From Dyadobacter sp. 676 (GTDB lineage: Bacteria > Bacteroidota > Bacteroidia > Cytophagales > Spirosomataceae), in NCBI RefSeq assembly GCF_040448675.1, contig NZ_CP159289.1, positions 7,220,079-7,284,078 on the forward strand: a DNA stretch of 64,000 nt. Direction: 5' to 3'. The notes under the pieces are model-generated. The model was not told where the DNA came from, did not search any database, and saw only the letters and a list, made by a program, of their open reading frames with translations. The position numbers and the translations under genes were made by a program. Position 1 is the first letter of the stretch; the number at the start of each line of letters is the position of its first letter. Shown here in pieces: positions 1 through 64,000 of the stretch.

Positions 1-1
1 A

Positions 2-307
2 AAAGAATCTATTGTCTACCCGTACACGTTTGAAGATTCGCTTGTTCTTGAAAACCGAGGGTTATTTCAAGGTCTCGAAAAGGGTACCGGTCTGTTGAGA
101 AAAATGTGTGCTGCTGCCAAAGAAACAGATTTTGAAAAGTCAGCCCAGTTGATGTATAAGGAAATAACTGAGAAGGGTGCTAAAAAGGCAGAATTCGCCC
201 TTGAGTTATTCTATTTTCAAGACCCAAACATCTTAAAAACACCCCTATATATCGAAGAAGGATTGAATTGGCTGGAAGGCAAACTAGCCGCTGGGAAACC
301 CCTTTAA
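2..307 (+). CDS. OLD-family (GajA-like) nuclease, C-terminal end only
   Basis: The open frame enters from the left edge and stops at 307, giving about 101 residues. It begins with a YPYTFEDSLVLEN stretch, which resembles the end of the TOPRIM domain of OLD-family ATP-dependent nucleases, where an acidic F-E-D segment precedes the C-terminal helices. The ATPase half lies outside the window. A UvrD-like helicase starts 29 bases downstream on the same strand. This is the gene pair of Gabija defence (GajA nuclease, GajB helicase) and of class 2 OLD nuclease operons. GajA nicks DNA and is released from inhibition when nucleotides are depleted. The assignment rests on this short tail plus the neighbour. 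Confidence 0.6.
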   Translation, partial: KESIVYPYTFEDSLVLENRGLFQGLEKGTGLLRKMCAAAKETDFEKSAQLMYKEITEKGAKKAEFALELFYFQDPNILKTPLYIEEGLNWLEGKLAAGKPL

Positions 308-336
308 CTCACGGAAAAATTTAGCCGAATCTAACT

Positions 337-2244
337 ATGGTACAGGTTGCACCCAACAGCATCGATGATACGGTTGATGATGTAATATACGACTGTCTGA
401 CACCATCGGCTCCTAAAAGCTTTTTTCTGTTTGCGGGAGCCGGATCTGGGAAAACAAGGTCGCTAGTTAACGTTCTAACAAAATTCAAACTTAACCACGG
501 CAACAGATTTCGTCTGTTGAGAAAGAAAGTTGCAATCATAACTTACACAAATGCTGCTGCTGACGAAATCACTCATCGACTAGATCATGATGACATATTT
601 GTTGTCAGCACTATCCATAGCTTTTCCTGGGAACTGGTTAAAAACTTTACGCATGATATACGCTATTGGCTCAAATTCAATCTCAGCGAGGAAATCAAGA
701 TTCTTGAGGAGGAGCAATCAAAAAGCCGAAATCTCAACAACAAGACCTCCATTGCTCGAGCCCTCAGGATCGATTCTAAAAAGAAACGACTAGTGCATCT
801 TGATAACGTAGTGAGGTTCACCTACAACCCCAATGGAGACAATATTACAAAGGACTCTATAAACCATGCTGAGGTAATCAGTATGACGGCAAGCTTTATT
901 CAGAGTAAGCCGCTGATGCAAGACATATTGACATGTAAATTTCCAATAATCTTTGTCGATGAAAGTCAAGATACAAAGAAGGAACTAGTAGATGCGCTGT
1001 TTACATTACAACACGCTAAGAGAGATTGCCTTACACTCGGATTGTTTGGGGATACCATGCAGCGAATCTACTCCGATGGGAAGGAGAACTTAGGCACTGA
1101 ACTTCCTGCCGACTGGCTTCAACCAGCAAAGAAGATGAATCATCGGTCAAGTAAGCGTATTATCAATTTAATCAATGACATTAGAAAGAATGTTGACGAT
1201 CAGAAACAGATACCAAGGACCGAGCAAAGAGACGGATATGTTAGATTTTTTATTGCGAAGCGAGGTAGCGATAAATCCGCGATCGAAGAAAATGTGTGCT
1301 CGGAAATGGCGTCGGTGACTGCAGACCAGCTTTGGACGACCGATACTATTGATACAAAGTTCTTAATTCTGGAACACCACATGGCGGCGAATCGCCTATC
1401 TTTCATGGAATTCTTTGAACCACTCTACAGAGTCGACAGGTTTAAAACTGGATTAATTGACGGTAGTTTATCGAGTATAAGCTTGTTCACTAAAATCATA
1501 CTTCCTCTGTATGACGCACATAAACGTGGCGATCAGTTTTCAATAGCAAGGATTGTGAAAGCAAATGCGCCTTCTCTAACGCGAGAGGCCTTGCTAGCAA
1601 GTGTGAATCAAGTCGACGAGATAGATATGATGGGTAAGAAAGTGCGAAATTTGTTGGACTTGTGGGAAGGAGGCAGAGATCCGAAATTGATTGAAATCGC
1701 CAAAGAAGTTTATAACTCATCCTTGTTTCAAATCTCGGATAATCTTTCTTTGGTTATATCGAAGGAAGCAAGAGTAAACGCATTAGCAAAGGAAAAATTA
1801 CACGATGCGGCGGACGACGAGGAGGAAGAAGTAGATGATGATCTGTTAGTCGCGTTGGGAAACGCACTACAGGCCCCATTTTCATGTATCATAAATTATC
1901 ATAAATACATTTCCGAAAAGTCGAAGTTTGGAACACATCAAGGTGTCAAGGGATTAGAGTACCCTCGCGTCATGGTAATAATTGATGACGACGAGGCCAG
2001 AGGGTTTATGTTCAGCTACGACAAATTGTTCGGAACAAAAGATCTTAGCGAAACAGACAAGAAAAATTTAGAAGATCGTAAAGAAAGCGGTATCGACCGG
2101 ACAAGAAGGCTCTTTTACGTTGCCTGCAGCCGCGCCAAAGAGAGCCTCGCTATCGTCGCCTATTCAGATAACCCTGAAATGCTAAAAAGCAATATATTGA
2201 AATTCGGCTGGTTTCACGCGGGTGAGGTTTCAGTTATGGAATAA
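337..2244 (+). CDS. UvrD/Rep-type helicase, GajB-like partner of OLD nuclease
   Basis: 635-residue superfamily 1 helicase. Motif I (Walker A) is FAGAGSGKT at residues 32-40. Motif Ia is TYTNAAADEI. Motif II is DESQDT near residue 207, and motif III is GLFGDTMQRIY near 235. The C-terminal RecA domain carries THQGVKGLEYPRV near 530 (motif V) and YVACSRAKESL near 600 (motif VI). An acidic run lies near residue 490. It follows the OLD-like nuclease by 29 bases, so it is probably co-transcribed and acts with it. In Gabija, GajB senses DNA ends and uses ATP, which activates GajA. A stand-alone UvrD role is less likely given the neighbour. No start closer to the upstream gene is needed. Confidence 0.85.
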   Translation: MVQVAPNSIDDTVDDVIYDCLTPSAPKSFFLFAGAGSGKTRSLVNVLTKFKLNHGNRFRLLRKKVAIITYTNAAADEITHRLDHDDIFVVSTIHSFSWELVKNFTHDIRYWLKFNLSEEIKILEEEQSKSRNLNNKTSIARALRIDSKKKRLVHLDNVVRFTYNPNGDNITKDSINHAEVISMTASFIQSKPLMQDILTCKFPIIFVDESQDTKKELVDALFTLQHAKRDCLTLGLFGDTMQRIYSDGKENLGTELPADWLQPAKKMNHRSSKRIINLINDIRKNVDDQKQIPRTEQRDGYVRFFIAKRGSDKSAIEENVCSEMASVTADQLWTTDTIDTKFLILEHHMAANRLSFMEFFEPLYRVDRFKTGLIDGSLSSISLFTKIILPLYDAHKRGDQFSIARIVKANAPSLTREALLASVNQVDEIDMMGKKVRNLLDLWEGGRDPKLIEIAKEVYNSSLFQISDNLSLVISKEARVNALAKEKLHDAADDEEEEVDDDLLVALGNALQAPFSCIINYHKYISEKSKFGTHQGVKGLEYPRVMVIIDDDEARGFMFSYDKLFGTKDLSETDKKNLEDRKESGIDRTRRLFYVACSRAKESLAIVAYSDNPEMLKSNILKFGWFHAGEVSVME

Positions 2245-2367
2245 ATTATGGGTCTGCCCTTCACGCTCGTTAAAATGAAATAGTAGTGCTTTGTCATAGT
2301 CGGCCATACGGCAGTCCTCGGAACGCAGCAATAGATTACAACCGAACATGTGATGCCTACATTCGTT

Positions 2368-2707
2368 TTACTTGGCCCGAAGGCTAACTATTCTTTCTGA
2401 ATCAGCCATTAAAAATCGTTCCAAACAGGCCAAACCGGTTTGCCAACAAGGATCTTTCGGTTGCAGTCGTGAAAACATAGTCGCTTTACGCTGCGCATTA
2501 ATATTTATCACCGTCGGTCTGTACCAAGATCAGGAGCCTGATGCCCACGTTCTTCCTCAGCACACGGGCAAACCGGACGGTCAGGTACCTTGGATTGTCG
2601 TACACACCGACGCATTCCAACAAATTGTGTTCGCGGCTGAAGGCCAATATGAAGTCTGCAAATTGCCTGACCTGGATGTCAGCCCGACTAGCCATTATGC
2701 GTCTCAA
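2368..2707 (-). pseudogene. Unrecognised decayed gene
   Basis: Two overlapping minus-strand frames read like one broken protein. The first runs from an ATG at 2707 to about 2520 and looks protein-like (for example VYDNPRYLTVRFARVL). It then stops, and a second frame continues from about 2520 to a stop at 2368. I do not recognise the family; a transposase tail is one possibility. It sits between the helicase gene and an IS66 remnant, a typical place for debris. Confidence 0.25.
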
Positions 2708-2846
2708 GCATGACTTTTCGTGCCAATAAGATTATTGATGGTGATGGCAGCTCATTCTACTTCGCCAGAGCAACGTATCCGGCCTATCAAGTGCATATTT
2801 TTTAGCAGCGGCCGCCTGATTACTTTTGGCAAAAACATAACGCATT

Positions 2847-3125
2847 ATGGATCAGTCAGAAGAAATGTTCAAATTAGTGAGACAATGGCGTAAAAGTGGC
2901 CTGAGCCAAAGTGAATTCTGCAAGTTGCACGGCATGACAGTAGCTAAATTTGGCTATTGGGTCGGAAAGGAAAAGTTGGTTGAAAAAGCGACGGGTTTTG
3001 TTCGTATATCCGCCCAGCGTTCGGCCATGGACAATGCTTATGAAGTCATTTATCCAAATGGCGTGCAGGTAAATTATCAGGGCGGTGATCTGACGGTGCT
3101 CTCTGAGTTGATCCGGCTTTACTAA
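2847..3125 (+). CDS. tnpA: IS66 TnpA-like accessory protein (left copy)
   Basis: 92-residue small basic protein with an N-terminal helix-turn-helix (WRKSGLSQSEFCKLHGM, residues 14-30), typical of the first gene of IS66 elements. It is identical in protein sequence to the copy at 5685-5963. Its stop overlaps the tnpB start, the usual translational coupling in this family. It is intact, but its element lacks a functional tnpC, so it could act only in trans. Confidence 0.85.
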   Translation: MDQSEEMFKLVRQWRKSGLSQSEFCKLHGMTVAKFGYWVGKEKLVEKATGFVRISAQRSAMDNAYEVIYPNGVQVNYQGGDLTVLSELIRLY

Positions 3126-3469
3126 TGTTTAGTCTGGGTTCATCCCACCAATATTATCTGTACCGAGGCGATTGCGATATGCGTAAAGGTTTTGATGGAC
3201 TCTGTGGCCTGGTGGATTCCGAGTTAGGTAGAGTGGCCACCAGTGGCGAAGTTTTTATCTTTCTTAACCGAAGACGGACCCATCTTAAAATGCTGCATTG
3301 GGAGCCGGGAGGCTTTGTACTTTATTATAAAAGACTGGAAAGTGGCACCTTTCCCTCCCCTAAAAAACAGGCAACCGGAAGTATTTCTTGGAGCGAACTG
3401 GTGCTGATGATCGAAGGAATCCAGGTACTGAAAAGCAGTCGTAGAAAGCGTTTTATTTTACAGCAATAA
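3125..3469 (+). CDS. tnpB: IS66 TnpB (left copy)
   Basis: 114-residue IS66 ORF2/TnpB protein with the family signature RGDCDMRKGFDGLCGLV at residues 15-31 and FLNRRRTHLKMLHWE in the middle. TnpB is required for IS66 transposition, though its biochemical role is unclear. It is identical to the copy at 5341-5685. Confidence 0.88.
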   Translation: MFSLGSSHQYYLYRGDCDMRKGFDGLCGLVDSELGRVATSGEVFIFLNRRRTHLKMLHWEPGGFVLYYKRLESGTFPSPKKQATGSISWSELVLMIEGIQVLKSSRRKRFILQQ

Positions 3470-3513
3470 GTGCTTTTGCTAGCTTTAAAGGCTGTTTTTC
3501 CGTACTTTTAAGT

Positions 3514-3771
3514 ATGCAAAATGCCCCGCTGGAAACGCTGGATAAAGACCAATTGCTCGCTCTTTTAAAAGAACGGGATCAGCAGATATCGGGTTTAACC
3601 CAGCAGAACGCATACCTGGAATCTCAGGTAGAGATGTACAAACGGATGCAGTTCGGTCAAAAGCGTGAACGCTTTGAAGGAGATCCGGCCCAGATTGCGC
3701 TTCCCTTTGAAGCTCCTAGCGAACAGGCTGCTGCACAAGAAGAAATTCTGCATGAAAAAATCAGCTACATC
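3514..3771 (+). pseudogene. tnpC: IS66 transposase TnpC, 5' fragment
   Basis: Only the N-terminal 86 residues of the 502-residue transposase remain (coiled-coil region and FGQKRERFEGD). The reading frame then runs through the terminal repeat of the neighbouring inverted copy for 15 unrelated residues and stops at 3819. The DDE catalytic core is absent, so no active transposase can be made from this copy. Confidence 0.9.
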
Positions 3772-3787
3772 GTATCCGGCCTATCAA

Positions 3788-5296
3788 CTACGTATTTGTT
3801 AATTGGTGAACCTTGTTAAAGTGTTGCGGATACAGGTCAGTGATGTTTTTATGATTGATTGTGGAGATGTTTAGTAGAGTGTTTTTTAGCCAATTGTAGG
3901 GATTGACGTTGTGTTTTTTGCAGATAGCAAAGAAGGAGTAGATCATAGCAGCCCGCTGTGCTGCTTCGTGTGAGCCAGCGAATAAATAGTTTTTCCGGCC
4001 CAGGGCCAACGGGCGTATAGAATTTTCAATTTGATTATTATCGATCAACAGATTTCCGTCGTATAAGTAGGCACTGAGTGCATCCCAACGGCCGTAACTG
4101 TACTGCATCGCCTTTCCGATCTGGCTTTTTGGGAGCGTACTTTTAATTTGTTCGAAGATCCATTTGCCCAGCTCGTTGATAACTGGAAGGGATTCTGTTA
4201 GCCGCAGCTCTTTGATTTCAACAGCATCCAGCATCAGTTGGCGGGCTTTCCGCTCCACAGCGTACAGTTGCTGGATCATCGATAGTGCTTTTTGCGCCCT
4301 GGTTTTGTCGTTGTCCAGGGCCCGTTCAAATTCCCGACGCGCATGCGCCCAGCAAGCAAGATGGATAACATCTTTCCGCTTCCCATGCTTTTCATAAACT
4401 GCGTAGCCGTCCGTCTGTAGATAGCCCTTAAAGCTTTCCAACATCGTCTTCGCTCCTGCTGAGCCTCTTGTCGGTTGGTAATCAAAGAGAACGACATCAT
4501 CCAAAGGGCTGTGGTAGACCCAATAGTATCCCTGATGGCAAGCGCCTTTCTTGTCAGTTTCCAGTACTTTAATCGGACTTTCATCCACCTGCCAATAGCC
4601 CTTCGATTTCATATCAAAGACCAGTTGCTCATAAAGCGGTTCCAGCTTGATCAGCGCTTCTTTGGTCCATCCTTCAAGTGTTGAAGATGCGATCTGGATA
4701 TTTTCCCTGGCAAAACGCTGCTTCTGCCGGTAAAGTGGAAGGTGGTCTTGGTATTTATCGGTTAAAATGCTAGCCAGCAGTCCCGCAGATGGTATTCCTT
4801 TGTCGATGACCCGCTCGGGAAGTTGACCGATTCTGACCCCTTCACCATTTTTGGGTGCATATTTATAGCGTATATATCTTTTGATCAAAAAGCGTGCGGG
4901 TTCGTAATCCAGCTCTTCAGTAACTTCCTTGCCGATACATACCATTTCAGAAAGATCACCGGCAGGATAAATCTCGATCTCTTCGACGGGTAAATGAGAA
5001 GGCAGTGCTGCACGGCCCTTATGGTTTGGCCTTTTACGGATGTAGCTGATTTTTTCATGCAGAATTTCTTCTTGTGCAGCAGCCTGTTCGCTAGGAGCTT
5101 CAAAGGGAAGCGCAATCTGGGCCGGATCTCCTTCAAAGCGTTCACGCTTTTGACCGAACTGCATCCGTTTGTACATCTCTACCTGAGATTCCAGGTATGC
5201 GTTCTGCTGGGTTAAACCCGATATCTGCTGATCCCGTTCTTTTAAAAGAGCGAGCAATTGGTCTTTATCCAGCGTTTCCAGCGGGGCATTTTGCAT
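3788..5296 (-). CDS. tnpC: IS66 transposase TnpC
   Basis: 502-residue DDE transposase. Domains in order are an N-terminal coiled coil (residues 8-50), a DNA-binding/zinc-finger-like region (SEMVCIGKEVTEELDYEP near 115), the IS66 catalytic core beginning YWQVDESPIKVL near 235, and the C-terminal signature NNQIENSIRPLALGRKNYLF near 420 that carries the catalytic Glu. The conserved YSFFAICKKHNVNPYNWL tail is also present. Length is normal for the family, so this copy is likely active and could mobilise the truncated copy's ends in trans. Confidence 0.93.
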   Translation of the reverse strand: MQNAPLETLDKDQLLALLKERDQQISGLTQQNAYLESQVEMYKRMQFGQKRERFEGDPAQIALPFEAPSEQAAAQEEILHEKISYIRKRPNHKGRAALPSHLPVEEIEIYPAGDLSEMVCIGKEVTEELDYEPARFLIKRYIRYKYAPKNGEGVRIGQLPERVIDKGIPSAGLLASILTDKYQDHLPLYRQKQRFARENIQIASSTLEGWTKEALIKLEPLYEQLVFDMKSKGYWQVDESPIKVLETDKKGACHQGYYWVYHSPLDDVVLFDYQPTRGSAGAKTMLESFKGYLQTDGYAVYEKHGKRKDVIHLACWAHARREFERALDNDKTRAQKALSMIQQLYAVERKARQLMLDAVEIKELRLTESLPVINELGKWIFEQIKSTLPKSQIGKAMQYSYGRWDALSAYLYDGNLLIDNNQIENSIRPLALGRKNYLFAGSHEAAQRAAMIYSFFAICKKHNVNPYNWLKNTLLNISTINHKNITDLYPQHFNKVHQLTNT

Positions 5297-5340
5297 ACTT
5301 AAAAGTACGGAAAAACAGCCTTTAAAGCTAGCAAAAGCAC

Positions 5341-5685
5341 TTATTGCTGTAAAATAAAACGCTTTCTACGACTGCTTTTCAGTACCTGGATTCCTTCGAT
5401 CATCAGCACCAGTTCGCTCCAAGAAATACTTCCGGTTGCCTGTTTTTTAGGGGAGGGAAAGGTGCCACTTTCCAGTCTTTTATAATAAAGTACAAAGCCT
5501 CCCGGCTCCCAATGCAGCATTTTAAGATGGGTCCGTCTTCGGTTAAGAAAGATAAAAACTTCGCCACTGGTGGCCACTCTACCTAACTCGGAATCCACCA
5601 GGCCACAGAGTCCATCAAAACCTTTACGCATATCGCAATCGCCTCGGTACAGATAATATTGGTGGGATGAACCCAGACTAAACAT
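5341..5685 (-). CDS. tnpB: IS66 TnpB (full copy)
   Basis: 114-residue IS66 ORF2 protein, identical to the left copy. The tnpA stop overlaps its start. Together with TnpA and TnpC it forms the complete three-gene set of this element. Confidence 0.9.
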   Translation of the reverse strand: MFSLGSSHQYYLYRGDCDMRKGFDGLCGLVDSELGRVATSGEVFIFLNRRRTHLKMLHWEPGGFVLYYKRLESGTFPSPKKQATGSISWSELVLMIEGIQVLKSSRRKRFILQQ

Positions 5686-5963
5686 TAGTAAAGCCGGATC
5701 AACTCAGAGAGCACCGTCAGATCACCGCCCTGATAATTTACCTGCACGCCATTTGGATAAATGACTTCATAAGCATTGTCCATGGCCGAACGCTGGGCGG
5801 ATATACGAACAAAACCCGTCGCTTTTTCAACCAACTTTTCCTTTCCGACCCAATAGCCAAATTTAGCTACTGTCATGCCGTGCAACTTGCAGAATTCACT
5901 TTGGCTCAGGCCACTTTTACGCCATTGTCTCACTAATTTGAACATTTCTTCTGACTGATCCAT
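5685..5963 (-). CDS. tnpA: IS66 TnpA-like accessory protein (full copy)
   Basis: 92-residue helix-turn-helix protein, first gene of the complete IS66 copy and identical to the left-copy protein. It begins 72 bases inside the terminal repeat at 6035. Confidence 0.88.
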   Translation of the reverse strand: MDQSEEMFKLVRQWRKSGLSQSEFCKLHGMTVAKFGYWVGKEKLVEKATGFVRISAQRSAMDNAYEVIYPNGVQVNYQGGDLTVLSELIRLY

Positions 5964-6129
5964 AATGCGTTATGTTTTTGCCAAAAGTAATCAGGCGGCC
6001 GCTGCTAAAAAATATGCACTTGATAGGCCGGATACATTTGTTGATGCAAATTAACAAGTTCTTTCTCCAGGTTAAATCATTCAGTGTGCTGTTTCCTAAG
6101 GTGGTTGAAGTATGATTGAAAGTCTTCAA

Positions 6130-6238
6130 TTATTTCTTTGGACAAACACTTGTTCGATACTTGTCATTAAGTGCTTCAATATATGGGTTATCCGTCGGTT
6201 CTCCGCCTGAGCTAAACGTTGACAATATCCGCCTCGCC
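6130..6238 (-). pseudogene. IS3-family transposase fragment (catalytic Glu region)
   Basis: In one minus-strand frame the sequence reads SSGGEPTDNPYIEALNDKYR before a stop at 6130. This matches the conserved DN-x-x-x-E segment of IS3-group integrase cores. A stop at the 5' end and loss of the rest show that it is a relic. It lies between the IS66 element and the peptide-export cluster, so the cluster boundary has been a target for mobile elements. Confidence 0.6.
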
Positions 6239-6247
6239 TAATATCCA

Positions 6248-7594
6248 TTAAAAGTTGCCGGGCCGGAAAGTGGCAAAGAGCCTTTGCAATAAATTTCTAT
6301 CGGAAGTAATAATTTCTGCACTGCCCTTCATTCCATTCCTGAAAGGTAATTGATGGCCATGCTTGGTCACAAGCTTGTTGGGTAGTGTGACGTAGCCCCA
6401 AAAAGCGCTGTCGCTACCAGGAGTGATGGAAAGTTTTGCGAGGGATCCCTCAAGAATACCATATTCTCGAAATGGATAGCCGTCAAGTTTTATTAAGACC
6501 GTTTGCCCCTCGCGCAATTTACCTAGGTTTGGCTGAGGCAACTTGACTAATCCGAGGTACTTACCATGTAAAGGTTCTACCGTCATCAATTCTTGACCTG
6601 CATTTAGAAATTGACGCTCCTGCCATGGCTCTGAAAATGATATTTTCCCATCGACTGGTACAAATATTAAATATTTATTTTTCCAAGTTTGAATAGAACT
6701 TTTCAATGTCTGAATCGATTGATGAAAGCTTAGCTTCTGGCTTCTGACCGTAGCATCGAGTTCGAGAAGCTCTTTTTGTTTGAGTTTTCGGGCTGACTGG
6801 TTTTGTATCTTTGCTGACTTTAAGCTTTTGACCGGCATCTCCCGAGCTAATAATTTTGCTCTTTCCTTCATAAAATCTACACTAGAAATGACTTTATTAT
6901 CATGTAACTTAGATTGTATCCTAAATTCATCTGCCGCGAGCTCCAGATCTTGATTTTGTATTGTTAATTGCTCATTAATCAGCTCGTCCATCTGAGTTAG
7001 GTCATTTTGGTCCTCAATTAACAAATGCCGTTTTTGCGTGTAGTAGCCATCAGCTAAAACCGCCTGTAATTTTAAAAGCTCTTGATGAAAAGTTTGAAAG
7101 TCTAACTGAATTTCGCCCAAGGTGTCAAAAGTACTCAAAACCAAAACATTTAGCTTTTCCCAATCACCTGTCATAATGAGTCGATAAACGTCGTCGATCT
7201 GCTCCTCTAGTCTTAGAATTTGTTTGGGATTTCCAGTACTTTCCGAGTATCCAATAATCTGCCCCCGTTTTACTAACTCTCCATCCGCTACCGATAATTT
7301 TTCTAGCCTTCCTTCTGTTCTAACAACGACCCGTCTGGGAGCATTGGCTGAAGAGAGTAGAAAAGGTGCGGTAATTACATCAGGATAACGGATCCACCAC
7401 ATGGCGGTGAATAGTAATAATATTAATAAGATAAACATCGTATTGCCCCAAAGAATAAGCCAATGCGGGGGGCGTCCCAGGACAGCTTGCATCTTTACCG
7501 AATGTTCGGGCAACCTCTCAATATGATGTTCCTCAAGCTGCCTACTTTGCTCTTCCGATGATGTAAAATCTTTTGGATAAACGATACCATTCAC
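6248..7594 (-). CDS. HlyD-family membrane-fusion protein, cluster 1
   Basis: 448 residues. There is a cytoplasmic N-terminus, one membrane segment at about residues 45-68, a barrel-sandwich half (VVRTEGRLEKLSV near 90), a long helical hairpin at about 150-310, and the second barrel half VPVDGKISFSEPW near 318. This is the periplasmic adaptor that links a peptidase-containing ABC exporter to an outer-membrane channel. It starts 5 bases after the ABC gene and is the last gene of the operon. No TolC gene is in the window, so a housekeeping outer-membrane channel is presumably used. It is paralogous to the gene at 19652-20928. Confidence 0.9.
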   Translation of the reverse strand: MNGIVYPKDFTSSEEQSRQLEEHHIERLPEHSVKMQAVLGRPPHWLILWGNTMFILLILLLFTAMWWIRYPDVITAPFLLSSANAPRRVVVRTEGRLEKLSVADGELVKRGQIIGYSESTGNPKQILRLEEQIDDVYRLIMTGDWEKLNVLVLSTFDTLGEIQLDFQTFHQELLKLQAVLADGYYTQKRHLLIEDQNDLTQMDELINEQLTIQNQDLELAADEFRIQSKLHDNKVISSVDFMKERAKLLAREMPVKSLKSAKIQNQSARKLKQKELLELDATVRSQKLSFHQSIQTLKSSIQTWKNKYLIFVPVDGKISFSEPWQERQFLNAGQELMTVEPLHGKYLGLVKLPQPNLGKLREGQTVLIKLDGYPFREYGILEGSLAKLSITPGSDSAFWGYVTLPNKLVTKHGHQLPFRNGMKGSAEIITSDRNLLQRLFATFRPGNF

Positions 7595-7599
7595 AATTT

Positions 7600-9969
7600 C
7601 TATACAGCTAACTCTAATTGGTTACTTACTAATTCAAAATACTTACCCTGTCTTGCAACTAGCTCAGAATGGGTGCCGGTTTCAACAACCTGGCCTCCTT
7701 CAAGTACAATAATCTGGTCTGCATGCTTTACCGTACTTAAACGATGAGCGACCACAACAACTGTCCTTCCCTTAAAAAACTCCTCCAATTTCCTTACAAT
7801 CATCGCCTCATTGTTGGCATCGAGCGAATTGGTGGCCTCGTCAAACAACAATAAGCTTGGATCTTTATAAACCGACCGCGCAATCAAAATTCTCTGTCGT
7901 TGTCCTTGACTCAGCCCTTTGCCTGCTGCACCAATAATTGTAAAATATCCTTGTGGTTGCGACTCAATAAATTCATGGATATTGGCAAGCATCGCAGCTT
8001 GGCGCAACTTTGTCATATCAACGACTTCGTCGGCTACAGCAATATTTTTAGCAATCGTATCAGAAAAAATAAATCCATCTTGCATTACTACGCCGCACTG
8101 TCGACGCCACGCTCTATGCGAAATATTTTTAAGGTCGAGGGCCATCCTATCAAACCCAACATGATTGCTTAGAACTTCTCTTTCACTCGAACTAGTAAAT
8201 TTACCCTGATTTGATAAGACGATCGCGCCCTCATTCGGTTGATAAAATCGGAGCAAAAGCTTTAGCAGGGTGGTCTTACCGCTTCCACTTGTCCCTACAA
8301 TCGCAGTTGTTTTGCCATAAGGGATTTTTAAAGTAATATCTTTTAACACTGGCTCATTGCCAGCACCTGGGTAGGCAAAAGTGATATTTTCAAAATTGAT
8401 ATCCTGTGCAATCTCCCAAACCGTTCGACCAGGCAGGCTTGCGTTCTCTTCGTCAGGGAGCGAATGCACCTCATTAAGCCGTTCTAAACTCATGCGTGCA
8501 TCTTGCAAAGCTTGGATAAATCCAATCAACTGTTCAATCGGTGAATTGAATTGGCCTAGGATGTACTGAATGGACATCATCCCACCAATCGTTAGCTGAC
8601 CATCTAGAACAGCCTTTGCCGCAAGAAATGTGACTAGCACGTTCTTACCCTGATTGATAAACAAAGCGCCGGCCTGCTGAATTTGGGAAAGAGATAGTGA
8701 CCTGACGTTCCATTTGAACACGGTAGTTTGCACGTTCTCCCAGTCCCACCGTTTAGAAATCTCCGCTCCCGACAACTTAATGTCTTGCATTCCCTGAATC
8801 AGTTGAATTATCTGGCTCTGATTCTTCGATTGTACATCGAAACGTTGTGAATCAATTGTCCTCCGTTTACCTAAAAAAGCAGCAATCCAAAGAGAGTAAA
8901 TAACAGCCGAGATAATGGCCACGGAAAAAATTGATACGTGATAAAAGGCAAGAAGGACCCCAAATACCAGCAGGTTAACAAATGAAAAAAGAATATTGAG
9001 AGTTTGTCCCGTTAAGAAAGCTTCGATTCTGTGATGGTCGCCAATTCTTTGCATGATATCACCAAACTGCTTCACTTCAAAAAATGAAATCGGCAGGTTC
9101 ATCAGCTTCGCAAGAAATTCAGATAAAATAGCAAGGTTGATTCGAGTGCTAATATGCAACAAAATCCAACTTCGGAGAAAATCAACGGACGCAGTTCCGC
9201 AAACTAGCGTCATCTGTGCAACTAGGACCAAATAAATAAATGGAAGATTTTGTCCATTTATACCAACATCTACAACGGATTGAGCTAGGATAGGCATCAA
9301 CACCATCAATGCACTTCCAACCAACATGCCCAGTCCAAGCTGAACCAGTAGCTTTTTGTACTTCCAGAGGTATGAGACAAGTTGACTAAGCTGGAGGCCA
9401 TTAGCTTTTTCTCCCTCGTCGGCAAAAAAAGCTTGTGTGGGTTCCACGACCATAGCCAGTCCCTCTTTTCCTAGCTCATTTTCGCCCAACCAGCGCTTCT
9501 CGAACTCTTGAAACGTATACTTCATCAATCCTTGGGCTGGATCGGCGACGTGGAAGATAATTTTTTCGTCATTCAAATTTGACCCTTCGCCGCTTGGTCT
9601 GCCTGATCTTGGACTCTCGTCATTTCGATGACGCCTCATTAGATTGGGCCATGAACTACCTGATCTCGGTAACTTTTTAGACACCTTGTGTAGGACAACA
9701 AAGTGATTCTGCCCCCAATGCAACACACAAGGCAAGGGAACCTGCTCAATTAGGACTTTTATCGGAATGCGAACGCCTAAGGAATGAAGCCCGATCGATT
9801 CGGCGGCCTCTGAAATGCCCAACATTGAGACGCCTTCTCGACTAATTTGTGCCCTTTCCCGAAGTGTTTGTGCTGTGTAATGCTTTCCATAATGCTGTGC
9901 AATCATCCGGAGGCATGTTGGGCCACAATCCATCTGATCAAGCTGTTTAAAAAAAGGGAAAGATTTCAT
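7600..9969 (-). CDS. C39-peptidase ABC exporter (PCAT), cluster 1
   Basis: 789 residues from the ATG at 9969, chosen because the C39 domain starts there (QLDQMDCGPTC, catalytic Cys at residue 15). A longer frame upstream adds only unrelated residues. The catalytic His lies in LHWGQNHFVVLHKV and the Asp in VADPAQG. Between them is an insertion of about 40 residues (SSWPNLMRRHRNDESPRSG) coded in part by a DNA hairpin. A six-helix membrane domain follows (about 225-500). The ATPase has GTSGSGKTTLLK (Walker A), LSQGQRQRILIARS (signature), LLLFDEATNSLD (Walker B) and VAHRLST. It should cleave the GG-type leader of the upstream precursor and export the core peptide across the inner membrane. Confidence 0.93.
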   Translation of the reverse strand: MKSFPFFKQLDQMDCGPTCLRMIAQHYGKHYTAQTLRERAQISREGVSMLGISEAAESIGLHSLGVRIPIKVLIEQVPLPCVLHWGQNHFVVLHKVSKKLPRSGSSWPNLMRRHRNDESPRSGRPSGEGSNLNDEKIIFHVADPAQGLMKYTFQEFEKRWLGENELGKEGLAMVVEPTQAFFADEGEKANGLQLSQLVSYLWKYKKLLVQLGLGMLVGSALMVLMPILAQSVVDVGINGQNLPFIYLVLVAQMTLVCGTASVDFLRSWILLHISTRINLAILSEFLAKLMNLPISFFEVKQFGDIMQRIGDHHRIEAFLTGQTLNILFSFVNLLVFGVLLAFYHVSIFSVAIISAVIYSLWIAAFLGKRRTIDSQRFDVQSKNQSQIIQLIQGMQDIKLSGAEISKRWDWENVQTTVFKWNVRSLSLSQIQQAGALFINQGKNVLVTFLAAKAVLDGQLTIGGMMSIQYILGQFNSPIEQLIGFIQALQDARMSLERLNEVHSLPDEENASLPGRTVWEIAQDINFENITFAYPGAGNEPVLKDITLKIPYGKTTAIVGTSGSGKTTLLKLLLRFYQPNEGAIVLSNQGKFTSSSEREVLSNHVGFDRMALDLKNISHRAWRRQCGVVMQDGFIFSDTIAKNIAVADEVVDMTKLRQAAMLANIHEFIESQPQGYFTIIGAAGKGLSQGQRQRILIARSVYKDPSLLLFDEATNSLDANNEAMIVRKLEEFFKGRTVVVVAHRLSTVKHADQIIVLEGGQVVETGTHSELVARQGKYFELVSNQLELAV
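9618..9633. repeat. Short palindrome inside PCAT gene
   Basis: CGTCATTTCGATGACG is a 6-bp stem with a TTCG loop. It sits in the extra segment between the catalytic His and Asp strands of the C39 domain and resembles the CGTCATTTCGA-type dispersed palindromes known in Bacteroidota genomes. It appears to be inserted in frame. Confidence 0.5.
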
Positions 9970-10122
9970 TCTAAGTATCAAAATGAACAAACCTACTTCA
10001 AGCACCAGATGCAAACATAAGGTACTTTGTCGAAGTCGAAAGAAATTCTTGTAACCGAGCACTCATACGTCAGGCCGATACGAAAAAGACAACAAGTCTT
10101 CCAGAATATCCGCTTAGCCTGA

Positions 10123-11484
10123 TTAGAAACTGAGTCGATTAAAGATTTGATTAATTGCCGGATCTGACGGTCGCGGTGCATCAGAATCGACCACCTTGCC
10201 GCTTTTATCAATAATCATATATCTCGGGATCGACTTTACACCATATTTTCGGAGAATGGCGGATTGTATTCCTTTGGGCATAAGAAAGCTTGCGTCCTTA
10301 TTAAGGCCGATCTGATGCGCCGCCTTCTGCCAAGCAGCTGGATTTTTGTCGATTGAGATATAGACGAAGTTAATTCCCTTACTTGAATACTGATCACTGA
10401 GCCTAGCGGATGCAGGCATTTCTTCTCGGCAAGGCGCACACCAAGAGGCCCAGAAATCAACGTACGTTATCTTATTGCCAGTGGCTTTTCCGAAAGTCGA
10501 TTTTTTTCCGGACGAAGTGATGACATCGTCGCCTTGGATACTAATCGAGCTGATCCTGTCTATAGTGGACAAATATCTTGAATACTTTGAATCTTCATGA
10601 GTAGCCGCAACATCAGCGACTAACTGGTCGCGCTCTTTTTTAGTTAGCTTAAACATGGGGCCAGTATTTCTCGGACTATTCAATATACTTACAACTAAGT
10701 AGGTTCGCGTCTGACCGGAAAAATGCTTCGCCAAAATATCTCGTACAGCTGTCTCGGGATATAGTTTCCTAAGAGCGAACAAACAAGCGTTTGCCGAGTT
10801 CCTATACGAACTTAAAAAAAGGAATCGGTCTTCTTTGAGGCTTGTCTCCGCTTCTTGCGTCATGTCTTTGATATACTGGGCTGGAAACACCACATTTCCA
10901 AAACGTAGCTTTCGCTCGGTGACATTAAAGAGCTCCACAGCTTCATAAAATTGCACAAAGTGATTGTTAAGATGATTTTCCGCTGCGTATTGCTTTATAA
11001 AGCCATCGTAATCTCTATACTGACTTTCGAAAGCGTTGTTACGAGATTTGGGATTGGCAACATATTCCTTACCCAAGAAGGAACGTTGAAAAGACAATTG
11101 ATTAAATGACTCTGAATCAAACTTCTTAAAAAAGGCGAGTGGGAACATTAGCTCCCTGTCCCTTTCACTATTTTGTGAAGCTAACTTGACAAACTCATTT
11201 GATTTAGTAACTGTGATTCGGTCACCTTTCTTAAGGAAATAGTCTATTTTGAATCGATTATCTGTGACTTGAAGATCGGATGTGTCATCGAACCTGTTTA
11301 CTCCGCTTTTTAAAAATTCCAAGTTTCCGAAATCATCAATATAGTAAAGCCTATTTCCATCAGTCAATTTTACGTCGACTACAATAAAATTGTCCGAGTG
11401 TTGGAAATTGTTACACTTCCCGTTTGCAAGTCCAAATGGAGCAACGACTATCATTGCAACAACGATCTTCACCAATAAATGCAT
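10123..11484 (-). CDS. TlpA-like secreted thioredoxin, cluster 1
   Basis: 453 residues from the ATG at 11484, which gives a clean signal peptide (MHLLVKIVVAMIVVAPFGLA). A longer upstream frame would overlap the precursor gene and lacks a signal. The N-terminal 300 residues are a Bacteroidota-type helical region with no motif I can name. The C-terminal thioredoxin fold has the redox motif WASWCAPCREEMP near residue 345 and a cis-Pro in VKSIPRYMIID. It lies between precursor and exporter genes and probably oxidises or isomerises disulfides of the exported six-cysteine peptide in the periplasm. Confidence 0.85.
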   Translation of the reverse strand: MHLLVKIVVAMIVVAPFGLANGKCNNFQHSDNFIVVDVKLTDGNRLYYIDDFGNLEFLKSGVNRFDDTSDLQVTDNRFKIDYFLKKGDRITVTKSNEFVKLASQNSERDRELMFPLAFFKKFDSESFNQLSFQRSFLGKEYVANPKSRNNAFESQYRDYDGFIKQYAAENHLNNHFVQFYEAVELFNVTERKLRFGNVVFPAQYIKDMTQEAETSLKEDRFLFLSSYRNSANACLFALRKLYPETAVRDILAKHFSGQTRTYLVVSILNSPRNTGPMFKLTKKERDQLVADVAATHEDSKYSRYLSTIDRISSISIQGDDVITSSGKKSTFGKATGNKITYVDFWASWCAPCREEMPASARLSDQYSSKGINFVYISIDKNPAAWQKAAHQIGLNKDASFLMPKGIQSAILRKYGVKSIPRYMIIDKSGKVVDSDAPRPSDPAINQIFNRLSF

Positions 11485-11555
11485 AACTATTGTGCTTGCT
11501 AATTTGATTGATTTATGTAAATCAGACAAAGGGTTTCCCCTTTGCCTGTCACTGA

Positions 11556-11765
11556 TTAACAGCTTGTGCAGCACCAGTAGCCACGACCACCGGCTTCTCC
11601 ACATTGCTTAGCAAACTTCTTTGCTTTTTTCTTGGAAACAGTACCATAGCCAGAAATTGGCTCCGATCCTCCGTTTGAGTAACATGACGCGCCACATCCC
11701 GCGCCCAAGACATTTTTCATTTCTGCTCTTGTCAACGCGAAAGCGCTAAAAGACGATAAATTCAT
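11556..11765 (-). CDS. GG-leader, six-cysteine peptide precursor 1
   Basis: 69 residues. The leader MNLSSFSAFALTRAEMKNVLGAG matches the Bacteroidota natural-product leader pattern (L-[ST]-R-x-E-M-K followed by a small-residue cleavage site). The core starts about CGASCYSNGG and ends WCCTSC. It is rich in Gly, Ser and Lys and holds six Cys, enough for three disulfides. It is encoded 30 bases after the VKOR-thioredoxin gene and upstream of the TlpA and C39 exporter genes. Likely a secreted disulfide-rich bacteriocin or signalling peptide; its activity cannot be read from sequence. Confidence 0.85.
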   Translation of the reverse strand: MNLSSFSAFALTRAEMKNVLGAGCGASCYSNGGSEPISGYGTVSKKKAKKFAKQCGEAGGRGYWCCTSC

Positions 11766-11795
11766 GATTTAAATAGAATTAAGTGAAAAAATAAT

Positions 11796-13436
11796 TTATG
11801 TGATTTGATCAAATCCAGTAGGTTGTAGATATCGGCTCAGCTTTTCAATGTCCGAAACAGAATAGAATGGTGGAAGTTTAATATCGTTAAAGATCATAAA
11901 CGGAGTGTTGGTAATGCCGGCTAACTCACTCCATCTAACATGCAAGTCAAGCTGACTTATCCCCGTCTCGATCTCTGAAATATTCCTCCTGTTCTCACCT
12001 ATCCATTGGTCAGCCGTCATGTTTTGCTTCGCAAACCATCTAGCCAACCCTCCGTTAATCTCCTCGACTGGTAAGCTCAGTAAGTTTCGAGCAATCTTTC
12101 CGGATTCGTCTTGAATGTCATTGTACGCCGCAAAAAGAAAATTGACACGTAAATCGTCCATACGACCTTTAAGCTTGACTACTTGCTCATACATATCTGC
12201 GCATGAGCGGCACTTAGGTGTCAGCACCACAGTCAACACATTATCGGATTCAATGTCTCCAATGCCGCCAACCTTCATTCCATTAAAAAATGGCGGAATA
12301 GGCTCCCGCATTTCCATCAAGGATTTCAGGTAGTTTGAGGCGAATTTCATTTGCTCGAAAGAGCGACTAACACCAGCGAATTTTATTGACTTTACAAGAG
12401 TAGATTGGAACGCCAACCAAGAGGCAATAGATATTGAAAAACCGATTATAAAAGTGCCGACAACTTGATATGAAATGTGAGAAAAGACGGGAGCCGGGGT
12501 AGAGATCACAAATAATAGTTCAAGAAGCAGCAAAAGTTGTACAACGAGGCACATGACACACCAGCTTTTCCAAATAAATGCCTGGTAGGATACCGAATAA
12601 ATAGCATATGGAAACGCCAAAACACTCAGAGCGCCAATCCAAGGTAGGACTTCGCTGATAGAACCGGTCAGCATTGCAGTAACAATGGTCAACAAAGTAC
12701 CGAAAAAGTAAATCAGTCCAATTTCGGACCATTTGAAGACTCGAAAAAGCCGTGCTGATTTTGAACTCAGTAAGCTTCCGCAACTAGATTTACCGCTTAG
12801 ATTACATACCTTTCTAAGAACGGGGTTACTCAAATCAATCCCAGCCCACACTAGCATTGAGCAAACAATTGTACCACAAATTTTTGAAAACAATAGCGGT
12901 AGAACTAAACTCGGATCGACTCCTCCTATGACAGCGAGCGCCACAACGCACGATACGGCAACTAAGCCCAATACCATTGCAGTGGGTTTCCGCAAGGAAC
13001 TTAAAACTTCATTCCTTCTTTTCTCTGTATATTCCGGCTCGCCGGAATGTTCCGTTCGCTCCAATAACAAAGTGATTCCAGACCACTTTAGCCGGAAACT
13101 ATCAATGGCATCTACCTGTCTCCCAAGGGTTGTATCGATCCATTCCACTTTGTTCTCATCCGCGGATATAATCGTCGCAAGCACTCCACCTCCGACATTC
13201 ATAAAGCCGAGAGCTGGCATTGGGGCGGTTTGGAGTTGCTCTATTGATAAGCGCACGGAGATATTTTTGACATGTAAGTCTTGTAAAGTATCCGAAATGG
13301 ACGTTAATCTAGGAAAATCAGGATGATTCCATAACAGATTTTTGACGGTATGAGAGGTAGCGCGAATATCTGCACGCCGAATCAAGTCCAGGGATGCAAG
13401 CATCGCATTTTTTTCAGAGGCATTCGGATTCATCAA
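11796..13436 (-). CDS. C39-like/VKOR/thioredoxin fusion, cluster 1
   Basis: 546 residues. Residues about 10-120 resemble a C39 peptidase fold but lack the catalytic Cys. A VKOR membrane domain of five to six helices follows, with a paired-Cys loop (CNLSGKSSCGSLLSSK near 225) and the active-site CVMC near 300. A DsbA-like thioredoxin domain with CRSC near 405 forms the C-terminus. The protein should pass electrons from the thioredoxin domain to quinone, driving disulfide formation in periplasmic substrates. Its start overlaps the end of the glycosyltransferase gene by 23 bases and it precedes the precursor gene by 30, so all are one operon. Confidence 0.88.
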   Translation of the reverse strand: MMNPNASEKNAMLASLDLIRRADIRATSHTVKNLLWNHPDFPRLTSISDTLQDLHVKNISVRLSIEQLQTAPMPALGFMNVGGGVLATIISADENKVEWIDTTLGRQVDAIDSFRLKWSGITLLLERTEHSGEPEYTEKRRNEVLSSLRKPTAMVLGLVAVSCVVALAVIGGVDPSLVLPLLFSKICGTIVCSMLVWAGIDLSNPVLRKVCNLSGKSSCGSLLSSKSARLFRVFKWSEIGLIYFFGTLLTIVTAMLTGSISEVLPWIGALSVLAFPYAIYSVSYQAFIWKSWCVMCLVVQLLLLLELLFVISTPAPVFSHISYQVVGTFIIGFSISIASWLAFQSTLVKSIKFAGVSRSFEQMKFASNYLKSLMEMREPIPPFFNGMKVGGIGDIESDNVLTVVLTPKCRSCADMYEQVVKLKGRMDDLRVNFLFAAYNDIQDESGKIARNLLSLPVEEINGGLARWFAKQNMTADQWIGENRRNISEIETGISQLDLHVRWSELAGITNTPFMIFNDIKLPPFYSVSDIEKLSRYLQPTGFDQIT

Positions 13437-14784
13437 TGTATTTTTTTAACAGTTTCTTAATTTCCTTGGGGGAATACGTAGCCCTTAATTTCTTACTCAT
13501 CTCGTCAATATTTTTCTTATATACGCCGTTTCCGAGAAGTCGATTAATTTTGTCATATATATCACTCGCCCTTTCATGCCTGAATTCTCCTTTTAGGCCA
13601 ATTCCATGATGTACAACTTTGAATGCATTTCCATTTTGGTCATACCGCATGTCCAAAGGATAAACGAGCATTGGTGTTCCGCAAAAAATAGACTCTTTGA
13701 CAGATCCCAATCCCCCGTGCGTCACGAATAAGTTAGCTACTTTTAGAACCTCCAACTGTGCCACACTTTTGAAAAAGTAAAATGGCTTTTTAATTGTCAT
13801 ATTATGCACTATTGTATCAATAACAAGTTGATTAACAGAGAATATTACAACCACATCATCAATTCTCTCTAGCGCAGAAATCAGTTTCTCTAAAAAATCA
13901 AAAAGTGCGCGATCTGAACCCTCATAAAATGTACCAAAACTGCAATAAATCAACTTTCTCCCATTCAAACCCTGAACAATATTTCTGAAAACACTGGAAA
14001 ATAGTTCATCCTCTTCTGGGCTCTGACGCTGATCATTGACCGATAATCCTAAATAAACTTGGTGTTCTCGACGAATTGACGGCGATATCTCCAGCTCAAG
14101 CGGAGCTAAAATAAATTCTCTAAAATTATTGAATATTAATGCCTTAGTACAGTCTTTCGATATCGGATGGCGAGTTGAAAATTCGTTATGTCTTAGTATG
14201 TGCTTAAACCGGTATTCTCTCGCAAGTCTCAAAATCAGCGACTTCGGCTGAACAACCATGGCTTTAATCAAATTTACAAATCTAGTATCTTTACCTGCGC
14301 CAGCAGGGACAGTCTTTGGATAAAAATCTTGGTCAACATTTGGAAAGCCTGGTGTTCTCAGCGTCGACAGCATGGGATTAATTAAAATGTACTGGGCTTG
14401 AACGCCTAACGAATTTAGTACCAATAGGTCAGTACTGTTGAATATATCAATAAAAATTAGAGTTGGCGAAATCTTTGAAATTACTTCACTTAATTCTTTT
14501 TGCCTATGTTTGAGGACTTTATCTCCCAAAACGCACTTTAATGTCGACCACCACCCAGATTTGCCTAGTGTTGAAGCAACAAAGGAATCTTCCATACCTA
14601 CTCCGACTCGGTAGTCAGTTGTAAGTAATGCCTTATAACCATGCGACGCTACTATTGATTTCAAGACCTCATTCGACACTGAGAAGTAGACATCAAACTC
14701 CTCTGACAAAACATCACAAAAGCTAAAAAGAGGGAAAACATGGCTTTTGATCGATGCGGGAAGAAAAAGTGCTACTTTTTGCAT
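13414..14784 (-). CDS. GT1-type (UGT/MGT) glycosyltransferase, cluster 1
   Basis: 456 residues from the ATG at 14784 (MQKVALFLPASIKSHVFPLF, the usual GT-B N-terminal strand). A longer frame from 14964 adds residues unlike the family. The C-terminal nucleotide-sugar site reads FVTHGGLGSVKESIFCGTPM near residue 350, followed by YPLDMRYDQ, the UDP-glycosyltransferase/macrolide glycosyltransferase signature. GT1 enzymes put a sugar on small molecules or peptides. Overlap with the downstream VKOR gene makes it the first gene of the peptide operon, suggesting that the peptide or an associated compound is glycosylated. The acceptor is unknown. Confidence 0.85.
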   Translation of the reverse strand: MQKVALFLPASIKSHVFPLFSFCDVLSEEFDVYFSVSNEVLKSIVASHGYKALLTTDYRVGVGMEDSFVASTLGKSGWWSTLKCVLGDKVLKHRQKELSEVISKISPTLIFIDIFNSTDLLVLNSLGVQAQYILINPMLSTLRTPGFPNVDQDFYPKTVPAGAGKDTRFVNLIKAMVVQPKSLILRLAREYRFKHILRHNEFSTRHPISKDCTKALIFNNFREFILAPLELEISPSIRREHQVYLGLSVNDQRQSPEEDELFSSVFRNIVQGLNGRKLIYCSFGTFYEGSDRALFDFLEKLISALERIDDVVVIFSVNQLVIDTIVHNMTIKKPFYFFKSVAQLEVLKVANLFVTHGGLGSVKESIFCGTPMLVYPLDMRYDQNGNAFKVVHHGIGLKGEFRHERASDIYDKINRLLGNGVYKKNIDEMSKKLRATYSPKEIKKLLKKYIDESECL

Positions 14785-15026
14785 TTGATAATTGAAAGTC
14801 GAGCACAATATTAAGGAACATTTGAAAATTATAGCAATTGAAATATATTTGATGAAAATACAAAGTAAATTTTCTCTGATGACTGCGGCAGAAATAAACT
14901 GACAATCAACTTGTTGACTAAAACAAACCGAATAGTAATTTTGTAAAAAGAAATTATAACTCAATTTTTACGAAATTTCCACCTTTCTCCGTTCTTTTAA
15001 CGGTTTATCCAAATAACAACTTTTGA

Positions 15027-15914
15027 ATGGATTCTGAAATTTTAGGGCGTTGCACAGTTAACGCCGACGTAGCTGTGATTCTTACTGTATGGCGGCGTGA
15101 TAATTTACGTGAACAGCTACTAGCGATTATGGCGCAAACAGTACAGCCAAAGGAGATATGGGTTTGTCAGAATGAAAACTTTATTGATGTCAGAGCCATA
15201 TTGTCGGAATTCCCAGGAGTTGAGCATGTACACTCATCTGTTAATTTGAAATATTTTGGTCGTTTCTCCATCGCCAGGCACCTTAAGGCAAAGTTTATTT
15301 GGATTTTGGATGATGATCAAATACCATCCCCTAACTGGTTGAAGACCTGCCTAATGATTTGTGAAGCTGAAAACGCCATTGTAAGTAGTGCGGGAAGAAT
15401 TATACCCGAAAATGATTACTTGCCCGAGCGAAGTAACAATATTGGCAAGTTTTTCTTCGGAGACGTTCCTCAAACTGGAAATTCAAATACGTGCGCGGAG
15501 GATTCAATCGTTGACTATGGTTGCAATGGGTGGTTCCTGCAGCAACAATGGTTAAGGTATTTTTGGGAAACATCTCCTTTCACATTAGAAATTTCGGAAG
15601 ACATGCATTTGTCCGCTCTCTGCAAGATTAGGGCAGGCATACGTACAATCGTTCCGATGCAAACAAGTCCAATCAACTCTGGAAATTTGAAAATCGAGTA
15701 TGGAAGGGATGAACATGCCTCTTGGACTAAACCGGGCTTTTTGGAAAAACGGAAGGAGGTACTACATTATCTCATTGACGAACTAGGTTGGCGCCCTACG
15801 ATGTGGAAGCAAGCTCACACTACCAAGAGTGGCGAAGCGACCAAGGATGCACGCTTCAACTTGAGATTACCGATTATATCCAGAATATTCTCCCTTAAAA
15901 AGAAACTTGTATAG
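15027..15914 (+). CDS. Family 2 glycosyltransferase
   Basis: 295 residues of a GT-A fold. The N-terminal VAVILTVWRRDNLREQLLAI begins the nucleotide-binding strand. The metal-binding DXD-type motif is WILDDDQIP near residue 95, and a possible catalytic acidic cluster is LEISEDMHLSA near 195. It is transcribed divergently from the cluster 1 operon (242 bases between starts). It may decorate the same product or belong to surface polysaccharide synthesis. The C-terminus is basic with no membrane segment. Confidence 0.82.
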   Translation: MDSEILGRCTVNADVAVILTVWRRDNLREQLLAIMAQTVQPKEIWVCQNENFIDVRAILSEFPGVEHVHSSVNLKYFGRFSIARHLKAKFIWILDDDQIPSPNWLKTCLMICEAENAIVSSAGRIIPENDYLPERSNNIGKFFFGDVPQTGNSNTCAEDSIVDYGCNGWFLQQQWLRYFWETSPFTLEISEDMHLSALCKIRAGIRTIVPMQTSPINSGNLKIEYGRDEHASWTKPGFLEKRKEVLHYLIDELGWRPTMWKQAHTTKSGEATKDARFNLRLPIISRIFSLKKKLV

Positions 15915-16577
15915 AATGTACCGTGCAACATTGAGGTGTCTGCAGGCGGGCCTCTATAGTTTTCATGTGGCTGATGCATTCAAATGCATACTGAAATATG
16001 ATCGACACATTCTTGACTGACAGTTCACGAAACTTGTTAAGGAAAATCTATACTGGATAGGATAGCGATGTTGATTCAACAGAGAGTTCGGACCCACTAG
16101 TTACCCTGGATCGAATTCTAGGTCCGTTCTGTTTTGGGAAATTGACCACGGTAATAATTTGGTTGAAACCTGCTTTAAATAATAGACCGATATTCTATCG
16201 ATCGTCGTTTTGGCCATGGAAGCTGATATTTAATCGAACCGAGTTCTCCAGCGCCGATTTCGCACAAGAATTTGAGACTTCTTCTACTAAGGGGGCGTTA
16301 TCATACAGGTGATCTTGGACAGGGAAGTACTGCGGCAGAAAGGCGACCCAAGGCTATGTAAGCTCATTAGTTTTGCCTTGGATTAGTCAAGCAACTGCAA
16401 CGGCCTTATACTCCTATAATGTTTTTCGTATCTTCGACTTGACAAACCGATGCTTAAAATGCATCAAAACAAGCCAAAAAAATCGATTACCGTTTCAGTT
16501 ACCTATTTTGAAGGGAGTTGCAAATAATTGATATACAAGCGTTTTCAAAATTCAAATTGTTCCCAGCGGGATCACTT
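15915..16577. other. Gene-poor segment
   Basis: No gene with a credible start was found. One plus-strand frame is open from about 16057 to 16310 (ending near TKGALSYR) but lacks a start and any recognised motif, so it may be debris. Confidence 0.5.
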
Positions 16578-16602
16578 AAAGCGCCTCAAAGGGCGCTTTT
16601 TT
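16578..16602 (+). terminator. Rho-independent terminator
   Basis: AAAGCGCC and GGCGCTTT form an 8-bp stem around a short loop, followed by a T-run. No intact gene ends just upstream, so it may be left from a lost gene at the integration boundary. Confidence 0.6.
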
Positions 16603-16673
16603 CGTTTAAAAACGTCATTTTTTCACTGTTTTCGAAGATAAGCATATCATTCTGATTCATTCCAGATCAAAGC

Positions 16674-16726
16674 ATTCGGTAACCTATTCGGTAACCTGCT
16701 TTGCTTACTAAATTAGGTTACCGAAT
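16674..16726. repeat. Tandem and inverted 12-bp repeats upstream of integrase
   Basis: ATTCGGTAACCT occurs twice head to tail (16674-16685, 16686-16697) and once inverted (AGGTTACCGAAT, 16715-16726). Repeats of this layout serve as arm sites for tyrosine recombinases or as operators. Confidence 0.75.
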
Positions 16727-16800
16727 GGATATGTTTGACGGAGGCGATTTTGACCAGGGTTTCTCAAACATCAATGTTTTTCTAACCTTAAACTGTGAGG

Positions 16801-18114
16801 ATGATGAATTTCAAACAGAACCTGACTGTACTCTTCTGGCTGTACAGACAAAAAGCGAAAGCAGACGGCAAAGCTCCTATTTACGCCAGAATCACAATCG
16901 ACGGTAAGTACACCGAAATTTCAACGGGCAAAAAAGTAAACCCGGTCTGCTGGGACTTGGATGTCAAGCAGGTCACTGGCTCGGGACTGGAAGTAAAACT
17001 GGCGAACCAGAAACTGGCCCAATTGCAAACTGACGTCGAACGGATTTTCAACGGCCTTCAAACTCAGTTCCCTGAGGTGACCCCGGCGATGGTCAAGAAC
17101 GTTTACCTAGGTAAACCTGCGGTCGACCAGCCTAAACTAGCCAAACCTGCTGCCAAAAGCGAGCAAACCGTGCTGGAAGTCTTTGATGAGTTCATCGCAA
17201 AGTTTGAGAAGCGGGTAGAACGGGAGAACGCTTCATTTGAGACCTTGAAACATTGGCGAAGCACCAAAAAGAAGGTGGCCGGTTTCATCAAATATCATTT
17301 CGATCGCGAGGATGTTCACTTTTCTTCTCTTCCCGACACCTTTGCCGAAGATTTGTACGATTATTTAACCCTACATGTTTCGAAACCGCTTGCAGAGGTG
17401 ACGGCCCGAAAGGAAATTAAATGGGTGCGTCAAATCGTCAAAATTGGGGTTAAGAAGAAATATATCCCTTCCAATCCCATGGAAGGCTTCAAGTGCTCTG
17501 GCGGCGATGTGGAGGTAATCCCGCTAGAATTCTGGCAGGTCGAGAAAATCCAGCAAAAGCAGTTTAGCGTTGACCGGATTTCTGAGGTTAGGGATGCATT
17601 CATTTTCCAATGTTTCACCGGCTTTGCCTATCAGGACATTTATGACCTCAGTCCGGAAAACGTCGTTCTGGTTGGGCATAGAAAAGAACGTTGGCTCGTG
17701 AAGCACAGAGGGAAGACAGAAGTGGGTGAAATGGTGCCGATCCTGCCGATCGTGGATCAACTCATAATAAAATATCAAGACCATCCTTACTGTATAGCAA
17801 ACCGCAAGCTGATCCCAGTTAACAGCAATTACCGCTACAACGTATATTTGAAGGACATTGCTCAGCTATGTGAAATCCGGGATGTTAGTGGAGGTATCAG
17901 AAGGCTGGATACGCATGACGCACGACATTTCTTCGCAGATATGATGCTCAACAATGGCGTTCCTCTGGAAGATGTCAGCAAAATGTTGGGCCACCGAAGC
18001 ATTAGAACAACGATGCGTTACTGTCGAGTGAGAAAGTCGAGGATTAGCGCGAACGTTGCATTAGTGAAAAACAAGCTATTTACCAAGGCAGGTAAACTTC
18101 GGCAAGCCTCTTGA
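16801..18114 (+). CDS. Tyrosine recombinase/integrase
   Basis: 437 residues from the ATG at 16801. The N-terminal arm-binding domain has the Bacteroidota pattern PIYARITIDGKYTEISTG (residues 27-44). A SAM-like core-binding domain spans about 120-215. The catalytic domain has the first Arg near SEVRDAF, the box HDARHFFADMMLNNGV near 380 (H-x-x-R) and LGHRSIRTTMRYCRV with the Tyr near 407. This is the type found in conjugative transposons and mobilizable islands. Repeats lie upstream and a strong hairpin just downstream, so this may be one end of an integrated element. Confidence 0.9.
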   Translation: MMNFKQNLTVLFWLYRQKAKADGKAPIYARITIDGKYTEISTGKKVNPVCWDLDVKQVTGSGLEVKLANQKLAQLQTDVERIFNGLQTQFPEVTPAMVKNVYLGKPAVDQPKLAKPAAKSEQTVLEVFDEFIAKFEKRVERENASFETLKHWRSTKKKVAGFIKYHFDREDVHFSSLPDTFAEDLYDYLTLHVSKPLAEVTARKEIKWVRQIVKIGVKKKYIPSNPMEGFKCSGGDVEVIPLEFWQVEKIQQKQFSVDRISEVRDAFIFQCFTGFAYQDIYDLSPENVVLVGHRKERWLVKHRGKTEVGEMVPILPIVDQLIIKYQDHPYCIANRKLIPVNSNYRYNVYLKDIAQLCEIRDVSGGIRRLDTHDARHFFADMMLNNGVPLEDVSKMLGHRSIRTTMRYCRVRKSRISANVALVKNKLFTKAGKLRQAS

Positions 18115-18118
18115 CGGT

Positions 18119-18172
18119 CAGTATTCTGGCTGCGCGGTCGGGACCATCTCCCGACTGACAGCCAGAACACTG
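18119..18172. repeat. Strong hairpin after integrase
   Basis: CAGTATTCTGGCTG pairs with CAGCCAGAACACTG (one mismatch). Inside lies a second stem, GTCGGGA with TCCCGAC. There is no T-run, so it is not a canonical terminator. It could be a recombination site or an mRNA 3' stabiliser. Five bases separate it from the integrase stop. Confidence 0.7.
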
Positions 18173-18446
18173 AAGACTCAGGTAGAACCTAAGACCCAGC
18201 TTAATATGTAGCTTGTCAGTTGCACTGGAAATAAATTAGCGCTTAACTTGTGAACTATTCGTTTACAAATTACCCTTCGCTTACGTCTCATAATTGATGA
18301 TATCAAAAATTCTTCTTGGAGGCAAGCCGGTGAGCCTTTCAGTGGATTCGATACCAATCCTCAGGCTTATAATAGGGGGCGCAACGTTTTTCGAACGGAT
18401 GATGAGGAGACAAATGTATCTTAGGCATTACTGAAATTTTTTGAGC

Positions 18447-18590
18447 ATGGCACAAGTGAAGGACACCTCGCATCCGAGCCCCTGGTTTATTCTCTTTATG
18501 TTTGGAATAGGAATTGCGCTACTCATCATAATCAGACCGAATGACGTGGTTCCTTTTTGGTTCATACTTTTGCGGGTCTGTAGATATTAA
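18447..18590 (+). CDS. Possible 47-residue membrane peptide
   Basis: An ATG at 18447 opens a frame for a peptide with one hydrophobic segment (WFILFMFGIGIALLIIIRP) and a stop at 18590. No homologue is recognised. Its 3' end abuts an IS3 fragment, so it may be a truncated gene or chance. Confidence 0.25.
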   Translation: MAQVKDTSHPSPWFILFMFGIGIALLIIIRPNDVVPFWFILLRVCRY

Positions 18591-18601
18591 AAACTCAATT
18601 C

Positions 18602-18741
18602 TTATCCAGTTTGTCCGTAATATTCAGCTTCAAAAGCTGCCGGATTTTGGTAGTTTAGTGCCGAATACAATCTTCTGGTATTGTAATGCGACACAGTATT
18701 ATAAAACACGAGCAACGTATCTGATGATGCTCATATTTGCG
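18602..18741 (-). pseudogene. IS3-family transposase C-terminal fragment
   Basis: A minus-strand frame reads YNTVSHYNTRRLYSALNY, then QNPAAFEAEYYGQTG and a stop at 18602. This is the typical C-terminus of IS3 orfB proteins (YN-x-x-R-x-H/Y-x-x-L-x-Y-x-x-P). A stop blocks the frame upstream, leaving only about 45 residues. Confidence 0.65.
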
Positions 18742-18808
18742 TATATTACGATTACTTTCAACGGTCTGGATATATCCTGATAAGCGGTAGCATTCAAAAA
18801 ATCAATCA

Positions 18809-19648
18809 ATGGTTTCTGGTTTGGTGAAATGTAATACTGTGGTAATCGTTCCCTACTTTGGAGAGCTGCCCTGGTATTTTTGGTACTTTATTAAAAGTTG
18901 TGAAAATAATCCTGATTTTCACTTCTTGTTGATCGGCGACAGTTTTGACGCTGTCGATTGCCCGGCTAATGTTATGATTGTTCCAATGAATCTGAATGAG
19001 TTGGCAGAATTGATATGTACAAAACTTGGCTTTCCCGTTCAACTAAGTAAGGCTTACAAATTATGTGATTTTAAGCCTGCATATGGCCTGATCTTTTCGG
19101 ATTTTATAGCGGATTATCAATTTTGGGCACAATCCGATATTGATGTGATTTTTGGAAAATTGTCATCTTTTTTAACCCCGGATTTCCTGAGCCAGTATGA
19201 CTACGTAAGTGTAAGGCACGATTATACGTCCGGGTGCTTCTCAGTTTTCAGAAACCTAGATTGGGTAAACCGCCTGTTTATGCTCAGTAAGGATTATGAA
19301 ATGGTTTATCAGAGCCCAGGGAATTATTGTTTTGATCAGTGTAATTATACTATGGACTATTTGACCAATGGGGGTGACCTGTTTAAAAAATTTACTGAAA
19401 TTGAGAGCTTTACGCATGTAGTCCGCAAGGAGCAGGCAGGAGAGCGTATCAGAGCCCATTTCGATTTTATTCTGATCGAGGGGCTTCCGGGCAGGATCAA
19501 GTATGATAGGGGTAGACTTATCTACCAGAACCGGTTTGAAGCGATTCTTTATCACCTCTATCATTTCAAGCGGGTTTATTTTCCTGCCAGGAAACCTGCT
19601 ATTATACCAAAGCGTTTTAGGATAAGTGTTAGCAGAATCTACTGCTGA
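18809..19648 (+). CDS. Glycosyltransferase-like protein (DUF6625 type)
   Basis: 279 residues. The N-terminal VVIVPYFGELPWYFWYFI and the metal-site-like FWAQSDIDVIFG near residue 110 are typical of a Bacteroidota family related to GT-A glycosyltransferases and often placed beside capsule or peptide export genes. It converges on the cluster 2 HlyD gene (stops 3 bases apart), so it is not part of that operon but is a near neighbour. Its product may modify the cluster 2 peptide or cell-surface sugar. Family name recalled from pattern only. Confidence 0.65.
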   Translation: MVSGLVKCNTVVIVPYFGELPWYFWYFIKSCENNPDFHFLLIGDSFDAVDCPANVMIVPMNLNELAELICTKLGFPVQLSKAYKLCDFKPAYGLIFSDFIADYQFWAQSDIDVIFGKLSSFLTPDFLSQYDYVSVRHDYTSGCFSVFRNLDWVNRLFMLSKDYEMVYQSPGNYCFDQCNYTMDYLTNGGDLFKKFTEIESFTHVVRKEQAGERIRAHFDFILIEGLPGRIKYDRGRLIYQNRFEAILYHLYHFKRVYFPARKPAIIPKRFRISVSRIYC

Positions 19649-19651
19649 TCG

Positions 19652-20928
19652 CTATTTCCCGGATTGGAAGATCTCGATCAGGCGCCAGATCAGTTTTTTG
19701 TCGTCGGTAATTATTTCGGCCGTACCGCGAAGACCGCTTCGGTATTTAAGCTTTTTGCCATACGTGGTATTTAGTTTAGAAGGCAGATCGACAAATCCCC
19801 AGTAGATATCTTGTTTGTCGGCAGTGGCAGAGATGCTCCCCAATTTCCCTTGTAACAACCCATACTCACGATATTGAAAACCATCCAGGCGAACGAAAAC
19901 GCGTTGACCTTCCTGCAACTTGCCCTGATTGAATTGTTTGATTTGAATGATCCCTTGGTAATTTTCTGTTTTTGGTTCAATATCAAACAACTGATCACCC
20001 GAAGCGACCTGCATTTGCTCTTGCAAAGGTATCTTATATGAGAGTGTCCCACTCACCGGGGCGGTTATCAGATATTTGATTTTCCATGCCCGCAGACTGG
20101 TCGTTAATGTTCTGAGTGACTTTTTGACCTTATTCTTGTAGATGAGCACAGTATTATCGAGCGAAATCATTTCGGCTTTTTTGCTGGTCTGCCTGACAGA
20201 ATTTTCAATAAATGCTGATTTGGTTATTGCCAGAGGCAATTCTTTCTCAACCAATTTTGCCTTTTCTCTGCCATACTCCAATTTCGAGATGGTTTTCTGC
20301 TCAAATAATTTCTTTTGAATTTCGTGGTCGTCCCTGGCCAGATCCAACTGTCGTTCGGTAAGCTGCATCTGTTGCCGAAGGTTGTCTTCAAGGTTTGCAA
20401 GAGCATCGATATCGTTTTGCAGGAGTCGCCTCCTTTGTAAATAAAAGTTCTTACCCAGTGAGGACTGAAGCTCCTCCAGCTGGGAGAAAAAGTCTTGGAA
20501 CGGGGTCTCCAATTCACCGAGTTGGCTAAATTGGTGCAAATCAAGCTTATCAAGTTCATCCCACTTGTCGTGATGGACCCATTGCTCGGCCTGAGCGGTG
20601 AAGGTTTCAAGTGCAAGCACTTGTTTGTAGTCCGCCGGACTCTCCAACATAGCAACGATTCCGCCTTTTGCGACGACATCTCCGTTTAAATTGTTGATTT
20701 TGATAAGTTTTCCATTAACCGTCGCTACCATGCTTCTGGGAGGATCTTTCGTAGTCAAAATAAAGCTTGCTGTCACTACATCCGGATATTGAATCCAGCA
20801 TGTGAGTGCAATGCAACAGGTGAAAAAAATAGGAAAAGAGCCGATCCATAGCTGATAAGCCAACCCGGAGGCCTGGATATAATCTGCTGGACTTCCTCGC
20901 AGTGGTCTTCGAAAACACTGTCGTTCAT
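19652..20928 (-). pseudogene. HlyD-family membrane-fusion protein, cluster 2, with N-terminal frameshift
   Basis: The frame from 20860 to 19652 encodes the barrel-sandwich, long helical hairpin and C-terminal parts of an adaptor paralogous to 6248-7594. The true N-terminus (MNDSVFEDH, then SRPPGWLISYGS) lies in another frame starting at the ATG 20928. The frames meet in an A-run of 7 (20823-20829 on the plus strand). One extra base there restores an RPP...YPDV segment of 33 residues, the same length as in the cluster 1 protein. Without it, translation would need a TTG inside the membrane segment. The break may be a sequencing error, slippage-corrected, or real loss. Confidence 0.8.
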
Positions 20929-20966
20929 TTTTTTACGGTTTGCTCATTAGAAATATCTCTCCATTA

Positions 20967-23333
20967 TCAGTTATTTGGCAGGTCAAGCTGTGCGCTGACC
21001 AAAGCATGGTATTTTCCCCTTTTTTTTATCAATTCGTCGTGCTTGCCGATTTCCTGAATTTTTCCCCTCTCAATAACAACGATTTGATCGGCATGCCTGA
21101 CCGTGCTAAGGCGATGGGCAACAATGACAACGGTTCTGCTTTCGAAAAATTTATTCAGATTTCTCACAATGGTAGCCTCGTTTGTTGCATCGAGCGCGTT
21201 GGTCGCTTCGTCAAAGAGAATTATTCGAGGATCCTTGTAGACCGCTCTTGCGATCAGGATCCGTTGTTTTTGCCCCTGGCTGAGTGGGTTACCTTCTGCG
21301 CCGATCTTGGTTTGATAACCCAGCGGCAGAGCTTCGATGAAGTCATGAATGTTTGCCGTGTATGCAGCCTGATATAATTTCTGTGGGTTAATTCGCTGTT
21401 CGCCGACAGCAATATTTCGCGCGATCGTGTCCGAGAAAATAAAGCCGTCCTGCATAACCACACCACATTGTCCACGCCATTCGCTGTGAGATATAGCTGC
21501 AAAACTCAATCCTTCGCCCGGTGCATCTTCTTTATTTGTGTCTTGCGCGGGAGGACAAAGTCTGATGCTGCCCGACTTGGGTTGATAAAATTTAAGCAGC
21601 AGCTTTAGAAGCGTTGTTTTCCCGCTTCCGCTGGCTCCGACAAGTGCGGTGATTTTGCCATGTGGAATTTTCAGGTCGATGTTATTGAGAACAGGATCTG
21701 AATCCTGACCTGGATAGGAGAATGTCAATCCATCGAAACAGATATCGAACCGGGAACCCCAAACTCGTCGCAGCTCAGCATCGTGCGGTTCTTCATCGCT
21801 CAGGTGCTGAACTTCGTTGAGCCTTTCCATGCTCATCCGGGCATCCTGCCAGCCCTGCAGGAATGAAACAAGCTGTTCTATAGGGGCATTGAATTGACCC
21901 ATGATGTATTGTACTGAAACCATCTGACCAACCGTGAGCGTGCCGTCGATGACAGAAGAAACCGTAAGGTAGGTTACCAGAATATTCTTGCTGTTATTGA
22001 TAAACAGCGCGCCGGCTTGTTGAAACTGGGCGACTGAAAGGCTCCTTACACCCCAATGAAACAGTTGGGCCTGGGTCCTTTCCCAAGCCCAACGTTTAAC
22101 CCGTTCGGCGCGAGCGAGTTTAATGTCCTGCATCCCTTGTATCAACTGAATAACTTCGCTTTGGTTTTGTGACTGTATTTCAAAGCGTTTCATGTCGATG
22201 CTGCGTCTTCTGCGAAAGAAGAATATGACCCAGAGGCAATATGCAACAGAAAAAAGAGCGGTGAGCGTGAACACCTGAATTTGATAATAGGCCAAAAGCG
22301 CCCCGAAAATTGCCAGGTTCGCCATAGATAATGCACTGCTGATAGCCTGCCCGGTAAGAAACGACTCAATTCGCTGATGGTCCCCGATTCGCTGCATGAT
22401 GTCACCAAACATCTTTGTATCAAAGAAGGAAATGGGCAGCTTCATGAGCTTTGCCAAAAAGTCTGATAAGATCGTCAGGTTAATCCGGGAACTGATATGT
22501 AGAAGAATCCAGCTTCTGAGGAAATCAACGGATGTGATACTGGTGAGCAAAATTGCCTGTGCTACCAATACAAGGTTGACAAAAGATAAGTCTTGAGTAC
22601 CAATTCCGATGTCTACTACTGCCTGCGCCAAGAGCGGCAGCAGGATCGAAAGAAAGCTTCCGATAAACATTGTCAGAACCAGCTGTGCGATTAATTTTCT
22701 ATATTTTCCCAAGTAGGAAATGAGCCGCGCGGTATTGGTGCCATGGGGTGTTTCCCCGCTGAGCGTCGGGAAATTTTCATCGGGCTCTAAAAGAAGGGAA
22801 ATACCGTCACGGCCAGTTGCGCTCCTTGCTGATAGCCACTTTTGTTCGAATTCTTCGGATGAGTATGAGACCAGACCCATTGCCGGGTCAGAGATAAAAA
22901 AACGGTACTGCCTTCGGGTGTTTGTATTTGGTAAATGAGGGTGCTGCTCATGCCGCCGGGCGTCTGTTGCGTGTGAGACGCCACTTTTTCTGCCTCCCCG
23001 GATATTTCTCAAAAGATCGCGGCCTAGCCAGGGCCAATCGCCATTGATTTTGTACAAGACTACGTAATGATTTTGCTCCCAATGCAGTATGCAGGGGAGC
23101 TGAGCCTGTTCAATGAGCTGAAACAGGTTTAATCTGACTCCGGCCGTGCGAAACCCAATCTGTTCGGCTGTGTCGGCTAAACTCATCATCGATACCCCCG
23201 TCTTGCCGATGTCAGTTTTGTCACGGATTGTTTGTGCGGAATAGTGGCGGCCATAATACTTAGCCACAATGCGCAGACAGGTCGGACCGCAGTCCATTTG
23301 GTCTAGCTGGAAGTAATGGGGGAAGTTTCGCAT
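20967..23333 (-). CDS. C39-peptidase ABC exporter (PCAT), cluster 2
   Basis: 788 residues from the ATG at 23333, chosen as the start of the C39 domain (FQLDQMDCGPTC). The catalytic His is in LHWEQNHYVVLYKI and the Asp in ISDPAMG. Here too an extra basic segment of about 45 residues (DLLRNIRGGRKSGVSHATDA) separates them. Six membrane helices follow. The ATPase carries GASGSGKTTLLK, LSQGQKQRILIARA, IILFDEATNALD and VAHRLST. It is closely similar to the cluster 1 exporter throughout. It should cleave and export precursor 2, encoded just upstream. Confidence 0.93.
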   Translation of the reverse strand: MRNFPHYFQLDQMDCGPTCLRIVAKYYGRHYSAQTIRDKTDIGKTGVSMMSLADTAEQIGFRTAGVRLNLFQLIEQAQLPCILHWEQNHYVVLYKINGDWPWLGRDLLRNIRGGRKSGVSHATDARRHEQHPHLPNTNTRRQYRFFISDPAMGLVSYSSEEFEQKWLSARSATGRDGISLLLEPDENFPTLSGETPHGTNTARLISYLGKYRKLIAQLVLTMFIGSFLSILLPLLAQAVVDIGIGTQDLSFVNLVLVAQAILLTSITSVDFLRSWILLHISSRINLTILSDFLAKLMKLPISFFDTKMFGDIMQRIGDHQRIESFLTGQAISSALSMANLAIFGALLAYYQIQVFTLTALFSVAYCLWVIFFFRRRRSIDMKRFEIQSQNQSEVIQLIQGMQDIKLARAERVKRWAWERTQAQLFHWGVRSLSVAQFQQAGALFINNSKNILVTYLTVSSVIDGTLTVGQMVSVQYIMGQFNAPIEQLVSFLQGWQDARMSMERLNEVQHLSDEEPHDAELRRVWGSRFDICFDGLTFSYPGQDSDPVLNNIDLKIPHGKITALVGASGSGKTTLLKLLLKFYQPKSGSIRLCPPAQDTNKEDAPGEGLSFAAISHSEWRGQCGVVMQDGFIFSDTIARNIAVGEQRINPQKLYQAAYTANIHDFIEALPLGYQTKIGAEGNPLSQGQKQRILIARAVYKDPRIILFDEATNALDATNEATIVRNLNKFFESRTVVIVAHRLSTVRHADQIVVIERGKIQEIGKHDELIKKRGKYHALVSAQLDLPNN

Positions 23334-23453
23334 TGCGTTGCTCTGCCTGTCATGAAGACCAATTAAGAATTGGCGATTTCGAAAAAACTTGCAACCGGAT
23401 CCATGTTCCGGCTGCAAGGGGCCGACCGTTATGACGATCTGTATTGACGGTAA

Positions 23454-23648
23454 TTATCCTCCGCAGCTACCTATGCCGATACCTACGGCATTGCAGCGGC
23501 ATCCGCCTCCTACTGGCGTATAGCATTCACCGGTATTTGTTCCGATAGTGCAGCTTCCCGAGCAGCTTCCTTCAGAGTCGCCGGCCATAATTTTTTTCAT
23601 TTCGTTTCTGCTCAGACGCTTGACGTTCTCCAGACTAAGTTTTTTCAT
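23454..23648 (-). CDS. GG-leader, six-cysteine peptide precursor 2
   Basis: 64 residues. The leader MKKLSLENVKRLSRNEMKKI ends in a small-residue site (MAG), the Bacteroidota GG-type leader. The core begins about DSEGSCSGSC and ends GIGSCGG. It is Gly- and Cys-rich (six Cys) with little charge. Leader and Cys count match precursor 1, but core sequences are unrelated, so the two operons probably make different disulfide-bonded peptides. Encoded between the VKOR-thioredoxin gene and the C39 exporter gene. Confidence 0.85.
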   Translation of the reverse strand: MKKLSLENVKRLSRNEMKKIMAGDSEGSCSGSCTIGTNTGECYTPVGGGCRCNAVGIGIGSCGG

Positions 23649-23722
23649 TTGGTTGAAATATTGAGTTGTTTGCCTACTCTGTTACAGGTTTTTGGGCAAC
23701 CACCTTTCCTTGCAAGAAAATC

Positions 23723-25333
23723 TTATAGGATATGTTCAATTTCTTCGACTTTGTAGTTTTCTGGAAGACGGTAGCCATTTATGAAAATTGTCGGTGTATG
23801 CGTGACGTTTGCAAGTATGCACCACGTACTCATCGAGTCAATCTCGGTGTCGGCAGTGGCCAAATCACCCTTGACGGGGAATTTCGCTGAAAGTCCCTCA
23901 AAGCTCTTTTCTTCTGTGCTGTACCAATAGTGAAGTGCATGGTTCATAGCCGAAGTACCCAGAGCGTTCCTTATCAGAATAAAATATTTCACTACCCGGG
24001 CTCCCATGCTCGTTGCGGTGTTCTGGGATATATAAATGATCTTCATTTTAACATTTTGGTTTCGCTCGATTATTTTCTCGAGCACCGAATGGGATTTGCT
24101 ACAGGGGCTGCAATAGGGGTTACAGATTTTGATGATTGTATTGGTGGCCGAAGGATTACCCACATCAATTCCAATGTTTTCCCAGCCAGCAGGGACGGTA
24201 TCCTGATTGTGCAGCAAGGCGTCAAAGACCTCGGGATTATATTGCAAGCGCCGGTAAGCCGAACGGAAAAGGCGATGTTCGTGCACTTTCTCGGACAGGG
24301 GCTTGAACAGAATTAGCATTGCGGCCGGAAGCAGAAAACAGGCCGTTGCTATTATATATTCAACCGGATCTTCCGGCAAGGCAAAATAAACGTAATCTAA
24401 TGCAGACAGCCAGTAGGCCAGTTCGCAAAAAAGCGCTCCTTGAATCGCAAGGCATAATACGCACCATTGTTTGACAACTCTCCATTGGTAAAGCAGGCTG
24501 AAAGGGATGTAAAGCGCGGCCAGCACGGAGAATAGGCTTGCAAAAGAGAACCTGGTTGATGGTGCGATATTGTCGTTGCACAATATCAGTGCAGTCGCAG
24601 CAAAGTAGATGGAGCCAACTTCGGCCCAGGAAATACCCAGAATGTTGGAGCCTTTGCTGCTTAGGACTGCGTCGCAGTTAGTTTTTCCATTCAAAGCGCA
24701 TATGTTTTTAACAAAGCTGTTATTCCTGTCGACCTCAAAGGCCAATAGCAGAACAGATACAGAAAGGCCGAATGCCTTTACAAACAGGGGAAACCAGCTT
24801 TCAGAGAATAGCCTTGACAATTTGCCAATGTCTACCCATGCAGCCAGCGAACCGACTAGCATTAGCACACAAAGCGTCTTTAGAAGCAATGAGTTGCGTT
24901 CACTCGTGCGTTTTTCTTTGAACGAGACGTCTCCTCCTTTTTCGGGATCAAATATTTTCCAGACAACGTCGCGGTATCTGGTTACGAACTCTTCATAGGG
25001 CAGATAGGCTGGTTTGCGTCCTTTGTGATAAAAGCCAACTTTGCTTTCGGTTATCGATTCGACGACTACAAAATCCAGTCCGATCTCACTTGTTTTGAAA
25101 TACGCTATAAATGGCGTTTGCCCGGCCAGCTCCATGAAGTTGCTTTTGGGGATTTTGATAGCGGCATTCTCGACGCGGAATTTGTGGAAAACGTCACTTA
25201 ATGACAGTAGACTTGGGAAAGTCGGGTTTTCTTCAAGCGCATTAGCCAGCGTATTTCGGGAGATTTTGACATTCATCAGCCTTGCGTACGTAAAAGCGAC
25301 TGACTTTAGCTCGGTATTAAAGGTGTAAGCCAT
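23723..25333 (-). CDS. C39-like/VKOR/thioredoxin fusion, cluster 2
   Basis: 536 residues with the same order as the cluster 1 protein: an N-terminal C39-like domain without catalytic Cys (1-125), VKOR membrane helices with CALNGKTNCDAVLSSK near 210 and CVLC near 288, then a thioredoxin domain with NPYCSPCSKSH near 400. It should oxidise cysteines of exported peptides and recycle through quinone. It starts 126 bases after the TlpA gene and ends 74 before the precursor gene. Confidence 0.88.
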   Translation of the reverse strand: MAYTFNTELKSVAFTYARLMNVKISRNTLANALEENPTFPSLLSLSDVFHKFRVENAAIKIPKSNFMELAGQTPFIAYFKTSEIGLDFVVVESITESKVGFYHKGRKPAYLPYEEFVTRYRDVVWKIFDPEKGGDVSFKEKRTSERNSLLLKTLCVLMLVGSLAAWVDIGKLSRLFSESWFPLFVKAFGLSVSVLLLAFEVDRNNSFVKNICALNGKTNCDAVLSSKGSNILGISWAEVGSIYFAATALILCNDNIAPSTRFSFASLFSVLAALYIPFSLLYQWRVVKQWCVLCLAIQGALFCELAYWLSALDYVYFALPEDPVEYIIATACFLLPAAMLILFKPLSEKVHEHRLFRSAYRRLQYNPEVFDALLHNQDTVPAGWENIGIDVGNPSATNTIIKICNPYCSPCSKSHSVLEKIIERNQNVKMKIIYISQNTATSMGARVVKYFILIRNALGTSAMNHALHYWYSTEEKSFEGLSAKFPVKGDLATADTEIDSMSTWCILANVTHTPTIFINGYRLPENYKVEEIEHIL

Positions 25334-25459
25334 TGTATACCAGGTTTCTGAGTGAGGATCATTGAACTGTGCTTTGCCTTCGGTGATTTGCTCTCCATAG
25401 GTCTCCCGGTTCAGCTTTTTTGAGCTATTTACTTGTTGACCGGTTTGTCAGAAGAGATA

Positions 25460-26578
25460 CTATTTTACAGCGCCAAAGTTCTCTGCAAGGGTTCTTTCCA
25501 GAAGACGAAGGTTGGGGTCGGCCTGATCGGCCCGGGAATAAGAAATAGTTCCTTTTTTGTCCACGAGGTATACCTGTGGAATTGCAAGCACACCGTATTT
25601 TTTCAGTACTTCTATGTCATTGTATATATGTAAGCCCGGCAGATCGTACTTTTGCAGAGCAGCGCGATACTTCTTGGGGTCCGCGTCCAATGAGACAAAT
25701 ATAAACTCCAGCGAATCGGCAGGATAGCTGCTGCGTAGTTCCTTTATTTTCGGAAATTCCTCAATACACGGCGCACACCACGTTGCCCAGAAGGTAATGA
25801 GCACATTTTTCCCCTTGAAATTTTTGAGATCAATGGTTTGATTGTGGATATCAGTAGCGACAAACTCGACGGCCTTTTTGCCTTTTGTCAGTGAGCGACC
25901 GGTTAATCTGAGCTGGATTTCTTTTCCTTCCTTGCTGGATTTGCGCTGCTGGTCAAACTTTTGATCAAAAACCGCATTCAGATCACCGATATCATGATCA
26001 AGATAAACCAGCTCTCTTCGGAACAGCCAGAAAGCATAGTAGGATTCGGGTTTGTTTCTGACGTAATCCACTTTCTTGGCGGCTAATTTCCGGTTAAGGC
26101 TTTCGAAAACAGCGATCAGGGAATCTTGTCGGAACCACGATTTGTTGTTGGCCTTGAATGAGTCTATTGCGGCTGTTTCAGCGGCCGTAAATTTGTTGAT
26201 TGCCACCGCATCCGCCGACTTGTCGACATCAATGGTATTTTTTAGCATGCCTGCTTTGATGCTGGAGCCGTCCTTTTCAAATTTAATGACCGCGGGCTTT
26301 TGGTTTACCCAAAACCGGAAAGAACTTCCCTGATAGCCTACCATTATGGTGGTGAATTTGGCAACCGAGCTTCCGGATAAGTGCAATATGTTTGATTGAA
26401 GGGTGTCTTTTACCGGTATGTTGTCGTTGGTGCCATCATCGACAAAGACTTTAAGCTGCTTTGTCTTTAGTGAATCAGGAAACTGCAAATCTACCGAATA
26501 CTGATGTTGGCCGGCTGCCACCGAGCATATTAGCACGGCCGAAAGAAATCCGTTGAGAAATGAGCGAAGCGCTATCAT
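25460..26578 (-). CDS. TlpA-like secreted thioredoxin with DUF4369-type N-terminus, cluster 2
   Basis: 372 residues with an N-terminal signal peptide (FLNGFLSAVLICSVAAGQ). Residues about 25-220 are the beta-rich plus helical region seen ahead of Bacteroidota thioredoxins. The C-terminal redoxin domain has WATWCAPCIEEFP near 270 and the cis-Pro in LAIPQVYLVD. It is the first gene of the cluster 2 operon, whereas its cluster 1 counterpart lies after the precursor gene. A disulfide oxidoreductase for the exported peptide is the likely role. Confidence 0.85.
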   Translation of the reverse strand: MIALRSFLNGFLSAVLICSVAAGQHQYSVDLQFPDSLKTKQLKVFVDDGTNDNIPVKDTLQSNILHLSGSSVAKFTTIMVGYQGSSFRFWVNQKPAVIKFEKDGSSIKAGMLKNTIDVDKSADAVAINKFTAAETAAIDSFKANNKSWFRQDSLIAVFESLNRKLAAKKVDYVRNKPESYYAFWLFRRELVYLDHDIGDLNAVFDQKFDQQRKSSKEGKEIQLRLTGRSLTKGKKAVEFVATDIHNQTIDLKNFKGKNVLITFWATWCAPCIEEFPKIKELRSSYPADSLEFIFVSLDADPKKYRAALQKYDLPGLHIYNDIEVLKKYGVLAIPQVYLVDKKGTISYSRADQADPNLRLLERTLAENFGAVK

Positions 26579-26659
26579 GGGAAATATTTTGGAATAAGCT
26601 ACAAATAGATTTATTGTGACGTGTATGTATATACGTAAATAAATTTCTGTAAAAACAAA

Positions 26660-26670
26660 GGGGGGGGGGG
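26660..26670. repeat. Run of 11 G
   Basis: Homopolymer of 11 G on the plus strand, 82 bases upstream of the cluster 2 TlpA start and 4 bases past the stop of the next gene. Long G/C runs are slippage-prone, and in promoter regions can change spacing. Confidence 0.9.
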
Positions 26671-26674
26671 ATTT

Positions 26675-27166
26675 CTACAGGACCGGAGATTCATGGCTGG
26701 GCTGAAATCTGATCACCGGAGCCTTAAGCTCTATTTTTTGGGCACTGTCCTTTTTCTGGCCATTCGAAAAGGTGTTGAAACTGCCGCCACCCATATTTGC
26801 CGGCGTTACAGTCTGAATTGTAGACTGTGTCCGGTAGTTCAGAAATTTACTACTCTGTTCAGAGGCCCTGACAGAATTGTTGGACTGTTTCAATACAGGT
26901 TTGACAATTGACCGGGATGGCAAAATCTGAGACTGATCCAATTGCGTGGGTTTGGCTGTTTCATGCATCCGGCTGCTATCGCGGGACGGCTTACCTGGTG
27001 CCGGTAAATTATTGGTATCTTTCGAATATCCCTGACTTTTTGCCGGTCCCAAGTTCGGGATATTACAGTCGCACGTCATGGCTGGTTCTGCGGCATTGAT
27101 TTCTTGCGGGTAGATCGATGCCGTCGAAATAACCAAAACAAGTAAGACACTCAGATGTTGTCGCAT
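26675..27166 (-). CDS. Secreted protein of unknown function
   Basis: 163 residues from the ATG at 27166, which gives a signal peptide (MRQHLSVLLVLVISTASIYP). The mature part has a CDCN segment near residue 35, then low-complexity Ser/Gln/Asn-rich sequence with a PANMGGGSFNTFSNG patch and no membrane segment. No family is recognised. It is on the same strand just upstream of the cluster 2 operon, but the 11-base G-run lies between, so co-transcription is uncertain. Confidence 0.6.
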   Translation of the reverse strand: MRQHLSVLLVLVISTASIYPQEINAAEPAMTCDCNIPNLGPAKSQGYSKDTNNLPAPGKPSRDSSRMHETAKPTQLDQSQILPSRSIVKPVLKQSNNSVRASEQSSKFLNYRTQSTIQTVTPANMGGGSFNTFSNGQKKDSAQKIELKAPVIRFQPSHESPVL

Positions 27167-27776
27167 ATTTGTTTTGGTCAAACCTTGATCATCAGGCATT
27201 CTAACATGCATCATTAAAGACCGGTACTGGGCCCACAACGCTTGGTCGGTAACAGAACCGACGCAAATGCGATAGCATTTGAAGAAACAAATCATAAATA
27301 CACAAATGAAAATACCGTCAACTATCTGCTTCTTGCGGCAAAGTAGAGCCCACTTATTTAGCGAGCAAATAGAAATGGAAAACATCTGCCTGAACGTGGC
27401 AGATAAGGTATTAGCAGACCTGTGCGGCTTGGTCGTCTGTTGATAAAAATAGGTTACAAAAATTTTGCATCAAAGATAATTTGCAAAAATTTTCATCGCT
27501 CTTCTGTAAATTTAATTTATCCTTGGATTATTTATGAAAGTCTTGGTCTCAGTCTCCATAAATCCTTCTTATTGTTGCTTTACGTACTTGGCAACTTCTT
27601 CAAGATCTGCTTAATTAGCTTTGGCTGTGCATTATCGCCGCCAATTAGGACTGTAATGTTGAATTTAGTATTGTTTGTTAACATGTTAGAGTGACGTGGT
27701 TTCCTCCTCAAACCAAACCGGTTCAATGGTAATTCCCCGTCCATACTGGTTAAATTTCAAATCCAGTCATCGTATA
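27167..27776. other. AT-rich non-coding segment
   Basis: Short frames on the plus strand (for example from 27422) are AT-rich with no recognisable protein features. I see no gene, RNA or repeat that I can support. Confidence 0.5.
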
Positions 27777-28082
27777 CTACCTACGCATGTTCTTGCTTTG
27801 CGCTACCAGGTACGAAACCAGTATGACCATATTGACCGGGATATAGCAAGCTACAATCACCATGATCGTCTGATTTGGCAGATTTTCGACAGCATATCCA
27901 AAAGCAATGAAGCATATCCCTAACAGGCCTAAATACCCCCCACCAAGTCTGGCTGCTTTCTCTTTGTCAATGATTTCACCTCCCTTAGGGACATTGCTCA
28001 ACCAACCAACTAGTCCGAAACGCCAGATAGCTATACCCAGCAAAATTACCAAAATACCTACCGATGCCAATACCCAATTCAT
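27777..28082 (-). CDS. Small membrane protein
   Basis: 101 residues from the ATG at 28082, giving three hydrophobic segments (near 3-20, 45-65 and 70-92). This start leaves a 10-base gap after the upstream gene; the alternative at 28106 would overlap it. No family is assigned. It is the last of three small membrane-protein genes in a row. Confidence 0.6.
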   Translation of the reverse strand: MNWVLASVGILVILLGIAIWRFGLVGWLSNVPKGGEIIDKEKAARLGGGYLGLLGICFIAFGYAVENLPNQTIMVIVACYIPVNMVILVSYLVAQSKNMRR

Positions 28083-28092
28083 ACGCTTTAAT

Positions 28093-28368
28093 TTAGCGAC
28101 CAACAAATAAACAAACCCCTAGCCAGATAAATCCGATCCCCCAGACCAAAGCGGTCTTTCTGCGTCTCGGCCAATTCCGTATGGAAAAATATAGTGCAGC
28201 TTCTACAGCAAAAGCTAGCACTCCAGACAATACAAAGTATCGGAACGGTAGCCTTTCAACCGCCACGATTTTCTCGGCTACTGTATAAAACATCGAATAC
28301 AAAAAACTTCCAATAACCATAAAGCGCCACCAATCCCGTGACAACTCTTCTTTTTGGGTCTGATCCAT
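28093..28368 (-). CDS. Small membrane protein
   Basis: 91 residues with three hydrophobic segments (near 14-32, 42-60 and 72-90). The N-terminus is charged (MDQTQKEELSRDWWRF). Function unknown; it lies between two similar small membrane-protein genes, all minus strand, so probably one transcript. Confidence 0.6.
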   Translation of the reverse strand: MDQTQKEELSRDWWRFMVIGSFLYSMFYTVAEKIVAVERLPFRYFVLSGVLAFAVEAALYFSIRNWPRRRKTALVWGIGFIWLGVCLFVGR

Positions 28369-28381
28369 GTTCTATAAATTG

Positions 28382-28597
28382 TTAATGCCTAAAATACAGC
28401 CAAGTCCAAAGTACGCCGCTCAAAAACGCCAGCCCGCCCGTAAAGATTTTGTTTTTGGCTGGTCTGGGAATCTCGCGCAATGGTTTGGCGACTCTGCACG
28501 CATGCGAGGCCTGGACCAAATACGGCCACAAATGTGCGAGTAGAAGACAAGAGTAGACAAGGACTATCAGACCGTAGATCGTTCTATCACTTAACAT
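28382..28597 (-). CDS. Small membrane protein
   Basis: 71 residues from the ATG at 28597, with two hydrophobic segments (TIYGLIVLVYSCLLLAHLW and the C-terminal GLAFLSGVLWTWLYF). It follows the AGCS symporter gene by 88 bases on the same strand. No family recognised. Confidence 0.5.
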   Translation of the reverse strand: MLSDRTIYGLIVLVYSCLLLAHLWPYLVQASHACRVAKPLREIPRPAKNKIFTGGLAFLSGVLWTWLYFRH

Positions 28598-28685
28598 AAG
28601 CGAGCGGTTTTGATCTTGATGATATATCAAGATAGATATTTATATTTAAATTTTCTCATTTACATTACATCCGCAGCGCCCCTTC

Positions 28686-30107
28686 TCAATCCCACTCCCG
28701 GGTATTTCTAATGCCAAGTTCCGAAGGCTTAAACACAGGATCTTGGCCCCCGTCTTTTTGCCTTTGATAATCATTTAATGCCGCCAAAGCCGGTTTGCGC
28801 AGGAGCAGAATGGCGATGATGTTCAGCCAGGCCATAAGCCCCACGCCAATGTCACCCACCGTCCAGGCCAATTCTGCGGTTTTGACCGAGCCGTAAAATG
28901 TAGCGGCCATAATCAGGATGCGAAGTCCCCATAGGTATGCTTTGCTGCTTCTTCCCCTAAGCAGGTAACTTAGGTTGGTCTCGGCAATGTAGTAATAGGC
29001 CATGACGGTGGTAAATGCAAAAAACAACAACGCTACGGCTACAAAACCACTGCCCAATGCAGGAAAATGCACATTAATAGCACTCTGGGTAAATGCTGCG
29101 CCCATAGCCGCGCCGGGAATGTTCTCGACCAGAAAGCCGCCGTTGGGATTGGCAACGTTGTACTGGCCGGTAAAAAGAATCATCAGCGCGGTGGCGGTGC
29201 AAACAAAAAGCGTATCGACATATACCGAAAAGGCCTGTACCAAACCTTGTTTGGCCGGATGGCTTGTTTCGGCCGCAGCTGCCGCATGGGGAGCGGTCCC
29301 CTGTCCGGCCTCATTGGAATAAACTCCCCTTTTGACGCCCCACAAAACCGCCATTCCGAAAATCCCGCCAAAAGCAGGTTCCAGGTCAAACGCCGAACGG
29401 AATATTAACGCAAATACGGAAGGCACTTCGCGGATATTTAGCCCGATAACAATCAGCGCCATCAGAATGTAGGCTCCTGCCATAAATGGTACTACGAATT
29501 CAGCGACTTTGCCAATGCGCTTCACGCCGCCGAAGATGATTAGTCCCAGCAAAATAGTCACCGCCCCGCCGGTCATTTCGACTGGGATAGCGAATGCGCT
29601 GAGCGCGCTGGTGGCGATACTGTTACTCTGCACGCCCGGCAAGAAAAGGGCACAGCTTAGAATCGTAGCGAATGCAAAAAGGTTGGCATACCATTTGATA
29701 CCGAGCCCTTTTTCAATATAATAAGCCGGGCCGCCACGGTACTGACCATCCTGCACGGTTTTATAAATTTGCCCCAACGTAGCTTCCACATAAGCCGACG
29801 CCGCCCCCAAAAACGCAATGGCCCACATCCAGAATACCGCGCCAGGCCCGCCCATGGCAATTGCCGTGGCTACACCGGCGATATTGCCTGTGCCTACCCT
29901 GCCGGAAATGGCGATGGCAAATGCCTGAAAAGAAGAAACGCCAACATCGGAGGATTTACCACCGAAAAGCAGTGCAACCATATCCTTGATGTACCTGACC
30001 TGCAAAAAACGGGTAACTATTGAAAAGTAAATTCCTGTCGCAAGGCAAAGGGCTATAAGTGCATTACTCCATATCAAACTATTGATAAAATTGACAACTT
30101 CCTCCAT
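28686..30107 (-). CDS. AGCS-family sodium:amino-acid symporter
   Basis: 473 residues from the ATG at 30107 (MEEVVNFINSLIW), the usual N-terminus of alanine/glycine:cation symporters. About ten membrane helices are present. The family signature near residue 70-95 reads FQAFAIAISGRVGTGNIAGV. Also present are GPGAVFWMWAIAFLGAASAY and the central NEAGQGTAPHAAAAAETSHP near 270. It should import alanine or glycine with Na+. Its divergent neighbour is a Na+/H+ antiporter, which could reset the sodium gradient. A longer frame to 30209 is unlike the family. Confidence 0.92.
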   Translation of the reverse strand: MEEVVNFINSLIWSNALIALCLATGIYFSIVTRFLQVRYIKDMVALLFGGKSSDVGVSSFQAFAIAISGRVGTGNIAGVATAIAMGGPGAVFWMWAIAFLGAASAYVEATLGQIYKTVQDGQYRGGPAYYIEKGLGIKWYANLFAFATILSCALFLPGVQSNSIATSALSAFAIPVEMTGGAVTILLGLIIFGGVKRIGKVAEFVVPFMAGAYILMALIVIGLNIREVPSVFALIFRSAFDLEPAFGGIFGMAVLWGVKRGVYSNEAGQGTAPHAAAAAETSHPAKQGLVQAFSVYVDTLFVCTATALMILFTGQYNVANPNGGFLVENIPGAAMGAAFTQSAINVHFPALGSGFVAVALLFFAFTTVMAYYYIAETNLSYLLRGRSSKAYLWGLRILIMAATFYGSVKTAELAWTVGDIGVGLMAWLNIIAILLLRKPALAALNDYQRQKDGGQDPVFKPSELGIRNTREWD

Positions 30108-30284
30108 TAAATTGGGATATATTAAGATTTTAGAAATATTATTGGGCAAGTACCAAAGAAAGCAAAATCCTGCCGATAAGATGCCATTAGGTTGTAACTT
30201 AAATTCCAAATTCAGATATCGGCACGATTTACGTGCCTGCTTGTTTTTTGCGGCCTATATTTGTCTGGAAGCAACTCAATAAAA

Positions 30285-31592
30285 ATGGCAAGAACTCCTA
30301 TCGACCGCGTCATGAAACCGGTTAGCAAGTTCATTCACGAAGAATACACTAGCGGCATCATACTTTTTCTCTGCGTTATCGCGGCATTGATTTGGGTAAA
30401 TTCCCCCACTGGCGAATCCTACCACCATGTATGGGAAACCAGCCTTTCGATAGGCTTTGCCGGGAATACTTTCGACCATCCCTTACACGTATGGATCAAC
30501 GACGGGCTTATGGCCATTTTCTTTTTCGTGATTGGGCTCGAACTGAAACGAGAATTTATGGCAGGCGAGCTATCCAGCATCAAAAAAGCTGCCCTGCCGA
30601 TGGTTGCGGCATTAGGCGGAATGCTGGTGCCTGCCGGTATCTATTTTGCTCTTAATCTAGGGCTTGAATCGGTTGGCGGCTGGGGAATTCCAATGGCTAC
30701 CGACATTGCCTTCGCACTGGGGTTGCTCTCCTTGTCGGGCAAAAACATCCCGACCTCTGTTAAAGTATTTCTTTCTGCCCTGGCTGTAGCCGACGATTTA
30801 GGTGCGGTGCTCGTCATTGCTTTTTTTTATACGGCTCATATCGATTTCACTTATCTACTCTTTGGTTTTGGTTTGCTTGCGGTACTGCTGGCGGGAAATC
30901 TACTCGGTATACGGCACAGCCTGTATTACCTGCTAATAGGCATTGCTGTCTGGGCTTGCTTTCTTTTTTCAGGCGTCCACGCCACCATTGCAGGCGTACT
31001 GGTTGCCTTTACCATCCCGGCACGGACTAAAATCGACGAGCAGGAGTATGTAAAGCAAATTCGCTCACACGCTCATCAGTTCGAAATTGCCATTCCATTA
31101 CATGGTCCGTTGATGACAGCGAACCAACACCACATCATCGAAGAAATCAAAAGCATCAGCCTGGATGCCCAAACTCCCCTGCAAAAGATCGAACATAGCC
31201 TGCATCCCTGGGTCGCGTTTCTGATCATGCCGCTTTTTGCCTTGGCCAATTCAGGTATGCACATCGGAAGTGACTTTTTTACTGCACTTGTCAATCCTGT
31301 CAGTTTTGGGGTGATGACCGGTCTGGTGGTCGGTAAGCTGGCAGGCGTTTTCGGGTTTACATGGATGATGGTCAAACTAGGGATCGCCGATCTTCCACGG
31401 CTGGTCAACTGGAAGCACATTTTCGGCGTCGCGCTTCTGGCCGGGGTTGGATTTACCATGTCGCTTTTTGTGACAAACCTGGCGTTTGGCGATCCAGTCC
31501 ACATTGATGCAGCTAAATACGGGATTTTGCTAGCCTCGGTTCTCTCGGGAACAGCGGGCATAATATACCTTCGATCGATTTCCAGAACATAA
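30285..31592 (+). CDS. nhaA: Na+/H+ antiporter NhaA
   Basis: 435 residues from the ATG at 30285; a TTG 24 bases earlier is less likely. About twelve helices. The sodium-binding aspartates lie in LAVADDLGAVLVIAFFYT near residue 165. Other NhaA hallmarks are WINDGLMAIFFFVIGLELKREF (residues 66-87) and MATDIAFALGLLSL. A soluble insertion near 260-300 between helices is common in this branch. It exchanges Na+ for H+ at the inner membrane for pH and salt homeostasis. Divergent from the AGCS gene. Confidence 0.95.
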   Translation: MARTPIDRVMKPVSKFIHEEYTSGIILFLCVIAALIWVNSPTGESYHHVWETSLSIGFAGNTFDHPLHVWINDGLMAIFFFVIGLELKREFMAGELSSIKKAALPMVAALGGMLVPAGIYFALNLGLESVGGWGIPMATDIAFALGLLSLSGKNIPTSVKVFLSALAVADDLGAVLVIAFFYTAHIDFTYLLFGFGLLAVLLAGNLLGIRHSLYYLLIGIAVWACFLFSGVHATIAGVLVAFTIPARTKIDEQEYVKQIRSHAHQFEIAIPLHGPLMTANQHHIIEEIKSISLDAQTPLQKIEHSLHPWVAFLIMPLFALANSGMHIGSDFFTALVNPVSFGVMTGLVVGKLAGVFGFTWMMVKLGIADLPRLVNWKHIFGVALLAGVGFTMSLFVTNLAFGDPVHIDAAKYGILLASVLSGTAGIIYLRSISRT

Positions 31593-31689
31593 GAAGACGG
31601 CGAGATTTACCTTGAATTACTACTTTCCACAAAAACCAGAAACCTCACGAAACTCATCTGTTTTTTTACTTTTGCTCCTTGCATTTATC

Positions 31690-32068
31690 AGAGTTCACAC
31701 GCGCAAAAAGCGACGAAGAAGAAATCCGGCGATTTGAGTCGAGTGGACTAAGCTACTGAACTGAGACGACACTACTGCTCTGTTACATGTTCGGACAAAG
31801 GACTATATTGTTAACAATCCCAATGGGAAGATTTCGGGAGTTGCTGATATTATAGCTCCAATCAGAAATGCACAGAAATTTCCTGAAGTTGAAAGAACCA
31901 ATGAGAAAAGTACTTTCAATCATAATTTGGCGATCGTGGTGGGAAGTCAGATGGCAGCTGGTTCAACTCAGCAAGATAGAGTTAAACGAAGATTGACAAA
32001 TGTGTGGATTCGCAGGAAGCAGGGTGGCAACTGGCTACCAGACAATCAACAAATACAATGGTTGCGCT
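31690..32068 (+). pseudogene. NTF2-like (DUF4440) protein, frameshifted
   Basis: One frame reads YIVNNPNGKISGVADIIAPI and later NLAIVVGSQMAAGS and KRRLTNVWIRRK. A second frame continues as GWQLATRQSTNTMVA from about 32030. Joined, these make the conserved second half of a SnoaL/DUF4440 NTF2-like fold. The 5' part is degraded with a stop at about 31760. It is not translatable as one protein. Confidence 0.7.
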
Positions 32069-32310
32069 GACTTTGTCCCAGCTATTGTCATCTTCCAGTA
32101 AAGTGAAAGTGGCAGCGAGAGTGACCACCGCCGGCTGGCCCGCCGATTCCAATTTAGCCTCATCATGTCATTTCGGCCACAATTGACCACTCTATTTTCT
32201 TTTCATCAACAAGTTACACCAGATTACCCGAATCGTAACAGGTTGTCAATCTGCCGCGGAATGAAGTGGCCAGTGCTCTCGCATCCCCAGCCCTTGACTA
32301 ATGTGTTCTA

Positions 32311-33114
32311 TTAGCGTGAAGTGCGTTTTGCATTCCATGTACGAATCTCATCAACCAATGAGGCTTTGGACATTGCGGAAATACGATTCAATTCACCTTT
32401 TAGTTCTATACGTTTTTCAGCCGACTCAAAGGTACTATTCTCGCCCCGAGGGTGGAAAAGGTGAAACATGTAACCCTTGACCCTTCCTACCCGCATCTCA
32501 AGCCCCTGCCAACGTCTCAATCTTTCTGCATCTTCCGGGCCCCAGCCAGTAAAATTTTCATTTTCCATTCCGGCTTCCACGTATGCCTCTTTTTTTGCAA
32601 CGAAGCCTCCACCGCATGCAAGTTTTGTGTATGGGGCTACCATCCGGTCTGCATTTTCTTCAAGCGGTTTGAGATCGTGATTCGATAAGAAAATTCTTCT
32701 GAACGTCACACCCGTTTCCATATACCTGCCGTCATACGGATAAATGAAATCATACGCCCCGGCACGAAGACTCTCGACCGCTGACAACAGTTGATGATGA
32801 TAGACGACAACATCTGCGTCCCAAATAGCAATGTAGGGCGTTGTCGTTTGCAGGGTCAGGAAATTGAGATATTTTGTCCTGTGAAATGTTCTATTGTTGT
32901 CTTTTTCAAAAATGACTTCAACTTCCGTTGGTAATATTTCTCTTAGCAGTCCATTGTTTTCGCTATCGGCCTCCATAACAATGATATTCGTATCAAAATA
33001 TCCCAATAAATAAGTCGTTACACATTTGAGATTTTCTAATCGTTCAAGCGAATCGACCCTGACGGGAATTATAAATGTTACATCTTTTAAATTAGTCTTG
33101 GTATTCGTGGACAT
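32311..33114 (-). CDS. GT2-like galactosyltransferase
   Basis: 267 residues. The N-terminal VTFIIPVRVDSLERLENL starts a GT-A fold. The metal-binding DXD is IAIWDADVVVY near residue 98. Residues 190-205 (NFTGWGPEDAERLRR) are the C-terminal galactosyltransferase motif (Glyco_transf_7C). Such enzymes occur near Bacteroidota bacteriocin and surface-sugar genes. It is downstream of the possible toxin/immunity pair on the same strand, 30 bases after the membrane-protein gene. The acceptor is unknown. Confidence 0.8.
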   Translation of the reverse strand: MSTNTKTNLKDVTFIIPVRVDSLERLENLKCVTTYLLGYFDTNIIVMEADSENNGLLREILPTEVEVIFEKDNNRTFHRTKYLNFLTLQTTTPYIAIWDADVVVYHHQLLSAVESLRAGAYDFIYPYDGRYMETGVTFRRIFLSNHDLKPLEENADRMVAPYTKLACGGGFVAKKEAYVEAGMENENFTGWGPEDAERLRRWQGLEMRVGRVKGYMFHLFHPRGENSTFESAEKRIELKGELNRISAMSKASLVDEIRTWNAKRTSR

Positions 33115-33144
33115 TTTCTATATGATATTTAGGTCGACTATGGA

Positions 33145-33555
33145 TTAACTCTTAGATCGCTGTATTAATGTGACTAAATAAAAAGAAACGAAAAGAAATG
33201 CTATTCCGGATATTAGCGTTCGATTACTTTTAGCGATAAGCTGATTTTTGGTATCTAAGTCCATACTTTTCCCCAGGTTCTCTTTTTCGATTAATGGACT
33301 CACCAAGTTACTGTATATCAAAAAGTATAGCCCAAATATCAGAAAAGCTGCGCTGACAACCGAAAGATTGAATCTCCCTGAAATTCTCACATATACCGAT
33401 AACAAGATGATTTCCAATGAAAAATAATAAAGGAACAATGTTGCCATCATCCTGAACCCAACAGCATTCTTTGCTGCCTGTATTGATTCATGTTTTAATG
33501 AATGGAAGTAAATGCCTGCATATAAGTCATTTACAAAATTCTTTAAAATTCCCAT
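33145..33555 (-). CDS. Membrane protein, possible immunity protein
   Basis: 136 residues from the ATG at 33555, four hydrophobic segments with a loop of charged residues (SPLIEKENLGKSMDLDTKN) in the middle. No family recognised. It follows a secreted lipoprotein gene with a hydrophobic C-terminus, separated by a terminator-like hairpin. A small multi-helix protein behind a membrane-active secreted protein is a common immunity arrangement, which is the basis of the suggestion. Confidence 0.5.
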   Translation of the reverse strand: MGILKNFVNDLYAGIYFHSLKHESIQAAKNAVGFRMMATLFLYYFSLEIILLSVYVRISGRFNLSVVSAAFLIFGLYFLIYSNLVSPLIEKENLGKSMDLDTKNQLIAKSNRTLISGIAFLFVSFYLVTLIQRSKS

Positions 33556-33575
33556 TTTATAGCTGTTACATAAAA

Positions 33576-33606
33576 CTTTGTTCCGTGTGAGACACACGGA
33601 ACAAAG
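33576..33606 (-). terminator. Terminator/attenuator hairpin
   Basis: A perfect 13-bp stem (CTTTGTTCCGTGT with ACACGGAACAAAG) around 5 bases, followed on the minus strand by TTTTA. It starts 8 bases past the lipoprotein stop and ends 21 bases before the downstream ATG. Confidence 0.8.
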
Positions 33607-33613
33607 ATACTCC

Positions 33614-34857
33614 TTATGGATTTGTTGGTGTCAGTGATGTCGCATAAAAACCTACTGCGGCTGATGCGACACCTGCAGTCAAGGCCAGCCATCCGATGGG
33701 TGTTGCCGTTGCCACGACGCCAAGGCCAATAGCCGCAATGTTGTAATAGTCAGCTTCGACAATCTGGCCGTCTGAAATTGCAATAACAACTTGGACGGTA
33801 CCTACAAGTACCCCTGCAACACCAAGTGCCCTGGCCGTCGTTGACAATGCATTTGATGTCTTCAAGACTGTAGCATTTTCCATGCCCAATGTTTTCACAA
33901 ACACGTCTGCATAAGTAGCAGACAAGCCGAATGTGGTCACCGAAACGTTCAAGACATTAAGCGTGGTATTCAGGCGCTCCATAAATATCTGGTAATCAGG
34001 AGTCGAGTGCTGTGCAACTTTAACGTAGTTGTGATTAATAAATGGCGAATAGACGCTGTTTGTGGGGGGAGTGGGGGCTCCCGTGCCGCCACCACCGCCC
34101 CCGCCGCCGGTGTACGGGTATCCGTCGCCAGAACCGTTAACACCTGTGTTACAAATCGGATAAGGTACCCGGTGCAAATGGTAAGTAACATCCCAGCAAT
34201 TAGGGCCACAGCTTTGACCAGTTACCGTCTGGTATGAGAAGTATACGTTCTGACAAGTTATTTTTAAGCCGCTACTCTGCTCTCTATCATAGTAGGTATC
34301 AATATGACCATCTAAGTAACGCCATACTCGGGCCGGCTCCTCATTCCAGTCAGTATGGATTATCATTCCGGTAAAATGTGCACTATCGATGACAGTTCCA
34401 GGCTTATGTTTAAAGGGGTCATAGGCGACTTGGATAAGGTGCCCTTGGGTCTCGTTTTTCTTGTTTTTAAAGACAATAAATCCCTCAGCGATGCTCCACT
34501 TCAGGTATGCGGCCAATTTCGGGATATATTCTTGACCATCCTGCCATGTTATTAGAGTGGGAAGCTGATTTGAAGAAGTATAAAACACAGGAACCCAAAC
34601 GACATCAGTTTTGTCTTTCTTGACTTTTACCCCGTCCTCCATCTTAGCCCACGACTAATTGAAGGGCTTTCACTGCGCTTGTTAGCACTTTTCTGTTGCG
34701 GTAGGTAAGTGTTTTCAAACCAGGATTTAGACTCATCCAGTGAAATTTCCGGCAACTCTTCGCCAATGGATGGAAAGTCAATATTGTCGTCGCACCCCAG
34801 TACAAACGCGGTGCCGGTCAAAGCGAGTATGTTTTTTACGAATTCCTGTCTATTCAT
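33614..34857 (-). pseudogene. Secreted lipoprotein with hydrophobic C-terminus, one-base frameshift
   Basis: Two overlapping frames form one gene. The first, 34857-34627, has a lipoprotein signal (ILALTGTAFVLGCDD) and SWFENTYLPQQ. The second, 34642-33614, begins ...DGVKVKKDKTDVVWVPVFYT, the usual continuation of this Bacteroidota secreted-protein N-terminus. Restoring one G near 34640 joins them (RWEDGVKV). The middle has SCGPNCWDV and a run of eight Gly. The last 75 residues are two or three hydrophobic, Gly/Ala-rich stretches suggestive of a membrane-inserting toxin domain. Function unproven. The break may be real, an error, or bypassed. Confidence 0.6.
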
Positions 34858-34861
34858 CGTT

Positions 34862-35729
34862 AAGAATAAAAATGATTAAATAATTGATTCTCTTACTTTC
34901 GGCTGACGATTTTACTTCATGTTTGATTGTGTTTGATGTTGACGATAGTTTTTTGGCGCCTAGATAACACACCTTAAACATGTTTATCGGGCGATGAGCA
35001 AATGTATAATTATGGTTATTTCAATGGAATAATTAAAATTGAAAATATTCATAATTTTCGACCAATGAATGATTTTTATCGACTAGTGACGGCATTTTAT
35101 ATGACAAATGAGAGTTTTGTACCTGCTAAAAAAGAAACTAATTTGGTTATGATTTCCGAATCTATATTTAAGAATTTATTTTGTCAAATTTTGAACATAT
35201 TTTGATTTGTTTATCAAAACGCTTCAAGTTTAATATTTGATTGAACCCAAAAATGTTCTCGGGACATAGGAGACAAACTTGTCGGTGGAGCTTTCCAACG
35301 CCATCCTGAATTTCAATTTGTACATACGTTTTCCGTTTGGATACCTTTCGTTGAAACAAATGAATCTAAGTACTAATCCATTTTACCTAATTCTTTCACC
35401 CCTTGATAATAAGTTAAGGTATCAACAAGTAAATGCGATTTTTCTGCCTTGCGCGGTGAAACTCATTTAAATGGCATGAGGTTGTTCCAGCGTTGCTACC
35501 TGGCTTTGACCCAGCTAAACAACCAGGCAGAAATGCGTTTAGCGCAGCCGAATGGAGCGAGGCTGGCGCGAGACATTGGATAGCCGGGAATACCATCTTA
35601 ATATAGTCGCCATGCACGAAGAAGGGAGCTGCCTAGAAGATTACTGCCTCGCAATGAAGTCGTTCTGTTTAAAAGGAGTGAGATACAGATAGAGCGCCCA
35701 AGGGAAATAACACAGCTTGCAAATTTAAC
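34862..35729. other. AT-rich intergenic segment
   Basis: No supported gene. Short AT-rich frames near 35002-35205 look like chance. A plus-strand frame about 35470-35600 reads GFDPAKQPGRNAFSAAEWSE, which looks protein-like and may be a gene remnant of unknown family. Confidence 0.4.
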
Positions 35730-35939
35730 TTAGCGATACCAGATCCAGGACCAGGCGATTTGTTTCCAATCTCGAACGATCAAACCATTCCTTGCCTTCC
35801 ACAGCGTCGCACTGTAGTTATTGAAAAATTCAGTTGCTTCTTCAATCGTTGATCCTTGTTGCAAAAAATAAACCCTGACGTGAATTTCGTCAGGGGGACA
35901 CTGGCTTCCAAAGCCCAATAAAGATAGTTTCTTCTTCAT
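35730..35939 (-). CDS. Small Trp-rich protein, module A
   Basis: 69 residues ending IVRDWKQIAWSWIWYR. It is paralogous to the protein at 45371-45583; both share a VYFLQ/IYFLQ strand, a FF/FYxxYS helix and the DWK-x-x-AW-x-WIW tail. This tail resembles the C-terminal helix of DnaT/DnaD-like replisome proteins, but that link is only a pattern match. It overlaps the upstream HTH gene by 4 bases (ATGA), as in module B, so the two are translationally coupled. Confidence 0.65.
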   Translation of the reverse strand: MKKKLSLLGFGSQCPPDEIHVRVYFLQQGSTIEEATEFFNNYSATLWKARNGLIVRDWKQIAWSWIWYR

Positions 35940-36256
35940 TTGACCGCAGGAGTTTTGAACTTCGCGAACATTTTCTCGATGTCTGCCCGATCATAATAAA
36001 TGACACCGCCGATACGCATAAAGCTGAGCTGCCGGCTCGCTCGCATGGCATGCAGCTTGCCGGGCGATACATCCAGCAACTTCCTAACTTCACGAGATTT
36101 GAGCCATTGTTTGGAATGCTGAGTGTCTCCGCCTGAAAGTAGTCTTCTCATTTCCGATAGCATTTGCTCCTTGAATTTTTCCAGATCCGCCAAAGTGACT
36201 AATTGATACGTGTATAACGCTGAACTCTCCTCAGTTTGTTTGCCCTTCTTTTCCAT
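35936..36256 (-). CDS. Helix-turn-helix (excisionase-like) protein, module A
   Basis: 106 residues. An N-terminal helix (LVTLADLEKFKEQMLSEMRR) is followed by a MerR/excisionase-type winged HTH at 48-95: KQWLKSREVRKLLDVSPGKL, then FMRIGGVIYYDRADIEKM. Such proteins act as excisionase or transcription factors in Bacteroidota mobile elements. It is a paralog of 45580-45909 and co-translated with the downstream small protein. Confidence 0.8.
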   Translation of the reverse strand: MEKKGKQTEESSALYTYQLVTLADLEKFKEQMLSEMRRLLSGGDTQHSKQWLKSREVRKLLDVSPGKLHAMRASRQLSFMRIGGVIYYDRADIEKMFAKFKTPAVK

Positions 36257-36382
36257 CGCTCATTATTTTACGTTACCAATCCAAAACATCGATTATGACA
36301 TGCAGTTGATGTTTTTGACCGGAAAATAATGAGCAGCATTTGATACTTTTTTCCTCTTTTTCCCAGCGGAACAAAAAGAATG

Positions 36383-36420
36383 AAAGGCAGTTGGATGCCA
36401 GAGACATCGAACTGCCTTTT
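36383..36420. terminator. Hairpin terminator after ardA
   Basis: AAAGGCAGTT pairs with AACTGCCTTT, with T-rich ends on both strands. It lies 5 bases beyond the ardA stop (minus strand). Confidence 0.65.
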
Positions 36421-36424
36421 GAGT

Positions 36425-36982
36425 TTAATAATCCGCGAATACATGGCCTTCGTAGGCACTGTAGCCATCTAAAAATAAATCCTTCGCGAAAGCTTCGTAA
36501 TCGAAATAACGTTCGAGAGCCTGTGGAACACCTGACAACAAGCCGGTCTCCTCGACGTATTGGTAAGCATACTCAAGCTCTGGATCTTTCATCGATCCAC
36601 CAAAGAATCCACGGTAGCTTTCCCGGAAAACTTCAAGTTGGTCTTCCAGCTCGTACCCGTTAGATGGCCAATAGTTGATTTGCTTACAATAAATCTCGAA
36701 TGCTTCGGCAGTCTCATCGTCCATTTCACCGGTGGCCTCAAAGTAGGCGAAAGCTTCTTTTTGAAGGCTACATTCTGATATCAAAAAATCCGGGATGTTT
36801 TCCCAGTCTTGGAACATTAGTTCGGGATCGAACTCATTCCGATGAAACTCGAGGCAATCTTGCAGAAATTCTTTAATGTCTGCATAATCTGTAAGATCAA
36901 ACCATTTACCGAACAGCGACCCGCTGTTGTACTGACCATAGGTTCCTACATAGATTCTTGGAGCATTTTCGAGATTTTTCAT
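36425..36982 (-). CDS. ardA: Antirestriction protein ArdA
   Basis: 185 residues, very acidic. The N-terminus PRIYVGTYGQYNSGSLFGKW is diagnostic of ArdA, as is the helical acidic repeat (DLTDYADIKEFLQDCLEFH). Near the C-terminus lies ALERYFDYEAFAKDLF. ArdA mimics bent B-form DNA and blocks type I restriction enzymes when mobile DNA enters a new host. Its presence marks this stretch as part of a transferred element. Only module A of the duplicated pair has it. Confidence 0.93.
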   Translation of the reverse strand: MKNLENAPRIYVGTYGQYNSGSLFGKWFDLTDYADIKEFLQDCLEFHRNEFDPELMFQDWENIPDFLISECSLQKEAFAYFEATGEMDDETAEAFEIYCKQINYWPSNGYELEDQLEVFRESYRGFFGGSMKDPELEYAYQYVEETGLLSGVPQALERYFDYEAFAKDLFLDGYSAYEGHVFADY

Positions 36983-37052
36983 GATTGAAAGGCATTTAAG
37001 TAGCTAAGGCCCCGGCTTTGTGCTCAGGGCAATCGCTGCCTTCCACTCAATG

Positions 37053-37175
37053 AAAAAATGACGGGGCTCGTCCCCTTGGTTGCAAGCCCATCCGGCGGTT
37101 TAAGGCGCGGCTGGCTAATGCGGGTTCAGCTAAAAAGCCGGATGACAAAGTGTAGGCTTGCAACCGTCATTTTTT
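37053..37175. ncRNA. Candidate structured RNA or transfer-origin element
   Basis: Three nested stems close a 40-base apical region. The outer stem is AAAAAATGACG (37053-37063) with CGTCATTTTTT (37165-37175). The middle stem is GTTGCAAGCC (37079-37088) with GGCTTGCAAC (37155-37164). The inner stem is CATCCGGC (37089-37096) with GCCGGATG (37137-37144). All are perfect. The outer stem ends in six T on either strand. It lies between the HEPN and ardA genes and encodes no protein. It could be a small RNA with its own terminator, an mRNA element or part of an oriT. Confidence 0.55.
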
Positions 37176-37296
37176 GCTTTGTAATTTTCGTTTGCACTGC
37201 ACGCATCTTTTAGTGATTCTTTTCAGCAATCCGAGCAACTTAAAAAAGGCATGTAGTCACCTCTCCCGCTAAATTTTAATTGCATTCATTCGCACT

Positions 37297-38688
37297 TCAA
37301 ATACCGCTTCCAGCCGATTCAAACAAGCGTAACACCCGGGAAGAAATTGAATGAACTTCCTGTTCGCCGATCTGATAGTCCGGATTGTATCTCGCCCCCA
37401 GATATGCGTCTTCCAAAAACTGCAAAAGCTTTTCCTCATCCGGTGAACCGCCAGGAAAGATGTCATTCAGTTGAGGTGCTAATCTATGGTTAAACCTTTT
37501 AAGTGATCTGATGGAATGGGTGCGCCGTTCGCTTCCGTAGAGCGCAATTGCAGTGCTACGAAATGTCGTTTCAGCGGCTTGTTGTAGCATAAACATCGAT
37601 AGCGCATACTCCCTTACTTGTTGGTAGTACGCTGCTCCCTCGAAGAACTTTCTGGCTTTGTTCATTCCGGCTACAAACGCGTGTCTTGACTTCTCGATCA
37701 GTTGCCTGAGGGTGTCGGGGAGCATTTTCGGTAATGGCGTAATACTCCGTTGGTATACCAGATTTTCGGTAGTACAGGCCAAAGAGAAATACACCTGCCC
37801 ACTGGTAAGCGCCTGATGAATATCAGACAATTTGTGAACTGAGCAGCAGAGCTTTTCATCACCGGCACTGAATAGCTCAACGATGGGCTGATGATCTTTG
37901 AAGGGCTTTTGGTTATCATCGGCAAACACAATCAACAGATCCCTGTACGGCTTTTGCTCCGTTGATTCAGTGGCGGGATGCTTGACCTCAAATATCAGAA
38001 GTGGGTCGAGTGCTGCGATTAGTAATTCTATGATGGCTTTGCTCCCCGCCAGCTTCCCAAGCCGACGTTTCTGAAATGGAATCCCTTGATCGCTTCTTGA
38101 AATGAGGTAAACGGCTTCGAGAAGCGATTCCAGCAACTCGTACTGGATGATTTCAACGCATTCGCCGGTAGCTTCACAGATACTCACCTTGCTCAGTCCA
38201 TAGTCCACCCAGTCTTCCAGAATCTCTTGCCACTGCTCATAGCCGTAAATATCAAAAACGCGCTTGATCGCCAGAAGGGGCTGCTCAGTCTCAGCGAGGG
38301 ATAACCTACGGATCATGCCGCCATGGCGGTCGTTGAGCTCCCGGACATGCCGCATATACTGCCGATCGGCTTCAATTTGCGCATGACTGAAAGGCTGAAA
38401 ATCGCTGGTATTCAGCTCGATGTCATCTTCTTCGGCAACATCTAGCAGCAACCTACAAGCTCTGATGATCTTCTTTAAATGCCTTTCCAGGCAAAGCACC
38501 GTCGACGGATCTCCTAGAAATGAAAAGGGTTTCTCCGTCGTCACTGCTTTTAGGAATTGCCACAGTTCGATACGTACGAATTCAAGATCAGTCGCGTGAA
38601 AGAATTCTGCGATCAGATCACGAGCATCGGCAAGCTTCTGCTCGCTCGAGCCCCAATTTTCGCTTGTTGTTAAATTTCCAGTCTCCAT
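37297..38688 (-). CDS. Large HEPN-domain protein, module A
   Basis: 463 residues from the ATG at 38688, aligned with its paralog. Residues 1-230 are a conserved helical region of unknown family. Residues about 260-350 (YRDLLIVFADDNQKPFKDHQ) look like an alpha/beta domain, possibly nucleotidyltransferase-derived. The C-terminal 130 residues are a HEPN domain: YALSMFMLQQAAETTFRSTA and SERRTHSIRSLKRFNHRLAP. HEPN proteins are often RNases in toxin-antitoxin or defence systems. Divergent from an XRE regulator. Paralogs: 46025-47455 (about equal length) and a decayed copy at 41.9 kb. Confidence 0.75.
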   Translation of the reverse strand: METGNLTTSENWGSSEQKLADARDLIAEFFHATDLEFVRIELWQFLKAVTTEKPFSFLGDPSTVLCLERHLKKIIRACRLLLDVAEEDDIELNTSDFQPFSHAQIEADRQYMRHVRELNDRHGGMIRRLSLAETEQPLLAIKRVFDIYGYEQWQEILEDWVDYGLSKVSICEATGECVEIIQYELLESLLEAVYLISRSDQGIPFQKRRLGKLAGSKAIIELLIAALDPLLIFEVKHPATESTEQKPYRDLLIVFADDNQKPFKDHQPIVELFSAGDEKLCCSVHKLSDIHQALTSGQVYFSLACTTENLVYQRSITPLPKMLPDTLRQLIEKSRHAFVAGMNKARKFFEGAAYYQQVREYALSMFMLQQAAETTFRSTAIALYGSERRTHSIRSLKRFNHRLAPQLNDIFPGGSPDEEKLLQFLEDAYLGARYNPDYQIGEQEVHSISSRVLRLFESAGSGI

Positions 38689-38790
38689 AGGCTTCTTTTT
38701 TTGACAAAAGAGAAGCTGCGACTCCGCGTACCGAACCACAACAAGTTGTATACTACCAACGGTCATTGGTAAAACACTTCCTCTTGCCTG

Positions 38791-38821
38791 TTGACCTTAG
38801 CGCAGATATTTCCTTTATTTG
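38791..38821 (+). promoter_or_regulatory. Putative promoter of XRE gene A
   Basis: TTGACC at 38791 and TTTATTTG at 38814-38821 approximate the Bacteroidota TTTG/TAnnTTTG promoter. The ATG follows 6 bases after, predicting a leaderless or nearly leaderless mRNA. The same arrangement is conserved at module B. Confidence 0.55.
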
Positions 38822-38826
38822 TAACC

Positions 38827-39228
38827 ATGAGCACAGCAACAAAACCCAATCATATTGGTCATAAGATCTCACGCATCCGTGAACTGCGCGGACTGAAGCA
38901 GGAGTTCGTGGCACACGAACTGAAGGTCAGTCAGCAAACTGTTTCGAAAATCGAACAGAGTGAAACTGTTGATCAAGAATTGCTTGAACAGATCGGTAAG
39001 ATCCTTGGCGTTCCTGCTGAAGGGATCAGAAATTTTAGCGAAGACGCTGTGTTTAACATCATCGGAAATACAGTTAACAACCATGATAATGGTTCACTGT
39101 TCAATTATTTCCCCACGTTTAACCCGATAGATAAGTTGGTTGAACTTTTCGAAGAAAACAAAAAGCTCTATGAGAGACTACTTGAAAGCGAGCGAGAAAA
39201 AGTTGAGTTACTTAGAAACAAGCAATAA
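38827..39228 (+). CDS. XRE-family regulator, module A
   Basis: 133 residues from the ATG at 38827, the same start as in module B. The N-terminal HTH is IRELRGLKQEFVAHELKVSQ then QTVSKIEQSE, residues 15-44. A middle region (FSEDAVFNIIGNTVNN) precedes a C-terminal coiled coil (EENKKLYERLLESEREKVEL) likely for oligomerisation. It is transcribed away from the HEPN gene and may repress the shared intergenic region, as antitoxin-type regulators do. About 75 percent identical to the module B copy by eye. Confidence 0.88.
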   Translation: MSTATKPNHIGHKISRIRELRGLKQEFVAHELKVSQQTVSKIEQSETVDQELLEQIGKILGVPAEGIRNFSEDAVFNIIGNTVNNHDNGSLFNYFPTFNPIDKLVELFEENKKLYERLLESEREKVELLRNKQ

Positions 39229-39260
39229 CAAAGAAGCCGCGTTGACGCGGCTTCTTTGTT
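39227..39260. terminator. Bidirectional terminator
   Basis: AACAAAGAAGCCGCG pairs perfectly with CGCGGCTTCTTTGTT around TTGA. It lies between the convergent XRE gene A and the frame-broken gene A. Confidence 0.85.
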
Positions 39261-39276
39261 TATAATGAGAATCTAC

Positions 39277-39737
39277 CTACTGACGACGCCTTCTCCCGCG
39301 CGGCTTGCCCGTGTATTCAGGCTTTGGTACTTCCGTCTCAATAGCCAGCTCGAATCCTTTGGTAGCCTGATCGAAATCAAAAGTCGAGATTTTGAAAATC
39401 AGCTTTTGGCTTTCAAAATCAACTCCGCCTTTTTTCAATATATAATGGCCAGCGGGATAACGTGTCCCCGGCCACTTTTCTCGAATGAGAATGTCTGATC
39501 CGAAATGGCAGCCGGAACAAGGTATACGGATTTGATTTTCCGCTTTCCTTCCTGTGTCCCGATTTTAAAATTGGCCGACTCTGGATCTATTCCTAAGTCG
39601 CGAAGCGCGGCCGCCGGGAAAACAAGCTTGCCTGAGTTAGAAATGTAACCCGTCGGAAGCGGCGCTGCTTTTTGAGCGGTCTTGACCTCGGGAACGTTTT
39701 CTTCTGGGGAAAAGAATTTGATAGCTTTCAGTTTCAT
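39277..39737 (-). CDS. Conserved small protein with reading-frame break, module A
   Basis: The first frame, 39737 to 39435, reads MKLKAIKFFSPEEN ... GRGHVIPLAIIY and stops. A second frame, offset by -1, continues KKGGVDFESQKLIFKISTFD ... EYTGKPRGRRRQ to the stop at 39277. The paralog at 48038-48495 has the same two parts with the same offset. Base differences between the copies are mainly at third positions in both parts, so both are under coding constraint. Here the upstream stop (TGA) overlaps a TTG in the second frame (ATATTGA), which could allow re-initiation. Function unknown. Confidence 0.65.
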
Positions 39738-39777
39738 GGTGTTATGGGTTATTTTAGGCTAAAATAAGTCATTCTCC

Positions 39778-40638
39778 CTAGAAACTGGCACTTAAATGCC
39801 AAGGCCCTGCTTTTTCTGTCTTTTTTTGCACCTGCTGCAACTGCTCTTTTACCTCGATTCCGATGTTTTGAGCCAGTCGTTTTTCAATGGAGGCTAGCGA
39901 ATAGCTGCGCCCTAAGTCGGAGCCCTTAATCTTGATATTTTTCCGCATATGATAGAATGCGATCCCTCTTCCAACATAAGTCTTATACCCCTGGGTTAAC
40001 AATTTCGCTTTGATCTCATCGATCGATGCTGCCGTATTTAATAGCTGGTCAATAGATGACTTGAGCTTCAGATGCTGCTTGTCGGTCAGGACATTTTCAA
40101 GCCCTAGCCGCTTATTGATCCTCATTTCCGGTGCCTGGATTAATTCAAGCCGTTGCTCCATTCTTCGGCAGAATTCGCCTGTTCTGGCGTAGTTATGAAA
40201 ATGCTTGGAGGTGTTTTTGCCATTGAAATTAATGCGATTGGCAACGATATGAAAGTGCAAATTGGCGCTATCCTCATGCTTGAAAACCAGCATCTGGTTC
40301 TGTTCAAACCCAAACTCCTTTGCATATTCCGTGGAGATTTCTGCGATCGTTTCGTTGCCGGGCTTCTCGCCCGGCGCGAAGCTAAATGACTGGTGCCACA
40401 TGAATTTTTTTAGGTTCGTATTTTGCATATGATTACTGTTAAACTGGTTGATCAAATAGTCCAGGTCCAACTTCCCGTCTGCCTGCATTTTTATACCCAG
40501 GTTCTGGATATAAACCAATTCCCCTCGGACATCCTGCTCATCCAGGCTTTGCCGCATCCTTGTGGAGACGTGTTTGTCGTAGTAGCAATATTCAATTAAC
40601 CCTTTGGCGTAGCTGCCGAGTGTCGCCTTTCCAATCAT
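39778..40638 (-). CDS. Relaxase/mobilization nuclease
   Basis: 286 residues from the ATG at 40638 (MIGKATLGSYAKGLIEYCYY), the usual relaxase N-terminus with candidate catalytic Tyr residues. The metal-binding His motif is FKHEDSANLHFHIVANRIN near residue 130. The protein ends after a short C-terminal region, so it lacks helicase or primase domains. It nicks oriT and pilots DNA for mobilization by a conjugative element. An IS3 element abuts the start codon, so the original promoter and any upstream MobC-like gene are gone. Overlong frames into the IS are artefacts. Confidence 0.88.
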   Translation of the reverse strand: MIGKATLGSYAKGLIEYCYYDKHVSTRMRQSLDEQDVRGELVYIQNLGIKMQADGKLDLDYLINQFNSNHMQNTNLKKFMWHQSFSFAPGEKPGNETIAEISTEYAKEFGFEQNQMLVFKHEDSANLHFHIVANRINFNGKNTSKHFHNYARTGEFCRRMEQRLELIQAPEMRINKRLGLENVLTDKQHLKLKSSIDQLLNTAASIDEIKAKLLTQGYKTYVGRGIAFYHMRKNIKIKGSDLGRSYSLASIEKRLAQNIGIEVKEQLQQVQKKTEKAGPWHLSASF

Positions 40639-40699
40639 AACTGTAATACTCCCCAGAATTGAGGCCATCGGTTAAGTTTAGTAACTTGACATTAAACCG

Positions 40700-40978
40700 A
40701 TGAAGACAATGAAACAAAGCCGGAGGAAATTCACAGCAAAATTCAAGGCAATGGTCGCTGTTGAGGCCTTGAAAGAACGAGAGTCTCTGAGTGAATTGGC
40801 GACCAGATTTGAGATTCACCCAACCCAGGTATCGGCATGGAAGCGGGAGTTTTTAGAGCGGGCAGAAAAAGCTTTCGGAGAAGAGCCGTCAAAAGAGGAG
40901 GAATCTGTTGACGTTGACAACCTCTTTAAGCAGATCGGCCAGTTGCAGGTGGAGAACGACTTCTTAAAAAAAGCTTGA
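40700..40978 (+). CDS. IS3 OrfA
   Basis: 92-residue helix-turn-helix protein (RRKFTAKFKAMVAVEALKER, then LATRFEIHPTQVSAWKREFL) with a C-terminal leucine-zipper-like helix (FKQIGQLQVENDFLKKA). It binds IS ends and is normally fused to OrfB by frameshifting. The stop follows a run of seven A (40966-40972), a likely slippage site. OrfB lies in the frame reached by losing one A or moving +1/-2. Confidence 0.88.
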   Translation: MKTMKQSRRKFTAKFKAMVAVEALKERESLSELATRFEIHPTQVSAWKREFLERAEKAFGEEPSKEEESVDVDNLFKQIGQLQVENDFLKKA

Positions 40979-40991
40979 AAAAAGCCGGTCT

Positions 40992-41816
40992 ATGAAGGAG
41001 CGCATGGCATTGATCGACAACAGTCATCCATTGAGCATTCGACGGCAAGCCCAGATTCTAAGCATTAACCGCAGTCAGTTATATTACCGGCCTGCTGGTG
41101 AAAGAGAAGAGAATCTGGCGTTGATGGAAAAAATGGACAAAATTTTCCTATCGGACCCAACTTTGGGCGTGCTGGGTATGCAAGATGAGCTAGCAGAAAT
41201 GGGCATGAATTACAACGTCAAGCGCATTCGTCGGTTACTTCGGAAAATGGCTATTGAGCCAATTTACCCCAAACGAAACCTGAGTCGATTGGGCAAGGCA
41301 AAATATATCCATTCGTATCTGTTGAGAAACCTTGAAATCACCCGCCCCAACCAGGTTTGGGCTTTGGATATCAGCTATATTCCTATGAAGCACGGCTTTA
41401 TGTACCTGACTGCGGTTATGGATTTGTACAGCCGTTACATTGTCGGTTGGCAACTATCCAACAGCCTGGAAAAAGAAACCCAGACAGAGCTTTTACACGC
41501 AACAATATCCCAACATGGCAAGCCGGAAATCATCAATAGCGATCAGGGGGCACAATACACCTGCGAGCATTGGGTTAGCACACTAAATGATCTAAAAATC
41601 CGGATCAGTATGGATGGGAAAGGGAGAGCAACCGACAACGCACATATCGAACGGTGGTTCCGCACAATAAAACAAAAATATATCTATCTGAATCCGGAGA
41701 AAAATGGCCTTGACCTTTACCAAGGGATAGATCGATTTGTATCACATTACAATGCAAGGAAGCATCAGGGTATTGGCCGCAAGAAACCGATGAACCTTTA
41801 TTTGAGTGCAGCTTAA
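40992..41816 (+). CDS. IS3 OrfB transposase
   Basis: 274-residue DDE integrase core. The HTH_21 region precedes the catalytic residues: Asp in VWALDISYIPM near 120, Asp in IINSDQGAQYT near 181 and Glu in TDNAHIERWFRTIK near 216. Its frame is open upstream to 40968, allowing an OrfAB fusion from the A7 tract. Full length, so probably active. Confidence 0.9.
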   Translation: MKERMALIDNSHPLSIRRQAQILSINRSQLYYRPAGEREENLALMEKMDKIFLSDPTLGVLGMQDELAEMGMNYNVKRIRRLLRKMAIEPIYPKRNLSRLGKAKYIHSYLLRNLEITRPNQVWALDISYIPMKHGFMYLTAVMDLYSRYIVGWQLSNSLEKETQTELLHATISQHGKPEIINSDQGAQYTCEHWVSTLNDLKIRISMDGKGRATDNAHIERWFRTIKQKYIYLNPEKNGLDLYQGIDRFVSHYNARKHQGIGRKKPMNLYLSAA

Positions 41817-41889
41817 TTTAAATTAACAATAGCCAATCGCTGGTCTTAAAAATAGGGAGTAGTTCAGTCCGAAATATATAAACTCCATC

Positions 41890-42275
41890 GCTTGAGCTTC
41901 AGCATAGATATGTGCAAGGCGCGCTGTCTTCTTCCTCGTAACAACAGGCTCCATAGAAGGACTTTTTCGCTTTGGTCAGCCCTGTTGCAAAATCTTGCTT
42001 CGATTCTCGTACAGTCTGTTACAATCTCTCGGCCGATGTTCGGGGAAGCAGTCCAACAATTCGCTGGTAAAGAGAGGTTTTTCGGGATAGGGTCAACCAC
42101 AAATACATTATGCCCGTTTTCTAACAGCTTATGCAAGTCCGACAACTCGTGAAGTTCCACTTTTCCCCCTGTGTTTATCAGTCAGATCCCTTTGCGAGCT
42201 CTTTAAACGGCTTGTGGTCGTTACCCGGAAGTGCGATCAGTACTCCCTGTACGGCAGTTGTTCTAGGATGACTTT
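41890..42275 (-). pseudogene. Decayed third copy of the HEPN-domain gene
   Basis: Three minus-strand frames carry pieces in the right order. VLIALPGNDHKPFKELA (near 42210) matches LLIVLPDNNHKPFKELE of the 46-kb copy. HELSDLHKLLENGHNVFVV (near 42120) matches its RKMADLRHCLESGHIYFSL region. KQDFATGLTKAKKSFYGACC followed by YEEE (near 41960) matches SRQDFFAGMSKARNFFHGAC followed by CYEE. Several frameshifts and stops inactivate it. Its downstream end is lost at the IS3 element. Confidence 0.85.
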
Positions 42276-42485
42276 CAATGAAAAACCTGATCACTAAACA
42301 GATGTGGGACCGTATTGAAAGGATCAGGCATTTTCATGCGGAGAATGTGAAATCCAGACCCGTACTCGGTAACACGATGAAATCGTGGGTTCAACATCCG
42401 CTCAAAAAAACTGTCAATATTCCTGCTGCATTTATCGGTTACCGTCACCAGATTAAAACATTCGGTGTGGTAAGATATCAAAAAG

Positions 42486-42525
42486 TAAAAAGCCCAACTT
42501 CAAAGAAGCTCGGCTTTTTTGCTTT
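42486..42525 (+). terminator. Rho-independent terminator
   Basis: AAAAGCC and GGCTTTTTT flank a second stem ACTTC/GAAG. A T-run follows. The upstream plus-strand frame (42278-42547) has no recognisable protein features, so the source gene may be lost. Confidence 0.6.
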
Positions 42526-42723
42526 TGATAACATACTAGACTATTAAGCACAATGTACAAGGTTAAAAACCTATTCCAAAGAAGCAGCGACTTGTATTAT
42601 ATCAGCCAACCCTAGGAAACCACAAAGCCTTCAAAACATAATGCATCAAACTTCCAGATTGTTTTGCTGATTCAATAGAACAAATCATAGGGATAGTTCT
42701 ATACTATTATTATCCCGCATGAA

Positions 42724-42754
42724 TTGGCTGATTCAATCTAATTAGATAGGTTTG
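42724..42754 (+). promoter_or_regulatory. Putative Bacteroidota-type promoter
   Basis: TTG at 42724 and TAGGTTTG at 42747-42754, 20 bases apart, match the TTTG / TAnnTTTG consensus. It precedes the S74-domain gene by about 100 bases. Confidence 0.6.
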
Positions 42755-42855
42755 CGATGTTACAAATTTTGCAGATAGTCATGACGATACATTCAAAATA
42801 TGTATTACAACCTCATTTTTATTAAAAATAAGCGAACCTTTTAATCAATTTTACT

Positions 42856-43977
42856 ATGAAGACAGCTCGACTTCCGGCGGCATTTTTTGTCTTAGCTTCT
42901 GTAACTGTAAGTCAAATTAGTTATGCCCAAGTAAAAATTGGGCTAAATCCGACCGTGATCACCCCCGGCGCAAATTTAGATGTCGAAGGCGTAAGCAATA
43001 GACACATGGTCGTCATGCAGAGTGGCCGTGTGGGCATAGGTACCACAGCACCGGGCTACACTACTACTATACGTGCTATCGCGGCTGAAAACCATGCCCT
43101 AGCCAATGGAGTTATTTTACGCCTGGATCCTGCTGGCGGGCCGGATATTGAAGAGAATGCCTCTATCCTATTAAATGCGCGCGCCGCATGGGGTTATGAG
43201 ATCGGCTCGCCACGCAAGCGCACCTATATAAGGGGGAATGAAGGCACCGATATCTGTTTACAAGTAAAAGACAACAGCAGTGCATTGCTTGCTAATGCAT
43301 TCGTGCTGTCAGGCGGGGGAGCCAGTGGAACTGGCGCTGGCTATGTGGGCCTTAACACATCCTTACCGGAGGCCCGACTGGATGTGCGTGGGGGAAGTGC
43401 GAAATTTCTTGCCAGTGTCAATCCTCAAACAGGCGCTACTTGGAATGGAACTTCCAACAGTAACGGCACCCAGATAGTGACCGATATTGCGACAGGTGAT
43501 GCCTATGTCGGTATACAACGTTCGGGAAGAGGCGCCTGTCTGTTGCTAACCAAAACTGCCAGCGCTAACAGCGGTGATGCTTTCTTGCAATTCACTGTGA
43601 ACAACGCAGGTGTAGGTTCAATTACCTACGATGGCACCGGTGTCTCCTTCAACCAAAATTCCGACCAACGACTAAAAGAGAACATTCGTGCAACGAAATT
43701 CGGACTCGAAACACTAAATAAAGTTAAAGTGTACGACTACAACTTTAAGTCAGATACCAAAAAGGCTCTATCGACAGGAGTTCTGGCCCAGGAGCTGCAC
43801 AAGGTTTATCCGCAAGCCGTTAAGGTCGGTGGGGACAGTACTCAGACCAATCCATGGCAAGTAGATTACAGCAAGCTGGTTCCAATGCTGGTACAATCCA
43901 TACAAGATTTGAACCAAGCAATGCTGGAGCAAAGGGAAGAGTTTAACAAAAAAAGTGGCATTGCTGGAGAACGATAA
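42856..43977 (+). CDS. Secreted protein with C-terminal S74 endosialidase-chaperone domain
   Basis: 373 residues. Signal peptide LPAAFFVLASVTVSQISYAQ, then a repetitive beta-rich region (VGIGTTAPGYTTTI, YVGLNTSLPEARLDVRGG). The C-terminal chaperone/autoprotease domain starts NQNSDQRLKENIRATKFGLE near 273, with TGVLAQELHKVYPQAV and VDYSKLVPMLVQSIQ. S74 domains trimerise fibre-like proteins and may be cleaved off. After residue 365 a run of seven A (43948-43954) shifts the frame; another frame continues VALLENDKKELTAQLNERVN, a coiled coil, to 44077. The longer form is probably ancestral. Confidence 0.82.
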   Translation: MKTARLPAAFFVLASVTVSQISYAQVKIGLNPTVITPGANLDVEGVSNRHMVVMQSGRVGIGTTAPGYTTTIRAIAAENHALANGVILRLDPAGGPDIEENASILLNARAAWGYEIGSPRKRTYIRGNEGTDICLQVKDNSSALLANAFVLSGGGASGTGAGYVGLNTSLPEARLDVRGGSAKFLASVNPQTGATWNGTSNSNGTQIVTDIATGDAYVGIQRSGRGACLLLTKTASANSGDAFLQFTVNNAGVGSITYDGTGVSFNQNSDQRLKENIRATKFGLETLNKVKVYDYNFKSDTKKALSTGVLAQELHKVYPQAVKVGGDSTQTNPWQVDYSKLVPMLVQSIQDLNQAMLEQREEFNKKSGIAGER

Positions 43978-44213
43978 AAAAGAGTTGACTGCTCAATTGA
44001 ACGAACGGGTGAATAGAATTGAAAATTTGCTAAATAACGACAAAAATACAGGCAAGCTACTTTCTGAAAGCAAATAAAGAGTTTAGCAGAAAGGGGGAAG
44101 GCAAGGCGCTTACCGGGTAATTTGAAAGAAAACTAGTCCAGGTGAAAATGCAGCACGGATTGAATAACGTTAAAGAGATGAGGCTCTTCTAACGGCGACA
44201 CTGGCTACCGATG

Positions 44214-44881
44214 TCACCACTTAATTTCAGGAAAATCTCTGAATTCAAGATCAGTAATCTCACAACGCTGTTCCAGCGCCGATTTCTGACAAGAAGCAAC
44301 AAAGGCTTTAAATTTTGACGATTGTGAGTTAAAATACTCAACGAGCATTTGCGGGATTTTCCTGAATCTGGTTTTCCCGGCTTTTTCAAAAGTATAATCT
44401 ATGTGGAGCGCCTGATAAATCAGAAAAGCATACTCTGTGGTTACGGGGATGCCACGGTCAACGAAGTTGCTGATTTCGGCCGCTCCCTTGGGATCATAAT
44501 CGTCTAGGCCTTTTTCCACGACGTGTTCCAATAAATAGATGTTTGCTTGCTGCATCTTATTAGTCTGATATACCCTGCATGGTGCCGCAGCACTGCAACA
44601 AAAATTAACACGTCAGTCCAGACAAGCTGAAAACTGTAGTAATGAAGGGTATAATCTTCTCCCGGAATGTGAATCTGTTCTGTAAGCCTGCTGCCTGAAT
44701 AGGCCTTCCTGATTTCATAGGCAAAGTTCATGAGCAATTTAAACTGGGCATTTTGCCATTTACTGCCCTGGTCGAGCGCTTCGGCAATCTGATGAACTGT
44801 CTTGTAAAGACATTTAAGATCCGTGTAGTCACCGAATATGGATATGCCAGTGCCGTTCTTGGTCGGGTGAGCTTGCAGCAT
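44214..44881 (-). pseudogene. DUF6904-like protein, frameshifted
   Basis: The first frame (44881-44504) begins MLQAHPTKNGTGISIFGDYT and reads to VLRHHAG. The second frame (to 44214) continues YQTNKMQQANIYLLEHVVEK and ends DLEFRDFPEIKW. They join if two bases are removed from the TATAT stretch at about 44568-44572. The restored protein of about 220 residues resembles a Bacteroidota family (DUF6904) of unknown function. Name recalled from pattern, not from a search. Confidence 0.6.
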
Positions 44882-45370
44882 TTGTATTGTAGAAGTTTCA
44901 GCGGATACGATGGAATTGAAAAGTAGCTCTATTGATCCAGATAGGCAAATCCTTCTATCATAATTTTACTCCGGAGAAGTCGTGCAATGGTTTAGGAGTA
45001 CTATTAGTTCCTCAAGAAAAGCGCGTGTCTGTCTCTGAGGCCGGATACCGGTTGGAATATACCAATTTAAGCACTTTGGAAGGTTGTTTGAACGATACTT
45101 CGGATCAAAGCCCAAGAAGTGGAGCACCAATTGTATTGTCTGAAATAAACCGACTAGGGACCTGGGATCTCCCGGCAAGTGGTTCGGACTGTATCCAAGA
45201 TTCGCCAGAAAAACACCTCACCTTAACGCGCTAAAAATTGAATAGACAATGGTTCGAGTCGGATTGCCGTCTTGCGCAAGCCTATTTTCTAAGTAAGCAA
45301 AGTATTGTGTTCTTGGGCATTGGATCAATTGAATGGATAATAATTCCCTGTGATCTTCCGCATCCCGCGC
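44882..45370. other. Segment without recognised gene
   Basis: A 100-codon plus-strand frame (44932-45234) has no recognisable motif. No hairpin or repeat stands out. Probably debris between modules. Confidence 0.4.
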
Positions 45371-45583
45371 TTATCTTTTATTCCAGATCCACTGCCATGC
45401 CGAGCGCTTCCAATCTCGGATGAGCTCTCCACCCTGACAGCGCCAAAACCGCTTTGAGTAATGCCGATAGAATTCAGCGGCCTGCTCTTTGCTCTTCTTA
45501 CACTGAAGAAAGTAAATCTCCACGTATTTCTGCTGGGGAGGAACATCACATCCGCGCCCGGAATTTTTACGCCCGGGATTCAT
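45371..45583 (-). CDS. Small Trp-rich protein, module B
   Basis: 70 residues ending LIRDWKRSAWQWIWNKR, paralogous to 35730-35939. It has the same YFLQ strand, FYRHYSKRFW helix and Trp-rich tail. It overlaps the upstream HTH gene by 4 bases (ATGA). Conserved pairing with the HTH gene in both modules suggests the two proteins act together. Confidence 0.65.
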   Translation of the reverse strand: MNPGRKNSGRGCDVPPQQKYVEIYFLQCKKSKEQAAEFYRHYSKRFWRCQGGELIRDWKRSAWQWIWNKR

Positions 45584-45909
45584 GCTTTTCCGGTCAAGAT
45601 CGGGATTTTAGCTTTTTGGATCATCGCTTCAATATCGTCCCGGTCGTAGTAAATTACCCCGCCCAATCTAACAAATGCAAGCTGACGATTAGCCCTAAGG
45701 GCTAACAACTTGCCCGTGGAAAGGTTTAGCAGCTTTCTAACCTCGGACGATTTCAGCCATTTCTTCCCAGGCTTGTCAATCGGAATCGCTCTGACTTTTC
45801 TGATTTCTGCTAATAGCTCATCCCTGACATCTCTCAGGTCAGAAAGCGTCACTAATTGATCTGGCGAAAGGCCGCCTTTGGCCCATTCTGTCCCCCTCAT
45901 CCCTTCCAT
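45580..45909 (-). CDS. Helix-turn-helix (excisionase-like) protein, module B
   Basis: 109 residues. LVTLSDLRDVRDELLAEIRK precedes the winged HTH KKWLKSSEVRKLLNLSTGKL and FVRLGGVIYYDRDDIEAM. It is the paralog of 35936-36256 and could be the excisionase or regulator of the element carrying module B. Confidence 0.8.
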   Translation of the reverse strand: MEGMRGTEWAKGGLSPDQLVTLSDLRDVRDELLAEIRKVRAIPIDKPGKKWLKSSEVRKLLNLSTGKLLALRANRQLAFVRLGGVIYYDRDDIEAMIQKAKIPILTGKA

Positions 45910-46024
45910 CTCTCTACTGTTTTATTTTTCCGAAGAACCCAAAGCTAAAAGCAGCCACGGGGAATTCCTAGACATACTTGAATTCCAGGCAGGTAAAACC
46001 AGTGCTATATATTTAGCGGGAACG

Positions 46025-47455
46025 CTATGCGGATGTCTTGACAATCGCATTTATTCTCTCTTCAAACGCAGATTCTGCTAATTCCAGCAAATGGGACACA
46101 CGCGAGAAAACCACATCCAGATCTTCTTTGTCAAGCTCGTAATGAAAGTTGTACCTGGCTTCCAGATAGGCATCTTCCAAAAGTTGTATGAGCCGTTCTT
46201 CCTCCGGGGAACCGCCAGGGAAGATCTCATTCAACTGGGGCGCGACCCGGTGGTTGAAGTTTTTAAGCAACCGGATCGAATGGGTACGCTTTTCATTGCC
46301 CAGCAGTGAGATTACCATACTGCGGTATGTAATTTCCACGGTCTGCTGAAGCATAAACATTGATAGCGCATATTCCCTTGTCTCTTCGTAGCAGCAGGCG
46401 CCGTGAAAAAAATTCCTCGCTTTGGACATGCCTGCGAAAAAGTCTTGCCTGGACTTCGCTATCAATTCGGTTAGCTTTTCTGGCGCAATTTTGGGTATGG
46501 CGGTGCCCTTTTTCTGATAAACCAGGTTTTCTGCCGTGCACACCAGCGAAAAATAGATATGCCCGCTTTCAAGGCAGTGACGCAAGTCGGCCATCTTTCG
46601 GATGGTGCAGCAGATTTTATCTTCACCCGCGGTGATCACCTCAATAATGGGCTCCAGCTCTTTAAAAGGCTTATGATTGTTGTCTGGCAGCACTATCAAC
46701 AGATCCCGGTATGGTGTTTGCTCTGCCGCTGACAAGACAGCAGAATGTCGTATCTCGAATAGCAGTTCTGGCTGAAGTGCCGATTTCAGCAATTCGGTTA
46801 TCGCCCGGCTCGCGGCAGACCATGCAGCAGTATGGACCGAGGATAAATTCCGCTCGCCTTGTGAGTGCACAAGATAAATCGCTTCCAAAAGTGTTTCTAA
46901 TAGTTCATACTGAACAACCTCTACGCATTCCCCGGTTGCTTCGCATATACTGACCCTTCCTAACCCATATTCTATCCAGTCCTCTAATATCCGCTGCCAG
47001 TCGTCATAGTCGTAACTGTCGAAAACACGCTTTATCGCCAGGATCGGCCGCTCGGCTTCCGCGAACGTTAACCTGCGGATCGCCCCGCCGTACTGTTCGT
47101 TTAGAGCCCCTATGTCCCTAAGGTATTGACGATCTGCCGCAATTCGCTCCGGACTGAACGCAGGGAAGCTACCGGTGGGAAAAACTTCATTCTGCTCGCG
47201 CGCTACTTCAAGCATGAGCTTGCTCGCCTTGATTATGCTACTTAATTGCCTTCCAAGGTACAGGACTGCGGAGGGGTCGCCCTGAAATGAAAATGGTTGA
47301 TCAGTGGTAACAGCTTTTAACAAATACCACAGCTCTGTGCGCATATGATCCAGATCGGATTCGTGAAAAACGTCGACAATTATCTGATGGGCGTCCGCAA
47401 GCTTCTGCGCATTGCTAAGCGGACTTTCGTTCGATGCTGAAATAACTGGCTCCAT
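46025..47455 (-). CDS. Large HEPN-domain protein, module B
   Basis: 476 residues from the ATG at 47455, aligned with the module A start. Conserved blocks are QPFSFQGDPSAVLYLGRQLS, LAIKRVFDSYDYDDWQRILE, ICEATGECVEVVQYELLE, YRDLLIVLPDNNHKPFKELE, and the HEPN region YALSMFMLQQTVEITYRSMV with NEKRTHSIRLLKNFNHRVAP. Identity with module A is high in these blocks and low between them. The HEPN fold suggests RNA cleavage or RNA binding; the rest is uncharacterised. Divergent XRE gene as in module A. Confidence 0.75.
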   Translation of the reverse strand: MEPVISASNESPLSNAQKLADAHQIIVDVFHESDLDHMRTELWYLLKAVTTDQPFSFQGDPSAVLYLGRQLSSIIKASKLMLEVAREQNEVFPTGSFPAFSPERIAADRQYLRDIGALNEQYGGAIRRLTFAEAERPILAIKRVFDSYDYDDWQRILEDWIEYGLGRVSICEATGECVEVVQYELLETLLEAIYLVHSQGERNLSSVHTAAWSAASRAITELLKSALQPELLFEIRHSAVLSAAEQTPYRDLLIVLPDNNHKPFKELEPIIEVITAGEDKICCTIRKMADLRHCLESGHIYFSLVCTAENLVYQKKGTAIPKIAPEKLTELIAKSRQDFFAGMSKARNFFHGACCYEETREYALSMFMLQQTVEITYRSMVISLLGNEKRTHSIRLLKNFNHRVAPQLNEIFPGGSPEEERLIQLLEDAYLEARYNFHYELDKEDLDVVFSRVSHLLELAESAFEERINAIVKTSA

Positions 47456-47559
47456 ATCCTTGTCTTTTTCAAGCAAAAAACGGAGACGCCGCCCGGGTGG
47501 CGAACCATATCCAGTTGTAGTCTACCATTCAGCCGCAGTAAAACACTTGCCGGCGACTG

Positions 47560-47590
47560 TTGACCTTAGCCAGGATATTTCTTTTATTTG
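47560..47590 (+). promoter_or_regulatory. Putative promoter of XRE gene B
   Basis: TTGACC at 47560 and TTTATTTG at 47583-47590, then TAACC and the ATG at 47596. The same elements and spacing occur in module A while surrounding bases differ. Confidence 0.55.
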
Positions 47591-47595
47591 TAACC

Positions 47596-47991
47596 ATGAG
47601 CACAGCAACAAAAACTAATCATATTGGTTACAAGATCGGTCGCATTCGCGAACTGCGCGGTCTTAAGCAAGAGTTTGTCGCACATGAACTGAAGGTTAGC
47701 CAGCAAACCGTGTCAAAAATTGAGCAGAGTGAGACAGTTGATGAGGAGTTACTCGAGCAGATCGGTAAGATTCTCGGCGTTTCAGCGGAAGGAATTAAGA
47801 ACTTCAGCGAAGAAGCTGTGTTTAATATTATTGCCAATACTTTTAATAATACCAGTAACGACAACTCAACACTCATCGCCAGCGCGCTAAACTATCAGCC
47901 GACTTTCAACACTATCGAGAAAATCGTTGAACTATATGAGCGGCTACTTCAAAGCGAACGTGAGAAAATCGAGCTATTAAAGAATAAATAA
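47596..47991 (+). CDS. XRE-family regulator, module B
   Basis: 131 residues. HTH IRELRGLKQEFVAHELKVSQ then QTVSKIEQSE is identical to module A over these residues. The linker differs (NNTSNDNSTLIASALNYQPT) and the coiled coil is shorter (YERLLQSEREKIELLKNK). An identical recognition helix suggests that both regulators read the same operator, so they may cross-regulate both modules. Confidence 0.88.
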   Translation: MSTATKTNHIGYKIGRIRELRGLKQEFVAHELKVSQQTVSKIEQSETVDEELLEQIGKILGVSAEGIKNFSEEAVFNIIANTFNNTSNDNSTLIASALNYQPTFNTIEKIVELYERLLQSEREKIELLKNK

Positions 47992-48025
47992 TAACGAGAG
48001 CCACGGTACCGCGGCTTTCGTTATT
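47990..48025. terminator. Bidirectional terminator
   Basis: AATAACGAGAGCCACGG pairs with CCGCGGCTTTCGTTATT (two mismatches), between the convergent XRE gene B and frame-broken gene B. Same position as the module A terminator. Confidence 0.8.
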
Positions 48026-48037
48026 TGGTAAATACCC

Positions 48038-48495
48038 TTACTGCCGAGGCTTTCGTCCCCGAGGCTTGCCGGTATATTCTGGTTTTGGTACTTCGTTTTC
48101 AATAGCAAGTTCATAACCTTTGGTGGACTGGTCGAAATCAAAAGTCGAGATTTTGAAAATTAGCTTTTGACTTTCAAAATCAACTCCGCCTTTTTTAATA
48201 TACCGGAAAGCGGAATTACATGGCCACGGCCGCTTTTTTCGAACGAAAAGGTCTGATCCGAATTGGCAGCTGTGATAAGGTATAGGGATTTGATTTTACG
48301 CTTCGCCTCCTGACTACCGATTTTAAAATAGGCAGATTCCGGATCAATTCCTAGATCGCGTAATGTGGCAGCGGGAAAAACCAGCTTGCCGGAGTTAGAA
48401 ATGTAGCCTGTTGGAAGCGGTGCTACTTTAGAGGCCACTTTGGTTTTCAACACGTTTTCCTCCGGGGAAAAGAATTTAATTGCCTTTAACTTCAT
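48038..48495 (-). CDS. Conserved small protein with reading-frame break and slippery site, module B
   Basis: The first frame (48495-48160) reads MKLKAIKFFSPEEN ... GRGHVIPLSGILKK then departs to a stop. At TTA AAA AAG the frame offers a perfect A-AAA-AAG slippery heptamer. A -1 slip continues as GGVDFESQKLIFKISTFDFD ... EYTGKPRGRKPRQ to the stop at 48038. The fused product would be about 152 residues. The matching tail and frame offset in module A argue against a simple sequencing error. Function unknown; the tail is basic and may bind nucleic acid. Confidence 0.7.
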
Positions 48496-48776
48496 GAGTG
48501 CGATTGATTGTTTGTTGCGAATATATATTACTTTCGCGAAAGCAAGTATTTACTCCCAAAATTGCTTTTCGATTCATCGCATTTCTTAACTCCGTCGTTT
48601 GTCACCAGCATACTCCCAAGTGCAACCTTTATTGAGGTCCGCAAATTAGTGGAAAAACCTTGTCTTAAGGGCGAAACTAACACCGATCAATGCAATGATC
48701 AGCATAAGCTGATATCTGTCTGTCGGCAATTAAGTATTAGGACGGTTCAGTTATCGCCTTCCATCTTTCCAATAGC

Positions 48777-48837
48777 CTCAAATTTTTCTTACAATCCCCC
48801 GGGTACTCATGAGAGGGAGTTGTAAGAAAAATTTGAG
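48777..48837. repeat. Long perfect hairpin
   Basis: CTCAAATTTTTCTTACAA (48777-48794) pairs perfectly with 48820-48837 around 25 bases that include CCCCCGGG. No gene ends nearby. It may be an origin, recombination or transposon-derived (MITE-like) structure. Confidence 0.85.
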
Positions 48838-48914
48838 AAATTATCGATGCAACCAGCACCGTTAAACTCTGCACCGTACTACCCGGCATTCAGAAAAATG
48901 CCCTCGTGTGTCGA

Positions 48915-49055
48915 AAAGTCAGTTTTGTTCTTAAAAAGTCAATTATGGGACTCAATAATTTATTTTTGATCTCAAAGCGTCTATTTTCAGTCCAAAACAC
49001 TTGTTTGGCCTATTTCTGATCAAAAGATGATCAATTTAGACCAAAAAGGATCTTC
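48915..49055. repeat. Phased GAYC/GTC repeat array
   Basis: Short G-A/T-C cores (GTCA, GACTC, GATC, GTCC, GACC) recur at about 20-base spacing at 48918, 48938, 48968 and 48990, then about every 10-11 bases from 49018 to 49052. A/T-rich stretches separate them. It resembles the array at 59051-59141 and may be an iteron-like origin. Confidence 0.4.
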
Positions 49056-49332
49056 TATGTCCGCAAAGCCCTAAACTTCCATTAAACACCTGTGTTTCCG
49101 TGTCCGGCCAGATGTCCGGTTGTATCACAACCGCGGCCCGGGGGCCGATCTGGCCCGCCTGTTCACTCCGTAGTCGTGGGCGGGAGATTCCCAAAGAGTT
49201 GGTCAAACTTTTCCAATTATTTAGATTACCGGATTTTACGGGCTCTATAGTATTTTTTTTATAAAAATTCAGCTTACGTTATTACCATTATAAAAAAATT
49301 ATTTATAATTGTCCCAAATAAAAATATCCCCC

Positions 49333-50499
49333 ATGAAGATAAAAATTCTACTTATATGTAGCTTTCTAGGGCTGCTTTTTACCACGTCATGTCAAGAGAA
49401 CGCTTCACTGGCTCCATCACAAAAGTCTAATGCGGTTAATTTAGATAGCGATCCAAATGCCAAATTAGCCTTGACCTTAAAAGAACAAATGGCAGGAGTG
49501 CAATCAGAGTTTCATACCTATATGTTGTCTCTGCCGCTAAGTAAAGAATATACAGAAGATCCGATATGGGATCAGACTCGTTCGTTGACAAAGGGGGACA
49601 CGTCTGTTTTCGAGGTGCCATTTGAGGAAAAGAATTTCAAGCGGAGAACTTTGACAGCCAAGCGGATAAACGGGCGAAACTTGTTCACAATTAAAATAGA
49701 AAATTTTGGTCCACCTTATAGTGCGTTACTCCCGTCAGTTCAATATATTCACTTCCCCAGACATTCTGATAGTGCCAGAGGAGGTCGGGTGTTAGCCGGA
49801 GGACATAATTGTGGAAGCTGTCATAACTACGCGTGGTGGGACACCTTCGATGAAGTAACCATTATTGGTACAGCGCCCGCAAATAACGACCCATTTGTTC
49901 CAGACTATTGGGGTGGGAATCAGTCATACAACAACGGCACTGTCATTTATCCATACAGCACTTACGCCGTTGATCTATTGGACAATCCATGTTTATCAAG
50001 TGTTTTCAATCAAATGCGGAAAGGACGATTTGACAATAAAGTTCAGCAAATTCTTACGAATTTCGATCTATCCAGTAGCTTTAAATTTACAATTGATGAA
50101 GCTTTTATGGCCGATAAGAATACAAATGCTACCGTCACAGTATCGGCTGCCGGGCCGCTAATCACTCTCAACACGAACGCCCTTGCATATGCATCACAAG
50201 AATTTATAGCCAAGGTTATTTATCATGAAGCTTTGCATGTTTTTCTTAACGGACAAACAAATCAGGCCGATCACAATACAATGGCTACAAAATTTGTTGA
50301 ACCAATGGCGCAGGGTCTAATGTCTTGGTTTTCGCTCAGTCCTACCGACGCCAGGGGTTTGGCTTGGTCTGGTCTCAAAGGCACTCCGGCGTGGAACGCC
50401 TTGTCGCCTAGCGAACAGCTATCTTACAAAGGAATTGGGGATAGGTTTAAGAATTTGGATAATGGATATAATCATCAATATGGCCATGCGTGTCCTTAA
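49333..50499 (+). CDS. Lipoprotein with HExxH zinc-metalloprotease motif
   Basis: 388 residues from the ATG at 49333. Lipoprotein signal LLICSFLGLLFTTSCQ (Cys 20). A middle region has CGSCHNYAWW near 160 (a CxxCH, probably not heme). The C-terminal domain has FIAKVIYHEALHVFLNGQ near 300 (HExxH) and a further His, QADHNTMATKFV. This pattern is common in Bacteroidota secreted putative peptidases and in C-terminal domains of polymorphic toxins. A secreted partner gene overlaps its end. Confidence 0.75.
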   Translation: MKIKILLICSFLGLLFTTSCQENASLAPSQKSNAVNLDSDPNAKLALTLKEQMAGVQSEFHTYMLSLPLSKEYTEDPIWDQTRSLTKGDTSVFEVPFEEKNFKRRTLTAKRINGRNLFTIKIENFGPPYSALLPSVQYIHFPRHSDSARGGRVLAGGHNCGSCHNYAWWDTFDEVTIIGTAPANNDPFVPDYWGGNQSYNNGTVIYPYSTYAVDLLDNPCLSSVFNQMRKGRFDNKVQQILTNFDLSSSFKFTIDEAFMADKNTNATVTVSAAGPLITLNTNALAYASQEFIAKVIYHEALHVFLNGQTNQADHNTMATKFVEPMAQGLMSWFSLSPTDARGLAWSGLKGTPAWNALSPSEQLSYKGIGDRFKNLDNGYNHQYGHACP

Positions 50500-51022
50500 A
50501 ATATTAGCACTAATTCTATTTTTATCTGATTTCGCTGTCGCCCAAGACTGGGCGGTGCCAAAATTCTATATTGAAGATGTTAGTAAAGAAGCTGGTAAGG
50601 GTATGGACATGTATTCCTTTCTAGAGAAAGACATTGACAAAATAAAGTCAGACAGTTTGGCAACATGGGGAGTTTTCTTTTTTCGAGTGACCAGACAGGG
50701 AAAAATAGACAGTTTATTTTATAAAGGGACGCTAAAAAAAGAAGTCGCAGATCTGATCAATAAGAACATCAAATTAACGGAAGGGCACTGGAAAGTATCC
50801 AAAACAGCCACTTCGGTTAAAAAACTGTGGTTTGTCTACCCTTATTTTAACATGGGCAACCGAAATTGTCTTGATTTTGATTGCTCGGCGGTGGCTAAGG
50901 TACTGCAAGCAAATATTACCGATATGGCGGAAGCTATGGGAACGATGAGCCTGTACACCGAAAGCAAGAATGCTTATTTTATTCGCCCGACGAAAACCGG
51001 GTTCGGATATGATCGGGAATGA
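50486..51022 (+). CDS. Small secreted protein, partner of metalloprotease-like lipoprotein
   Basis: 178 residues from the ATG at 50486 (MRVLKILALILFLSDFAVAQ, a signal peptide); other ATGs lie at 50462 and 50480. The mature part reads WGVFFFRVTRQGKIDSLFYK and later NRNCLDFDCSAVAKVLQANI. No family is recognised. It overlaps the previous gene by 14 bases, so it is co-translated and probably works with it, perhaps as periplasmic inhibitor or immunity protein. Confidence 0.65.
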   Translation: MRVLKILALILFLSDFAVAQDWAVPKFYIEDVSKEAGKGMDMYSFLEKDIDKIKSDSLATWGVFFFRVTRQGKIDSLFYKGTLKKEVADLINKNIKLTEGHWKVSKTATSVKKLWFVYPYFNMGNRNCLDFDCSAVAKVLQANITDMAEAMGTMSLYTESKNAYFIRPTKTGFGYDRE

Positions 51023-51413
51023 TCTAGCCATAAAAAGCAGCTGACTATAAAGATATTATAACCCGTTGTGCGGTTAACCGCACTATCCATCCGTCGAAAA
51101 AATAGCTTTTCTGAGACTTTTCTATGCATACGAAAGTTTACAAATACCAGCGTTTGGTCGTAAAAGTTCATAAAGGTCTACTTCGGATACCGCAAGGAAA
51201 ATTCTAACCTTTATCCAGAATGCCAGGTCGGCTGATTAACCCCGTTTCATGATCGCTTTACGCTTCCGTGCTAAGAACTGACGAAAGCATTCCATGTTTT
51301 TTCACGTCAGCGTATTGTCTTAAAGGTTTATGTTCTAAGTAAATCGGTCTGCGAGCATTCGGCAGAGGTATTCGAAACATGCACTCGTTCGAACTATAAT
51401 TGAAGCAACGACC
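51023..51413. other. Intergenic segment with a 16-bp palindrome
   Basis: Between convergent genes. The only notable feature is GTGCGGTTAACCGCAC (51068-51083), a perfect palindrome 46 bases past the upstream stop. It could be an operator or a weak terminator stem. No gene seen. Confidence 0.5.
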
Positions 51414-53003
51414 TTAGGCGACTGAAACAGTTCTGGGGTGTTTGCTCCTCTTGACTTCCTTTTGCGGTTTTATCACGAATGTGACGGCCAGTGATAAAAT
51501 GCCGGCGAGCAGCCAGAAAGAGTCCGTCATGGCTACATTGTAATTGCCACTCGCCCAGGTTTTGAAAATCCAGTCTCCTGTGACAATCCCGTTGGTGACC
51601 GGCACCAACAGCGACAAGATTCCGCCCGTCAACAGGTAAAACCAGGTCTGGCGGGACTCGGTTTTCAACAGCAAACCAGCGATGCCCAACACCAACCAGG
51701 AAACGAAAAACACGGTCCGCACGAGAAAAACATGGTTTTCGACATTAGGTAGCCATAATTCCGCGCTGAACAAAACGGCGACAGCCGGAAAAAGCGCAAG
51801 GCAAATGGCCAGGTAGCACATGGTTACCCGGTGGTGGAATCGTTTCTGGCTGTCGGTGTAATTTTTGTTGTTCCGCGCTTCTTTCCAGAGCAGCACGCCG
51901 CTGATGATGACCAAACAAGTGAAAATCGCCATCAGGAAAAACATGGTTTTTAGCGCTAGTCCGCCGAATGTGGCGAAATGCAGCCTCCCGATCCCAGATA
52001 GAACGGATTGCGCATACGTCCTTTTCCCAGGCAAAAGATCGGAGATTACTTTACCATCACGTAGTCGCGCTGTAATCGAGCCATTGCCTGCGAAAACCAT
52101 GCGGTTTTCCATCGAAGCCGAAAGTATACCGTCCTGCCGGTCGTAGCGTTTGACCTGAATATATTTTAGATCCAGCTCGGGATTTTGCTTTCTAAATTGG
52201 CTGAGCAAATCCGTCATTTTAACTTTCTGATCTGTCACCGGCGACTTTGCGTTGACCTCCATATACCTGTCGGAAACAATGGCTTTCAGCGCTTTTTCCT
52301 GGTCTCCGCCGTAAAAAGCGACCACGACCGGCAGCAGCACCAGGAGCGACAGCATATAGTAGGCCCCGGTGATCGCGTACATCAGCTGAAACGGCAGCCC
52401 AAGCAGGCCGAATACCGTGTGAGAGCTCGTCCAGAGATTTTTTAAAGATCCTTTCAGTGAAAACCCGTGGAGCCTGGTGAAGATATTCTGCCAGTGAATC
52501 ATGACGCCCGTGACCACGGCAAATGCAAAGAAAAGCGCCACAAAACCAGCCAGATACCTGCCCAGGATTGGGATCTGGTCAAAGAAATGGAGGCGGTATA
52601 GCGTCTCGCCGATCGTCGTCGTTTCCTCCTGGCTGAATTTTCCAGTCGCGGGAGAATAAGTAGTGTAATAATGTTCTTCGGGCTCGCCTTTTTGCACGAT
52701 CAAATGCCCGTATACCTTCACCAGCGGCATTTCTTCTGACTCGGACACGATTGAAATGTCTTCCGACAAATCAAACCTCGGCTCTTCTGTTTTGAGTTTT
52801 AGCAAAACCTGGTCATAATCAACCGGGGTTGCCAGCTTCTGGCGGGCCAGTGGGTTTTCCCACTGATAAAACTCGTCCTTGAAAAGCGTGAATGCACCAG
52901 CAAAAAAGATCACATACAAGGCAAAACTGATCACGATCCCGGAAACCGTGTGGGTGCTGAATGTAATGTTGTAAAGCCGGGGAGGAAGACCTTTCAGTTT
53001 CAT
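51414..53003 (-). CDS. PepSY-associated membrane protein (iron/siderophore reductase type)
   Basis: 529 residues. N-terminal helix after LPPRLYNITFSTHTVSGIVI (His retained), a periplasmic PepSY-like segment with ATGKFSQEETTTIGETLYRL and HFFDQIPILGRYLAGF, then helices including VFGLLGLPFQLMYAITGAYY and GRLHFATFGGLALKTMFFLM. Members with these His-bearing helices are thought to bind heme and reduce ferric siderophores at the inner membrane; XusC of Bacteroides is one example. It heads a minus-strand set opposite the TonB receptor. Confidence 0.85.
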   Translation of the reverse strand: MKLKGLPPRLYNITFSTHTVSGIVISFALYVIFFAGAFTLFKDEFYQWENPLARQKLATPVDYDQVLLKLKTEEPRFDLSEDISIVSESEEMPLVKVYGHLIVQKGEPEEHYYTTYSPATGKFSQEETTTIGETLYRLHFFDQIPILGRYLAGFVALFFAFAVVTGVMIHWQNIFTRLHGFSLKGSLKNLWTSSHTVFGLLGLPFQLMYAITGAYYMLSLLVLLPVVVAFYGGDQEKALKAIVSDRYMEVNAKSPVTDQKVKMTDLLSQFRKQNPELDLKYIQVKRYDRQDGILSASMENRMVFAGNGSITARLRDGKVISDLLPGKRTYAQSVLSGIGRLHFATFGGLALKTMFFLMAIFTCLVIISGVLLWKEARNNKNYTDSQKRFHHRVTMCYLAICLALFPAVAVLFSAELWLPNVENHVFLVRTVFFVSWLVLGIAGLLLKTESRQTWFYLLTGGILSLLVPVTNGIVTGDWIFKTWASGNYNVAMTDSFWLLAGILSLAVTFVIKPQKEVKRSKHPRTVSVA

Positions 53004-53005
53004 AG

Positions 53006-53287
53006 CTATTTAAGAAAATACACCAACCAGGCGCAGAAAAGAATGGATACCAGATAAATGCCCCATACAACCCAACCATTTCGAACCAGGAATGCGGTGA
53101 CCATGAATGCCGTCCAGAGCAAAAAAACCGAGAATGCGCCGGTAATGATGACTTCGATCCGGTAGGGCAGCAGTACGGCCAGGAGCATGTGGATGGAGAT
53201 CGCCAGGAAATAGCCGCCCAATAATCCGGCGGTGATTTTCAGGGCGCGCTGGCTTTTCGAGGCCAGATACTCTTTTTTAGCGGGCAT
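53006..53287 (-). CDS. Small membrane protein, DUF3649-like
   Basis: 93 residues, three hydrophobic segments. ITAGLLGGYFLAISIHMLLA, VFLLWTAFMVTAFLVRNGW and the C-terminal IYLVSILFCAWLVYF. The GGY-x-LA start and W-x-A-x-x-x-x-A-F pattern resemble DUF3649 proteins found beside PepSY and TonB siderophore genes in other phyla. It overlaps the upstream gene by 11 bases and precedes the PepSY gene by 2. Confidence 0.65.
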   Translation of the reverse strand: MPAKKEYLASKSQRALKITAGLLGGYFLAISIHMLLAVLLPYRIEVIITGAFSVFLLWTAFMVTAFLVRNGWVVWGIYLVSILFCAWLVYFLK

Positions 53288-53588
53288 AGGAAAGCAGGTC
53301 CAGAATCAGTAAAAAATGCACAACGGCTGCCAGTCCGTAGAAATACGCCTTTCCGAGCACGCCGAACAGTTGCACTATACACATCGCCAGGGTGCAGGCC
53401 GTCAGCGCCAGCAGCAAGCCACCCGCCCAACCGTCAGACCATATATACAAAAGCGTACCGGCGCCGCTCAGCAAGGTGCCGATCAGCTGAATCCAGCGTA
53501 AATCAGGCTTGAAAAGAAAGTCCGGGAAATACCTCGAATTGGAATAGTACAGGTACATCCCTGCCAGGATCAAATAAAACTGCGTCAT
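53277..53588 (-). CDS. Small membrane protein of the iron-uptake locus
   Basis: 103 residues with about four hydrophobic segments (FYLILAGMYLYY, LIGTLLSGAGTLLYIW, GLLLALTACTLAMCIVQLFG, GLAAVVHFLLILDLL). The placement matches DUF3325-type proteins that accompany DUF3649 and PepSY proteins. It is the first gene of the minus-strand operon and divergent from the TonB receptor. Confidence 0.6.
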   Translation of the reverse strand: MTQFYLILAGMYLYYSNSRYFPDFLFKPDLRWIQLIGTLLSGAGTLLYIWSDGWAGGLLLALTACTLAMCIVQLFGVLGKAYFYGLAAVVHFLLILDLLSYAR

Positions 53589-53642
53589 AAAAAATATTTT
53601 TCCAAATATTGATTTTATTTATACCAAATACAAATAAGTACA

Positions 53643-53650
53643 TACATTTG
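53643..53650 (+). promoter_or_regulatory. Putative -7 element of TonB receptor promoter
   Basis: TACATTTG fits TAnnTTTG and lies 25 bases before the ATG at 53675. No clear -33 TTG at the right distance, so confidence is modest. Confidence 0.4.
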
Positions 53651-53674
53651 TCAAAAATTTACGTCAACCCGCTT

Positions 53675-56002
53675 ATGAGATCAATTTTACTTTTGATTAT
53701 AATACTGACAACTGCCGGAAGTTCTTTCGGTCAGGTGTATGTCCTCTCCGGCAAAGTGGTAACCGGTGACGGGGAAGTTTTGCCGTTTGTTTCTGTTTCT
53801 TTAAAAAATACAAAATACGTTACTACCTCAGAGGCGGACGGTACTTTCAGGATTTCGCATGTTCCCGCGGGTGACTACAAGCTGGCAGTCAGTCATGTCG
53901 GTTTCAGGAATTTCGAAAAGGACATTCACATCGGCAGCCGCAATCTGACGGTAGACATTGTTTTGACCAGCGATACCAAAGAGTTGGAAGAGGTTTTGGT
54001 CAAAACCGAAAAGCAAACCCGCGTCCAGGAAACCAAGCCGATTACAATCGCCAGTGTGGAGATCAAGAATGTGGTAAGCCAGAACTTGCTGATCACCGAT
54101 GTGATCGATAGGCTTTCCGGCGTGCGTATCCGGCGGTCGAGCTCGCTGGGCGAACCTTCCGATATCTCGATTAATGGACTCAGGGGCAATGCAGTACGAC
54201 TGTATATCGATGGCCTGCCGATGGAATTCATCTATCCTAATTTCGACATTTCTACTTTGCCGATCGGCAACCTGAAACGCATAGACGTGTACAAAGGCGT
54301 ACTTCCGGTGGACGTTGGGACGGATGCGCTGGGCGGCGGGATTAACCTGGTGACCGAGCAGAAATCGTATAACTCGCTACGGGCGTCGTACAATGTCGGG
54401 TCTTACAACACGCACCTGGGCGATTTTACCCTGGGGCTGGCCAACAAAAACAATTATTTCCTGAATGTAACCAGCGCGGTTAATTATTCGGATAACAGCT
54501 ACGGCATGGACGCGCCAATTTTTGAAAACGGTAATAAAATCGCCCACGTCAAGCGCTTCCACGATCAGTACAAGATCTTTTTCGGCGGTGTGACGGTGGG
54601 CACCCACAGCAAGGCCTGGACGGATGAGCTGAAATTGTCCGTGAATGTTTCCGGCGGCAGCAAGCAGCTGCAAAATGGCGCGCGGGTGAGCTCCACCGCA
54701 TTCGGTGAGGTGAATTATAAAGCTGAGAACCTAACGGCGCTTTTGAGCTACCAAAAATCATTCTGGAAGGAACGTGCGGTATTTTCGACGGCTGCCAATT
54801 ACAGCAGCCAGACATTGAATTATGTCGATACGACCAAGAATGTGTACAGTTGGAGTGGCAAAATCATCGGCAGAAAGCAGAACGCAGGCGAGTATTACGA
54901 GGCAAACACCGATACCTACATTCACGGCTGGATCAACCGCACCAGCCTGACATTCAAGCTCGGTCCGAACCACCGGTTGTTGTTTTCGAATTTATATGCC
55001 AAACAAAAATTGACGGGCGTCGACAATCTGGAAGAAGATCCGGCCGGAGATTACCTGCGCATTCCGCAATATCTCACCAAAAATGTCGCTGGCGCCCAGT
55101 ACGAGGGTGTTTTCTGGAATAAGCTCAACTTTTCGGCCGCATTAAAAAGGTTCGACTACATCCTTGATGGCGCAGAGAATAACACATTCGAGTTGATCAA
55201 AAAGAAGGGCGGCATGTGGGGCTACAATGCAGCTCTCAAATACGACATCTCCGAAGGCGTTTTCGCCCGGGCTTCATTTGAAAAAGGGTACCTCGTTCCG
55301 CTGTTTGCGCAATTTGTAGGTAATGGCGCCGACATTGTCAGGAATACCGATCTGCTGCTGGAAAGCAGCGATAACCTGAATTTGGGCGTCGCCTTCACCC
55401 GCACATTGAGCAGCCATTTCGATCTTTCCTCCATTATCAACGGCTTCTACCGCAAGCAGCACGACATTATTTTCATCGGAAATGGCGTCATCAAACGATA
55501 TGATAATGCCGATGCGGTGCGGACACTGGGCGTAGAAGGCGACGTGGCGCTGACATTCAGGAAGGCGTTCAGCCTGAAAACCAATGTGACTTTCCTGCGG
55601 AAGACCTTTACTAAAATGAAGCTGGCCGAAAGCCAGTTCCTGCTCGGTACCGCTTTTCCGAACAATCCGAATTTCTACGGTAATTCGGAGCTGTCGTGGC
55701 AGAAAGGGAACCTGCTGAAAACCAGCGACCGTTTCCGCGCCTACCTTTTTTATAACTACATCGCGCCTTTCAACCACATTACGGTGGGAAAAGGGAACAG
55801 CATTGAAAATACGCCCGAGGCCTACGTTCCAGTGCAGCACAGGCTGGACGCGGGTTTCTCCTACAAATTCCCTCAAAACCGGCTCACGGCTTCGCTGAAT
55901 GTGATCAATGTTTTCAATGCAAAACTTTTTGACAACTACCTGGTGCCCAGGGCAGGGACAAATTTCAACGTGAAACTGATCTACGAGATTTCGAACTTTT
56001 AA
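53675..56002 (+). CDS. TonB-dependent outer-membrane receptor (siderophore type)
   Basis: 775 residues from the ATG at 53675, giving the signal MRSILLLIIILTTAGSSFGQ; an earlier start at 53609 spoils it. Residues 25-105 are a carboxypeptidase-regulatory-like domain. The plug follows (DVIDRLSGVRIRRSSSLGEP, SINGLRGNAVRLYIDGLPME). The barrel covers about 240-775 and ends in an aromatic-rich strand with terminal F. It imports a ligand in a TonB-dependent way. The DUF4374 lipoprotein downstream and the divergent PepSY protein point to a ferric siderophore, as in XusA. Confidence 0.92.
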   Translation: MRSILLLIIILTTAGSSFGQVYVLSGKVVTGDGEVLPFVSVSLKNTKYVTTSEADGTFRISHVPAGDYKLAVSHVGFRNFEKDIHIGSRNLTVDIVLTSDTKELEEVLVKTEKQTRVQETKPITIASVEIKNVVSQNLLITDVIDRLSGVRIRRSSSLGEPSDISINGLRGNAVRLYIDGLPMEFIYPNFDISTLPIGNLKRIDVYKGVLPVDVGTDALGGGINLVTEQKSYNSLRASYNVGSYNTHLGDFTLGLANKNNYFLNVTSAVNYSDNSYGMDAPIFENGNKIAHVKRFHDQYKIFFGGVTVGTHSKAWTDELKLSVNVSGGSKQLQNGARVSSTAFGEVNYKAENLTALLSYQKSFWKERAVFSTAANYSSQTLNYVDTTKNVYSWSGKIIGRKQNAGEYYEANTDTYIHGWINRTSLTFKLGPNHRLLFSNLYAKQKLTGVDNLEEDPAGDYLRIPQYLTKNVAGAQYEGVFWNKLNFSAALKRFDYILDGAENNTFELIKKKGGMWGYNAALKYDISEGVFARASFEKGYLVPLFAQFVGNGADIVRNTDLLLESSDNLNLGVAFTRTLSSHFDLSSIINGFYRKQHDIIFIGNGVIKRYDNADAVRTLGVEGDVALTFRKAFSLKTNVTFLRKTFTKMKLAESQFLLGTAFPNNPNFYGNSELSWQKGNLLKTSDRFRAYLFYNYIAPFNHITVGKGNSIENTPEAYVPVQHRLDAGFSYKFPQNRLTASLNVINVFNAKLFDNYLVPRAGTNFNVKLIYEISNF

Positions 56003-56046
56003 CGCCGGCTAAGGCCAAAGCATCTTTTATTTTAAACTAACAAAAA

Positions 56047-57360
56047 ATGAGAAAAACTCATCTGCTATTATCTGTTCTGCTGGCAGCCACTTTGCTCTCT
56101 TGCAGTGATGACGATCCCAAACAAGAGCCTGAACCGCAGTCGCTCTATCAGGAAGAAGGATTTTTATTGTCCAGCATTTCGCAATCTACTGCCGGGTACA
56201 GTTACTACGCGGGATTTTTCGCCCAGCAGCCTTCCGGTGAGGTGGACCTTACTAAAAACACCGCTTACAGCTCCTTGCTAACCCGGGCATCTTACAAAAA
56301 TTATCTATACAGTTTCGCGCTGGATGGCAATAAAAAAATGTCTAAACAGGCGATCCTGAAATCGTCGGGCGCGGTGGTGGAAGTGGCCAGCATTCCGCTT
56401 TTGGAGTATTTGCAAGCAGTGAAAATCATCAACGATAACCTAGGCGTTTACTCTACATCGGGAAACCGCTCACTGTTCCTGTTCAACCCGACGACCATGG
56501 AAAGCCTTGGACAGATCGATATGTCGAAGGCTAAGAATTTTCCTGAAAATGAGTCGAATACCTACGCACACCTGTCCTACCGGCCCAATGATAATAAGCT
56601 TTTCGCCACGCTTTACACGAATAGCAGCAAGACAGGCCAGTTCTACGATGCACAGGATATTTATGTGGAAGTGGTAGATTTGACTACTAAAAAGTGGGAG
56701 AAAACCACGGTTTTCAAACAGGCCACTTACCCGGTGACACGCGGTCTGGAAAATAGCATTGTGGACGAAAACGGCAAGGTTTACATTGTCACCCAGGGAC
56801 AATATGGATTGGATGGGCAACTGGGACCTAACGCTGCCAAGCGCTCCAGGCCACAAATTTTAAAAATTCCGGCCGGTAAAACCGATTTCGACTCGACTTA
56901 CGCGTTCAACCCGATCAATGCCGTGGGGCAGCAAAATTCTTTGTTCCAACTGCTGCTGGGGGCGATATATGACGCGAACGGAGTAGCTTATGCCTGTATT
57001 TCTGCCGCCGCCTACCCACCGCGTTTGCTGGAACTGATCGGTAAACTGGCCGCGAATTCGATTACCGCGGCGGAATATCAGGAGCTTTCGGACCTGGCAT
57101 TTTACAGTCCGGTACAGCGCTGGGCCAAGCTGGACCTGAACGCGCAAACTGCTACAGTCATCGCCGATCTGCCGCTCACGGCTGGTTATGGTTACCCCAA
57201 CACCCACAAATACGACGGAAAATTCTTTCTGCCGGTTTATAACCCGTCGCTGAACCAGAATGGTTACTACGAGTACGATCCTGCAACAGGCAAGTCCGAA
57301 AAAATCGTGAATGTGACCGCCGGAGGGCTGGTCACGGACCTCCTCAAGATCAGCAAGTAA
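56047..57360 (+). CDS. DUF4374 siderophore-binding-type lipoprotein
   Basis: 437 residues. Lipoprotein signal LLLSVLLAATLLSCSDD. The rest is a beta-propeller-like protein with repeated YSFAL/LFLFNPTTMESLG/VYIVTQG strands, typical of DUF4374. The Bacteroides XusB protein of this family binds siderophores at the cell surface and hands them to the TonB receptor. Here it follows the receptor by 44 bases and ends at a strong terminator. Confidence 0.85.
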   Translation: MRKTHLLLSVLLAATLLSCSDDDPKQEPEPQSLYQEEGFLLSSISQSTAGYSYYAGFFAQQPSGEVDLTKNTAYSSLLTRASYKNYLYSFALDGNKKMSKQAILKSSGAVVEVASIPLLEYLQAVKIINDNLGVYSTSGNRSLFLFNPTTMESLGQIDMSKAKNFPENESNTYAHLSYRPNDNKLFATLYTNSSKTGQFYDAQDIYVEVVDLTTKKWEKTTVFKQATYPVTRGLENSIVDENGKVYIVTQGQYGLDGQLGPNAAKRSRPQILKIPAGKTDFDSTYAFNPINAVGQQNSLFQLLLGAIYDANGVAYACISAAAYPPRLLELIGKLAANSITAAEYQELSDLAFYSPVQRWAKLDLNAQTATVIADLPLTAGYGYPNTHKYDGKFFLPVYNPSLNQNGYYEYDPATGKSEKIVNVTAGGLVTDLLKISK

Positions 57361-57377
57361 CTCCTATTTCAACGCTT

Positions 57378-57415
57378 CAACGAAAAGGCTGGCCTATTTG
57401 GTCAGCCTTTTCGTT
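57378..57415 (+). terminator. Rho-independent terminator of the iron-uptake operon
   Basis: CAACGAAAAGGCTGGCC pairs with GGTCAGCCTTTTCGTTG (one mismatch) around 4-5 bases, 17 bases after the DUF4374 stop. The 3' side is T-rich. Confidence 0.8.
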
Positions 57416-57626
57416 GATTCATTTCTTGTACTTGGTGTGAAATACTCCCTGTTCGCTGGACAGCGGACGGATGAAATTAAGTTTAATTAGGATGCTTTTG
57501 CAATGATCTGGAAAAACAATTCATCGGGAATGTACCCGGTTCCTGGCTAAAGAGAATCAGCCTTTTCTTTTTCCAGCCTAAATTCAATACCAGGATCATG
57601 TTTATCTTTTTGTAAATTTTATGCTT

Positions 57627-58659
57627 ATGAGATTGATCATTTTCCTACTACTGGTTTCCATATCGACTGGCTCAAATGCCCAAAGGGGCTTCACAAAAAT
57701 GGAGCAGGCTATTACGGCCGGCTTCTATCCGAAAGTTCACAGCGTCCTCGTCTCTCAGAATGGCAAAATCATCTACGAACAATATTTCAATGGCTACCGA
57801 AGAGATTCCCTGCATGATACCCGCTCTTCTTTTAAGTCCATTACGAGTTTGCTAGTAGGCATCGCGATAGATAAGGGGCTGATCAAGAATGTGGATCAGA
57901 AAGTATGTACCTTTTTTCCCCGGGATACAGCATTCAACTTAGACCCACTCAAACGGCAAATGACTATCAGAAACTTACTTGAAATGCGAACGGGATTGGA
58001 CTGCGAAGAATGGATCGGTACCCGTGACTGTGAATCTGAACTGGAAAAGGCCTCAGACTGGGTTAAATTTCTCGCTTGCGCTTCCTATGAAAAATGCGCC
58101 GGGTGCCATGTGGGCTTATACGTCCTGCGCCTCGATGATTCTCAGTGGTATCATCGAGAAAACCAGTGGCATGTCGGTCATGCGTTTTGCTAAGGAATAT
58201 CTGTTTTCGAAGCTGGACATCACAAATTATAAATGGACGATCGATCCGAGCGGGCATGGTATGACTGCTGGATCTTTTTATATCAGGTCTGCGGATATGC
58301 TCAAAGTCGGGCAGATGGTACTTAACAGGGGCGAGTTCCGTGGAAAACGGATTGTCTCCCGCGAGTGGATAAGGGAGTCGACTCACGCGGAAATACTGAT
58401 TCCCGACGGCTCTTTTGTGAAAAGCAGCCGCTCGACTGCTGCCACGCCACAGCCTGCCTACTATGGCTACCAATGGTACAATGAAGTAATAAAGACAAAA
58501 ACGGGCAGCTATAATATGGTTTTCGCCTCAGGGAATGGCGGGCAGTACATCATCATTATCGAGCAATTGCAGCTCGTCGCAGTGTTCACGCAAGGTAACT
58601 GTGGCAGCCGAGTAGCCAAGCAAACCTTTGATATACTGGCCAGATTTATTTTGCCGTAG
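57627..58659 (+). pseudogene. Serine hydrolase (class C beta-lactamase-like), frameshifted
   Basis: First frame 57627 to about 58065: signal LIIFLLLVSISTGSNAQ, then HDTRSSFKSITSLLVGIAID with the Ser-x-x-Lys motif (SSFK), and LLEMRTGLDCEEW. Second frame to 58659: LPMKNAPGAMWAYTSCASMI, GRFRGKR-like RGEFRGKRIVSREWI, and VFASGNGGQYIIII (the HG/GxG position). Dropping one base in AAATTTCTCG near 58062 fuses them. The family hydrolyses esters or peptides in the periplasm. Break may be recent or an error. Confidence 0.75.
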
Positions 58660-59050
58660 CATTGCTAACACCCGTCTCATTTTCCAATGCACTTTGTGAA
58701 GTTTAGGGACTTCCCATTTCAGTAGCGTCCTACCCAGTACTTAAACGGGTGCCATTTCTTCGCAAGACCCGGGAACGCCGTTGCGACAATGACCAGATAC
58801 TGCCGCGACAAGTAAAAGGTCGCTCCCAAGTTTCTGATTTTCCACGTATCTTTTTTGATTAGCTATGAGCCGGAGGCGAATAGCAGGGGTCCAGGGGTTT
58901 CCCATGGCCAGCTCCCGCCGGTCGGCGAGCGTCGCTCCGACGCTTTTTGCGACGTACCGGCGATAGCTGGCTGTGGAGGAAACCACCGTGCAGGATCTTT
59001 CCTGACCGTTTCTGGCTCAATTTTCCGTTTTAATGATTTTTCTGGATTAC
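58660..59050. other. Non-coding segment before repeat array
   Basis: No supported gene. Short frames on either strand lack protein-like features. The right part leads into the 20-bp repeats. Confidence 0.45.
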
Positions 59051-59141
59051 TTTTTGACTCTTTGGAGCGCTTTCTGACTCTTAATACCCCTTAAAGACTC
59101 CTTTGGAGCGCATTCGATCCTTTCCGTACCGTTTTTGGATC
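59051..59141. repeat. Iteron-like 20-bp repeats
   Basis: GACTC at 59056, 59076 and 59096 and GATCC at 59116 are exactly 20 bases apart; GATC at 59138 roughly continues the series. Two units also share TTTGGAGCGC. The array lies just beyond the end of the ParA operon, consistent with a plasmid-type replication or partition site. Confidence 0.55.
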
Positions 59142-59670
59142 AATTTTTCCTCTGCAAAGGCACTTTGACCAATTTTCGTCGAGAGTCGAATTCGTAGCTC
59201 TTTCCAAATACATATTTGCCGCGTTTCGACGGAGAGAGAATGAGATACTCAATGCCACCTGACGTTTCCGTCTCACCTTCTCGGATCAAGGCCACATAGT
59301 CCGGTGCATTTTTGTAAGCTGTAACAAAATCCTCGATCCGCTGGTAATCCACATACGTACTCATGTATACGTAGTACAGAATTCCAAGAACAAGTGCCAT
59401 AACCGAATACGGCAATCCCTTACCTAAGCCGTGGATGAAAGCTTCCAGGATGGAGCCGAATTGTACCGTCTTGACGGAATCCTTGATCTTGCCGCTCAGC
59501 TGTTTGTTCTGCTCCAGAACTGCCCGGAGCTGGCTGTCCATGTTTTGAAACTGGGCCTGGTTGTCTAGCAAGATAATTGCCGACCAGTCGTCCATTTCGA
59601 TTTCGTACCTGGCCAGGTACTCCGCTTTGATCCTGGCCAGGGTTTGTCTATTGATCGGCTGGCTAGACAT
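59140..59670 (-). CDS. Membrane-anchored protein in ParA operon
   Basis: 176 residues from the ATG at 59670. N-terminal helix (RQTLARIKAEYLARYEIEMD), a coiled coil (DNQAQFQNMDSQLRAVLEQN), one membrane helix near 95-112 (LPYSVMALVLGILYYVYM), then a small alpha/beta tail. No family recognised. It overlaps the ParA-like gene by 8 bases. It may anchor or pair with the ATPase; a role in mobilization is also possible. Confidence 0.6.
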   Translation of the reverse strand: MSSQPINRQTLARIKAEYLARYEIEMDDWSAIILLDNQAQFQNMDSQLRAVLEQNKQLSGKIKDSVKTVQFGSILEAFIHGLGKGLPYSVMALVLGILYYVYMSTYVDYQRIEDFVTAYKNAPDYVALIREGETETSGGIEYLILSPSKRGKYVFGKSYEFDSRRKLVKVPLQRKN

Positions 59671-60361
59671 CGGCAAAGTTGATTTGAAGTTCTCTTTGAA
59701 GTCTTAGTCTCGGCCCAATGGTGTAGGTATCCAGCGCCAGGCCTTTGCGGATCCCAGTTAGGATTTCTGCCCCTAGAAATGACTCAGACTCGAAATCTCC
59801 AAACCTGCGAAACACGAGCCCTGAGTCCTTGCAGTTTTCCCTTAGCTCCTGGGTCAAATGCGGAAACTTGCGAAAAGTGGCCATGCTTTGCCATACGATG
59901 ATTTCAAAGTCCGTTTTAATAAGATCAAACATTCTCAGCAAATAGTCGATGGATGGATTGTAAGCACCTCCACCGCCAATCACAATATGAAATGTGATTT
60001 CAAAACCGAGCCCTTCTGCAAAATCTTTCAGCGGGATGTCGTATTCAATTAACGCTGGAAGCTGTTCGCTTTCAGGAGCACCGAAATCAAAATAAGCGTC
60101 TTCGAAATCTTCCTTTGCGATGCTCTGCAAATAGGCTAGCAAATTGTCACGGATCAAAAGACCTTTCTCGTCTAATAAGCTGGCAACATCGGATTGATCC
60201 TGATGGACGAATTTGAGCTGACGTGTACTGGTCTGTGTTGAAGCGTCCACGTCTATAAACAGACACTTGGGATCTTGGTAGTGTTTGAGGGCAAACAGGT
60301 ACATCAAAATAGATTTGCCTACGCCTCCTTTAGCTTGCACTATAAAATGTAAGTTTTTCAT
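59663..60361 (-). CDS. ParA/MinD-family ATPase
   Basis: 232 residues. Deviant Walker A AKGGVGKSILMYLF at residues 10-23, Walker A' DVDASTQTST near 38-47 and a Walker B-like AYFDFGAPE near 88. The family positions plasmids or protein complexes through ATP-driven dimerisation on DNA. There is no ParB gene. It lies 3 bases after the upstream small gene and overlaps the next one, so three genes form one operon. The repeat array past the operon could be its partition or replication site. Confidence 0.82.
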   Translation of the reverse strand: MKNLHFIVQAKGGVGKSILMYLFALKHYQDPKCLFIDVDASTQTSTRQLKFVHQDQSDVASLLDEKGLLIRDNLLAYLQSIAKEDFEDAYFDFGAPESEQLPALIEYDIPLKDFAEGLGFEITFHIVIGGGGAYNPSIDYLLRMFDLIKTDFEIIVWQSMATFRKFPHLTQELRENCKDSGLVFRRFGDFESESFLGAEILTGIRKGLALDTYTIGPRLRLQRELQINFADV

Positions 60362-60364
60362 CGG

Positions 60365-60730
60365 TTAGTATTTTTTAGATGGTTTAACATATGGCTCAGG
60401 CTCCGAGCGGGGAAATTTCATAGCCGCTTTCGGTTGAGCCTCAGCTTCGGGCTTTTCACTTTGTTTAACTGGCATTTGCTGCACGCTCCACTTTTTCATT
60501 TTAGCGCGGATGTATTTGATGTCATACAGCGATACCGCCTCGGTCGAGAGCTTCTCGTTAATCACGTCCACAAGGAACCTTGCGGACATACTGGACGTAA
60601 ACAGATCTCGATAAAGCTCAAAAAGCATTCGCTTGCGCTTGGGGTCTTTCCGCTCATGTAGCTTCAAGACCAACTCCTTGGTTATCTCCATAGCGTCAAT
60701 GTTTAAGCTTGTGATGTTTCCGGAATTCAA
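60365..60730 (-). CDS. Small basic protein, first gene of ParA operon
   Basis: 121 residues. A helical N-terminal part (KELVLKLHERKDPKRKRMLF, MSARFLVDVINEKLSTEAVS) is followed by a disordered Lys/Pro/Glu-rich tail (SEKPEAEAQPKAAMKFPRSE). Could be a DNA-binding partner of the ATPase, in the place of ParB. No family recognised. Confidence 0.6.
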   Translation of the reverse strand: MNSGNITSLNIDAMEITKELVLKLHERKDPKRKRMLFELYRDLFTSSMSARFLVDVINEKLSTEAVSLYDIKYIRAKMKKWSVQQMPVKQSEKPEAEAQPKAAMKFPRSEPEPYVKPSKKY

Positions 60731-60830
60731 TCCTGTGATGCCAGTGCCGGAGAACTGCCTCGGAGAAAAACAGTTTTCCTGCCTGGCGAATAAATGGCAG
60801 ATGTCCCTTGGCGCAATGGTAATAAAGCTT

Positions 60831-61037
60831 CTATGCAGAAACTGTTTTCAACATCCGCTTTGCCTCATGCACATCGATGAGATGATCGGGGTTGACCGCA
60901 GGATCGGAGCGGATGGTTACAGGGGCTACTTCCTGTATGGTCGAAGTTGTTTTGGGATTGTGGCTACACAAATCCCAAGTTTTCTTTTTCATTTTGCCTT
61001 GTGCTTGATAAAACATGCTGGCAAAATTCAGAGTCAA
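60831..61037 (-). CDS. Possible small protein
   Basis: 68 residues, or 53 from the inner ATG (MKKKTWDLCSHNPKTT). Hydrophilic, no motif. It lies in the gap between the operon and the 296-residue gene on the same strand. Could be chance. Confidence 0.3.
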   Translation of the reverse strand: MTLNFASMFYQAQGKMKKKTWDLCSHNPKTTSTIQEVAPVTIRSDPAVNPDHLIDVHEAKRMLKTVSA

Positions 61038-61089
61038 GTGTCAGGAATTCCTTCCTGTGATTCGACCGGGAACGAAAAGAAGTTTTTAT

Positions 61090-61980
61090 TTATAGGTCGC
61101 GAAGAAGCAATCTTACCTCAGTTAGGTATTTAGTGCGAGCATTTCCTTCTCTACCGTCAAACTGACTTAGCTCTTCTGCCTGAAAGGCCTTTACAAAGGA
61201 GCTTTGCTCAAAGTCATGTATCAACCAGGAGTTGAAGGAGGCGGCAATCTGAGGTGCATCTGTCGTCATCCTGATATAGCCTTTTTCCATCAGCACGTAA
61301 TAAAGCGCCGCGATGTAAAGCCTTCCGCCTTTGGATTGTTTGCAATACCGGTAAGTATCCGTGTCGCCGATTGGCACAATCCACCGCTCCGCCAATAAGA
61401 CACGCTTCAAGCGGTTAAATTTGAGCAGCCTTTCGGTGTCATCATCGTAGGCAAATTGCTGCTGAAAGCTTTCTGACGTCCGCGTACGTGCTACCCTTTT
61501 TGCAGCGGTCTCTGGCTTTGGCATTTGTTGAACCAAAATTTCCAATTCCTTTCTCCATCCTTCCAGATCAAGCAGTTTGTCTGTAACGGCTTCTGAGGAT
61601 AAGGTTTGAACCCAATTTGAGATTGAAGTGAGAGTTTCATAAATGGCTTTTTCAGACCCGTAGTCCTCCCTTGCCAAAAGGTGTTCAATTAGCTCACGAT
61701 TATGTCGTAGTATGAATGCCGTGCGACGCTTGACTTGGCGAATTCTATCACGCTTAACACGCCCGAACCACCAGTGCAGCCCGTCAGGCTCGGAAATTTT
61801 TTGCTGGTGCGAGTTGATAAAGTCGATGACATCGTTTCTCCTTACTGAAAATGAATACCTGTTATGGTAAAGAATCAGTAGTCTATTCAGGCTGGTCAAA
61901 TCGTCCTCATAAAAAATACCGGAGAATTCTTCAATTATGAATTTGAAAAACGGATAACGAATGGTGGTATGAAGATTCAT
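61090..61980 (-). CDS. Unrecognised 296-residue protein
   Basis: Mostly helical, basic in the middle (KRDRIRQVKRRTAFILRHNR; TAAKRVARTRTSES). C-terminal region has YIAALYYVLMEKGYIRMTTD and SFNSWLIHDFEQSSFVKAFQ. No membrane segment or signal peptide. The position upstream of a ParA operon with iterons suggests a plasmid-maintenance or replication role, but I cannot assign a family. Confidence 0.6.
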   Translation of the reverse strand: MNLHTTIRYPFFKFIIEEFSGIFYEDDLTSLNRLLILYHNRYSFSVRRNDVIDFINSHQQKISEPDGLHWWFGRVKRDRIRQVKRRTAFILRHNRELIEHLLAREDYGSEKAIYETLTSISNWVQTLSSEAVTDKLLDLEGWRKELEILVQQMPKPETAAKRVARTRTSESFQQQFAYDDDTERLLKFNRLKRVLLAERWIVPIGDTDTYRYCKQSKGGRLYIAALYYVLMEKGYIRMTTDAPQIAASFNSWLIHDFEQSSFVKAFQAEELSQFDGREGNARTKYLTEVRLLLRDL

Positions 61981-62089
61981 GGTCTAGCGATCAAGTAACA
62001 TCATGCAGCAATTTAATAACTATTGGTTACTTTATGAACCAATAGAAATTGGATGTATCGGACTGGTACAGGACGCGATGATCCGGGTC

Positions 62090-62580
62090 AAGAACACGCT
62101 GTAAAGTCTGCTGACCTGTGTAAAGCTGCACATTTACAAACGGGAAGTGCAGAAGGATCTGGTGGAGCTGCATGAAATGATAGAACGCAATTTCAGGCTC
62201 AATCCCAACAGCGGCAAAATTATCCTAACACATTTACTAACGAAATCCCAGCCGGAACGATGGAGATGAGCGTACCGTAATTGCTGGGCATAATTGTCCA
62301 TAACATTGTTGATAACGCCAACAAGTACATCGACGCCGGCGTCATCGGGGCAAAGATCGAGCGTGCACCCGGTTAGGTCAAATTGATTATTGAGGATTCT
62401 GGCCTCGGTCTCCCTGCTCAGTCACTGCAATGGCTGAATGCCTCGGAAGCTTATGTGCTCCCGGCCGCTGGCACAGGTATTGGCCCTATGATTGTCAAGG
62501 AACTGGCGCCTTTTGCTGTGAGCAGCCTTCAAGTAATTTTATTAAATCCAGAAACTGCATTTTTTCTTGACCTAGCTATC
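62090..62580 (+). pseudogene. Sensor histidine kinase, decayed
   Basis: Plus-strand frames contain LVELHEMIERNFRLNPNSGK, then IIVHNIVDNANKYIDAG (the N box), then LIIEDSGLGLP (G1 box), then AGTGIGPMIVKELA (G2 box). These are the ATPase domain motifs in order, broken by stops near 62270 and 62375 and by frameshifts. The sensor part is gone. Two response regulators lie beyond it on the opposite strand. Confidence 0.8.
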
Positions 62581-62596
62581 CACGAATGATATTAGC

Positions 62597-63235
62597 TCAT
62601 TTATGGTACAGGCCTTTTTCTTTTGCCTTCTTTTCCAAGTCAAACAGACTGCTTGCACCCAATTTCGAGAAAATCCGGGACTTGAAAGTACTGATTGTAT
62701 TGGCTTGTACGTTGAGCATCGCCGCGATTTCCTTTACCCACTTTCCTTCCAGCAAAAGGTGCATCACCTGTTTTTCCCTGACTGAAAGCCGAACGCTCGC
62801 GAACGGATTAACCGCGCCATGCCTTCCGGAAAATACTTCTAACAACTGGCGCTGCACGTCCGCGCTTACGTACCGCTTACCGTTCAGCACCGTCGCTACC
62901 CCCCTTGCAGCTTCTTGTGGATCAACGGATTTTTCTAGGTAACCGTCTGCCCCGGCAACAATATAATGTATAGCCATCTGCTCTTCATCGGAGGCCGAAC
63001 AAATCAAGATCCGCGCGTCATTACGTGCTGCCCTGATCTGTTTAACCATATTTGTACCCGTACCGCCGGGGATATCGATATCAAGAATGATCAGCGCAAT
63101 ATCCGGGTTTGAAAAATGCCGTTCGGCATTATAATAGTTATCCTCCTCAATGAATTCAATTTCACTATACAAATCTTGCAGCATAAATTTCATGCTGTTC
63201 CGGATCATAAAATGATCGTCAACAATTAACACTTT
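62597..63235 (-). CDS. NarL/FixJ-type response regulator
   Basis: 212 residues from the ATG at 63235 (MKVLIVDDHFMIRNSMKFML). Receiver domain: acidic pocket DD at 7-8, phospho-acceptor Asp in LIILDIDIPGGTG near 57, Lys in GYLEKSVDP. C-terminal LuxR-type HTH: LSVREKQVMHLLLEGKWVKE, then IAAMLNVQANTISTFKSRIF. A transcription factor activated by phosphorylation. The adjacent kinase is decayed, so the partner must be elsewhere. Confidence 0.92.
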   Translation of the reverse strand, partial: KVLIVDDHFMIRNSMKFMLQDLYSEIEFIEEDNYYNAERHFSNPDIALIILDIDIPGGTGTNMVKQIRAARNDARILICSASDEEQMAIHYIVAGADGYLEKSVDPQEAARGVATVLNGKRYVSADVQRQLLEVFSGRHGAVNPFASVRLSVREKQVMHLLLEGKWVKEIAAMLNVQANTISTFKSRIFSKLGASSLFDLEKKAKEKGLYHK

Positions 63236-63339
63236 CATTGGCTTTGTGAATGGGTCAAAGGATCGCACTAGTTAATCAATGATGCGGCTCGTTCCAAGCC
63301 TGGTGGAAATTACGACCGTAAAGTACAAGCGATTACTGG

Positions 63340-63966
63340 CTACACCCGCTCGCTGTCGATTTGCATTTTTGCCTTCAGCTGCGGTATTGAGGCGACTCTA
63401 AGCTTTTCAAAGATAATCCTTTTGTAGTTGCTCACCGAGTTGGGATTGATACCGACAGTCTGGGCGATTTCATTTCTTGACCTTGACGAGACCAATAATC
63501 TGGCAATCAATTTTTCTTTGACAGTAAGCCGGATCGTTTCAGAACTACTGGTCAACTGGGATAGCAAAAGTTGTTCTATATCACTGCTAACATACTTGCT
63601 TTGCGGGTTGGATGCCAAAGCAATCACCGCGCTTTGCAGTTCCACGGCGGAAGCTTTGCTGGATACGAATGCGTTTGCACCAAGCCGGATATAAAAATGG
63701 ATGTCCAGTAGTTCCTCGCCCAAATCTACCAGGATACTCAGGTCAGGAAAATCCTCTCTGATGCGCTTGATCAAATAGACGGTCTTACTATCCTGGGTAG
63801 ATACCGCATCCAGGATCATTATTTCAAAATTGTGCTGGCGAATAATAAGATCGGCTTGTTGAAGGGAGTTTGCATCGAAGAAAATTGCCAGCGGAAACCT
63901 GGCAGCTATCGTTGACCGCACTCCCAAAGAAAAAACAGGGTTGTCGGAAATCATCAGAATATTCAT
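63340..63966 (-). CDS. NarL/FixJ-type response regulator, divergent receiver
   Basis: 208 residues. The receiver starts MNILMISDNPVFSLGVRSTI, with one acidic residue in place of the usual DD pair. The candidate acceptor Asp is in EIMILDAVS near 53 and the Lys in FVSSKAS. LuxR HTH: LTVKEKLIARLLVSSRSRNE, then IAQTVGINPNSVSNYKRIIF. The reduced acidic pocket suggests atypical or phosphorylation-independent control. Separated from the first regulator by 104 bases. Confidence 0.88.
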   Translation of the reverse strand: MNILMISDNPVFSLGVRSTIAARFPLAIFFDANSLQQADLIIRQHNFEIMILDAVSTQDSKTVYLIKRIREDFPDLSILVDLGEELLDIHFYIRLGANAFVSSKASAVELQSAVIALASNPQSKYVSSDIEQLLLSQLTSSSETIRLTVKEKLIARLLVSSRSRNEIAQTVGINPNSVSNYKRIIFEKLRVASIPQLKAKMQIDSERV

Positions 63967-64000
63967 TTCAATAAAATGGGTCGTAAGTAGGGTTATTTAT

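Follow-up and report, generated by a model that had tools for sequence, protein, structure and literature searches.

The final 64 kb of the 7.28-Mb single-contig genome of Dyadobacter sp. 676, which we analyzed as one window, carries two operons on its minus strand whose products are likely to be VKOR-oxidized, C39-exported peptides with three disulfide bonds. We consider this the best overall explanation of the region. Gene content, motifs, Cys parity and RNA covariation are read from sequence, and from these we infer the biochemical steps, the target of the products and the effect of the RNA. An earlier note on this DNA had listed for each operon a GG-type precursor with six core Cys, a C39-ABC exporter, a HlyD protein, a VKOR-thioredoxin fusion and a TlpA-like protein; all were found among the ORFs and by Pfam. 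Glycosyltransferase genes, the RNA and the altered frame of HlyD2, all treated below, come in addition to what it described. The different placement of the TlpA gene that it described is borne out by the gene order, which is glycosyltransferase (UDPGT), VKOR1, precursor 1, TlpA, C39-ABC and HlyD in cluster 1 and TlpA, VKOR2, DUF805b RNA, precursor 2, C39-ABC and HlyD in cluster 2. A genome-wide search found two VKOR genes, both of them in the window. The features are as follows (a slash marks the approximate end of a leader).

6248..7594, minus strand: HlyD-type adaptor of cluster 1 (Pfam HlyD_3, 50.2 bits)
7600..10062, minus strand: C39-peptidase ABC exporter of cluster 1 (Pfam C39 99.8 bits, ABC_tran 93.7 bits)
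10123..11604, minus strand: TlpA-like thioredoxin protein of cluster 1 (Pfam Thioredoxin_8, 64.8 bits); the real start is probably further inside the ORF
11556..11765, minus strand: precursor 1, 69 aa, six core Cys, WCCxSC end, leader ending at about ...VLGA/G
11796..13436, minus strand: VKOR1, a C39-like, VKOR and thioredoxin fusion (Pfam VKOR 45.0 bits; C39 16.5 bits, under the 22-bit cut-off)
13414..14964, minus strand: GT-B glycosyltransferase of cluster 1, UDPGT family (Pfam UDPGT 40.5 bits; its solved relatives are glycosyltransferases); the real start probably lies further inside the ORF
15027..15914, plus strand: GT2-type glycosyltransferase, divergent from cluster 1, membership uncertain (Pfam Glycos_transf_2, 38.3 bits)
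18809..19648, plus strand: DUF6625 protein with a DxD-like motif, convergent with HlyD2, membership uncertain (Pfam DUF6625, 192.7 bits)
19652..20863, minus strand: HlyD-type adaptor of cluster 2, HlyD2 (Pfam HlyD_3, 40.8 bits), with its N-terminus in another frame upstream
20967..23417, minus strand: C39-peptidase ABC exporter of cluster 2 (Pfam C39 97.0 bits, ABC_tran 103.5 bits)
23454..23648, minus strand: precursor 2, 64 aa, six core Cys, leader ending at about ...KIMAG/D
23671..23706, minus strand: DUF805b RNA of cluster 2 (RF02914, 42.1 bits; gathering score 35.6)
23723..25333, minus strand: VKOR2, a C39-like, VKOR and thioredoxin fusion (Pfam VKOR 47.3 bits, C39 25.9 bits, Thioredoxin_4 29.8 bits)
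25460..26578, minus strand: TlpA-like thioredoxin protein of cluster 2 (Pfam Redoxin, 68.3 bits)

The 3′ end of the UDPGT gene overlaps the start of VKOR1 by ∼20 nt. Directly upstream of the second TlpA gene lies a 236-aa ORF (26675-27385, minus strand) with no Pfam match, which could be a member of cluster 2. A phage-integrase-family gene (16795-18114, plus strand) separates the two clusters, and to their left is an IS66 transposase gene (3788-5296, minus strand), an arrangement consistent with a mobile region. No immunity gene was recognized among the ORFs scanned. Lanthionine or radical-SAM chemistry at the Cys residues was rejected after a Pfam scan of 18 window ORFs, none of which matched a family of either kind; a LanC-like gene occurs within 6 kb of VKOR in 4 of 113 VKOR loci, none of them in the window.

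Both exporters retain the Cys, His and Asp motifs of the C39 domain, residues that here and in the VKOR N-terminus we take to be the catalytic ones. The HlyD2 ORF lacks an in-frame N-terminus, the expected residues being found in another frame (20776-20928, minus strand), with the frame change likeliest at a T7 tract (20823-20829). Either the gene is broken or the assembly contains an indel; the out-of-frame start counts against the explanation preferred here.

Both precursors have a GG-type leader with conserved hydrophobic spacing and exactly six Cys, all located after the leader. A leader regex combined with an ATG rule matched only precursors 1 and 2 in the 64 kb, although by itself this is no independent test since the regex was composed after inspecting these two leaders. 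The same regex matched 131 ORFs in 78 related loci versus 3 in 84 mononucleotide-shuffled loci (1.42 Mb). By its boundary the leaders are 22 and 23 aa long, with predicted cut sites at GA/G in precursor 1 and AG/D in precursor 2, where we would expect cleavage to occur. The precursors score only 14.4 and 18.4 bits with the NCBIfam model leader_Chryseo (NF047798, cut-off 23.5 bits). A search of 5.8 billion proteins, which requires shared 5-residue words and may thus miss distant relatives, returned nothing for precursor 2 except the query itself and a single homologue of precursor 1 (P0002, 78% identical) that keeps all six Cys. Homologues without conserved Cys, which would speak against the products as first proposed, were therefore not encountered.

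The WCCxSC end of precursor 1 recurs in peptides of other VKOR loci. We aligned precursor 1 and P0002 with ten such peptides, five of them chosen for a WCCx(S/N)C end (L043, which has only CC, was dropped) and five picked by eye for the same end. In these 12 sequences C24, C65, C66 and C69 are invariant; the invariance of the last three is partly due to the choice of peptides with that end, whereas C24, like K17, was not chosen for. Identity of precursor 1 to the ten peptides is 30–41% overall, leader included. This alignment suggests that precursor 1 is part of a loosely defined family of peptides that share four Cys, to which it adds two of its own. The earlier description of the core sequences as unrelated stands for the two precursors compared with each other, but precursor 1 does have look-alikes in other loci.

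The VKOR proteins combine three parts, and both of those in the window exceed the Pfam cut-off for VKOR. Solved peptide exporters (4ry2 and relatives) are matched by residues 16–173 of the VKOR profile over their C39 domain, the linker and the first helix; the middle matches solved VKORs, and the C-terminus matches DsbA-like proteins. The VKOR Cys and the thioredoxin CxxC (C212, C220, C291, C294, C408 and C411) are invariant in 37 of 37 VKOR proteins. At the N-terminus, for which a C39-like fold is predicted from the profile matches, no match covers the stretch around the catalytic Cys, and VKOR2 has Asp in place of the His. The alignment and the profile match thus bear out the proposal that this domain is an inactive C39-like one, as the catalytic residues are missing. 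Solved VKOR-thioredoxin proteins (PDB 4nv2, 3kp9) likewise have the VKOR bundle, two pairs of Cys and a CxxC-bearing thioredoxin domain; the fusions described here add the C39-like domain and one more hydrophobic helix at the N-terminus, and their genes are bound to peptide export operons. The exporters have the same architecture and C39 motifs as C39-ABC exporters of double-glycine peptides (PDB 4ry2, 7t54), whereas here a second, dead C39 copy is fused to the oxidase. The averaged VKOR hydropathy is fragmented and was read as six helices. In solved VKORs the active site faces outside the cytoplasm. Six helices in this canonical orientation would leave the C39-like domain on the periplasmic side, apart from the uncleaved leader, unless the first helix does not cross the membrane. 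Recognition of the leader by this domain is a guess, for which the hydropathy-based topology poses a difficulty.

The association of VKOR fusions with such peptides extends well beyond the window. We surveyed 97 entries, comprising the window, 78 loci obtained by scanning named genomes with the VKOR alignment, and 18 loci from the genus. A GG-leader ORF lies less than 800 nt downstream on the same strand for 74 of 105 VKOR hits, and the order VKOR-peptide-TlpA-ABC-HlyD is repeated in many loci. The other 31 hits have no regex-matching GG peptide within 800 nt downstream; at least one of these, L014, does have precursors that the regex misses. Among 142 distinct GG-leader peptides, the window pair included, the number of core Cys is even and non-zero in 129, odd in 11 and zero in 2. 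The full tally is 0 Cys in 2 peptides, 1 in 3, 4 in 12, 5 in 4, 6 in 85, 7 in 2, 8 in 24, 9 in 2, 10 in 6 and 12 in 2, so that six, the number seen in both window precursors, is the most frequent one.

As a control for parity we fetched 34 loci via the exporter, namely the 14 best class-wide loci outside our own and 20 of the 21 next-best loci in the family that were not already included. VKOR was found in 1 of the 14 class-wide and 16 of the 20 family exporter loci. The 17 loci without detected VKOR contain 14 candidate peptides, 11 of them with Cys, of which 6 have an even and 5 an odd number (Fisher p 0.002 for VKOR loci against control). The support for paired Cys in VKOR-linked peptides is strong but not conclusive, as the control is small (11 Cys-containing peptides, detected by a less strict regex) and kinship among the peptides is not corrected for, so that a binomial p for the parity exaggerates the evidence. 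Together with the invariant VKOR and thioredoxin Cys, the parity supports the original proposal that the peptides are cleaved by C39 and exported, and that they have paired Cys and oxidoreductases dedicated to them.

We propose that each operon would make one small peptide. The exporter from the same operon would use its C39 domain to remove the GG-type leader of this peptide during passage through the inner membrane, and HlyD would serve as the adaptor towards the outer membrane. Outside the cytoplasm the six Cys would be joined into three disulfides with the VKOR-thioredoxin protein as the oxidant, and the TlpA-like protein may act as a reductant or shuffler of incorrect bonds. The C39-like domain of VKOR would probably be a docking module for the leader, the exporter or both. 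In cluster 2 the expression of precursor 2 would probably be tuned by the DUF805b pseudoknot RNA that precedes it in the 5′ leader.

This RNA, which scores above the gathering threshold of Rfam RF02914 (42.1 versus 35.6 bits), lies between VKOR2 and precursor 2, 22 nt before the start codon of the latter. In cluster 1 neither the Rfam model nor a model of our own alignment found a match. DUF805b matches occur in 90 of 121 genomes of the family, above the cut-off in 50. We inspected 33 sites, 28 of which lie 16–31 nt before an ATG ORF of at least 25 aa; for two others the distance is 7 and 74 nt, and the remaining three precede no such ORF. By eye, 9 of the 33 ORFs after DUF805b encode GG-leader peptides and the remainder are varied. 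After viewing 32 of the sites (one duplicate was dropped) we proposed a pseudoknot helix between the loop and the 3′ end. Its pair 11–39 is GC in 10 sites, CG in 8, GU in 5, UA in 3, AU in 2 and unpaired in 4, and the covariation score of the whole structure was reached by none of 500 shuffles. The outer pairs of the proposed helix, 9–41 and 10–40, are mostly unpaired and are not supported. Compared with RF02914 as described, the element is tied here to GG-leader peptide genes and has a covariation-supported pseudoknot helix that is missing from the tool's structure line.

With a model built from the 32-site alignment we searched the window and 130 loci, obtaining 21 matches with E up to 0.5. 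We examined 18 of the 20 matches outside the window (those with E of 0.33 and 0.34 were omitted); 15 of them, in 10 loci, lie 16–102 nt before a GG-leader-type ORF and the other three precede other ORFs. When the Rfam cut-off is applied to those 10 loci, 11 matches in 8 loci pass while L009 and L075 fail. Within the VKOR2 clade an above-cut-off element lies between VKOR and precursor in 5 of 13 readable loci (the window, L010, L011, L013 and L014), or in 7 of 13 if the weaker matches in L009 and L075 are included.

Many VKOR loci also contain genes for sugar transfer. When the ORFs of 115 entries were clustered, several glycosyltransferase groups emerged after the core genes and a response-regulator group. 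A UDPGT gene lies within 1 kb of VKOR in 20 loci, on the same strand in all 20, upstream in 14 and overlapping in 8. Any of ten glycosyltransferase or glycosyltransferase-like families is present within 6 kb in 59 of 113 VKOR loci as compared with 2 of 17 exporter loci without VKOR. Members of these families number 62 at less than 3 kb from VKOR (652,200 bp) versus 8 at more than 6 kb (620,500 bp), a density ratio that is descriptive only since the families were picked from genes of the same loci. Among the ten, DUF6625 and DUF6734 are glycosyltransferase-like by inference only, the GT25 representative is under the Pfam cut-off, and L047_10 has no Pfam match. In Pfam scans of sampled ORFs, UDPGT was matched by 13 of 110 (from 347) within 1.5 kb of core genes, and it is absent from the 25 families listed, down to those with one member, for 110 of the 262 ORFs more than 4 kb away. 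In 9 other loci a DUF6625 relative is encoded no more than 6 kb from VKOR, and D110 and D112 are invariant in 10 DUF6625 sequences; a comparison of DUF6625 with PDB sequences gave no match.

Judged by gene content, sugar transfer is part of many VKOR loci, and the products could be glycosylated as well as disulfide-bonded; the GT-B enzyme (UDPGT) or another glycosyltransferase would in that case modify the precursor while it is still in the cytoplasm, ahead of export. The peptides would then be a Bacteroidota counterpart of the glycocins. Glycocins such as sublancin combine C39 export and disulfides with dedicated thioredoxin-like enzymes and a glycosyltransferase of GT2 type. In contrast, the loci from the family of Dyadobacter mostly have GT-B (UDPGT) rather than GT2 enzymes, and no modified product is known. 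The proximity, the uniform strand and the scarcity near VKOR-less exporters all favor glycosylation, which would extend the explanation preferred above and is compatible with it. However, the families vary by locus and include the less certain members listed above, the operon strand of the window carries only UDPGT while the DUF6625 and GT2 genes are on the opposite strand, and ordinary glycosyltransferases are present in the far sample too (Glycos_transf_1 in 2 of 110 ORFs more than 4 kb away). The enzymes could also serve the cell surface or be unrelated neighbors. We therefore regard glycosylation of the products as possible, though on balance doubtful.

A different use of the peptides, as short-range pheromones sensed by adjacent LytTR-type regulators, was considered given that 25 of 113 loci have a LytTR-type response regulator no more than 6 kb from VKOR, and 18 have one within 1 kb. 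Neither window cluster has a member of this group, however, and by general expectation the wide variation in product sequence fits weapons better, as does the presence of two or more GG peptides in 35 of 97 entries. A signaling role is thus unlikely in our view; the LytTR-type neighbors suggest that the loci are regulated, perhaps by quorum-type control, and the peptides are most likely bacteriocin-like weapons.

The claim that the machinery was duplicated while the product diverged does not hold. Although the two clusters share a gene set, stand side by side and have exporters that are 54% identical, an origin by duplication within this genome followed by divergence is very improbable, and a recent local one is rejected on VKOR identity and on both trees, as the VKORs are only 22% identical and belong to different clades and exporter 1 joins exporters of genus-mates (up to 72% identity) before exporter 2. 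The HlyD proteins are 39% identical, and the TlpA-like proteins are alignable only over ∼100 residues of the thioredoxin part. In a FastTree phylogeny of 117 VKORs, the genomes that group with VKOR1 all come from its own family (sets of 18 and 20 rows with support 100 and 99, respectively); the exact placement of VKOR1 is less sure, as the program flagged its amino-acid composition. A different set of 19 rows (support 100) holds VKOR2 together with Emticicia, Chitinophaga and others. Among the 75 rows of the exporter tree, exporter 1 clusters with genus-mates and a single Bacteroides MAG in a set of 6 (support 98) that excludes exporter 2; each exporter is more closely related to exporters from other genomes than to its counterpart in the window. 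A VKOR relative is present in 17 of 48 genomes of the genus, Dyadobacter sp. 676 included. The other genus VKORs are at most 30% identical to VKOR2 and 27–32% identical to VKOR1 over the full length, with one broken piece at 38% over 152 residues; within the tree alignment VKOR1 reaches up to 37% (L146). This patchy and divergent presence in the genus fits horizontal movement of the VKOR loci.

The nearest described relatives we found are the bacteroidetocins, by which C39-exported disulfide peptides with a thiol oxidoreductase are already known in the phylum. The accessible part of their description reports a GG leader of 15–16 aa and paired Cys, with four Cys in both founding members and two or more in the others. 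The region has four genes, for a five-helix TM protein, the peptide, a thiol oxidoreductase and a C39-type ABC exporter, and activity was attenuated when the oxidoreductase was deleted (Coyne et al. 2019, PMC6671954). Bacteroidota hosts, GG leader, paired Cys, C39-ABC and thiol oxidoreductase are thus common traits as far as that part goes. The leaders here are longer (22–23 aa), and HlyD, TlpA and the VKOR fusion are present here but not among the four genes given for the bacteroidetocin region, with neither HlyD nor a VKOR fusion named in the accessible part of the account. Membership among the bacteroidetocins is rejected on these two features, leader length and gene set. Hoylesella oralis has a bacteroidetocin-like layout (L130, 3879-6707, plus strand) with a 15-aa-leader peptide, a separate 185-aa thioredoxin-like protein and a 709-aa C39-ABC exporter, and also a VKOR-C39 locus (L071) with a WCCxSC peptide. 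By analogy with the bacteroidetocins, whose toxin activity was weakened by loss of the oxidoreductase gene, the products described here are likely to be used in competition between bacteria.

No description of the VKOR-C39 fusion machinery, of its glycosyltransferase link or of its RNA link was found in the open-licence literature, which misses most subscription papers; VKOR, thioredoxin and disulfide are unmentioned in the accessible main text of PMC10352776, as are vitamin K and thioredoxin in the accessible part of PMC13289728. The system appears to be widespread yet little described in Bacteroidota, with loci that often have sugar-transfer genes and one branch that has a folded RNA before the peptide gene. 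Tentatively, and with more doubt than confidence, one may go further and see in it a large Bacteroidota class of disulfide-rich, often glycosylated exported peptides made by one modular machine, in which a leader-reading oxidase formed by a dead C39 domain fused to VKOR-thioredoxin, a proofreading TlpA-like protein and exchangeable glycosyltransferases would join a C39-ABC/HlyD exporter, and in which, in one branch, a DUF805b pseudoknot would control the precursor and other GG-leader genes in the same bacterial family.

The link between DUF805b and GG-leader genes makes a candidate regulon for a little-studied RNA family, and the VKOR-C39 fusion is a marker for locating such peptides. A dead C39 domain carried by an oxidase would represent an unusual coupling of disulfide formation to export. 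Taken together, loose "bacteriocin-like" genes become a defined system with testable chemistry, in a phylum that is poor in characterized peptides.
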